DNA of 36,196 bases, taken from contig CAMSQM010000031.1 in NCBI GenBank assembly GCA_947062675.1, positions 1-36,196 of the forward strand. The letters are read 5' to 3'. Below, one piece after another: positions 1 through 36,196 of this stretch. The DNA comes from an uncultured Roseburia sp. Its GTDB lineage: Bacteria; Bacillota; Clostridia; Lachnospirales; Lachnospiraceae. Both the position numbers and the translations under genes were made by a program. The notes beneath the pieces are model-generated. The model was not told the origin of the DNA. It worked only from the letters and a program-made list of their open reading frames with translations, and searched no databases. Each line of letters starts with the position of its first letter. Within the stretch, counting starts at the first letter, position 1.

Positions 1-56
1 CGAACCTTGAAATGACGGAGTCAGAGTCCGTTGCCTTACCATTTGGCGATAGCCCT
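1..56 (-). tRNA. tRNA-Gln (anticodon CTG), 3' end cut by the window
   Basis: Read on the minus strand, the segment folds as the first three-quarters of a tRNA. The acceptor strand is AGGGCTA, the D-arm is GCC/GGC around AAATGGTAA, the anticodon stem is ACGGA/TCCGT closing the 7-base loop CTCTGAC, and the T-arm opens with CAAGG and TTCG. Loop positions 34-36 are CTG, which reads CAG glutamine codons. The acceptor 3' strand and CCA lie outside the window. The body closely resembles Firmicutes tRNA-Gln. A consensus promoter lies just upstream (77-105). Confidence 0.93.
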
Positions 57-76
57 TTGCGCTTTCAACAAAATGA

Positions 77-105
77 ATTATACAGGCCTGTCCCGGAAAA
101 GTCAA
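77..105 (-). promoter_or_regulatory. Sigma-A promoter of the tRNA-Gln
   Basis: On the minus strand the -35 box is TTGACT (100-105), followed by a 17-base spacer and the -10 box TATAAT (77-82). Transcription would start near 70, about 14 bases before the tRNA 5' end. This near-perfect vegetative promoter fits a stable RNA gene. Confidence 0.85.
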
Positions 106-125
106 GTACTTTTTTATATATTTTT

Positions 126-764
126 TTAAAAAATGACTATTTTTTTGCCGATCAGGGAATAGTGAACCGTTTCCCCCATGGTTATCACCGCAGTTCCGCC
201 GGAAACCTCCACAATTTCTTTCCGGGCGCGCTCTTCATCCCCGGAAGGAACAAGAAGGGAAAGTTCCACTTTTTCCGTATAAACAGTGTCAAGCAGCGGA
301 TAATCGCTCCTGCCGATCAGATACTGCAGTTTTCCAAGTCCGTTGTAATCTGTTCCAACTGCAAGGCGCCGGCCCGTAAGTCTCTCGGCGACCACGCTTG
401 CGGCAAGGCCTTCCTGCACCGCCCGCTGATATGCCCTGACAAGGCCGCCTGTTCCGAGCAGCACGCCGCCGAAATAGCGCGTCACAACCACAGCCGTATT
501 ATGAATATCTTCCCGCAGCAATACCTCAAGCATCGGTCTGCCCGCTGTCTGCGCCGGTTCGCCGTCGTCCGAGCATCGGCTGATCTCCCCCCGTTCCCCC
601 AGAACATACGCCGAGCAGTTATGCCTGGCATCCCAGTATTTTTTTTTCATCTCAGCGATAAACGCGGATGCCTCTTCTTCCGTGGAAACCGGACGCACCG
701 TCGCGATAAAACGGGATTTTTTTTCCGTGATTTCCCCCTCACCGCCAGAGTATACGATTTTCAT
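126..764 (-). CDS. yigZ: YigZ/IMPACT family protein (UPF0029)
   Basis: This 212-residue protein carries the IMPACT/UPF0029 signature. The N-terminal part has EKKSRFIA and a WDARHNCSAY stretch, then the core SDDGEPAQTAGRPM and TRYFGGVLLGTGGLVRAY, followed by the smaller C-terminal DUF1949-like domain. Length is normal for the family. Bacterial YigZ is widely conserved but its exact role is unsettled; the eukaryotic relative IMPACT acts on Gcn1/Gcn2 translation control. The start at 764 is chosen because AGAAGG lies just before it, and because the best promoter (804-832) would begin transcription near 797, so the upstream start cannot be used. It is transcribed divergently from the CmpB-like gene. 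Confidence 0.93.
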   Translation of the reverse strand: MKIVYSGGEGEITEKKSRFIATVRPVSTEEEASAFIAEMKKKYWDARHNCSAYVLGERGEISRCSDDGEPAQTAGRPMLEVLLREDIHNTAVVVTRYFGGVLLGTGGLVRAYQRAVQEGLAASVVAERLTGRRLAVGTDYNGLGKLQYLIGRSDYPLLDTVYTEKVELSLLVPSGDEERARKEIVEVSGGTAVITMGETVHYSLIGKKIVIF

Positions 765-803
765 ACCGCTACCTTCTTTCCGGCCGCTTCCGGCCACGGT
801 TTT

Positions 804-832
804 ATTATCCTATAAATTACAGGAATTTACAA
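804..832 (-). promoter_or_regulatory. Sigma-A promoter of yigZ
   Basis: The minus strand carries TTGTAA (827-832), a 17-base spacer and GATAAT (804-809). The predicted start, near 797, lies about 33 bases before the yigZ ATG. Confidence 0.6.
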
Positions 833-950
833 TCTGTTTTTCAGTGATTCCGGTTATACTAATCTCATGAATCATACACGACACAAGCCGGATTTTCACA
901 AACTCTGTGCACCGGCGCAAAATTATAACCGGCAGGAAGTCTTCCCCCGG

Positions 951-1457
951 ATGATTTTTTATTTTTTTCTCGGCTCTGTGGCCGGCTTTTTCTGGGAAGT
1001 ACTGATTATGCTCATAACCGAACACCATTTTCGCAACCGCGGCTTCTTTTACGGGCCCTGGCTCCCGATCTATGGCGTCGGAGCCGTGATCCTGTACATT
1101 CTGCTCACAAAACTAAAAAAACATCCCGTTGCCGTGTGTCTCCTCTCCGCCGCCATAGGGGGACTGTGGGAGCTGGCAATGGGATGGTTTCTGGACGCCG
1201 TCTGGGGCCTGCGGTACTGGAACTATTCCGGTCTTCCGTTTCAGTTCCGCGGATATGTATGCCTCTGGTCAGTGCTGGGTTTTGGGGCGGCCGGATGTCT
1301 CTGGGTCTGCTTTCTGTCCGGATTTCTGACAGAACGCTGGCTTCGGCTCCCGGAACACATCCGGCGCGGCGCAAATACGCTGCTCGCCCTGCTGTTTTTA
1401 ATCGACTGTGCGGCGGCACTGATTTTTCCCAACACGGGACGTGGTATTACTTTTTGA
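951..1457 (+). CDS. CmpB-like putative ABC-transporter type IV membrane protein
   Basis: The 168-residue hydrophobic protein has about five membrane segments. It shows the hallmarks of the CmpB family (Pfam PF06541, putative ABC-transporter type IV): an opening FYFFLGSVAGFFWEV segment, NRGFFYGPWLPIYGVGAV in the first loop and helix, and a WELAMGW helix. The family is common in Firmicutes and its transport role is unproven. A longer reading from 867 adds 28 polar residues with no ribosome binding site and does not look like the family's N-terminus, so 951 is preferred, although its AGGAAG is 11 bases away. Its stop overlaps the tail of the convergent glycosidase-like gene by 11 bases. Confidence 0.82.
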   Translation: MIFYFFLGSVAGFFWEVLIMLITEHHFRNRGFFYGPWLPIYGVGAVILYILLTKLKKHPVAVCLLSAAIGGLWELAMGWFLDAVWGLRYWNYSGLPFQFRGYVCLWSVLGFGAAGCLWVCFLSGFLTERWLRLPEHIRRGANTLLALLFLIDCAAALIFPNTGRGITF

Positions 1458-3765
1458 AGCGGATATCAGTCGCCGGCTGTGCGAATTCACCGCTCACTGC
1501 CACAGACCGTCCCCTGCTCTGATAAGTAAGCAGCAGCGTATCCGTTCGCTCATCCCACTCCCAGGTTCCGGTAATATCCAGGCCCTGCCCCTCTTCCATG
1601 CTCAGCGCACTCACTCTCTCCGGCAGCCGGACCCGCACATATACACGGATCCGGTCAGCCGCCCGAAGTTCCATGGAAAATCCCTTTTCCCCGCACTCCA
1701 GGGAAATCACGCGGGCGCTTGTGCCAATCACCCGGACCGGCTCTCCCGCGATCTGTGCAAAGTCAAACAGAATGGCACTGTCTCCGGGCGCCACTGCCTT
1801 TTCGGTGACAATGGCAAAATCATTTTCCAGCATATCGGCAAATATCCCCCGGAAGACCCGCGGCTCCCCGCTCACGCTCTCATCCATCACCGCGGAGATC
1901 ACATAGGGACCGCGCCGCAGAGTCAGATGATTTGCAGGCTCCGCGAAACAGCCGCCCGCCCTCATCGCCTCCATCACAAACGAACGGTACTCATCCGCCA
2001 GCCGGTCGCTGAGACTGATTCGGGCCGGCGAAATATTCCAGACGGCAATCCGGCCGGCCCCGACGGGGTAGATACCGTCCGCAGGCTTTCGCGGAAGTTC
2101 CAGCATCTCAAACAAATGCTCCGCCGGGCTGGCATAATCTGCGTTTCCCGTATTCCACCACCCGGAAACGGCGTGGTAAGGATCACTTCCATCCCCCGGA
2201 TAGAGCAGCGTACCGCCGCCCCGCACCCAGAGGGCAAGCGCGCTGTTTATATCCGGCGCCTCAGGTTTCATATATTCATAACTTAATATCAGGATTTCAT
2301 ATTCTGCCAGATACCCCGGAAAGCGCCTGACATGATCCAGCTGCACGGGGCGGACCGGCAGCCCGTATTTCAGCAGCGGAAGCGCCATTCCGTAAAAATG
2401 GGGAAATGTCTGCCCTGTGACATACTCTTTCATCAGTATTTCACTGTTTTCCACCTGTCGCAGAAAAGCGCGGCTCTCCTCCCGGACGTCCTGCCCTTCC
2501 CGCAGCCGGTCCGAAAAAGCCCTCAGCTGTCCGGAAAGTCCCTGCCCTTCCCTCTCCGGCGGCAGCACGTCATCCGGGCAGGCTCTCTGGTACAGCACCG
2601 AATCTGAGATCAGAATGCCTGTCTGAAAGGAAACACCGTCAAATGAGAATTTCTGCTGATCCATGTCTCCGCACAGCTGAAATATGCCCGACAGCAGCGT
2701 CGCATATTCCGGGGGAACGGGCTTCGCACCGTCCATATCCGCGGCGGGAACCACCCCTCCCTTAAGCGCTGCCCTCCTGGGATATATCCCGTTAAAAACC
2801 CGGTCTGGCCAGGGGCAGATTTCGTAGGCATGAATCTGCGGATGAAGAAACGAAGCTGTGACCGTTTTCAGATAATTTTTCCGGAAATCCTCCCACGTGT
2901 ATTCCGGCCAGTCCTCGACGGGATCATGCAGAAACCACATTCTGCGCCCGGTTCCCTTTACAAGCTCCTGCATAACGCCGTATTCCAGAAACGCGGTCTC
3001 AAAAGTCCGCTCCCGCACAACGCCCCCGTATACATTCGGCACGCGGCTGGTCCCTGTCCAGACCTGGGCGATATAGCCGTCCACGGAGGGAAGCTGTGTC
3101 AGCGAGGCCTCCGGACTTAAAATTTTCCACTGGGCATAATTGATCAGGCTGTGCGATGGCACATAAAATCCCAGTTCGCGTCCGTACCGGACAGACGCAT
3201 ATTCTTTCAGCGCAGCGCTGACACGGCCGAGCGTGCGCGCATAGAGATACACTTTCAGCCTGGACGCCTTATAGTGCGCATCCAGCGAGATATGGGGCGG
3301 CTTCCACTCCTCATGGTAATACAGCCGGTATTCCCGCCGGAATGCCACGGAATAACCGCTGCAGTCCCAGAATTCGGGCTCCTCCATATGGATCGCCTCC
3401 ACCCCGGAATCCACCGCCCGTTTCAGCCGGCTTGTCAGATAATCCGCAAACACGACAGACGGCACCAGATAAGGCACGTCCTTTCCGTGCAGAACCGGAT
3501 TTCCGGCCCTGTCCGTCTGAGCTTCCTCCCAGTGTTCGCGCCCGTCCCAGCCGCCGGAGAGATACTCCTGATATTCTCCCCAGGCACATCCGGTCATCAG
3601 ATGAACCCGGTACCCCGCCTCCCTGTATTTTTGGACGCGCGCCGGCATCCCGTCATCCGTCCCGTACACCATGACAAAATCACACTGCAGATCAATCTCA
3701 GGCGCAAGCCCGGCCCTCTCCTGATAACCGGTCAGCTCTTCCTTCCGATCCCTGATATATCCCAT
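1447..3765 (-). CDS. Uncharacterised large glycosidase-like protein (TIM barrel + GATase-like domain)
   Basis: I do not recognise the family of this 772-residue protein. It has no signal peptide, so it is probably cytoplasmic. Residues about 1-340 look like a beta/alpha barrel. Two acidic clusters stand where clan GH-A-like retaining enzymes keep their acid/base and nucleophile: HMEEPEFWD after the fourth strand and HAYEICPWPD late in the barrel. Residues about 480-600 resemble the amidotransferase-like fold seen in GH42 enzymes (ILILSYEYM, then WVRGGGTLLYPGD). The last 150 residues look beta-rich. It starts 22 bases after the MATE exporter stop with a GGGTGG site 8 bases before the ATG, so the two are probably co-transcribed. 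A glycosidase role is inferred from fold-like features only. Confidence 0.6.
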   Translation of the reverse strand: MGYIRDRKEELTGYQERAGLAPEIDLQCDFVMVYGTDDGMPARVQKYREAGYRVHLMTGCAWGEYQEYLSGGWDGREHWEEAQTDRAGNPVLHGKDVPYLVPSVVFADYLTSRLKRAVDSGVEAIHMEEPEFWDCSGYSVAFRREYRLYYHEEWKPPHISLDAHYKASRLKVYLYARTLGRVSAALKEYASVRYGRELGFYVPSHSLINYAQWKILSPEASLTQLPSVDGYIAQVWTGTSRVPNVYGGVVRERTFETAFLEYGVMQELVKGTGRRMWFLHDPVEDWPEYTWEDFRKNYLKTVTASFLHPQIHAYEICPWPDRVFNGIYPRRAALKGGVVPAADMDGAKPVPPEYATLLSGIFQLCGDMDQQKFSFDGVSFQTGILISDSVLYQRACPDDVLPPEREGQGLSGQLRAFSDRLREGQDVREESRAFLRQVENSEILMKEYVTGQTFPHFYGMALPLLKYGLPVRPVQLDHVRRFPGYLAEYEILILSYEYMKPEAPDINSALALWVRGGGTLLYPGDGSDPYHAVSGWWNTGNADYASPAEHLFEMLELPRKPADGIYPVGAGRIAVWNISPARISLSDRLADEYRSFVMEAMRAGGCFAEPANHLTLRRGPYVISAVMDESVSGEPRVFRGIFADMLENDFAIVTEKAVAPGDSAILFDFAQIAGEPVRVIGTSARVISLECGEKGFSMELRAADRIRVYVRVRLPERVSALSMEEGQGLDITGTWEWDERTDTLLLTYQSRGRSVAVSGEFAQPATDIRFKK

Positions 3766-3787
3766 AATTCAGCCACCCTTTTTCTCC

Positions 3788-5188
3788 CTACGCATTCCGC
3801 TCCACAGCCTCGCGACAACGGTCCTCATCCTTTTCGCCGCACTCCACAACGCACTTCAGCTTCCAGCGACCCTGCAGAAACCGATATACATTTGCCAGCC
3901 CTGTCAGCGCCCAGGTCAGCCCGTTGGTATACCAGATTCCCCACATTCCAATTGACGGAATCATCATCAGAACCCAGGCAAATCCGATTCTGCCGATCAC
4001 CTCCGTGACGCCGTTGATCATCGCAAACGCCGCATCCCCGACGCCGTTTAGCATCCCGCGCATCACATAGATCAGACCGAGCGCCACATACATAATACTG
4101 GTGATCTGAAGACCTCTCGCACCGATCGCGATCACCTCCGCGTCGCTCACAAACAGGCCGATAATCTGCTCCCCGAGCAGAAACATTACCGCAATCATTA
4201 CAACACTAAAACAGACCACCAGAAGCACACTCTTTCTGCAGCCTCTGCTGACACGGTCGTACTTTCCGGCGCCCGCATTCTGTCCGGCAAACGTAGACAC
4301 CGCAGTCCCCAGGGAACCAAACGGCTGCTGCACCAGCTGCTCCACCCTTCCGGTCGCCGTGTAAGCCGCCATAGCCACAGCGCCAAACTGATTTACCACA
4401 CTCTGAAGCGCCACACAGGAAAGGGCAATCAGCGCATTCTGGGCTGCGAGCGGAATCCCGAGCCGCACGCTTTTTGAAAAAATTTCCCGCTCAAACCTCC
4501 GGTGAGAGCGCTGCAGTTTCAGGTAAGGATTCTTCCTCACGCCATACCAGACAGAACCTGCCATCGCGATCAGCTGGGATATCACCGTCGCCCATGCCGC
4601 ACCGGCCACACCCATGTCAAGCCCCGGAACAAATAAAAAGTCAAGAACCACATTCACAACGCAGGAAATCACCAGAAAAATCAGCGGCGTCCGTGAATCC
4701 CCCAGCGCGCGCAGAACCGCAGAGACCGTATTGTACCCCGCCACAACGACAGTCGCCCCGCAGACAATCCGCATATAGGTAAGAGCATCGGCAATATTCG
4801 CCTCCGGCGTCTGCATGGCGGAAAGCACCGGCTTCGCAAAAGCCACGCCGCAGATGCCCATCAGAAGACCCGCTCCTGCCGTGATATAAATGGCGTTTGC
4901 GATAATCTTTTTCACATACTCATCTTTTCCCGCGCCGAAATACTGGGAAATCAGAATCCCGATTCCGGCTCCCAGACCCATACAGAGAGAAAAAAACAAA
5001 AAATTAATGCTCCCCACGGAGCCGACGGCGCCCAGGGCGTTCGCACCCACAAATCTTCCCACAATAACGGAATCCGCCATATTATAAAGCTGCTGGAAAA
5101 TATTCCCCACCAGCATTGGCAGGGTAAATCTGACCAGAAGGCCCAGCTCATTTCCCTCCGTCATATCACATACAGATCTGTCGCGCAT
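3788..5188 (-). CDS. MATE family multidrug/sodium antiporter
   Basis: The 466-residue protein has the length and roughly twelve membrane segments of the MATE (multi-antimicrobial extrusion) family, arranged as two repeated halves. Typical sequence includes FTLPMLVGNIFQQLYNMAD near the N-terminus, GAGIGILISQYFGAG in the first half, and the matching GTAVSTFAGQNAGAGK in the second half. MATE proteins export cationic drugs or metabolites in exchange for sodium or protons; the substrate here cannot be read. The start at 5188 has GGAGG 8 bases upstream. The glycosidase-like gene follows closely on the same strand, so it may instead export a product of that enzyme or a related metabolite. Confidence 0.92.
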   Translation of the reverse strand: MRDRSVCDMTEGNELGLLVRFTLPMLVGNIFQQLYNMADSVIVGRFVGANALGAVGSVGSINFLFFSLCMGLGAGIGILISQYFGAGKDEYVKKIIANAIYITAGAGLLMGICGVAFAKPVLSAMQTPEANIADALTYMRIVCGATVVVAGYNTVSAVLRALGDSRTPLIFLVISCVVNVVLDFLFVPGLDMGVAGAAWATVISQLIAMAGSVWYGVRKNPYLKLQRSHRRFEREIFSKSVRLGIPLAAQNALIALSCVALQSVVNQFGAVAMAAYTATGRVEQLVQQPFGSLGTAVSTFAGQNAGAGKYDRVSRGCRKSVLLVVCFSVVMIAVMFLLGEQIIGLFVSDAEVIAIGARGLQITSIMYVALGLIYVMRGMLNGVGDAAFAMINGVTEVIGRIGFAWVLMMIPSIGMWGIWYTNGLTWALTGLANVYRFLQGRWKLKCVVECGEKDEDRCREAVERNA

Positions 5189-5311
5189 ATCCCATTCCTC
5201 CAGTCATACATTCGATTCGCTCTACTATAGCAGGATTCTTCTGGAAATACCATAACAGATTTGTACAAAAATCAGAAAAAACACGCCCCTTTCTTCGTCA
5301 TTCCGGGCTGC

Positions 5312-5575
5312 TCACTGATGGCAGGCGCGCTCGCGCAGATATTTGTCCTTCGTCGCAAGTCCGCCCCTGATATGCCGCTCCGATTTGTTCACGTCGAGAA
5401 CCTTGCGCGTCTCCGCGGCAAGGGACGGATTGACCTGGGCGAGGCGTTCTGTCACATCTTTATGTACCGTACTCTTGCTGATTCCGAAATGCCTCGCCGC
5501 CTGACGCACCGTTGTATTATTGTCGATGATATATCTCGCGATCTCCATCGCCCGCTCTTCAATATAACTTTTCAA
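5312..5575 (-). CDS. spoIIID: Sporulation transcription factor SpoIIID
   Basis: This 87-residue DNA-binding protein matches SpoIIID along its length. It has the N-terminal YIEERA helix, the helix-turn-helix VRQAARHFGISKSTVHKD, TERL and NPSLA, and the basic C-terminal segment KSERHIRGGLATKDKY. In Bacillus, SpoIIID acts in the mother cell under sigma-E, switching genes on and off before sigma-K. No ATG fits: the best start is the TTG at 5575, which gives MKSYIEERA as in relatives and has AGGGG 6 bases upstream. A longer TTG reading from 5590 would consume that ribosome binding site. A sigma-E-like promoter lies just upstream. The gene marks the host as an endospore former. Confidence 0.95.
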   Translation of the reverse strand: MKSYIEERAMEIARYIIDNNTTVRQAARHFGISKSTVHKDVTERLAQVNPSLAAETRKVLDVNKSERHIRGGLATKDKYLRERACHQ

Positions 5576-5603
5576 AACTTTCCCCTGCAATACTTGTTTT
5601 TAC

Positions 5604-5632
5604 ATTGTATGCAGGGGAATTTTCGTATATAC
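5604..5632 (-). promoter_or_regulatory. Sigma-E-like promoter of spoIIID, with overlapping SpoIIID-box match
   Basis: On the minus strand the -10 box CATACAAT (5604-5611) equals the sigma-E consensus. GTATATA (5626-5632) sits 14 bases upstream in the -35 place. Immediately downstream, AAAAACAAGT (5592-5601) fits the SpoIIID binding consensus WWRRACARNY, suggesting autoregulation. Known biology: spoIIID is sigma-E dependent in Bacillus. Confidence 0.65.
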
Positions 5633-5667
5633 TTATTTTATCAAAACCAGAAAGGGGGGCATCTGAT

Positions 5668-6009
5668 ATGCCTTTTATCAACACAAAAACCACCGTCAGC
5701 CTGAGTGACGCCGGAAAAGACACCCTGACCGCAGCGCTCGGCCGCATCACCCGCGAATGTCTCGGCAAGGGGGAAAACTGGGTTATGACCGGCTACGAGG
5801 ACAATGCGGACCTTTCTTTCCAGGGGAGCAGCGGCCCGGCCGCCTATATCGAAGTCAAAAGCTTTGGCACTCCCTCCTCCTCCGGCACCTCAAAAATGAC
5901 GGCGGAAATCTGCGCTCTCTTTGAAAAAGAGCTGTCCATTCCCGCAGACCGCATCTATGTCTCCTATTATCCGACAGGAATGTGGGGCTGGAACGGCAGC
6001 AATTTTTAG
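5668..6009 (+). CDS. MIF-like tautomerase (phenylpyruvate tautomerase family)
   Basis: The 113-residue protein aligns end to end with macrophage migration inhibitory factor and its bacterial relatives. The protein begins Met-Pro, and removal of Met would expose the Pro that is the catalytic base of the tautomerase superfamily. Further matches are a Gly-Ser-Ser turn followed by an Ala/Ile beta strand, the region before LSIPADRIYVSYYP (compare ISPDRVYINYYD in human MIF), and a C-terminal GWNGSNF resembling the GWNNSTFA end. The start at 5668 is set by AGGGGGG upstream and by the need for Pro at position 2. MIF-type enzymes tautomerise phenylpyruvate or D-dopachrome; the bacterial role is not settled. 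It is divergent from spoIIID and ends in a hairpin shared with aroK. Confidence 0.88.
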   Translation: MPFINTKTTVSLSDAGKDTLTAALGRITRECLGKGENWVMTGYEDNADLSFQGSSGPAAYIEVKSFGTPSSSGTSKMTAEICALFEKELSIPADRIYVSYYPTGMWGWNGSNF

Positions 6010-6019
6010 TCCGCGCCCG

Positions 6020-6067
6020 GACAGGCAGGCAGGGGTTCTCAGTCTGCGGCCTGCCAGCCTGTCTTTT
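6020..6067 (+). terminator. Terminator of the tautomerase gene, overlapping the aroK 3' end
   Basis: The arms GACAGGCAGGCAGG (6020-6033) and CCTGCCAGCCTGTC (6050-6063) pair over 14 bases with one mismatch and a 16-base loop, followed by TTTT. The aroK stop codon falls in the loop, so the two convergent genes share this structure. Confidence 0.75.
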
Positions 6068-6557
6068 GAAGGATTTCCGCACAGACGGACCGGACATCCC
6101 GCCCGTCTGTTGTCACAGTGATGTCTGCCACCGCTTCATAGCGGGTTCTCCGCTTTTCCATCAGCCCGCGAATGTATTCCACATTCATATTGCCGTTTAA
6201 AACGGGACGGTTTGTACTGTCCTTCACACGCTCATAAATTGTTCCGGGCTGTGCGGCCAGCAGAACAATCTGCCCGCTCTCTTTCATCAGACGCGCATTC
6301 TCCTCCCGCAGCACGCTTCCGCCTCCACAGGAAACGATCTGCCCGTTTTTTCCGCTAAATGACCGCAGGACCTCTGTCTCCAGGTCCCGGAAATATGTCT
6401 CTCCGTGCCGCGCAAAAATATCCGTGATCGCCATATTCTGCTGTCTTTCAATCAGCTGGTCCATCTCCACGCGCTCCGCACCTGTCAGCGCCGCCAGCTC
6501 TCCCGCCACGGTACTCTTTCCCGCCCCCATAAATCCGATCAGAAAAATATTTTTCAC
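6039..6557 (-). CDS. aroK: Shikimate kinase
   Basis: This 172-residue enzyme phosphorylates shikimate at the 3-hydroxyl with ATP in the chorismate pathway. It carries the Walker A loop GFMGAGKST at residues 8-16, the shikimate-binding aspartate in EMDQLIE, the FRDLE segment, the GGGS glycine-rich shikimate site (SCGGGSVL), and the lid arginine in NRPVL. Length is standard. Its ATG overlaps the aroE stop by four bases (ATGA), so the two consecutive shikimate steps are translationally coupled. The gene ends inside a hairpin shared with the convergent tautomerase gene. Confidence 0.96.
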   Translation of the reverse strand: MKNIFLIGFMGAGKSTVAGELAALTGAERVEMDQLIERQQNMAITDIFARHGETYFRDLETEVLRSFSGKNGQIVSCGGGSVLREENARLMKESGQIVLLAAQPGTIYERVKDSTNRPVLNGNMNVEYIRGLMEKRRTRYEAVADITVTTDGRDVRSVCAEILQKTGWQAAD

Positions 6558-7453
6558 TGCCCGTTCCTCTCTTTCCGGCTGTCCGCGCCGGCGAACAGTT
6601 CTTTCACCTCTTCCACCGGCATATCCTGCCCTGTGAAAAGCTTAAATGCAGACACGCCCTGCCACAGCAGCATCCCTCTCCCGCCGATACAGGTACAGCC
6701 CGCCGCTTTCGCCTCCCGCAACAGGCGCGTCTCCTCCGGATTGTAGACGATATCCGATACCACAAGTCCCTGGCGGAACGCAGAGAGATCTTTCACCACA
6801 CTCTCCCCATCCATCGGCTTCATTCCGACTATCGTGGCATTTACAAACAGTTCGCCTGACGCGATCTCCTCCGTCATCATCGCCGTGTCGGCAATGTCCC
6901 GGACATTCACCGTGCACCCCGGCACCGCTGCGCGGATTTTCTCAGCCGTCCGCAGGGTCCTCTCAAAAAATGCATCTTTTTTATTAAAAATAGAAATCTC
7001 CCGCGCACCGTCCAGCGCGCACTGTACCTGGATGGCTGTCGCTGCGCCCCCGCCTCCGGCAATCGTCATCTTTTTTCCCCGGATTTCAAAACCATGATCC
7101 CGCAGATTACTGACAAAGCCCTCGCCGTCCGTCATATATCCGGTCAGCTTTCCTCCGTCATTGACAATCGTATTCACGGCGCCGACGAGCTCCGCCGCAG
7201 GCGAGAGGGCATCCATATACCGGAGGGCCTCCGTCTTGCAGGGTGTCGTCACATTGCAGCCCCGCATCCGGAAGGTGCGCATCGCCGCGACCGCGTCCTT
7301 CACCCGGTCAGCATCTGTGTCAATTGCAACATAAACATAATCCAGCCCCAGCCTCTCAAAACTGTAATTGTACATGGCCGGGGAACCTGAATGGCCTACC
7401 GGCGAACCAAACAGCGCCATCAGTCCTGTGTGTCCCGATATTCTTCTCTCCAT
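6554..7453 (-). CDS. aroE: Shikimate dehydrogenase
   Basis: This 299-residue enzyme reduces 3-dehydroshikimate to shikimate with NADPH. The substrate domain shows GSPVGHSGSPAMYN near the N-terminus, NVTTPCK with the catalytic lysine, GAVNTIV, and the partner aspartate in TDGEGF. The nucleotide-binding domain carries AGGGGAATAI. It lies directly upstream of aroK with a 4-base overlap. The upstream 216 bases are AT-rich and hold a perfect 14-bp hairpin. The start has AGGAAGGAG upstream. It is about 10-20 residues longer than the commonest AroE, in line with Clostridia members. Confidence 0.95.
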   Translation of the reverse strand: MERRISGHTGLMALFGSPVGHSGSPAMYNYSFERLGLDYVYVAIDTDADRVKDAVAAMRTFRMRGCNVTTPCKTEALRYMDALSPAAELVGAVNTIVNDGGKLTGYMTDGEGFVSNLRDHGFEIRGKKMTIAGGGGAATAIQVQCALDGAREISIFNKKDAFFERTLRTAEKIRAAVPGCTVNVRDIADTAMMTEEIASGELFVNATIVGMKPMDGESVVKDLSAFRQGLVVSDIVYNPEETRLLREAKAAGCTCIGGRGMLLWQGVSAFKLFTGQDMPVEEVKELFAGADSRKERNGQ

Positions 7454-7497
7454 TGCTGGCTCTCCTTCCTGAAACGCCCTCTCTTATGACAACCGTA

Positions 7498-7529
7498 AAA
7501 ATCCACCATTTGGGGAAATGGTGGATTTT
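7498..7529 (-). terminator. Perfect 14-bp hairpin in the aroE upstream region
   Basis: AAAATCCACCATTT (7498-7511) and its exact complement (7516-7529) enclose the loop GGGG. In the minus-strand transcript the 3' arm ends in TTTTT, so it can act as a terminator of upstream read-through or as an attenuator of aroE-aroK, whose ATG is 45 bases away. The rest of the 7454-7669 gap is AT-rich, with two weak promoter-like pairs between 7580 and 7640 (for example TTGTTT, 16 bases, TATATT) and no convincing gene. Confidence 0.55.
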
Positions 7530-7669
7530 CAAAAAAGGGGGAGAATTTATGAAAAAAAGTTTTATCACTTCTCGTGACAATATTTAATATACCCCCTATT
7601 TATGAAAACAAATTGTATAAATTTTGAACTCTCTTTGAACGATATGTTAAATAATATTCTGTGACCGGA

Positions 7670-8545
7670 TTACCAGCAGAGCACCTCATGCCCCGTCTCC
7701 GTGACAAGCACCATAATCTCCCACTGTGCCGAGGGCAGCCCGTCCTCCGTGTATACCTCCCAGTCATTGTCAGAATCCACATAGATTTCCACTTTTCCCA
7801 TATTCACCATAGGCTCAATTGTAAAAGTCATGCCGGGAACCAGAAGCATCTCGTGCCCCCGCCTGGAATTGTAACTTACCCAGGGCTCCTCGTGAAAGGC
7901 GAGACCGACACCGTGTCCGCCGATCTCCCGGACCACGGTGTAACCGTTTGCAAATGCGTGATCATGTACCGCCTGCCCCATATCGCCAAGAAAGCCCCAC
8001 GGCTTCACCTCCCTGAGCCCCATCTCCACACATTCCTTCGTGACCTCCACCAGCCGCTTTTTTTCCGGACTGACTTCCCCGATACAGTACATCCTGGAGG
8101 AATCGGAAAAATAGCCGTTGAGGTTGGTGGACACATCCACGTTTACAATATCGCCTTCTTTTAAAATGACTTTTTCCGACGGAAACCCGTGACACACCTG
8201 GTCATTGACCGATGTGCAGACGCTGTATGGATACCCCTCAAAATGAAGCGGAGCGGGAATCCCTCCCATATCTGTCGTCATCCCGTAGACGATCCGGTCA
8301 ATCTCCGCGGTATTCATCCCCGCGTGAATATGCTCTCCAATATAATCGAGCACCGCAATATTGATTTTGCAGCTCTCTTTAATACCTGCAATCTGCTCAG
8401 CATTTTTAATGATATCGTGCGTCGGAACAATGTGCCCCCTGGACGCAGCCAGCGCAATCCGTTCATCAAATGCCTGATGGCACACCTTGTATTTCCGCCC
8501 GCTGTTACACCAGCACGGATCATTTCTCCCAATTCCTGCTCTCAT
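7670..8545 (-). CDS. map: Type I methionine aminopeptidase with SEC-C motif
   Basis: This 291-residue metalloenzyme removes the initiator methionine from nascent proteins. The N-terminus carries a SEC-C zinc motif (NDPCWCNSGRKYKVCH, about residues 8-23), found in a subset of bacterial MetAPs and thought to help ribosome or protein docking. The peptidase core shows the metal ligands expected for the family: the two aspartates in NVDVS and YFSDSS, the histidine in GGHGVGLAFHEEP, and the glutamates in FTIEPM and SAQWEIMVLVTE. The ATG at 8545 with GGGGAG 8 bases away is preferred. A GTG at 8584 overlapping the yqeY stop (GTGA) would add 13 residues. It is last in the PrsA-like/yqeY/map cluster. 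Confidence 0.95.
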   Translation of the reverse strand: MRAGIGRNDPCWCNSGRKYKVCHQAFDERIALAASRGHIVPTHDIIKNAEQIAGIKESCKINIAVLDYIGEHIHAGMNTAEIDRIVYGMTTDMGGIPAPLHFEGYPYSVCTSVNDQVCHGFPSEKVILKEGDIVNVDVSTNLNGYFSDSSRMYCIGEVSPEKKRLVEVTKECVEMGLREVKPWGFLGDMGQAVHDHAFANGYTVVREIGGHGVGLAFHEEPWVSYNSRRGHEMLLVPGMTFTIEPMVNMGKVEIYVDSDNDWEVYTEDGLPSAQWEIMVLVTETGHEVLCW

Positions 8546-8580
8546 CTCTCCTGCTCCCCTGTCGCTGTCCGTGTGCGGTG

Positions 8581-9021
8581 TCACTTTCCGCAGAGCTTTG
8601 CAACTACCTGATTAATCACGCTTCCTTCAGCTTTCCCCCGCAGCTCTGGCATCACAGCTTTCATCACTGCGCCCTTATTCTTCCCTGCCAGCACATCCGC
8701 GAACTTTTCCTGAAGCAGCGCCTCCACTTCCTCCGCCGTCATCATCCGCGGCGCATACTCCGAAAAGATATCATACCGGGCCTGATACTCCCCGAGCAGA
8801 TCCGTCCGCTCCGCCGGACAGGTATCTATCTGCTCTTTCACGGTTCTGACCTCCTTTAAAATGACACGGTCCGTCAGCTCCTCCGGGATATTATCCCTGC
8901 ATCCCTCGTCGATCGCCGCCTTCTTCGCCGCCGACACCAGCGCTGAAAGTGCGTCCTTGCGCACTTTATCCCGCGCCTTCATCGCCGCTATCATATCCTT
9001 CTGCAGCTGCTCAAACTGCAT
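8581..9021 (-). CDS. yqeY: GatB/YqeY domain-containing protein
   Basis: The 146-residue helical protein is a stand-alone YqeY, related to the C-terminal tail domain of the GatB amidotransferase subunit. Recognisable stretches are the opening helix with DMIAAMKARDKVRKDALSAL, the EYAPRMM segment and the C-terminal GAVMKAVMPELRGKAEG. YqeY proteins are widespread. A role in tRNA-dependent amidation or translation is suspected but unproven. The ATG at 9021 is preferred over a GTG at 9030 because AAGGAG lies 8 bases before it and abuts the GTG. A 41-bp repeat array occupies the gap to the upstream gene, and the downstream map gene follows directly. Confidence 0.92.
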   Translation of the reverse strand: MQFEQLQKDMIAAMKARDKVRKDALSALVSAAKKAAIDEGCRDNIPEELTDRVILKEVRTVKEQIDTCPAERTDLLGEYQARYDIFSEYAPRMMTAEEVEALLQEKFADVLAGKNKGAVMKAVMPELRGKAEGSVINQVVAKLCGK

Positions 9022-9039
9022 GATCCTCACTCCTTCCGC

Positions 9040-9162
9040 TGTCTGCGCCCGTCAGTCTGCCTGTTCCTCAGTCATCCCTTTGTCTGCGCCTGTATGTCCG
9101 CCTGTTCCTCAGTCATCTCTTTGTCTGCGCCTGTCAGTCTGCCTGTTCCTCAGTCATCCCTT
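9040..9162. repeat. 41-bp tandem repeat, three copies, over the 3' end of the PrsA-like gene
   Basis: Three consecutive 41-bp units lie at 9040-9080, 9081-9121 and 9122-9162. The outer two differ at one base; the middle one has a few more changes. The rightmost copy contains the last codons and stop of the PrsA-like gene, and the others fill the gap to yqeY. Each copy carries ATGACTGAGGAACAGGC on the minus strand. Because 41 is not a multiple of three, the copies are not an in-frame extension. Confidence 0.95.
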
Positions 9163-10189
9163 CCACCGGCTCCGTCTCCGTGCTCTCAACGGTCGTGGTA
9201 AAGAGATTGTCAAATTCCACCTTCTCCCAGTTCTTCTCATTCACCGTCCATGTATGGCCTTCCTCCCAGCCCGTCACAACCTCGTCATAATGTTCGCTGC
9301 GCCGTTCTTCTATAATGGACTTTCTGGTCTCCTCTGTCGCATCGGCATCTTTCTCTGCATCCAGACGCAGGATGTAATAGTTCTCCTCCGTCTCCGTCAC
9401 GCCGGAGACCTCTCCCTCGCCGAGCCCCTTTAATGCGGCAAGCACTGCCTCGTCCAGCGACTCATCCTCCGCCGTAAAAGTACCGCTGCTCACAGTATAC
9501 TCCTGCTTTGCCGCCGCGTTCTCCAGACTATCCGCCTTTGCCTCCTCTGCAACCTTCTCCATGGTCTCTTTCAGAGCCGCCTGTTCCTCCTCCGTATATT
9601 CCGCGGAATTGCCCTCCTCATCCGTGTAGGTCTTCCGGGATACCGTTACGTAGCTGTAAGTGCCGGTAGCCGCCTCCTCATCGCTCACGCTGGTATCCGT
9701 CTCCGCCATAATCGCATCCTGCATCCGGCTCTGAATAGTCTGGAGCGTTAGATACTCCTCCACAATCTCCTGCTCCGCGCCAAGCGCATTGAGCGCATCC
9801 TGCCCGTTATCCGCGATAAAAGCGGCCGCCGCCTCTCTTATGGCCTCATTGTCTTCCTCCGTAACCGCGACACTGTATTCGTCCATGTGGGCTCTCAGAA
9901 TATACATGGTCTTCAGGCCGTCCAGAGTGCTCTGCTTTGCCTCCTGTTCCATGGTCATCCCGCCCCCGAACAGATCGGAAATCCAGACTTCCTCGCCAAA
10001 AATGGATCTGTAATAATCATCGTAACCCGCCTGATATAGCCGCACCGCAAAATTTGCAAGCCCCAGTGAAACTTTTGTCTCGTCAAAAACCGCTGCATCC
10101 GCATCTTTATTCAGTCCACCGCATCCGGTCAGAACCGATGCCGCCATTGCACCGCCTGTCAGCAGTGCGGTCAGTTTCTTTACTCTCAT
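9134..10189 (-). CDS. PrsA/SurA-like peptidyl-prolyl isomerase lipoprotein
   Basis: The 351-residue protein begins with a lipoprotein signal peptide (MRVKKLTALLTGG, then lipobox LTGC), so it should be anchored on the outer face of the membrane. The mature part has a helical SurA-N-like region and, from about residue 175, a degenerate rotamase-like module ending in a GEVSGVTETEENYYILRL stretch typical of parvulin domains. It is acidic and Glu/Thr-rich. The family folds exported proteins; whether isomerase activity is retained here is unclear. The start at 10189 has AGGAGG 5 bases upstream and a consensus promoter at 10241-10269. The last codons lie inside a 41-bp triplication. Confidence 0.8.
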   Translation of the reverse strand: MRVKKLTALLTGGAMAASVLTGCGGLNKDADAAVFDETKVSLGLANFAVRLYQAGYDDYYRSIFGEEVWISDLFGGGMTMEQEAKQSTLDGLKTMYILRAHMDEYSVAVTEEDNEAIREAAAAFIADNGQDALNALGAEQEIVEEYLTLQTIQSRMQDAIMAETDTSVSDEEAATGTYSYVTVSRKTYTDEEGNSAEYTEEEQAALKETMEKVAEEAKADSLENAAAKQEYTVSSGTFTAEDESLDEAVLAALKGLGEGEVSGVTETEENYYILRLDAEKDADATEETRKSIIEERRSEHYDEVVTGWEEGHTWTVNEKNWEKVEFDNLFTTTVESTETEPVEGMTEEQAD

Positions 10190-10240
10190 ATGTTCCTCCT
10201 GTATCCCCCGAATTGGAAAAACCGGGACAATCATCTGTCT

Positions 10241-10269
10241 ATTATAGTGCTTTCAGGGGAAAGGTGCAA
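10241..10269 (-). promoter_or_regulatory. Sigma-A promoter of the PrsA-like/yqeY/map cluster
   Basis: The minus strand reads TTGCAC (10264-10269), a 17-base spacer and TATAAT (10241-10246). The predicted start lies about 45 bases before the PrsA-like ATG at 10189. Confidence 0.8.
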
Positions 10270-10344
10270 GAAATTTCCGCTTTTTCAGAAAAAAACCTCC
10301 AGATTCTCTCCTGTCATCCAGTGCAGACAGACACAAAATTATTC

Positions 10345-10373
10345 TTGCTTTTTCCATGGATCCTTATTAAGAT
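10345..10373 (+). promoter_or_regulatory. Candidate promoter of the chemotaxis receptor gene
   Basis: TTGCTT (10345-10350), a 17-base spacer and TAAGAT (10368-10373) precede the receptor ATG by 45 bases. No sigma-D-type flagellar promoter is seen. Confidence 0.5.
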
Positions 10374-10418
10374 AGAGATATACATATTTAACAAAAATAG
10401 GGAAACGGAGCAGGTAAA

Positions 10419-12086
10419 ATGAACGATTTACAGACACAAAAGAAACGCAGAAAAACAGGACGTCTCGGAACAAAGGTCAGCCTTCTGGCAGCAGCCCTTC
10501 TGTGCGTCAGCAACGTCCTCATCGTGGCACTGTGCGTCTCCATGTATTATAAACAGACGCAGCTTATGCTTGAAACCCGGTGCGTCAACGGCACAAATAT
10601 GCTGGCCTACCAGAGGCAGCACGGTTTCGGGGAAGCGGACCAGACAAAGCTTCTGGACGACCTGAAAGAACAGATGAGATGCGAATTCACCATTTTTCAC
10701 GGGGATGAGCGCGCGTACACGACCATCCAGCAGGATGGGAAGCGCATCACCGGCACCAAGCTGAATGAAGAAATCGCTTCTATCGTTATCGGACAGGGTC
10801 AGTCCTACGTGGGCGAGGCGGAGATCCTTGGCATCCCGCATCTCACTTCCTATGTTCCGTCCATTGAACCTGACGGTACCGTAAGCGGCCTGATCTGCTG
10901 CAGCATCTCCATGGAAGAGGTTTCCAACCAGATCAGTCTCACAGTCAAACTTGCCTGCGCAGCGGGGGCCGGCCTGATTTTTGTGGGAATCATACTGATG
11001 TCCCTGTATGTAAGGCATGCGGTATCTGTCCCTCTTTCCAGGCTGACCTCACGGGCCAGGAGCATGGAGCATGGGGAACTGGGCCTCTCTCAGAATAAAG
11101 ATCTGACGATAAATATCCATTCCAACGACGAAGTCGGCGTGCTGGCAGATATTTTTGACCACACGATCCACCGCCTGAGAGGATACATCGGAGAGATCTC
11201 CACGATACTTGAATCCATCTCAAACGGCAATCTGGAAACCGCGACAACGCAGGATTATGTAGGAGACTTTACTTCCATTAAGACCTCCCTGGACAGTATC
11301 CTTGGCAACCTCAACAATACCATGTCCCAGATTGTGGAGAGCTCTGCCTACGTCTCAAACGGCTCGGAGCAGATGTCCATCGGGGCACAGGCATTAAGCC
11401 AGGGCGCGGTGGAGCAGGCGAGCGCCGTCGAGGAGCTCGATGAAACCATCCAGGATATCTCAGCCAAAGTCGGACAGACCGCGGAAAATGCCATGGAAGC
11501 CAGCCGTGAAGTGGAAAGCCTGGGTGCCCAGATACTGGAAAGCAACCAGAAGATGCAGGAAATGATACACGCAATGGAGGAGATCAACAACAGTTCCAGC
11601 GAGATCGAAAAAATCATCAAAGCTATCGAGAGCATCGCTTTCCAGACCAATATTCTCGCCCTGAACGCATCCGTGGAAGCTGCAAGAGCCGGCGAAGCCG
11701 GAAAAGGCTTTGCCGTTGTGGCGGAAGAAGTGCGCGACCTCGCAGGCAAGAGTTCCGAGGCTTCCCAGTCCACCGCCGCCCTTGTAGAGCGCTCCATCAG
11801 CGCAGTCGGTCATGGCACAAAAATTGCCAGCGAGACCGCCGCACGGCTTGAGGAAGTTGTCACAGGCGCCAGACATATTATGTCAACGACAAGCCAGATC
11901 GCCGAGGCGTCCCGCTCTCAGGCAGATTCCATTGCCCAGATACAGGAACGGATTAGTCAGATTTCAGATGTGGTTCAGACAAATTCCGCGACAGCGGAGG
12001 AAAGCGCCGCAACCAGCCAGCAGTTAAGCTCCCAGGCCGGTCTTCTGAATCGCCTGACGGGCATGTTCCATCTGAGATCATCGTAG
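10419..12086 (+). CDS. Methyl-accepting chemotaxis protein
   Basis: The 555-residue receptor has a short cytoplasmic basic tail, a first membrane helix at about residues 20-42, an extracytoplasmic sensor of about 130 residues resembling a single Cache-type domain, a second helix at about 175-198, a HAMP region with [11 protein letters not shown], and the cytoplasmic signalling domain. The hairpin tip carries the conserved [37 protein letters not shown] core (about residues 408-444), which contacts CheA and CheW. It would bind a small extracellular ligand and steer flagellar motility or other kinase output. No che or fla genes are in the window. A weak GGAG site lies 9-10 bases upstream, and an unusual repeat-bearing terminator follows. 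Confidence 0.96.
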
Positions 12087-12178
12087 CACAACAAAAAATG
12101 CTACTGCACATGTGATGTGATGCACGGCCACGCGATGCTATATTAAGCAGACACAATGCCGGTGCCAATAAAAATACA

Positions 12179-12246
12179 AAAAATGCTATGCAGTGGACGA
12201 ACCTTCTGCATAGCATTTTTGCATAGCATTTTTGCATAGCATTTTT
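12179..12246 (+). terminator. Terminator with a triplicated downstream arm
   Basis: AAAAATGCTATGCAG (12179-12193) pairs exactly with CTGCATAGCATTTTT (12206-12220) across a 12-base loop, giving a 15-bp stem ending in a T-run. The 13-bp unit GCATAGCATTTTT then repeats twice more (12221-12233, 12234-12246). A near copy of the upstream arm (AAAAAATGCTACTGCA) lies at about 12092-12107. The structure ends just before the stop of the convergent DUF3795 gene, so it probably serves both genes. Nothing else is seen in the 12087-12249 gap. Confidence 0.85.
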
Positions 12247-12249
12247 GCA

Positions 12250-12519
12250 TCAGCCATTCTGTTCCGCACGCCACTGCCTGCACTGCTCAAGCCGGGCACC
12301 GTTATCGCTCTGCTCCATCTCATAGGCAAATTTATGCAACAGGGAACAGACAAAATTGCCGCACTCCCCACAGTGCCCATGTTCTTTTTCCTCACAGCAG
12401 GACTTCACCGGGCAGCTGTCCCCCCAGAATGGCTTCTCCATTTCCACACATCCCCTGCACCCCATCGTCTCACGGTACTGGCATGTGCTGCACAACAGTC
12501 CGCATCTTGATTCTGTCAT
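12250..12519 (-). CDS. DUF3795-type small cysteine-rich protein
   Basis: The 89-residue protein is unusually rich in cysteine, with clusters CGLLCSTC, GCRGC, CPVKSCC and CGECGNFVC spread over its length, matching the DUF3795 pattern seen in Clostridia and methanogens. The clusters suggest metal or iron-sulfur binding, but no function is known for the family. The start at 12519 is supported by AGGAGG 7 bases upstream; a longer reading from 12561 has no such site. It is convergent with the chemotaxis receptor gene and stands alone. Its upstream gap (12520-12657) shows no clear promoter. Confidence 0.8.
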   Translation of the reverse strand: MTESRCGLLCSTCQYRETMGCRGCVEMEKPFWGDSCPVKSCCEEKEHGHCGECGNFVCSLLHKFAYEMEQSDNGARLEQCRQWRAEQNG

Positions 12520-12657
12520 CTTTGTTACCTCCTGATTCTGAAATCTTATGTACACACCCACACAACGGCTCCCATTCCGTCCTTACATGACCGGATACCC
12601 GCATATATATAATACAGGCTGAGCCAGTTACAGGCATATACTTATAAAATAACACAA

Positions 12658-12685
12658 CGGACATGACAACTATATGTCATGTCCG
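12658..12685 (-). terminator. Terminator of the GT2-GtrA pair
   Basis: CGGACATGACA and TGTCATGTCCG form an 11-bp perfect stem with a 6-base loop. On the minus strand it is followed by the U-rich TTGTGTTATTTT and lies about 60 bases after the GtrA-like stop. Confidence 0.7.
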
Positions 12686-12747
12686 TCTCCTTCTTACCCG
12701 TTTCGTCCCCGAAAAATCCCGGCATATTTCTTTTCTCACGCAGAATT

Positions 12748-13245
12748 TTAAAAAGCCCCGCCAGACAGGTGCCCCGCGTCTTTTTTCCCCGCCTCCCGAA
12801 ACACAAACAATTTACTGATTACATAATTAAGCGCAATCACAACAATCTGCCCCGCCACCTTGATTACCATACTGTCAAAGCCCAGCCAGGTGATAAATAC
12901 CAGCAGAATTCCCTCTTCCACCACAAGTGTTGCAATCCTTCCCGAGAGAAACTTTCCCAGCTCCCGCACGATGCCCGCCGTATCCGGACTGACCTGCTCA
13001 AATACCCATGTCCGGTTCGTGATATATGCAAACAACACCGCAATGACCCATGAAAATACGTTTGCGACCAGCTCATTCATTCCGGCAGCCCTCTCAAAAA
13101 GTGCATAAGATATAACGCTGATCAGAAACGTGAGTCCGCCGAAAAACAGATACAGAAGCACCTCTCTGTTCTTCTGATAAAATGGTTCCAGTATATTTAA
13201 AACCGGAACCTCCATCAGCCTGTCAAAAATATCCTTTTTCCTCAT
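12748..13245 (-). CDS. GtrA-like membrane protein
   Basis: The 165-residue protein has four predicted membrane helices and GtrA family features: the opening FLFFGGLTFLISVISYALFE-like helix, an NVFSWVIAVLFAYITNRTWVF segment, and a C-terminal FVFRE. GtrA proteins are thought to flip or organise lipid-linked sugars for glycosyltransferases of the GtrB/DPMS type. That fits its position 17 bases after a GT2 gene on the same strand. GAGGG lies 5 bases before the ATG. The pair probably decorates a cell-envelope polymer. The substrate sugar is unknown. Confidence 0.9.
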   Translation of the reverse strand: MRKKDIFDRLMEVPVLNILEPFYQKNREVLLYLFFGGLTFLISVISYALFERAAGMNELVANVFSWVIAVLFAYITNRTWVFEQVSPDTAGIVRELGKFLSGRIATLVVEEGILLVFITWLGFDSMVIKVAGQIVVIALNYVISKLFVFREAGKKDAGHLSGGAF

Positions 13246-13262
13246 CCGATCCCTCTTTCCCG

Positions 13263-14348
13263 TTATCCTTTTTCTCCTGTGCCTGCCTGCCCTTTGCGCA
13301 CCTGTTCTGCAGCCGCCGATTCCTGCATGGCTCCCGCGCCATTTTCCGGATCCTGACCTTCTCCTTCCACAGTCCTCTCACTGATGATATAGCGTGGCCG
13401 CTGTTTTACTTCCATATAAATTTTTCCAATATACTCTCCCAGCACTCCCAGGCAGACCAGCTGAATTCCGCCGAGAAAACACATCAGACAGACCGTACTC
13501 GCCCAGCCTGTCACTGTTTTTCCCAGAAGCTCCGTGACCACTGCCCACACGACACCCGCAAAACTAAGTACCGACATACCGGTTCCCAGCCCTGTAATCA
13601 TCCTCAGCGGCCTCACGCTCAGACTTGTGATTCCGTCAAACGCCAGGCCCAGCATTCTGGACAGGGGGTAATGAGTCTCTCCCGCAAGTCTCTCATGTCT
13701 CTCATAATATACGCTTGTGCTCTGAAAGCCAACCAGGGGAACCATTCCCCGCAGAAACAGATTGGCTTCCCCAAACTTCGCCAGCTCCCGCAGGGCACGC
13801 GCCGAAATCAGCCGGTAATCCGCATGATTAAACACAATCTCTGCTCCCATCAGGCGAATCAGCCGGTAAAAAGCCTCCGCGGAAAACCGCTTAAAAAGCG
13901 TATCTGTATCCCTCCTGCTCCGGACTCCGTACACGATCTCGCTGCCCTCATTCCACGCATCTACCATAGCCTCCATGGCCCCGATATCATCCTGCCCGTC
14001 ACAGTCAATCGTAATCGTGATATCTGCTGTGTCTTTTACCTCCATCAGCCCCGCAAGCAGTGCATTCTGATGTCCCCTGTTGCGGCTCTGTCTTATCCCG
14101 GAAAAATGCCTGTCCTCTTTCGCCAGCGCCTGTATGAGGTCCCAGGTCCCGTCCCTGCTGCCATCGTCCACAAAAAGAATCCGGCTGTCACAACTGATCT
14201 TTCCACTGTGCACCATCTTCATCACTTCCCCAAGAAAAAGCCCTGAGGTTACAGGCAGAACCTTTTCTTCGTTAAAACAGGGAATAATCACATACAGCTT
14301 TGCAACTGTTCCCGCTCTCATCCTATTATTTATACTATTGTCTGCCAT
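13263..14348 (-). CDS. GT2 family glycosyltransferase (GtrB / polyprenyl-phosphate glycosyltransferase type)
   Basis: The 361-residue enzyme has the GT-A fold of family 2: YVIIPCFNEEKVLP at the N-terminus, FVDDGSRDGTW, SRNRGHQNALLAG, and the metal-binding ITIDCDGQDD. Two C-terminal membrane helices follow (about residues 245-310), and a polar, repeat-poor tail ends it. This arrangement is that of enzymes that move a sugar from a nucleotide donor to polyprenyl phosphate at the inner face of the membrane, working with a GtrA-like partner, here the next gene. The start at 14348 has a close AAGGCGG; Met-10 at 14321 is an alternative. A good promoter lies at 14416-14443. Confidence 0.93.
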   Translation of the reverse strand: MADNSINNRMRAGTVAKLYVIIPCFNEEKVLPVTSGLFLGEVMKMVHSGKISCDSRILFVDDGSRDGTWDLIQALAKEDRHFSGIRQSRNRGHQNALLAGLMEVKDTADITITIDCDGQDDIGAMEAMVDAWNEGSEIVYGVRSRRDTDTLFKRFSAEAFYRLIRLMGAEIVFNHADYRLISARALRELAKFGEANLFLRGMVPLVGFQSTSVYYERHERLAGETHYPLSRMLGLAFDGITSLSVRPLRMITGLGTGMSVLSFAGVVWAVVTELLGKTVTGWASTVCLMCFLGGIQLVCLGVLGEYIGKIYMEVKQRPRYIISERTVEGEGQDPENGAGAMQESAAAEQVRKGQAGTGEKG

Positions 14349-14415
14349 CCGCCTTTACCATGCATCCTTTTCCCTGTCATTTCTTCTGTGATCAGAATAT
14401 ATATCTTTTCTTTGT

Positions 14416-14443
14416 ATTATATCCACCCGGAAAAAAATATCAA
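14416..14443 (-). promoter_or_regulatory. Sigma-A promoter of the GT2-GtrA pair
   Basis: The minus strand reads TTGATA (14438-14443), a 16-base spacer and TATAAT (14416-14421), about 68 bases before the GT2 ATG. Confidence 0.75.
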
Positions 14444-14489
14444 CCATCACCGCACTATTTTTACATTACCTCAGGAAAAACGGAACAGC

Positions 14490-14526
14490 AAAAACGCCGT
14501 GCAGCCGGCGAACCGGCCTGCACAGC
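14490..14526 (-). terminator. Terminator at the end of the N-glycan/transport locus
   Basis: On the minus strand GTGCAGGCCGG, loop TTCG and CCGGCTGCAC form a stem of about 10 bp with one bulged base. It is followed by GGCGTTTTTG and lies about 40 bases after the binding-protein stop. Confidence 0.8.
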
Positions 14527-14561
14527 GCTGTGCTCAGATATTTATCTGTCTCTCTGATTGC

Positions 14562-16082
14562 TTATTTTGCTTTCCACTCATCAATCTGCTTCTGAAGTTC
14601 TTCACGGATTGTCTCGAGACCAGCTTTCTCAAGGTCGGCATAAAGTGCCGGAACAGCTTCCTGCGGATCTCTTGTACCGGTATAAAGCTCTTTCTTATAG
14701 CGGTCCATAATCAGCGAGCAGTTTGCAATTTCTGTCTCCACGTTCGATCTGTCAAAATTAAATCCGAAGAGAACGGAGTAAGTTGCAGTCTCATTCCACT
14801 CTTCTACCTTCTGCCACTGATCCGGCTCATTCGGAGCTACCGGATACAGGGTGAAATACGTTGCCTGAGAGTAGGTTGCCGGGCTGTAGCAGTTCTCTGT
14901 ACGGGTGATGGTTCCGTCATCGTTCTTCGTGTAATCGGTACCCTCAATACCATATGCGAACAGATTACGCATTGTCTCGTCCGTATTGACAAACTCCAGA
15001 TATTTGAGCGCTTCCGCCTTGTAATTGGAAGCAACGGAGATCGCATTTACAGAACCCAGAATGGATGTTGAGGAATACAGCGGGCCTGCGAACGGCTCTG
15101 CAACACATTCTGCACCGCGGCTCGTTGACCATGATACTTCCGATCCCGGGAATCCCTGTCCGGAAGACACCACGTTCCACTTCGGTCCCTGATCCGTTGT
15201 AGCGGCATCCGGATTGATCAGACCGTCGTTGTACCACTTATGCATATGCGTTAAGATATTCATAATATCTTCCTGCTCAAACACATTCACCACTTTCGTC
15301 TCCGCATCGTCGAAACGCACACCAAGCGCCGGAATTGCAGAAGACTCATAATTCATCAGGAAACCATTGATACCGTCAGAAGCAATGGTCAGCGCATACT
15401 GAGACTCTGTGATCTCACCTGCCTTAATCGCATCCTGTACCTGGTAGAGCACCGGATCCAGCTCATCTACCGAGTGAATATTCTGGTAATCAATGTTATA
15501 CTTCTCAACCACAGCTTTATCCCATACCCAGTACTGTGTCTGCGAAGAATCTTTATAGGTCGGGATGGAATAAATCTTGTCATTCACTTTGACGGCTTCC
15601 CATACCTTCTCCGGAACCAGCTCCGTCAGACCCGGAGCATCAGCAATCATATCCGTCAGATCTGCAAACGCGCCAAGCGTGATCCCTGAGGTATATTTAT
15701 CACCGTTTGTAAACATCAGATCCCAGTACTCACCGGAATTGATCATGGCTGTCACTTTGTCAGACCAGACACCCCAGTCGAGATAGGAAATATCCACACC
15801 GATCCCGATCTTTTCGATCGAATACTCGTTCATCGCCGCGATAACCGCGTCGTTGTTCTGCGGAACACTTCCGATCTGAATCCACTTAAGCATAACCGTC
15901 TCACCATTATTGCCGCCCGTGGACGCCTGGCCGCCTGACTCTGTTCCGGATGCAGCGTTTCCGCCGGTACTTCCTCCGCTGCTATTTCCGGTGTTGCCAC
16001 CGCCTCCGCCGCAGCCTGCGAACAGCGAACCCGCCATCGCAACCGTGAGCAGTGATGCCAGAACTCTTGAAAACTTTTTCAT
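14562..16082 (-). CDS. Sugar ABC transporter substrate-binding lipoprotein
   Basis: The 506-residue family 1 solute-binding protein starts with a lipoprotein signal (lipobox FAGC, Cys-24), then a Gly/Ser/Asn-rich linker to about residue 60. The binding domain follows (LKWIQIGSVPQNNDAV, EYWDLMFTNGD, KIYSIPTYKDSS, AEALKYLEFVNTD) and ends with a DUF3502-type C-terminal region. It resembles LplA-type binding proteins that pair with LplB/LplC-type permeases, which lie directly upstream in the operon. By context it should capture N-glycan fragments outside the cell. It is clearly paralogous to the binding protein at 18059-19555. AAGGGG lies 8 bases before the ATG, and a strong terminator follows. 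Confidence 0.93.
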   Translation of the reverse strand: MKKFSRVLASLLTVAMAGSLFAGCGGGGGNTGNSSGGSTGGNAASGTESGGQASTGGNNGETVMLKWIQIGSVPQNNDAVIAAMNEYSIEKIGIGVDISYLDWGVWSDKVTAMINSGEYWDLMFTNGDKYTSGITLGAFADLTDMIADAPGLTELVPEKVWEAVKVNDKIYSIPTYKDSSQTQYWVWDKAVVEKYNIDYQNIHSVDELDPVLYQVQDAIKAGEITESQYALTIASDGINGFLMNYESSAIPALGVRFDDAETKVVNVFEQEDIMNILTHMHKWYNDGLINPDAATTDQGPKWNVVSSGQGFPGSEVSWSTSRGAECVAEPFAGPLYSSTSILGSVNAISVASNYKAEALKYLEFVNTDETMRNLFAYGIEGTDYTKNDDGTITRTENCYSPATYSQATYFTLYPVAPNEPDQWQKVEEWNETATYSVLFGFNFDRSNVETEIANCSLIMDRYKKELYTGTRDPQEAVPALYADLEKAGLETIREELQKQIDEWKAK

Positions 16083-16108
16083 AATAATTACCCCTTTCTT
16101 TATTTTAT

Positions 16109-17056
16109 CTACTCTTTAACCGACCCGATGGTCAGGCCGGAAACAAAGTACTGCTGGAAAAACGGATATACACAGGCAATCGGCGCCACGATCAGCACTG
16201 CCATCGCCATACGCATCGGCTCCTTGGGCATGTTTGTCGCGTAAGCCGCGATGGAAGCGCCCATGGTATCTGCGTTCTGCGCGAGGAATTCAATATTCTT
16301 CTCAACATTCATCAGAACGGCCTGCAGCGAATACATTTTCGGGTCCGAAATATACATCAGGGACTGAAACCAGTCATTCCAGAACGAAAAGCTTAACAGG
16401 ATTCCGATTGTAGCAAGCAACGGCTTGGAAATCGGAAGTACAATCGTAAAGTAGGTCCGAAGCTGTGAAGCCCCGTCAATCTCCGCAGATTCCAGAATAG
16501 ACTGTGGAATCGTCGTTTTAAAGAATGTACGGCAGATAATGACGTTGAACGACGACACTGTCAGCGGCAGGATCAGAACCCAGATGGTGTCCTTGATATT
16601 CAGCACCGAGGTATATACGTTGTAGGTGGATACAAGTCCTCCTCCGAATACCATCGGGATAAACACGATAATGGAATAGATCCCTTTCAGCTTGAAGTTA
16701 CTTCTGGAGAGCGCATATCCCATGGATGCTGTCAGAAACAGACCGAGCAGCACGCCTCCGACTGTCACGACAATCGATACCAGAAATGCTCTTCCGATCA
16801 TAATGCGGTTATTCCAGAGATACGCATATGCATCCAGCGACCAGGATTTCGGCAGGAAAGAATAACCGATTTCATTGATACTTTCCATGCTCGAAAACGA
16901 AATCACTACGATAAAAACTGCCGGTACGATACAGGTCAGTGCAAGAATCGCAAATATTGCGCTAAAGAGGACGTTCGTCCCCGGTTTGACCCGGTTGATT
17001 TTGGACTCTACCTCCGGTTCTTCCTGTGCTTTCCGTCTTTTTATTTTTTCAGCCAT
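16109..17056 (-). CDS. Carbohydrate ABC transporter permease (LplC/YtcP type)
   Basis: The 315-residue membrane protein has six predicted helices and the binding-protein-dependent permease loop (EAAxxDG-type), here ESAEIDGASQLRTYFTIVLPISKP, which docks on the ATPase. The C-terminal VSGLTIGSVKE ending is typical of the LplC/YtcP branch of the carbohydrate-uptake family 1 permeases. It forms the second half of the membrane channel with the gene just upstream, 15 bases away. The ATG at 17056 is preferred over a GTG at 17065 because GGGGAGG lies 8 bases before it. No ATP-binding subunit gene is found in the window, so an MsmK-like ATPase encoded elsewhere is inferred. Confidence 0.93.
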   Translation of the reverse strand: MAEKIKRRKAQEEPEVESKINRVKPGTNVLFSAIFAILALTCIVPAVFIVVISFSSMESINEIGYSFLPKSWSLDAYAYLWNNRIMIGRAFLVSIVVTVGGVLLGLFLTASMGYALSRSNFKLKGIYSIIVFIPMVFGGGLVSTYNVYTSVLNIKDTIWVLILPLTVSSFNVIICRTFFKTTIPQSILESAEIDGASQLRTYFTIVLPISKPLLATIGILLSFSFWNDWFQSLMYISDPKMYSLQAVLMNVEKNIEFLAQNADTMGASIAAYATNMPKEPMRMAMAVLIVAPIACVYPFFQQYFVSGLTIGSVKE

Positions 17057-17071
17057 TTCTTCCACCTCCCC

Positions 17072-18031
17072 TTAAATAATCGCACTGTCATTGTCGACCT
17101 TCTTCACAATCCAGTTGCTCAGAAGAATCAGACCGCAGCCTACCACTGACTGTAAGAATGCCGCCGCGGAACCCATGTTCGGATTCGGCTGTGTCTTGAT
17201 CATCTTATAGATAAACACGTCGATCGTCTCTGTAACGGTATACAGGGAATCAGAACCCTTGGTTACCTGATAGAAGAGACCGAAATCACTTCTGACCAGA
17301 CCGCCCATCGCGAGAATGAACATCATGATAATCACGGATTTCATCAGCGGGAGCGTGATTTTTGTCGCCTGCTGGAACTTTGTCGCCCCGTCGATCATCG
17401 CCGCCTCATACAGCGTATTGTCGATACCGGTGATCGTCGCGAGATACACCACCATGCCGTAACCCATGCCCTTCCACTGACTTAAGAAAATCAGGATTGC
17501 CGGCCAGTACTTCGACTCCTGATACCAGCTCACCGGATCCTTGCCCATATTCACAAGAACCGTGTTGATCAGACCTTTATCCGGGCTTAAAAATGCGAAC
17601 ACAAAATAGGTGACAACGACCCATGACATAAAGTAAGGCAGGAACATCAGCGTCTGGCAGGTCTTTCCGTAGCGCTTGCTGTAAAGCTGGCTCATCATCA
17701 GGGACAGGCAGACCGGAATCACAATCCCGAGGATAATGAACACAATATTATACAGAAGCGTCAGCTTCACAACCAGTGCGCCGGAACCGGATGTAAACAG
17801 GAATTCAAAGTTCTTAAATCCGGTAAATTCGCTCTTTAACAGATTGTAAAAGAAACTCTTCGTACCGTCAATCAGCTTATAGTTTTTAAATGCCATCAGG
17901 ATACCAAACATCGGAAAGTAGCAGAAGCAGATATACCATATCACTGTAGGAAGCGTCAGTAATGTCAGCTCCGTATCCCGCTTCGCCCACCTGTCCCTTT
18001 TCTTCGTTTTTGGTAAATTTCGTTTCTCCAT
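17072..18031 (-). CDS. Carbohydrate ABC transporter permease (LplB type)
   Basis: The 319-residue protein has six predicted helices and the EAAMIDGATKFQQATKITLPLMK coupling loop of sugar importer permeases. N-terminal sequence TLLTLPTVIWYICFCYFPMFGILMAFKNY is characteristic of the LplB branch, whose relatives import complex oligosaccharides. A basic cytoplasmic tail precedes the first helix. The ATG at 18031 is preferred to a GTG at 18037 because AAGGAGG sits 7 bases before it. It lies 27 bases after the stop of the upstream binding protein and pairs with the next permease. Confidence 0.93.
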   Translation of the reverse strand: MEKRNLPKTKKRDRWAKRDTELTLLTLPTVIWYICFCYFPMFGILMAFKNYKLIDGTKSFFYNLLKSEFTGFKNFEFLFTSGSGALVVKLTLLYNIVFIILGIVIPVCLSLMMSQLYSKRYGKTCQTLMFLPYFMSWVVVTYFVFAFLSPDKGLINTVLVNMGKDPVSWYQESKYWPAILIFLSQWKGMGYGMVVYLATITGIDNTLYEAAMIDGATKFQQATKITLPLMKSVIIMMFILAMGGLVRSDFGLFYQVTKGSDSLYTVTETIDVFIYKMIKTQPNPNMGSAAAFLQSVVGCGLILLSNWIVKKVDNDSAII

Positions 18032-18058
18032 TTTCACCCTCCTTTTTTTTCAGAAACC

Positions 18059-19555
18059 TTACGGCCTTTTACGGAGACGATCCCATGCATCGATCTGTCT
18101 CTGCATCTCGTCAATCACGTCCTGCATCCCACACCCGTAGAGCTTTTCATTTAACATTGGGATATATACCTCCGGATCCACACTGCCTGTGTAGAGCGCC
18201 GGGCCATATTCGTCGAGAACCATCCTGAAATGAAAAAGCTGACCGGACACTCTCCCCGCATCAAAATCAAAGCCAAACGTGGGCGCCTCCTCCGATTCCC
18301 GGTTGTATTTCTCAAATGCATCCCACTTGTCAGCCGGATCCGTCTCAGGTACCCAGGTAGAAAAGAGACCGCCCTGAACATAATAGGGCACTGCATAACC
18401 GCTCTCCTCTGAAAGACGGACCTTGCAGTCATAAATATACTTTTTGCCGGATGCCTCCGCGATCTCCTCCTCCGGCACAGGCACTTTTGTGTAATGCACA
18501 TTTTCCAGTCCGTAATTCAGCAGATTCCGCAGATACAGGTCCGTATTGACCAGATTCAGAAATTCGACAGCCGCTTCGGGATGCGGGCAGTCTTTTGAGA
18601 TCACTGTCAGCGCCCCCCGCGCCGATGCGGTGGTGATCTGCGTCTCCATAATGGGTGACGTTACCACCTCATATCCCAGTGCACTGCTCCACACTGTCTC
18701 TGCATACGGCTGTCCGTCCCCTTTTGTGACAAACCGCTTTACCCTCCTGTCATCACGTGCCACCGCCGCATCGCTGTTAATGTACCCGGCCTCAAAATAC
18801 CGCCGCATGGTCCTAAGCGTTGACTGCATGCGCTCCGTCTCAAACACGTTTCTGACAGTCAGTGTCCCGTCTCCGTATTCTATCCCGACAGGATCCGTAA
18901 TCTTATCCATATAGGTCGGAGCGCTGAATTCACGGGTAAGATAGAGCGGGACCACCTCCGGTTCCTTCTCTGCGATAAGCGCCAGCCACGGCTCCAGATC
19001 TTCCAGCGTGTGAAGCTCCTCAAACGGGATGTCATATTTCTCCACATACTCCTTTGTGAATACCCACATCGGCATACTGCCAAGCTCTTTCTGGGAGGGA
19101 ACCCCGTAGATCTTTCCGTCGATAGTCGCCGCTTCCCAGAAGCGCTCATCTATTCCGGAAAGCAGCCCTGTTCCGTACTCTCCCAGCAGATCGTCAAGCG
19201 GAAGAAGCGCTCCCTTCTGCGCAATCTCCAGGTAATCATTCGCCCAGGAGCTCGAAAAAGCAAGATCCCAGTGTGCTCCTGTGCTGATAATACTGCGCAT
19301 CTTTGTGTTGTAATCACTCCAGTTCACCGGAATAATCTCCACCGTCACACCGATCTTTTCCGATATGTAATCGTTAACCTGCTCCTCCACAATCTTCCCG
19401 TCCTGCTGTACTGTACCAATCTGATACCAGATCAGATGAACCGGCTCCGTCCGTTTCCCTGTCTCTGTCCTTCTCCCGGTACATTTCACCACCAGAAATA
19501 ACAGGCCCGGCAACAGCACTACCAGAAACCAGAGTCTGTTCCAGCTGCGCTTCAT
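18059..19555 (-). CDS. Second, divergent sugar substrate-binding protein
   Basis: The 498-residue protein shares the plan of the other binding protein: HLIWYQIGTVQQDG, NWSDYNTKMRSIISTGAHWDLAF, GKIYGVPSQKE, AAVEFLNLVNTD, and a DUF3502-like C-terminus ending WDR. Its N-terminus is a basic, hydrophobic stretch with a cysteine at residue 25, but the residue before it is lysine, which breaks the lipobox. It may be held by an uncleaved signal anchor or atypically lipidated. There is no Gly/Ser linker. It is first in the transporter cluster, preceded by a 172-base AT-rich gap with a 12-bp direct repeat. GGAGG lies 4 bases before the ATG. Having two binding proteins for one permease pair suggests two ligand sizes or a sensing role. 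Confidence 0.9.
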   Translation of the reverse strand: MKRSWNRLWFLVVLLPGLLFLVVKCTGRRTETGKRTEPVHLIWYQIGTVQQDGKIVEEQVNDYISEKIGVTVEIIPVNWSDYNTKMRSIISTGAHWDLAFSSSWANDYLEIAQKGALLPLDDLLGEYGTGLLSGIDERFWEAATIDGKIYGVPSQKELGSMPMWVFTKEYVEKYDIPFEELHTLEDLEPWLALIAEKEPEVVPLYLTREFSAPTYMDKITDPVGIEYGDGTLTVRNVFETERMQSTLRTMRRYFEAGYINSDAAVARDDRRVKRFVTKGDGQPYAETVWSSALGYEVVTSPIMETQITTASARGALTVISKDCPHPEAAVEFLNLVNTDLYLRNLLNYGLENVHYTKVPVPEEEIAEASGKKYIYDCKVRLSEESGYAVPYYVQGGLFSTWVPETDPADKWDAFEKYNRESEEAPTFGFDFDAGRVSGQLFHFRMVLDEYGPALYTGSVDPEVYIPMLNEKLYGCGMQDVIDEMQRQIDAWDRLRKRP

Positions 19556-19727
19556 CCTTCCTCCCGTTTGTGCAATTTAACCAGCATTCCCCTAATGGAT
19601 ATATGTATTTTAACAATTCTGCCGGAACTATCCTAGTTTACAATTTATAGATTTTATGTACTTTTTATTGTTTTATGGAAAATTTTATAATTCGTTCGTT
19701 AATTCGTTCACTTTATGCCGGAAATAC
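19556..19727. promoter_or_regulatory. AT-rich control region of the transporter genes with direct repeats
   Basis: This gap holds the 12-bp direct repeat TAATTCGTTCGT/TAATTCGTTCAC (19688-19699 and 19700-19711, 10 of 12 identical) and two copies of TGCCGGAA (19620-19627, 19716-19723). On the minus strand a weak promoter TTGTAA, 17 bases, AGAATT is the best found. Direct repeats are the usual binding pattern of AraC-type regulators, and the YesN-type regulator gene ends at 19728. Binding is inferred. Confidence 0.45.
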
Positions 19728-21314
19728 CTAATAATTTTTCATTTCGCGCAGCGCAGCCGGCGATACCCCGTAGCTCTGCTTGAATTTCCGGTAAAAATAA
19801 CTTGTGTCAGAATAGCCCACCTCGCGGGCAATATCATTGATGCGCAGATTCGTCGTCAGAATCAGATTTTTTGCGATCCCGTTTCTCACATTATTCAGAT
19901 ACTGGGAAAACGGGCAGCCGACTTCTTTCTGGAAAATCTGTCCCAGATAGGAAGTGTTCATGTGATACTTGTACGCCAGCGTCTTTAAGTTCATATCATT
20001 CTGATAATTGTTCTTCACTTCCGCTATAATCTGGCGCACGACCGGCGTGTATTGCATATTTTCCATGTTCATCCAGGAAATGATGTCCGAGATTTCCGAC
20101 AGGAGCATCGTTCTGATCGCAGAAATATCTTCTGCCTGCCAGATCTCACCGATCACATCGTAGAGCTGTCTGCCCTCGTCCCTGATGTTGTATTCCAGCC
20201 GGATCTCCCTCAGAATCAGCGCGATCCGCGCCGCAATCTGGTAGAGCACATCCACAGAGACCTCCTTCTGGATGTTGTTGATAAACAGCCCCTCCACATA
20301 CTCCCCTGCTCCTGCAATATCTTTTCTTAAAATCAGGCCCGCAAACTTCTCTTTATCGATCACCACATCCGTGTCAGTGCGGTTCAGAAGCTTCTCCTCG
20401 TTCATACAGCTCCCATACCCCTCAATCAGAAGGTATCGCTGCATTTTTTCCACGGTCCCGTACACTTCAGGCAGGCTGGTCAGATCGCAGAAAACATTGG
20501 AAACCGTCAGAAAGCTGTACACCCCGAGCTCAATTTCCATCTCGTTCTGCAGATCCGCAAACCAGCCCCCGGACGCCTCCCCCTCACCTGATACGGCAGA
20601 TTCCTGCTCCCCGGCGGCGGACGCTCTCCACCCTGAAGCTGCAGGATCTTCCTCTTTGCACAGACACAAAAGCAACAGAAAATTACTGCCTCCCAGATGC
20701 CATACTTTAAGCTCCTCACCGGACTTTCGGGAGGAAATATAGCGTGTGACGTCCGTCAGCCTGTACGCTCCAAGTGTCGACAGATCTATCTTCATAACCG
20801 CAGCACGGTAACGGCCCGGCGGAATCCCGGGAACGATATTCTGAAGATACCGGCGCCGCTCCTCCGGACTAAAGCCTCCCTCGAGAAAACACTGGAATTC
20901 CATCTTCCTGTCAATCTGCGAGTCCTGTTCCTCATCCATTTTTTTCAGCTTCTCCACACAGCCCGTAAGCGCCCGGATCAGTTCTTCCTCGTTGATGGGT
21001 TTTAAAATATAGTCTTCCACATCGAGGCGGACCGCGGCACGCGCATACTCAAACTCACTGTAACCTGACAGAATCACAAAACGCATTCTGGAATCGGTCT
21101 TCCGCACCTGCTCCAGCAGGCCGATCCCGTCCAGGAGCGGCATACTGACGTCGGTCACGAGAATATCCACACGCTCCTGCCCCAGCAGTTCCAGTGCCTC
21201 CTCACCGTTGTGAGCCCTGTAAAACACAGTAAGCCCCAGCGCTTCCCAGTCAATAATATTTTCCAGCCCCCGGAGAATAAGCTCTTCATCCTCCACCAGC
21301 ATCACTTTTCTCAT
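19728..21314 (-). CDS. YesN-type response regulator (REC + AraC HTH)
   Basis: The 528-residue protein has an N-terminal receiver domain: acidic pair in LVEDEE, phospho-acceptor Asp-55 in ILVTDVSMPLLDG, and the lysine in DYILKPI. A long middle region follows, with a Gly/Ser/Ala-rich insert at about residues 225-255, and then a C-terminal AraC-type double helix-turn-helix (about 430-528: LAYKYHMNTSYLGQIFQKEVG, INDIAREVGYSDTSYFYRKFK). This is the YesN type that pairs with YesM kinases to control carbohydrate uptake genes. The ATG at 21314 has GAGG 6 bases upstream and overlaps the kinase 3' end by 29 bases, so the two are coupled. Its target is probably the adjacent transporter promoter. Confidence 0.94.
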   Translation of the reverse strand: MRKVMLVEDEELILRGLENIIDWEALGLTVFYRAHNGEEALELLGQERVDILVTDVSMPLLDGIGLLEQVRKTDSRMRFVILSGYSEFEYARAAVRLDVEDYILKPINEEELIRALTGCVEKLKKMDEEQDSQIDRKMEFQCFLEGGFSPEERRRYLQNIVPGIPPGRYRAAVMKIDLSTLGAYRLTDVTRYISSRKSGEELKVWHLGGSNFLLLLCLCKEEDPAASGWRASAAGEQESAVSGEGEASGGWFADLQNEMEIELGVYSFLTVSNVFCDLTSLPEVYGTVEKMQRYLLIEGYGSCMNEEKLLNRTDTDVVIDKEKFAGLILRKDIAGAGEYVEGLFINNIQKEVSVDVLYQIAARIALILREIRLEYNIRDEGRQLYDVIGEIWQAEDISAIRTMLLSEISDIISWMNMENMQYTPVVRQIIAEVKNNYQNDMNLKTLAYKYHMNTSYLGQIFQKEVGCPFSQYLNNVRNGIAKNLILTTNLRINDIAREVGYSDTSYFYRKFKQSYGVSPAALREMKNY

Positions 21315-23076
21315 CGCATTCCTCGTCTCTATGTTTTTCCGGCCGCACACCGGCTTCCGGTGTCATGGCGCCTTCCGGCAGGGTAAACTTAAGCGTCACG
21401 GTTATCCCGCCTGTCTCATTTTCACTCAGAGCGAGCCCGCAGCAGGCCCCGTATACCGCCTTCAGACGGCGGTTGACATTTCCGAGTCCCATCGATTTGT
21501 GGATATCAAGCTCATCCGCCCTGAGCGCGGCATTTTTCTCTGCCATCTCCTGCGCGTCCATCCCCCGCCCGTTGTCGGCGACCTCAATACAGAGAAGTTC
21601 TCCTTCACGGCGAACGAGAATACCGACGTGATTGTCATCTGCCTCCAGGCGGATTCCATGTGCAAAATAATTCTCCAGAACCGGCTGGACGACAAACTTG
21701 ATCACCGGCACCTGCAGATAGCCGTCCCCGCAGCGGACCTCCCATGTAAATTTATCGTGGTAGCGGTACTCAAACAGCTCCATATATTTTTTTGCATAGT
21801 GCAGCTCCTGTGCAAGGGTGATCACGTCCGCGGCTTTCAGCTGGCTCTGAAAAAGCGCCGCCATGCTGTAGAGCATCCGCCCGACTTCCCTGTCTCCGTT
21901 GCAGATCGCCTTCATTCGGATGGCTTCCAGCGTATTGTAAAGGAAATGAGGATTAATCTGGCTCTGGAGCGCCGCCATCTCGGCATTTTTCTGTTCTATC
22001 TCGGCAAGATAACTTTTCTTAATGTAAAGATCCAGATCCCTGCACATCCGGTTAAAACTATCCGCAATGATATCCAGCTCATCCGACCTCTCCCCGTGCG
22101 CAATCCGGATCCCCAGGTCTCCCTGCTTGACCCTCTCCATCCCGTCGACGATCGTCTCCAGCCGCCGCATAATCCCTGAGAGATAGAGATAAATCCCCGT
22201 TTCCCCCGCGACGACCAGGAACAGACTGACCGCCAGGACAGCCAGAAAGCTCCAGCCGGAGATCCTCCCCGCATCCCGCTTCCCCAGAATGGTTATCACA
22301 CGGTAGGCGCCTGCCGCTTCCTCCCTGGCATGGACCCCCTCTTCTTTCTCAAGATCGCTGAGACTGCGCAGGGAGTTCCACACAATTCCGGAATCAGACA
22401 GAAACACTGCCTCATTGTCGCTGTCACACACGATAATCTGTGCCTTCTCATAAAGACCGGCAATATCAGAAAAACGCTGGCCGGAAAATCCCAGCTCCAT
22501 CCAGCCGATCTCTTTCAGGGAAACCGGATCAAGCAGCTTTTTCTGAAAACAGACCGCCTCCCCGCTTCCATCCCTCCCCGCTTCCTCCGCGGCCAGGACT
22601 GCCTGCTGGCTTGTCCGCTTTTCCCTGTGGCTGGCTCCGTCCGCCTGAAAACAGGTCAGGATCTCCTGCTGCAGACTATATAAGCGGATATTCACCAGCT
22701 GGCTGTTGCTCGCAAAAATCGAGGAAAAAAAATCTTCCAGCCCGAAATAAGAGACAGACGAACTGTCTGCGTAGCTGTCAAGCCGGAACCGGATATAATC
22801 TTCCACATCATCGCATATATAGTGCCGCAGTTCTTCCAGATCGTTGTGTGAATTATAAAGAATATTGTGAACGTAATCCGCATCGCCGGCACACTGCAGG
22901 ATATAATCCCGCGCCTCCGTCCCCGCCATTCCCATATATTCCAGATTTGTCTCCCGCACCTGCCGTTTTGACGCAGAAAGCGAATACGCCGCCAGAAGTC
23001 CCACCGCACACACCAGCACCAGCGTGTAGACAAGCTGCAGCTTCCGGAATAACTGTCTGGAGTCCCTTTTCATCAT
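21286..23076 (-). CDS. YesM-type sensor histidine kinase
   Basis: The 596-residue kinase has a first membrane helix at about residues 15-32, an extracellular sensor region of about 240 residues, a second helix at about 275-300, a HAMP domain (RRLETIVDGMERVKQGDLGI), a coiled segment and a HisKA_7TM-less His_kinase box: SQINPHFLYNTLEAIRMKA, where the histidine is the phospho-acceptor. The ATP-binding part has VLENYFAHG, VADNGRGM and MGLGNVNRRL. YesM-type kinases sense oligosaccharides or a loaded binding protein. AGGGG precedes two adjacent ATG codons at 23076 and 23073. It overlaps its response regulator and lies between the glycosidase genes and the transporter genes. Confidence 0.94.
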   Translation of the reverse strand: MMKRDSRQLFRKLQLVYTLVLVCAVGLLAAYSLSASKRQVRETNLEYMGMAGTEARDYILQCAGDADYVHNILYNSHNDLEELRHYICDDVEDYIRFRLDSYADSSSVSYFGLEDFFSSIFASNSQLVNIRLYSLQQEILTCFQADGASHREKRTSQQAVLAAEEAGRDGSGEAVCFQKKLLDPVSLKEIGWMELGFSGQRFSDIAGLYEKAQIIVCDSDNEAVFLSDSGIVWNSLRSLSDLEKEEGVHAREEAAGAYRVITILGKRDAGRISGWSFLAVLAVSLFLVVAGETGIYLYLSGIMRRLETIVDGMERVKQGDLGIRIAHGERSDELDIIADSFNRMCRDLDLYIKKSYLAEIEQKNAEMAALQSQINPHFLYNTLEAIRMKAICNGDREVGRMLYSMAALFQSQLKAADVITLAQELHYAKKYMELFEYRYHDKFTWEVRCGDGYLQVPVIKFVVQPVLENYFAHGIRLEADDNHVGILVRREGELLCIEVADNGRGMDAQEMAEKNAALRADELDIHKSMGLGNVNRRLKAVYGACCGLALSENETGGITVTLKFTLPEGAMTPEAGVRPEKHRDEECDEKSDAGGG

Positions 23077-23112
23077 TTCCCCTCAGAATTTATCATCTGC
23101 GGACGGTATGAT

Positions 23113-23160
23113 ACACCGGCGCCATACTGTCCCTGACAGGGGGCAGTCCGGCGCCGGTGT
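23113..23160. repeat. Long GC-rich hairpin between GH38 and kinase genes
   Basis: The perfect 11-bp arms ACACCGGCGCC (23113-23123) and GGCGCCGGTGT (23150-23160) flank a second inner stem built from ACTG/CAGT and CCCTG/CAGGG. It begins 17 bases after the GH38 stop and has no T-run on either strand, so it looks more like a processing or stability element, or a partial terminator. Confidence 0.7.
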
Positions 23161-23176
23161 AAATTTTCGTCACGGC

Positions 23177-26100
23177 TCAGATCTCAAAAAGCAGTGTTAC
23201 AATCTCATACGGTTTTACGGTCAGACAGATCTCTCTGCACTCTGCCCAGTCGCCCAGCGGACGCTCCCGCAGGTCACAGACACAGAAGCGTTTCCAGCGG
23301 AAACCGGTCTGCACCGCAATCCGGTTTGTTCCCCCTGTAAAGTCATGGAAACGCACCGCGATATGCTTTCCGTCCTCCGTTTTTTTAACGGCATCCAGCT
23401 CCACACACTCCCTGTCAAAAGAGAGGAAGCTCCTGCCTGCTCCTGCATTTTCGGCCGGAAATGCCAGCACGCCCGGTTCCGCCGTAAGCGGCACATTGAG
23501 CGCTGCCGCCTGCTGCACTGTTCTTCCCTCCACAAAATCCCCCCTGTGCGGAAGCAGGGAATAGGTGAAGAAATGTTCTCCCTGATCCTGACTGTGGTCT
23601 GGGTGCGTCGCCGCTTTGATCAGTGTGATGCGCAGGACATTGTCCTTTACATCATGCCCGTATTTACAGTCATTGAGCAGACTGACACCATACCCATGTT
23701 CTGAGAGATCCGCAAATCTGTGGGCAACCGTCTCAAATTTTGCCTGATCCCAGCTGGTATTCCAGTGGTTCGGACGGCGCACATTGCCATACTGCACATC
23801 AAAAGTCGCATAGGTACTTCGGATATCCACCGGAAACGCTGCTTTTAAAAGCTGGTGTGTCTCGTGGAAATCCACTTTCGTCACGAAATCAATGCCGGGC
23901 TGCGCAGCATACAGTATCATATCCTGCGCGATGGTGGAATGCAGATAGCTCCATTCCATATGCACGACAAGCCGCACCGGTCCCTGTTCTGTGACCGCAA
24001 ACGACGTCAGCTCCGTGATCTCGCGCATCTTTTCCTGATAAAAAATATCGATATCCCAGGCGTCATTGCCCAGCGGCTTATCCTCAAATACCTGCAGCAC
24101 ATTGGCCCGCTGTTCCGGGGCAATCACCTGGCGGTCCGCCTCTCTGTCGTAAAGACGGGTGATCTGACCATAGTCATTGAGGGAAAGACAGTAAAACGGC
24201 GTCGTAATCTCACGGCCGCCGCCGTCCACCGTAAATACGCCCGTACTTCCGCCGCCATACGTCATTCTCACCTGAACAAAGCCCATCGGCGGCACTTCGT
24301 CCACCATAACGAGCAGCCCGCCTTCCGTGCGCTGCGCGCTGAGCTTCGTCCCATCAGAAAGCTCCGCACCCGCCGCGTCCGGCTCCGGAAGGAGCACACA
24401 TCCGCCCTGTGCAAACGCATTGGCATTAATTACGGTATATACCGCTTTCTCCTCCTGTCTCACGCAGGAGACGGCCTCGTCCCGGACATCCCGCCCGATC
24501 TTTTCAATCTGCGCGTAGTCCCTCTTACAATCTTCATACACCTCAAAAATGGAAGATCCCGGAATAATGTCGTGGAACTGATTCGTGAGTATCAGTTTCC
24601 ATCCCTCCGTCAGCTTTTCCTGCTGTGCGTCACTGAACTGTCCGCCCTCTGCAAGCGCCCGCATCACGGCAAACCACTCCGCTTCGCGGTAGAGCAGCTC
24701 CATTTTCCGGTTCATGCGCTTATTATACGCATGGCTCGTATATGTGCCGCGATGGTATTCCAGATACAGTTCCCCGTCCCAGGTGTTCACATACTGGTCG
24801 GTGTTCTCCACGTTTTCCTTCAGCTTTTCAAAGTATTCCCCGGCCGTCGAGGTCTTAATATGCGGCATTCCCGGCATCCGGTCAATTCTGCGCCTCCGCT
24901 CCAGATTGTCACGGTTGACGCCGCCTCCCCCGTCACCGAAACCGTAGGCGATCAGCAGATCGCGGTTCATATTTTTCTCGCTGTAGGCATCCCAGACTCC
25001 TTTGACCGTTTTCGGCAGAAGCTCTCCGTTGTACGTGTAAAACCAGCTTCCCGGCTCAGCGTCCGGCGTCGGCGTCGTGATAAAGTGCGTCAGCACGCTG
25101 CTCCCGTCAATCCCCTTCCAGTAGAAAGTATCGTGCGGCATACGGTTGTACTGATTCCAGCTGATCTTCGTTGTCATAAACATGTCGATCCCGGACTTCT
25201 TTAATATCTGAGGCAGAGCCCACGAGTAGCCGAACACGTCAGGCAGCCAGAGGTAGTGGACATCCTTCCCAAACTCCTCCTCAATGAATCTGCTTCCGAT
25301 CAGAATCTGGCGTGTCAGCGACTCCCCGCTCGTCAGGTTGCAGTCCGCTTCCACCCACATTGCCCCGTCAGCTTCCCAGCGCCCTTCTGCGACGCGCGCC
25401 CGGATGGACTCATAGAGCTCGGGAAAGTCTTCCTTAATATATGCGTACAGCTGCGGCTGTGTCTGCAGGAATATATATTCCGGGAACAGCTCCATCAGAC
25501 GCATCACCGTGGAAAACGACCTGGAACACTTCTCCCGTGTATGTTTCAGGCGCCAGAGCCATGCCGTATCAATATGTGTATGCCCTACCGCATACACCTG
25601 AACGCGGGAGTGCCTGTCCATCGCACTGATTTTCTCATTCAGCAGTCCGGCCGCCTGTGCCACCGTAAAGTAGAATTCTTCACTTCCGGGCGCACTCCAG
25701 TCAATGCAGTGCATCGCGCGGTCCAGATTCGCAAGAAGCTCATGCCGGACGGGGTCGTTCTCCCCGAGCTGCGCAATCGTCCCCAGAATCACATCGGACA
25801 GATAATACAGGTCATCTGTCGCCTCGTCCAGCCAGCCAATCTGCGCTGTTTTCAGTTCATGCACCTGATCCAGGGGCTTTCCGCCTCCTTCCAGACCGGA
25901 CCACAGACGAAACGTCAGACTCACCGTCGTCCCGTAAAGCTCTTCCTTAAAAAATACTTCCTTATGATTGGAATCAACCCCCTGGTACGGCTTTCCGTTC
26001 AGATAAAGCATCGCCTCAAAACCTGAGTTGTTGCCCGCACCGGTCCGTCCGAAATCAAACACCCCGACAGCTCTCTTTCCCTTCCACTCCGCCGGAATAT

Positions 26101-26317
26101 TCACATCAAGATGGAGCCAGAGATAGCGGTCCCTGCCCTTCCAGACATCACCGCGCTCTAACGTCTCCCAGCCCGTAAAATCATCAGGCGGTTCGGGATT
26201 CACCTTCCCCGCCTTATCTTCCCGCACGGGAAGCTGCCCGAATTCTGTCACATCCCTGTAACGGTATTCAAGCAGTTCCGCCGTGCGGCTTTCCAGCTTT
26301 TTGTCGGTAAAAAACAT
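23177..26317 (-). CDS. Alpha-mannosidase, GH38 (first copy)
   Basis: The 1046-residue enzyme is a full-length GH38 alpha-mannosidase without a signal peptide, so it should act in the cytoplasm. An N-terminal beta domain (residues 1 to about 230) precedes the catalytic domain. Zinc ligands are in GHTHIDTAWLW (His-248, Asp-250). The nucleophile is Asp-360 in WLPDVFGYS, and the second histidine region is NQFHDIIPGSS. C-terminal beta-sandwich domains complete it. GH38 enzymes cleave terminal alpha-mannose with retention; bacterial members act on N-glycan mannose. The ATG at 26317 has AGGAGG 9 bases upstream, whereas the ATG at 26323 is too close. It is paralogous to the GH38 at 32370-35480, sharing the motif string EADCNLTSGES. 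Confidence 0.96.
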   Translation of the reverse strand: MFFTDKKLESRTAELLEYRYRDVTEFGQLPVREDKAGKVNPEPPDDFTGWETLERGDVWKGRDRYLWLHLDVNIPAEWKGKRAVGVFDFGRTGAGNNSGFEAMLYLNGKPYQGVDSNHKEVFFKEELYGTTVSLTFRLWSGLEGGGKPLDQVHELKTAQIGWLDEATDDLYYLSDVILGTIAQLGENDPVRHELLANLDRAMHCIDWSAPGSEEFYFTVAQAAGLLNEKISAMDRHSRVQVYAVGHTHIDTAWLWRLKHTREKCSRSFSTVMRLMELFPEYIFLQTQPQLYAYIKEDFPELYESIRARVAEGRWEADGAMWVEADCNLTSGESLTRQILIGSRFIEEEFGKDVHYLWLPDVFGYSWALPQILKKSGIDMFMTTKISWNQYNRMPHDTFYWKGIDGSSVLTHFITTPTPDAEPGSWFYTYNGELLPKTVKGVWDAYSEKNMNRDLLIAYGFGDGGGGVNRDNLERRRRIDRMPGMPHIKTSTAGEYFEKLKENVENTDQYVNTWDGELYLEYHRGTYTSHAYNKRMNRKMELLYREAEWFAVMRALAEGGQFSDAQQEKLTEGWKLILTNQFHDIIPGSSIFEVYEDCKRDYAQIEKIGRDVRDEAVSCVRQEEKAVYTVINANAFAQGGCVLLPEPDAAGAELSDGTKLSAQRTEGGLLVMVDEVPPMGFVQVRMTYGGGSTGVFTVDGGGREITTPFYCLSLNDYGQITRLYDREADRQVIAPEQRANVLQVFEDKPLGNDAWDIDIFYQEKMREITELTSFAVTEQGPVRLVVHMEWSYLHSTIAQDMILYAAQPGIDFVTKVDFHETHQLLKAAFPVDIRSTYATFDVQYGNVRRPNHWNTSWDQAKFETVAHRFADLSEHGYGVSLLNDCKYGHDVKDNVLRITLIKAATHPDHSQDQGEHFFTYSLLPHRGDFVEGRTVQQAAALNVPLTAEPGVLAFPAENAGAGRSFLSFDRECVELDAVKKTEDGKHIAVRFHDFTGGTNRIAVQTGFRWKRFCVCDLRERPLGDWAECREICLTVKPYEIVTLLFEI

Positions 26318-26323
26318 GTCCAT

Positions 26324-26442
26324 TTCCCTCCTGAAACACTTATTTTTCTGTTCTTCTATCCTATTCGATCTGAGGGAAACGGGCAACCATCAAAATTCTA
26401 CTTTTACTGGAAAAATGGTATGTTGCATCATTGTCCTGCTGT
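26324..26442 (-). promoter_or_regulatory. Intergenic gap before the first GH38 gene with candidate promoter
   Basis: The minus strand carries TTGCCC (26381-26386), 17 bases, TAGGAT (26358-26363), about 35-40 bases before the GH38 ATG. This could be an internal promoter of the locus. No terminator hairpin is seen after the GH85 gene. Confidence 0.35.
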
Positions 26443-29400
26443 CTACTGTGCTTCCGTTCCTTCCGGGACAAGCGCCTCAGTACCTGCCGCTGCGTCCAGC
26501 GCTTCGGTTCCCTCCGGGGCAACCCCCTCAGTGCCTGCCGCCGCGCCTGCGCCTGCTGCGGCATCAACCGCTGCATCCACGCCGTAGACTTCGATCTCGT
26601 AGATACGTGCCGCCGTGTCAGATCCCTGCGTCGGTTTCACGATGGAAATCTTCACATACTGCGCGTTCACCGGTGCAAATGTATCCTTCGACACATCCAG
26701 CGTATTTCTTGTGACGGTTTTTACATCCGTAAACTCTGTGCCGTCCTCGCTGACCGAAATCACATAACTCTTGGTATTCATATCCGGCGACTCTCCGCCA
26801 GCTTCTGCATGGGAGATCGTAACCCCGCTGATCGTTTTTACCCCGCCGAGATCTATCGTAATCTCATGAGGCGGTGTGCCGGTTGCGCACCATTTCTTTG
26901 TCACATCGCCGTCCACTGCGAACTCCGGCGCCTCGTTGGAATTGACAAACGCGGTTGCCTCTGTCTTCATTCCCTGAGAGAGCAGTGCAAGATCTCCGGC
27001 AGCCGCATCCGCCACCACGATATATCCGCTCTCTGATTTCTCTGCCTCGCCGTCCGCATTCTTTGCAGTCATCGTCACGCCGTAGACGCCTGCCTGGGCA
27101 TAAGTCACGCTCGGCGCTTTGTCTGTACTCGTCGCAGGCTCTCCGCCCTCAAACGTCCACTCCACATCCGTGGTGTTCTGGGATGCCAGACTCTCAAATG
27201 CAACCGCCATTCCGGGGGCAATCAGAGTTCTGTCCGCCGTAAAATCAGACTTCGGCAGACTATTGTTCGGCCAGTCCATAGTCACCTGCGCGCCTGTTCC
27301 CTCTTCAAGCGCCTTGTTCACCGGCACTACCTCAAAGACAGACTTGTTTGTGTCGTCAGTTCTGGGCAGCGTATTAATATAGAAGCAGGTATTATTGGAT
27401 GCACCGAGCAGCGATTTTGTGCCGTCCTGATTAATCCGGAAAATCTCATAATACTCCGCCGGCGAATCCACACTCCAGGAAAGCCGCACACCTGAGAGCA
27501 TCGCGTCCTCATCAAACTCACTTCCGTCCACCTTCACATCGGAGACCGTTCCGGTTCCGACAGACGCCACATCGCCGATTGAGATATTTCCGAGCAGAAG
27601 CTGATATGCGTCGTCTGCAGCATCTGACACAATGCGGTAAGAGATCGCCGTCACAGTCTTCCCGGCTGCCTCTGAAATATCATAATTCACTGTCGTCCAG
27701 TCCGCGCCGACTTTGGTATCACCCGCCGCCGTAATCTCTGAACCGTCCTCCAGCGTCAGAATCAGCTCCAGCGCTGTCTCCTGCGAAGCCTTCGCGGTCG
27801 TTGTAAACGCGGTTCCCTCCTCAACCGGGAGTGATGCGCTGTATAACTTAATCTTTGTGGCAGCTCCTGCATCCATATTTCCGAACAGACGCAGACTGTT
27901 GCCTCCGTAATAAGCATCCGCCATATAGAAGCTCGGCGTAAGCTTGTTGCCGCCCTCGTTTTCCATCATCCAGCGGTAAGTCGGAAGCACATCCGCAAGG
28001 CTTCTGTTATTCCAGTCAAGATTGGACACCATCTCACCGTGAATAAAGAAATTGTAGCCATTTCCCACATTGAAGTTTGTCGAAAACGGCAGAGAAGTCA
28101 GCGCCGTCCGCTCCACAACATAGGTGGAAACACCTCTCCAGCCGGTCGGGTCCGTGTTTTCAACGGCAACAGAGGGATCTCCCTTGGAATTTACCCAGAG
28201 GACGTTCTCCTTCTTCTCCATATCATTCGGATCGCTGGCCGTTGACCATGCCCAGCTCGGGCAGTAAAGTCCCAGCGACGTATATGTACCACCCTCCGGA
28301 TTCTCGAACAGATCCCAGCGCTCCGGCGTCATATAGCCGTTCGACTGAACGTCCATGCCTGCATACAGATCATACGGATCCGCTCCGATCTCTGCGGCCT
28401 TCTCCGCGGAAGCTTTTAACAGTTCCTGATCTGCCAGTTTATCTTCCGTCCACCAGAAGTTTAAGAACATCGAATCTGACATCGCGTTGCCTTCCGCGTC
28501 CACCATATAAGCTGCGTTCTTATCAGTCAGCGCGTTCTGCCAGTCCATCTCCCCGTCCACTGTCATGGAATCATAATATACCAGCTCAAGATCCGGATTC
28601 TCCGCCTTAAACGCCGCGATAAATTCCTGCATCAGGTCTGCATGTGCCTTCGTCAGCTTCGCCGTGTCGTCACCCTCGGACTCCTGGTTGATAAACCACC
28701 CGTCAAACCCGTAGGTATGTGCAACCTCCGCCAGCTTCGCTATTATCGGAAAACTGCCGTCCTCATTCTTCGTCAGGAAGGTGTCCAGCCACTCCAGCTT
28801 ACCGCCGTGCGCCGCCTGCGGGAAAAAGCAGGTTCCGATCACCTTCACGCCATTCTTATGCGCCATATCCGTCACGTCCGGGCTCGGCGCAACAATCAGA
28901 CCCTCGCCCGAGGAGCCGCCCCAGTACACAAGCAGATCCACATACTGCAGATAACCGAAGGTGTTCGCCTTAAAGCGGTTTAAACCGTGCGGCGAATTAC
29001 CGCTGGTGCTGCTGTTCATAATATTGATCGCCATCACCTGCGTATCCTTATTCTGCGTGCTGTTAACTGTCTGGAGTTTTTCGCGGTCCGCACGCTCTGC
29101 CAGAGGTACCGTGCTCACGTTGTAAGCCAGATCTTTGTCCTCGTCCGGATTCCACTCCAGAAGCTGCTCCGGAAACCAGTAGGAGGATTCCGGCTGGTCG
29201 TTCATCACGACCTCCTCGTTTTCATTCTCCTCTGTGATCAGGTAATTTCCTGCCCCTGCGGTCTCATCCGCTGCACCTTCATCGGAAGCCCCCTGATCCT
29301 CCGAAATCTCCGGCGTCCCGCTCTCCGTTGAAGATTTCGCCGGTTCTTCCTGGCTCTTCGTGTTCTGACATGCCGTCATTCCAAGCAGCATTGCCACAGA

Positions 29401-29454
29401 CATTCCTCCCGCAAACGCGCGTCGGAACATCAGTTCCAGTTTCTTTCGTTTCAT
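26443..29454 (-). CDS. Endo-beta-N-acetylglucosaminidase, GH85 (surface lipoprotein)
   Basis: The 1003-residue protein cuts the chitobiose core of N-glycans, leaving one GlcNAc on the protein. A lipoprotein signal (MTAC, Cys-29) and an acidic linker anchor it outside the cell. The GH85 domain (about residues 90-570) carries the hallmark GFDGWFINQES, with Asn-256 orienting the oxazoline intermediate and Glu-258 as acid/base, plus LQYVDLLVYWGG and PERWDLFEN stretches. Then come a beta-sandwich carbohydrate domain, a fibronectin/PKD-like domain (about 735-815, VYGVTMTAKNADG) and an F5/8-type (CBM32-like) domain (about 825-955). The end is a 17-residue tandem repeat rich in Ala, Gly and Thr-Glu. 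It resembles EndoD-type enzymes. The ATG at 29454 fits the GGGAG spacing; 29460 is possible. Confidence 0.95.
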   Translation of the reverse strand: MKRKKLELMFRRAFAGGMSVAMLLGMTACQNTKSQEEPAKSSTESGTPEISEDQGASDEGAADETAGAGNYLITEENENEEVVMNDQPESSYWFPEQLLEWNPDEDKDLAYNVSTVPLAERADREKLQTVNSTQNKDTQVMAINIMNSSTSGNSPHGLNRFKANTFGYLQYVDLLVYWGGSSGEGLIVAPSPDVTDMAHKNGVKVIGTCFFPQAAHGGKLEWLDTFLTKNEDGSFPIIAKLAEVAHTYGFDGWFINQESEGDDTAKLTKAHADLMQEFIAAFKAENPDLELVYYDSMTVDGEMDWQNALTDKNAAYMVDAEGNAMSDSMFLNFWWTEDKLADQELLKASAEKAAEIGADPYDLYAGMDVQSNGYMTPERWDLFENPEGGTYTSLGLYCPSWAWSTASDPNDMEKKENVLWVNSKGDPSVAVENTDPTGWRGVSTYVVERTALTSLPFSTNFNVGNGYNFFIHGEMVSNLDWNNRSLADVLPTYRWMMENEGGNKLTPSFYMADAYYGGNSLRLFGNMDAGAATKIKLYSASLPVEEGTAFTTTAKASQETALELILTLEDGSEITAAGDTKVGADWTTVNYDISEAAGKTVTAISYRIVSDAADDAYQLLLGNISIGDVASVGTGTVSDVKVDGSEFDEDAMLSGVRLSWSVDSPAEYYEIFRINQDGTKSLLGASNNTCFYINTLPRTDDTNKSVFEVVPVNKALEEGTGAQVTMDWPNNSLPKSDFTADRTLIAPGMAVAFESLASQNTTDVEWTFEGGEPATSTDKAPSVTYAQAGVYGVTMTAKNADGEAEKSESGYIVVADAAAGDLALLSQGMKTEATAFVNSNEAPEFAVDGDVTKKWCATGTPPHEITIDLGGVKTISGVTISHAEAGGESPDMNTKSYVISVSEDGTEFTDVKTVTRNTLDVSKDTFAPVNAQYVKISIVKPTQGSDTAARIYEIEVYGVDAAVDAAAGAGAAAGTEGVAPEGTEALDAAAGTEALVPEGTEAQ
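26446..26552 (-). repeat. 51-bp tandem repeat in the 3' end of the GH85 gene
   Basis: Two adjacent 51-bp units start at about 26451 and 26502 on the plus strand. They encode AAAGTEGVAPEGTEALD and AAAGTEALVPEGTEAQ, so the period is 17 residues and in frame. The composition suggests a flexible tail. Confidence 0.75.
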
Positions 29455-29474
29455 AAACATGCTCCCTTCTTATA

Positions 29475-30365
29475 TTATCTATCGCCGGACCGGAGTTCCA
29501 GTTCCAGCATACCCAGCCTGACTGCTCCAAGGATACCCGGATCCTCTCCGAGCGCAGGCGGGATAATATACTCATCGATCTTTTCACCGAGCATCTCATG
29601 ATGCACATACCCGTTTAACAGCTCTCTCACACGGCTGCGCACCATTGGAAACAGCTGTTCCTGGTGCATCACACCGCCCCAGAGAATAATTTTCTGCGGG
29701 GAATATGTCACAATATAATCCGCGACAGCCTGAGCGATATAGTACGCCTCCATTTCCCAGACCTTATCGCAGCCCGCCAGCTCTGCAGCCGGCTTTCCCC
29801 AGCGCTCCCCGATCGCGGGACCGCTCGCAAGCCCTTCCATACAGTTCGGGTGGAACGGACAGCGCCCTTTATAGTTATCCTCCGGATGTCTGGCCAGGAG
29901 AATATGTCCCGCCTCGGGGTGTACCAGTCCGTGCAGCAGCCTGCCGTTGCTATACACACCCACACCCACACCGGTCCCGACCGTAATGTAAATTGCGCAG
30001 TCGCAGCCCTTTGCCGCCCCCCAGGTCACCTCGCCAAGGATTGCGCCGTTTACATCCGTATCAAATCCGACCGGCACTTTCAGCGCATTTTTAAAATATC
30101 CCACAATATCGAAATGTTCCCAGCCGGCCTTGGGGGTTTTCGTGATATAACCGTAGGTCGCTGAACCACGGTCCAGATCCAGCGGCCCGAAACACCCGAT
30201 GCCCAGCGCTTCAATCTCATATTTCTGAAAAAATGCGGCAATTTCACCCAGCGTCTCCTCCGGCCTTCCGGTCGGCAGCGATATTCTGTCTTTTAACTGC
30301 CCGCTCTCATCCGACACAGCGCAGACCATCTTGGTCCCGCCGGCTTCAATTCCTCCTATCAGCAT
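29475..30365 (-). CDS. ROK family sugar kinase (mannokinase/fructokinase type)
   Basis: The 296-residue kinase begins with the ROK phosphate loop GGIEAGGTK, carries VGTGVGVGV in the second half of the ATP site, and has the zinc-binding cluster built from HPEAGH and CPFHPNCMEG. The glutamate in place of the first aspartate of the loop, the GCFGPLDLD and YGYITKTPKAGW stretches, and the overall layout match the ScrK/GmuE group, which phosphorylates fructose or mannose. In this locus, conversion of mannose freed by GH38 to mannose-6-phosphate is the likely job; GlcNAc kinase is the alternative. The ATG at 30365 has AAGGAGG 8 bases upstream. The gene start overlaps the GH20 stop by 7 bases. The GH85 start lies 20 bases beyond its stop. 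Confidence 0.92.
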   Translation of the reverse strand: MLIGGIEAGGTKMVCAVSDESGQLKDRISLPTGRPEETLGEIAAFFQKYEIEALGIGCFGPLDLDRGSATYGYITKTPKAGWEHFDIVGYFKNALKVPVGFDTDVNGAILGEVTWGAAKGCDCAIYITVGTGVGVGVYSNGRLLHGLVHPEAGHILLARHPEDNYKGRCPFHPNCMEGLASGPAIGERWGKPAAELAGCDKVWEMEAYYIAQAVADYIVTYSPQKIILWGGVMHQEQLFPMVRSRVRELLNGYVHHEMLGEKIDEYIIPPALGEDPGILGAVRLGMLELELRSGDR

Positions 30366-32263
30366 GAACATTCCCTCCTTTTCAGGCGCTCTCTCCCGCG
30401 CAGCAGATCGGCATACCAGAACACAATCTTCCCGATACGGGCCAGATCAGATTCCCTGCTCGTCGCACGCCACTGTTCCTTATAGTGCATAAACCAGACC
30501 TCAAGCCGCTCCGCAAGCCCGCAGGCCTCCTCCGGCTCTCCCTGCCTGCGTTTTGCCAGAAACACGCCGATATCATTCCAGATCCGGATGCCGTCGATCG
30601 TGACATCGCATGCCCCCGTCAGTCCGCGTGTGCTGCTGTCCATATGCCCGGCTGTACCCCTGATCTGCTCTGCAAGCCCGGCAAGCGCACGGTTTGCCGT
30701 CTCCACGCGGTTTTCCCCGTCTTTTACGGCCGGTGTCTGCAGCAGCGCCTGAAATACGCCTTTTTCGTCGAGGTCCCGCAGCACCTCCTCCGGCTCCCCG
30801 AGCTCCTCCACCTCATAATACAGAACCGCATCATGCCAGCTGAACAGACAGTGCTCCGGAATCTGCGCCAGCTGATTCACCAGCGCCTCCGAGGTATCGT
30901 GGTACTCCACGCGCGCAATCTGGCGGTTCATCTCCTCAAACGGGATCTCTCCGGAGTTCCACGAAAACGCGGCCCCGTAGATCAGCCCCGGAACAGAATA
31001 CTCCGGATGGTTGATATGCCCGAAATCCCCCCAGTCCGTATTCAGAATCCCGATCGCCCCGTATTTGCGGGCATAAGAGCACATCCTCACAATATTCTGA
31101 TATGAATTCCCGATCAGGTTCATCCACTGGTTCCAGCCGGCAACACCGGGACACAGGTACTGCTTTACCCCCGTCTCAGCCATCACACGGCTCTCATAAT
31201 CGCGCTGATCAGGCGCATATCCCCAGGTCAGGCAGACCACTTCTTCCGGAAGTTCACGGACAAGCTCCGGCTCCCCGCAGATCACATCACCCCAGAACAT
31301 CGGCTGCTTTCCGTTCTCCACCAGAAACGTACAGAGCTCCTTCACATAATCAATATAGATGCGGTGAACTCCTTTTTCATCCGCCAGCGCTTTCGCCTTA
31401 CCTTTTCCCAGATCAAATGTCTCATCCGCGCAGAGATTGAATTTGTCTGAGGAAAACAGCGCCATGTACTCTCCGATCATACCTTTTATCAGCGGCAGCA
31501 CTCTCCCATCGGCCACATTTACCGTGTGATGGCGCATCCGGTCCAGAAGTGAAAACGGCTGCCGGCAGGATTCCTCCAGCTCGCACAAATCCCCGTGCGT
31601 CTTCGTTGAGAGCAGCATATACAGGTGCCCGAAGCTGGAGAGCGACGGGACAAGCTCCACACAGCGCTCTCTGCAGTAACGGTCAAGTTCCAGAATCTCC
31701 TCCGCCGTCAGCGGCGTCTCCTCCCTCCACATCTCGGAAAGCCCCTGAAAAAGATATGTGTGCTCGATATAGAGCTGGAATTCGTTGATCTTATAGCGGC
31801 AGAGACGGTCCACGGTCCGTTTCAGCTGTTCCAGGGTCAGGACACGCCCCCTCGTCTGATCCAGATAATAGCCCCTGTGCAGAAGTTCCGGCCTGTCGGC
31901 GACTGCGGCACACCCGATCACACCGCCGCTCTGCTCCACCATCTGGCAGAATGTCTGTACGGCATAGAGCACTCCCGCGTCATCCCCGCCGGAAAGCCTG
32001 ACTCCGGTCTCCTCCACGAGAAGCGTATATTCCTGCGCGGCAAGCGATGTGTCCCTTACAAGGAAAATATCCCCTTCCGCCGGCTCCCCCGCCGTGACTG
32101 CGGGAGTCATACCGCAGAAATCCCCGATACACTTTTTTAATATTCCGGCAAAAATTATTCCATTTTCCCGGACGGCCGGCGAAAGCACGATCCTGCTCCG
32201 GTAATGCAGGCAAAAAGTCCCCGCCCTGTTCTCAAACTCCCTCGGTCTGGGTATCAGATACAT
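30359..32263 (-). CDS. Beta-N-acetylhexosaminidase, GH20
   Basis: The 634-residue enzyme has no signal peptide and should act in the cytoplasm. A small alpha/beta domain (about residues 1-125) precedes a beta/alpha barrel. HRGYYLDQTRGRV opens the barrel. FNLCADETFDLGKG carries the catalytic Asp-280/Glu-281 pair of GH20, in which the aspartate orients the substrate acetamido group for assisted catalysis. TWGYAPDQ and FSWNSGE aromatic stretches line the pocket. It resembles the cytoplasmic GH20C type of Streptococcus, which removes terminal GlcNAc or GalNAc. In this locus, trimming antennary GlcNAc or splitting GlcNAc-containing ends is likely. The start at 32263 has AAAGGA 8 bases upstream and two further SD-like copies behind it. 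Confidence 0.93.
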   Translation of the reverse strand: MYLIPRPREFENRAGTFCLHYRSRIVLSPAVRENGIIFAGILKKCIGDFCGMTPAVTAGEPAEGDIFLVRDTSLAAQEYTLLVEETGVRLSGGDDAGVLYAVQTFCQMVEQSGGVIGCAAVADRPELLHRGYYLDQTRGRVLTLEQLKRTVDRLCRYKINEFQLYIEHTYLFQGLSEMWREETPLTAEEILELDRYCRERCVELVPSLSSFGHLYMLLSTKTHGDLCELEESCRQPFSLLDRMRHHTVNVADGRVLPLIKGMIGEYMALFSSDKFNLCADETFDLGKGKAKALADEKGVHRIYIDYVKELCTFLVENGKQPMFWGDVICGEPELVRELPEEVVCLTWGYAPDQRDYESRVMAETGVKQYLCPGVAGWNQWMNLIGNSYQNIVRMCSYARKYGAIGILNTDWGDFGHINHPEYSVPGLIYGAAFSWNSGEIPFEEMNRQIARVEYHDTSEALVNQLAQIPEHCLFSWHDAVLYYEVEELGEPEEVLRDLDEKGVFQALLQTPAVKDGENRVETANRALAGLAEQIRGTAGHMDSSTRGLTGACDVTIDGIRIWNDIGVFLAKRRQGEPEEACGLAERLEVWFMHYKEQWRATSRESDLARIGKIVFWYADLLRGRERLKRRECSC

Positions 32264-32268
32264 CTGTA

Positions 32269-32304
32269 GATTCCTTTCTGAATTCCTCTCTGAATTCCTG
32301 CTGC
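32269..32304 (-). repeat. 12-bp triple repeat giving tandem Shine-Dalgarno-like sites
   Basis: Three near-identical 12-bp units (32269-32280, 32281-32292, 32293-32304) lie just before the GH20 ATG. In the transcript they read AGCAGGAATT, AGAGAGGAATT and AGAAAGGAATC, each with an SD-like AGGA core. Only the last is correctly spaced. Confidence 0.7.
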
Positions 32305-32317
32305 GTCCTTTGTTTCA

Positions 32318-32362
32318 GCGGAAGTCCGCCGTTTCAGAATATCTGTCACGGCAGACTTCCGC
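32318..32362. repeat. Hairpin between the second GH38 and GH20 genes
   Basis: GCGGAAGTCCGCCG (32318-32331) and CGGCAGACTTCCGC (32349-32362) pair over 14 bases with one G-U-type mismatch and a 17-base loop. No T-run follows on the minus strand. It begins just 7 bases after the GH38 stop, so it may protect or process the transcript. Confidence 0.7.
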
Positions 32363-32369
32363 GGGATTT

Positions 32370-35300
32370 CTATACGATTTTTACAGTGATTACTTCGTAT
32401 GGTTTTAATGTCACCGCAATCCTGTTTTCCACAACCTGTGCCTCGCTCTCCGCCTCTTCCAGCAGATTGCACAGATACGCTTTCCCAAACGGCAGATTTA
32501 CAGTCAGCTCAGCCTTCGTCAGTGCATTCTCTGACTCGTACAGACGCAGCACGGTTCCGCTCCCGTCCTCCGCCGCCTTGATCGTCTCGAGAACCACATT
32601 GGACTGATTCACCGACGCCACCGTCCGGCTCTCTCCGGGCCGGCCGCTATTTACCGCGCGCGCCGGCTGGTTGAGCAGATAAGCCTCCCGCACCGTGCCG
32701 GCCTCCCGCCAGCCTTCCGCGTGCGGATAGAGCGCGTAGGTGAAGAAATGCTCTTCCTGATCGGTCTCCGGATTCGGCTCAATACCGGATTTGATCAAAG
32801 TCAGGGCGATATTGCCGTCCTTCACGGAATGACCGTATTTACAGTCATTGAGCAGACTGACGCCGTAATGCCCCTCGGACACATCCATCCATTTCTGTCC
32901 GCAGCTCTCAAACCGCGCTTTATCCCAGCTCGTGTTCTGATGTGTCTTGCGCGTCAGATTGCCAAACTGAATCTCGAAAGTCGCCTCATCCGTGTGAACA
33001 TCCACCGGAAAATGCACTTTCAGGAGATGCTGATGCTCCTTCCAGTCGACATACGTCTCAAACTCAATCCGTCTGCTCTGTGCATAAAAATGAATCTTCT
33101 GGCGGATCAGGGAATTGCTGATCTCCCTGGTAAGTGCAAGCGTTGCCCGAACCGGTCCGTTTTCGGTCCATCTGAACTCTGTCAGCTGCGTCGCATCCCA
33201 GAACTTCTCGGTATAATAGATATCAATATCCCAGTTATCGTAGTAGATCGGCTTATCCTCATACATACGCATCAGGTTCGCGCGCTCACCCTCTTTTAAG
33301 ATCTCACGGTCATTTTCCTTGTCATAAAGACGCACAAACAGCCCGCTCTCATCCAGCTGCACTGTGTAATACGGCGTCTCAAGCAGATGGTCATTCACCA
33401 GCGTAAACGGTGACGGTATCTCCTGTGCCTTCGCCTTTGCATACGTCCTGTACCCCTTGGAGGGAAGCCCCTTCAGATATACAACCGCTCCCTCATCCGT
33501 CTTCTGTACCGGATAGAGTGTACCGTCGGAATCGGCAAGCGCTTCCGCCCAGTCGCCGTCGAGCTTTACAATATCATTCCGCAGGACTCCCGTCGTATTA
33601 AATACGGTTACTCCGTCCCCGTCTCCCGCGAGAACTTCCATGCGCTCCCCGCTTAAAGCCCGGCACTCCGCTTCAATCCTCTCATACTCCTCCTTCGTCA
33701 CCTCATAGACTTCCCTGATACTTGATCCCGGAAGAATATCGTGGAACTGATTCAGCAGAACATTTTTCCACAGTGCATCAAGCCGCTCTGCCGGATAGGG
33801 AAGCTTCCCCTCCGCCATCACTGATAAAAGCTCCAGATCCATCAGCCCCAGCTCGGATCTGCGGTTGGAGCGCTTATTGCGCGCCATGGAAGTATACGTG
33901 CCGCGGTGATACTCAAAATACAGCTCTCCGACCCAGACCGGCAGCCTCCGGTTATCCTTCACACGCTCATTCAGTTCATCGAAAAACGTGCGCGCAAACG
34001 CCTGACGGACCATCGGAATCCCGCGGACCCCTTTCTCCATGCGCTTTGAGGTCTCCAGCATCACGCGGTCCGGACCGCCGCCGCCGTCCCCGTAACCGTA
34101 GGAGATCAGAATATCATTGTTGATATCCTTGTTCTGATAGCGCATCCATCCTCCCATAATTGCGTCGGGATGCAGCCTTCCATTGTACGTTGTAAAGAAA
34201 TTGCTCACCGGCTGGCCGACATCAAGCGTGGTCACCAGATGCGTCAGAATCTCTGTCCCGTCAATCCCCCGCCAGAGCATCGTGTCATACGGCACTTTGT
34301 TAAACTGATTCCACGCCAGCTTGGTCGTCATAAAATAATCAATCCCGCACTTCTTCATAATCTGCGGCAGTGCGCCGGAGTAGCCAAACACATCCGGCAG
34401 CCAGAGTATCCGGTTGTCGACACCGAATTCCTCTTTAAAAAACCGCTTCCCGTGCAGGAACTGGCGCACCAGGGACTCTCCGGATGTGAGATTGCAGTCA
34501 GCCTCCACCCACATGCCGCCCTCGGGTTCCCAGCGTCCTTCCCGCACACGCTCTTTTACCTTCGCATACAGCTCCGGATAGCGCTCCTTCAGGAATGCAT
34601 AAAGCTGGGGCTGGCTCGACATAAAACGATACCCCGGGTATTCCTCCATCAGCTTTAAGACAGTCGCAAAACTCCGCGACACCTTCTCCCGCGTCTGAGC
34701 CACGGTCCACCACCACGCCACATCAATGTGCGTATGACCGATACAGGTTGCAATCACGTCCCTGCAGCCGGCCATATCCTCGTACAGCGCTTTTCCGATA
34801 TAGGCGAGCGCTGCCTCAAGAGACGCGTAAAATTCCTCCGAGTACGGAGTACGCAGATCCAGGAGATTGACAGTTTCATTTAAGACCCTCTCAATCTCTT
34901 TCCTGTTCCTATCCTCCGCATCCATGCGCGGAAATGCTGCCAGCGGAACCCACAGATCATAATAGAGCTCCTCGATCCGTGCGTCCACCTCGCACATTTC
35001 CGCGATCAGATTAAACTCCGTGTGAAGTATGCCGGTGTAGGCCTGCAGCTCTATCTGCAGCGTCTCCCCCGCCTGCGCCTCCCGGGCAAGCAGCACTTCC
35101 CTGTGGTTCATGTCGATTCCCTGAACCGCCCCGCCGTTCACAAACAACAGAAACTGGGGGTTTTTCGCATCGTCGCACTCGTCAATCTGAGTGCGGACCT
35201 GCATCCACATGCACTTCCCCGCCAGTTCCTCCGGCACCGTATACGACGTCTTAAACCAGTAATGACGGTCCTTGCCGTACCAGTGCATCGTCCTGCTGTC

Positions 35301-35480
35301 AAACTCCTGCCATGCTTCCGTCGTATTTCCGCCATCTGATGCGCGGGATGCCTCCGCATCCTCCGGCGTAATAAAATTCCCCTCTTTGTACTCCCATTTT
35401 TCGATCGGGAAGCGCTGTCTCACCTTAAGCTTCTTTAACTCGTCACAGATTCCCGCGACTCTTTTGTCCAGAAAATCCAT
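32370..35480 (-). CDS. Alpha-mannosidase, GH38 (second copy)
   Basis: The 1036-residue cytoplasmic GH38 enzyme has the zinc ligands in GHTHIDVAWWW (His-251, Asp-253), nucleophile Asp-363 in WLPDVFGYSG, EADCNLTSGES, and NQFHDILPGSSI, followed by large C-terminal beta domains. It is similar in plan to the GH38 at 23177-26317, with many shared blocks (WNQYN/WNQFN, SYGYGDGGGG, EYHRGTYTSxAxNKR, LLNDCKYGHxVKD), but differs in the N-terminal domain. The difference around the Trp cluster after the HxD motif (WLW against WWW) hints at different linkage preference. AGGAGG lies 6 bases before the ATG. It follows the GH130 gene by 35 bases and leads into a hairpin before GH20. Confidence 0.96.
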   Translation of the reverse strand: MDFLDKRVAGICDELKKLKVRQRFPIEKWEYKEGNFITPEDAEASRASDGGNTTEAWQEFDSRTMHWYGKDRHYWFKTSYTVPEELAGKCMWMQVRTQIDECDDAKNPQFLLFVNGGAVQGIDMNHREVLLAREAQAGETLQIELQAYTGILHTEFNLIAEMCEVDARIEELYYDLWVPLAAFPRMDAEDRNRKEIERVLNETVNLLDLRTPYSEEFYASLEAALAYIGKALYEDMAGCRDVIATCIGHTHIDVAWWWTVAQTREKVSRSFATVLKLMEEYPGYRFMSSQPQLYAFLKERYPELYAKVKERVREGRWEPEGGMWVEADCNLTSGESLVRQFLHGKRFFKEEFGVDNRILWLPDVFGYSGALPQIMKKCGIDYFMTTKLAWNQFNKVPYDTMLWRGIDGTEILTHLVTTLDVGQPVSNFFTTYNGRLHPDAIMGGWMRYQNKDINNDILISYGYGDGGGGPDRVMLETSKRMEKGVRGIPMVRQAFARTFFDELNERVKDNRRLPVWVGELYFEYHRGTYTSMARNKRSNRRSELGLMDLELLSVMAEGKLPYPAERLDALWKNVLLNQFHDILPGSSIREVYEVTKEEYERIEAECRALSGERMEVLAGDGDGVTVFNTTGVLRNDIVKLDGDWAEALADSDGTLYPVQKTDEGAVVYLKGLPSKGYRTYAKAKAQEIPSPFTLVNDHLLETPYYTVQLDESGLFVRLYDKENDREILKEGERANLMRMYEDKPIYYDNWDIDIYYTEKFWDATQLTEFRWTENGPVRATLALTREISNSLIRQKIHFYAQSRRIEFETYVDWKEHQHLLKVHFPVDVHTDEATFEIQFGNLTRKTHQNTSWDKARFESCGQKWMDVSEGHYGVSLLNDCKYGHSVKDGNIALTLIKSGIEPNPETDQEEHFFTYALYPHAEGWREAGTVREAYLLNQPARAVNSGRPGESRTVASVNQSNVVLETIKAAEDGSGTVLRLYESENALTKAELTVNLPFGKAYLCNLLEEAESEAQVVENRIAVTLKPYEVITVKIV

Positions 35481-35515
35481 CGTACCCTCCTGTGTCTGTA
35501 ACTTCTGACTGTAAC

Positions 35516-36196
35516 TTAAACGTGATGTTCTTTCAGATAAGATAATATCTCATCCACAGTGGAAAAACAAAGCCCTGTCACCGTATCCGCGCACCCGTAG
35601 TAGATTGCGATTCTGCCCGTATCCGCATCTGTCAGCGCCGCGCACGGAAATACCACATTCGGAACATCTCCCACGCACTCATAGTATTCCTGGGGCGCAA
35701 GAATATAATCCCTCGAGCGGTACAGAACCTTCCAGGGTTCCTCGAGGTCCAGAAGCGCCGCGCCCATGCGGTACACAAATCCGTTACAGGTGGTGATAAC
35801 GCCATGATAGATCAGCAGCCATCCCTCGTCCGTCTCGATCGGTATCGGCCCCGGCCCCACTTTCGTGCACTGCCACGCGGAGAGATCCCCCGCAATCGGG
35901 CTCATCACATGACGGTGTCTTCCCCAGAACTCCATATCCCGGCTCTGGCTTATAAAAATATCTCCAAACGGTGTGTGCCCGTTATCGCTCGGCCGGCTTA
36001 ACATCATATACATTCCCTGAATCTTCCGCGGAAAAAGCACTCCGTTCCGGTTACAGGGGAGAAACGCGTTCTCAAGCTGCACAAACTTCTTAAAATCATA
36101 GGTATAGGCAACGCCAATTGTAGGTCCATGATAACCGTTGCACCAGGTCACATAATACCGGTCCTCCAGAAAACAGACTCTCGGGTCATAGCGGTA
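35516..36196 (-). CDS. GH130 mannoside phosphorylase, 5' end outside the window
   Basis: The visible 226 residues run in one open frame from the right edge to the stop at 35516, so the start is off the window; the ATG-like GTG at 36151 is internal. Blocks expected for GH130 are [64 protein letters not shown], and a C-terminal NVVFPCA and [10 protein letters not shown]130 enzymes phosphorolyse beta-mannosides with inversion, releasing mannose-1-phosphate. Members in N-glycan loci act on Man-beta-1,4-GlcNAc, which is what trimming of an ENGase-released glycan leaves. The substrate here is inferred from neighbours. It lies 35 bases upstream of the second GH38 gene. Confidence 0.9.

Follow-up and report, generated by a model that had tools for sequence, protein, structure and literature searches.

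A probable N-glycan utilization operon of an uncultured Roseburia species with an apparently mosaic make-up

Introduction

The genus Marvinbryantia, with its species Marvinbryantia formatexigens, belongs to the Lachnospiraceae. This organism is referred to, in a remark in PMC6385246, as a consumer of host-derived N-glycans. A 2023 review (PMC10154615) covers the enzymatic breakdown of N-glycans in Bacteroides, Bifidobacterium, and Streptococcus. Within Roseburia, the gpPUL Ros-10 of Roseburia intestinalis XB6B4 was predicted to be an N-linked-glycan locus (Sheridan et al. 2016, PMC5320581).

In Streptococcus pneumoniae the N-glycan regulon is scattered over the genome, whereas it is clustered in several other streptococci (PMC7075642). 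The genes for EndoD and the ABC transporter are given separately from the CPL (PMC5215778, PMC7075642), and the N-glycan genes are controlled by TCS07 (PMC7075642). Here we describe a locus from an uncultured Roseburia species that resembles these systems in part and looks new in its mosaic make-up and in the placement of a binding protein gene beside a sensor kinase.

Results

Gene content and layout

The window, that is, the entire stretch of 36,196 nucleotides analyzed, is the whole of contig C31, and the operon lies on its minus strand at positions 14562-36196. As listed in Table 1, the gene set consists of a truncated GH130, GH38A, GH20, a ROK kinase, GH85, GH38B, a YesM/YesN-like pair (HK and RR), SBP1, two permeases, and SBP2, and the intergenic distances from GH130 to SBP2 range from -65 to +172 bases. 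Every gene named in the initial annotation was found where it had been placed on that strand, with Pfam domains that agree. Its account of the operon holds for these genes, with the amendments that GH130 is cut short by the contig end and that the SBPs number two. The gene order is kept in L011, the locus of the nearest relative, and both a GH130 and a GH38 occur within the fetched flanks of 19 of 47 GH85 loci. None of the NCBIfam models scored above the cut-off for the nine proteins tried.

Table 1. Features of the operon and its 3' flank
Feature	Position	Strand	Remarks
GH130 mannosyl-GlcNAc phosphorylase	35516..36196	minus	226 aa left, 5' end lost at contig end; PF04041
GH38A alpha-mannosidase	32370..35480	minus	Pfam; N-terminus not hydrophobic (hydropathy); clade common to LacI-type Lachnospiraceae loci (tree)
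GH20 hexosaminidase (predicted)	30359..32263	minus	Pfam; divergent
ROK sugar kinase	29475..30371	minus	Pfam; near solved putative fructokinase 1xc3
GH85 endo-beta-N-acetylglucosaminidase	26443..29460	minus	Pfam; also GH85_C, PKD, and F5/8-C domains
GH38B alpha-mannosidase	23177..26386	minus	Pfam; second GH38 clade (tree)
YesM-like sensor histidine kinase (HK), HAMP	21286..23076	minus	His_kinase E 3.8e-22; hydrophobic stretches around residues 15 and 272
YesN-like response regulator (RR)	19728..21350	minus	Response_reg E 3e-24; AraC-type HTH
SBP1, NgtS-like binding protein	18059..19555	minus	Adjoins HK-RR; degenerate lipobox
ABC permease A (PermA)	17072..18037	minus	BPD_transp_1 (Pfam)
ABC permease B	16109..17065	minus	BPD_transp_1 (Pfam)
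SBP2, NgtS-like lipoprotein	14562..16082	minus	Pfam SBP family; proposed transport binding protein
Terminator-like hairpin	14495..14510	minus	3' of SBP2; consensus match only

A GT2 gene at 13263-14348 lies 213 bases past SBP2. It comes after the terminator-like hairpin and has a promoter-like site of its own; both sites are consensus matches only, and the 15.8 kb scanned yielded 22 terminator-like sites where 11.8 would be expected. The placement of GT2 goes beyond chance: L011 shares the same order of GT2 and operon. That the contig had been misbinned was considered and became less credible: the AroE encoded on it was matched in 33 of 35 same-genus genomes, the best matches being 66-82% identical. 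The genome contains one Spo0A_C match, which is consistent with the organism being a spore former, as had been suggested, and carries that suggestion no further.

The catalytic proteins

The GH130 domain was recognized with a Pfam E-value of 2.5e-60, and 226 residues are left out of about 329, the length in L011 being 329 aa. In the fragment, 170 of 223 residues (76%) are identical to those of UhgbMP (4udg_A). The equivalents of Arg150, Arg168, and Lys212, which we take to be the basic phosphate-binding residues of UhgbMP, are conserved. The catalytic Asp104 is likewise retained and is immediately preceded by a tyrosine, two residues whose roles in UhgbMP have been described (PMC4599007). The fragment also lies near the mannooligosaccharide phosphorylase 5ayd (2.4e-110). 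The best reading is that it is an enzyme of the UhgbMP kind, predicted to be a phosphorylase of the N-glycan core mannoside.

Both GH38 proteins have strong GH38N matches (Pfam E-values of 9.2e-93 and 1.7e-87) and Ams1 as the top PDB sequence match, and they fall one each into the two GH38 clades of the tree. Translation of GH38B probably starts at an internal ATG about 23 codons downstream, which matches the open reading frames of its relatives. GH38 enzymes also act on other alpha-mannosides.

GH85 (Pfam E-value of 7.5e-84) matches 3fhq, presumably EndoA, at 9.9e-128 and EndoD (2w91) at 3.9e-82. Its Asn-x-Glu motif, N258-Q259-E260, which we assume to be catalytic, is invariant in 10 of 10 sequences. 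The protein is a probable surface lipoprotein because its motif ends in a cysteine and on account of homologues such as that of L013; the mean hydropathy of its N-terminus, 1.22, is unremarkable, the value for the ROK kinase being 1.37.

GH20 is distant from solved enzymes (7.1e-13 as a single sequence, 7.9e-24 as a profile), with Pfam E-values of 9.3e-12 for the catalytic and 1.2e-16 for the N-terminal domain. Its Asp280-Glu281 pair is invariant in eight of eight aligned sequences, its specificity is predicted to be that of a hexosaminidase, and it is probably located in the cytoplasm. For plain high-mannose glycans a GH20 is dispensable. The ROK kinase was identified with a Pfam E-value of 6.9e-60 and matches the putative fructokinase 1xc3/3lm9 at 1.5e-107. 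Gene content, gene order, kinship, and the conservation of some catalytic residues are established directly.

The importer

SBP2 matched three PDB sequences at 1e-39 to 2e-38, with NgtS (5swa/5swb) on top. SBP1 matched the same three at 1.3e-47 to 3.6e-47, together with one weak match at 1.3e-05. The combination of an NgtS-related SBP with two permeases is that of an NgtS-type importer, and import of ManGlcNAc oligosaccharides via the NgtS-like SBPs is the best prediction. The oligosaccharide importer of the initial annotation was confirmed as to its permeases and SBPs; no ABC ATPase appeared in the Pfam scan of 19 window proteins.

Comparison with described systems

As in Ros-10, GH85, GH38, GH130, GH20, an ABC transporter, and regulators lie side by side. 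Ros-10 has LacI regulators, and its table row further lists GH125, GH3, CE1, two regulators of the NagC type, and an MFS transporter, without mention of an HK or RR (PMC5320581). By this comparison of gene lists, the window adds a second GH38 and HK-RR-SBP1. Among the 19 window proteins scanned neither GH125 nor GH92 was found, the upstream end of the operon being missing.

With S. pneumoniae the locus shares GH85, GH38, GH20, ROK, an importer of the NgtS type, and two-component regulation for N-glycans (PMC5215778, PMC7075642). Trimming in the pneumococcus, however, is by GH92 and GH125, and GH130 has no occurrence in the text of PMC5215778. The pneumococcal parallel drawn at the outset is fair yet incomplete, since that organism, too, has GH38, GH20, ROK, NgtS, and TCS07, and the GH130-bearing Ros-10 is nearer. 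The high-mannose N-glycan operon of Bifidobacterium longum is similar in having several GH38 genes and in that no glycan processing precedes the endoglycosidase, but it contains three GH38 genes plus GH125, and the review does not link GH130 to it (PMC10154615).

Discussion

The locus is probably an operon by which a gut bacterium of the Lachnospiraceae utilizes N-glycans. That N-glycans are released, imported, and broken down in the cytoplasm, as originally proposed, is well supported by the closest characterized relatives of GH130, the SBPs, GH85, and the GH38 proteins, and it is from relatives that we infer all activities, the sensor role, and the sequence in which the steps occur. The surface GH85 would cleave N-glycans of the high-mannose or hybrid type between the two GlcNAc residues of the core, and the lipoprotein SBP2 would pass Man(n)GlcNAc to both permeases, powered by an ATPase presumably encoded elsewhere. 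In the cytoplasm GH20 would take off any terminal GlcNAc, and GH38A and GH38B would strip the alpha-mannoses to leave Man-beta1,4-GlcNAc, which GH130 would phosphorolyze to mannose-1-phosphate and GlcNAc; free mannose would be phosphorylated by the ROK kinase. SBP1, HK, and RR may form a three-component sensor through which released glycan turns the operon on. A second control may come from a divergent LacI regulator, as in relatives, possibly present past the contig end.

The full route to mannose phosphates claimed earlier requires genes outside the window; the genome holds one PMI-family and one glucosamine-isomerase-family match. Foraging on plant glycoproteins, also suggested, was not borne out: no fucosidase or xylosidase family occurs among the scanned window proteins, and, as the 2023 review states, activity on plant N-glycans had been reported for no GH18 or GH85 (PMC10154615).

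SBP1 as a candidate sensor subunit

The window contains an SBP gene adjoining those for HK and a YesN-type RR, and a separate transport SBP elsewhere. This is the layout of CuaDSR from Ruminiclostridium cellulolyticum, in which, however, cellobiose is sensed and CuaD retains its lipoprotein signal (PMC10384115). By analogy, SBP1 might be a CuaD-like sensor subunit. In the fuller reading, which we advance tentatively and at somewhat less than even confidence, SBP1 is a former N-glycan transport protein that would now serve as a membrane-tethered receptor showing released N-glycan to the kinase, and the operon arose by fusion of a LacI-controlled and a YesMN-controlled N-glycan locus, the importer of the first having been replaced.

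It is also quite possible, if a little short of an even chance, that SBP1 is merely a second transport binding protein that broadens the size range of imported glycans, the kinase sensing alone. Indeed, in L054, L044, and L048 the sole SBP matched within the stretches fetched belongs to the SBP1 clade, so a transport role is possible, and the pneumococcal TCS07 has been presented as a two-component system of unknown ligand (PMC7075642). Three observations speak against it. SBP1 directly follows HK-RR in five loci (the window, L011, L025, L091, and L092); in L093, where the stretch starts at RR, it comes after that gene. In L015, a single case, HK, the receiver, and SBP1 are all gone together, whereas the permeases and SBP2 are kept; the SBP2 query gave one match in that genome and 2 to 16 in the other seven. 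Finally, a proper lipobox is missing from SBP1 of the window and of L011 but is present, as judged by eye, in nine of nine other SBP1-clade proteins seen.

Origin of the locus

The locus looks like, and is probably, a mosaic of two older loci. GH130 and GH38A resemble LacI-type Lachnospiraceae loci, whereas GH85, GH38B, HK, RR, SBP1, the permeases, and SBP2 are akin to a block of the YesMN type found in hosts with rpoB at 83-85%. PermA is 87-90% identical to that block versus 54-57% to the LacI-type loci; GH130 is 75-81% identical to the LacI-type loci and was not found beside the YesMN block. The GH85 clade uniting the window with L011, L015, L012, L013, and L014 has a support of 100/100. The mosaic is incomplete in that ROK and GH20 are close to neither locus type: their identities to the LacI-type loci are only 26-29% (9/17) and 50-59% (8/17), respectively, and the YesMN block has neither gene beside it. 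The organism's own assembly yielded no LacI orthologue by which the contig might have been extended (best identity 24%), and near-perfect CG-centered palindromes, as in LacI-type operators, were absent both from the window and from the sequence preceding the divergent LacI gene of nine loci.

Rather than two loci having fused, an ancient whole locus may later have been split, or have lost genes, in other genera. L025 carries HK-RR-SBP1, LacI, the permeases, SBP2, GH130, and GH85 on a single stretch, its permeases, SBP2, and GH85 being as distant from the window as are those of the LacI-type loci. ROK and GH20 are left unexplained by the two locus types, and the genomes of L012-L014 may have split an ancestral whole, their GH130 and GH38A having been judged only beside the YesMN block. 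We nonetheless regard it as rather unlikely, given how sharply the per-gene identities divide, with PermA near the YesMN block and GH130 near the LacI-type loci.

A main role in the use of alpha-mannan from fungi or yeast, or of other alpha-mannosides, in which GH85 would be incidental, is very improbable: yeast mannan use also involves GH38 enzymes (PMC10154615), but GH76, GH99, and GH92 were absent from the 19 window proteins scanned, GH130 is of the UhgbMP kind, and GH85 sits inside the operon.

N-glycan loci of Roseburia were already predicted in 2016; what looks new here is the mosaic make-up and the position of SBP1 beside the sensor kinase. The HK-RR-SBP1 layout offers a concrete hypothesis for the ligand question left open by PMC7075642, and if SBP1 is indeed a receptor, it would be a direct candidate for the so far unknown step by which two-component systems for N-glycans sense their ligand. 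The locus also supplies a compact set of testable enzymes for N-glycan use in the Lachnospiraceae.

Organization of the operon

The assembly comprises 2,996,907 bases in 87 contigs and is 94.86% complete; the window is the entire contig C31 (36,196 bases). Read from the right contig end on the minus strand, the genes encode GH130, GH38A, GH20, ROK, GH85, GH38B, a YesM-like kinase (HK), a YesN-like regulator (RR), the binding protein SBP1, two ABC permeases (PermA and PermB), and a second binding protein, SBP2. The initial annotation had described these enzymes, an oligosaccharide importer, and a YesM/YesN pair on one strand, and all are indeed present; it mentioned neither the second binding protein nor the truncation of GH130, which lacks its 5' end. 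The intergenic gaps from GH130 to SBP2 range from -65 to +172 bases. A scan of 14200-30000 listed 22 terminator-like sites, among them the hairpin positioned 3' of SBP2. GT2, the adjacent gene, begins 213 bases past SBP2 and has a promoter-like site of its own. Together with the GtrA-family gene, directly downstream of the operon, it likely forms a lipid-linked sugar transferase pair. Additional features are included in the table.

Coordinates of features in the window
Feature	Position	Strand	Remark
tRNA match	1-56	-	Rfam; cut by left contig end; none listed by ARAGORN
772-aa ORF	1447-3765	-	without Pfam match; neighbor of the MATE gene
MATE transporter gene	3788-5188
GtrA-family membrane protein + GT2	12748-14348	-	GT2 PgfS/ArnC-like, below cut-offs
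GT2	13263-14348	-
Terminator-like hairpin	14510-14495

Enzymes

Of 223 positions compared, the GH130 fragment shares 170 with UhgbMP (4udg), among them Asp 104, which is catalytic in UhgbMP (PMC4599007). Because 5ayd, a mannooligosaccharide phosphorylase, is likewise similar (2.4e-110), a specificity for Man-GlcNAc is only likely. GH85 matches 3fhq at 9.9e-128, versus 3.9e-82 for EndoD (2w91), and thus its predicted preference leans towards untrimmed high-mannose substrates. We take 3fhq to be EndoA, an enzyme specific for such untrimmed substrates. Asn 258, Gln 259, and Glu 260 of GH85 are invariant in all ten aligned sequences. GH20 is divergent; it retains Asp 280 and Glu 281 (8/8 aligned). 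GH38A and GH38B, for which Ams1 chains are the best PDB matches, share 41% identity and fall into separate clades of the GH38 tree. The solved structure nearest to ROK is a putative fructokinase (1.5e-107), and ScrK has been suggested as the pneumococcal mannose kinase (PMC7075642). No signal peptide was found by eye and hydropathy in GH38A, GH38B, GH20, or ROK, and the N-terminus of GH130 is missing from the window.

Host and distribution

The genome contains a Spo0A_C match and one match each to the PMI and glucosamine-isomerase families. AroE, encoded on the window contig, and rpoB from the same genome match those of the L011 genome, a MAG labelled as uncultured Roseburia sp., at 85% and 96%, and those of the L029 genome at 81% and 95%, respectively. 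We infer that the latter is the same-genus genome G004, because the place and score of AroE are identical. Among 60 genomes searched (its own, 35 of the same genus, and 24 of the same order, many incomplete), GH85 matches were observed in four, its own included. G004 (contamination 7) is the only one of the 35 same-genus genomes with a match, and that in G048 is confined to the C-terminal domain. The GH85 of a same-genus genome (L029, 10001-12931, and L006) carries stop codons within the matched stretch, possibly reflecting a broken gene or a match-end artefact.

Related loci and a probable mosaic origin

Within the fetched flanks of 47 GH85 loci taken from genome_contigs, which total less than 22 kb for 18 of them, GH130 occurs in 20, GH38 in 28, GH20 in 9, ROK in 16, SBP in 26, permease in 26, HK in 7, and RR in 8. 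GH85, GH130, and GH38 occur together in 19. L011 retains the whole operon order, ending with PermB then SBP2. In L015 a LacI gene lies upstream of GH130 on the opposite strand, as it does in L011, there with a DUF2752 gene in between. Relatives of this LacI (at least 50%) are found in ten loci besides L015, and none was found in the window's own assembly.

Two groups served for comparison with the operon: 17 LacI-type loci (L011 and L015 being left out of the 19) and three genomes carrying RR-SBP1-PermA-PermB-SBP2, where GH38B and HK precede the block in L091, L092, and L014 (in L014 on a separate contig end). GH130 is 75-81% identical to the LacI-type proteins (16/17) and was not found beside the block of the three genomes; GH38A is 73-74% identical to the LacI-type proteins. 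GH85, PermA, and SBP2, on the other hand, show 58-62%, 54-57% (12/17), and 35-39% (16/17) identity to the LacI-type loci versus 78-80%, 87-90%, and 77-80% to the three genomes. HK (58-66%) and RR (62-67%) align to the latter only. Neither ROK (26-29%, 9/17) nor GH20 (50-59%, 8/17) closely fits the LacI-type loci, and neither was found beside the block; near relatives occur in L011 for both and in L015 for ROK. In the GH85 tree, from which four rows with internal stops were left out, the window, L011, L015, L012, L013, and L014 group at 100/100.

Judged by these identities, the ancestry of the locus does not follow that of its host, since the L029 host has 95% rpoB identity, yet just 58% in GH85, and closer loci reside in hosts with rpoB identities of 83-85% (the three genomes) and 80% (L015); rpoB was matched in nine of ten genomes. 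The simplest reading would be fusion and transfer. An older whole locus, later split or reduced by gene loss elsewhere, stays as a rival because L025 places HK-RR-SBP1 next to a LacI-type set, and because GH130 and GH38A were looked for in the three genomes only beside the block.

The two binding proteins

SBP2 has a canonical lipobox by eye. In the PDB it matches three sequences, at 1e-39 to 2e-38; SBP1 hits these at 1.3e-47 to 3.6e-47 and has one further, weak match. NgtS (5swa, 5swb), which binds Man5GlcNAc (PMC5215778), is best for both. SBP1-type and SBP2-type proteins split at 100/99 in a tree of 28 rows, a result that is partly expected because each protein was labelled according to which of the two window proteins it matched best. 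HK-RR directly precede SBP1 in the window, L011, L025, L091, and L092; in L093, where the stretch starts at RR, SBP1 follows it. SBP1 is proposed as a sensor subunit of the HK-RR pair; CuaD of R. cellulolyticum is a described binding-protein partner of a comparable pair (PMC10384115). In L015 the kinase, receiver domain, and SBP1 are all gone, and the permeases and SBP2 are kept; an SBP2 search of its genome gave one match versus 2 to 16 in seven others. The YesN-like regulator of L015 (16137-17294) aligns only from query residue 141 onward and therefore is without a receiver domain; no partner kinase was found in that stretch.

Against the sensor role, the SBP1 clade may be of transport origin, or may serve transport still, since an SBP1-clade protein is the only binding protein matched in the L054, L044, and L048 stretches. 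By eye, the lipobox is retained in SBP1 of these three and of L025, L049, L051, L091, L092, and L093. In the window SBP1 a lysine precedes the lipobox cysteine, and that of L011 has no cysteine at that place. L044 (Candidatus Arthromitus, SFB-turkey) and L048 (Clostridium gasigenes) display a third arrangement, with GH85 accompanied by permeases, GH38, an SBP1-type protein, and ROK.

Relationship to known systems

Sheridan et al. (2016) described gpPUL Ros-10 of R. intestinalis XB6B4, with N-linked mucus glycans as predicted substrate and containing GH3, GH38, GH85, GH125, GH130, GH20, CE1, ABC, MFS, two LacI, and two NagC (PMC5320581). In pneumococcus, N-glycan use and the TCS07 regulon are established, the TCS07 ligand being unknown (PMC7075642). 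Among the matches listed, no title or abstract opening concerned the biochemistry of a Lachnospiraceae N-glycan locus. Given the Ros-10 prediction and the pneumococcal precedents, N-glycan loci of this kind are already known, and the locus in the window is a variation on them.
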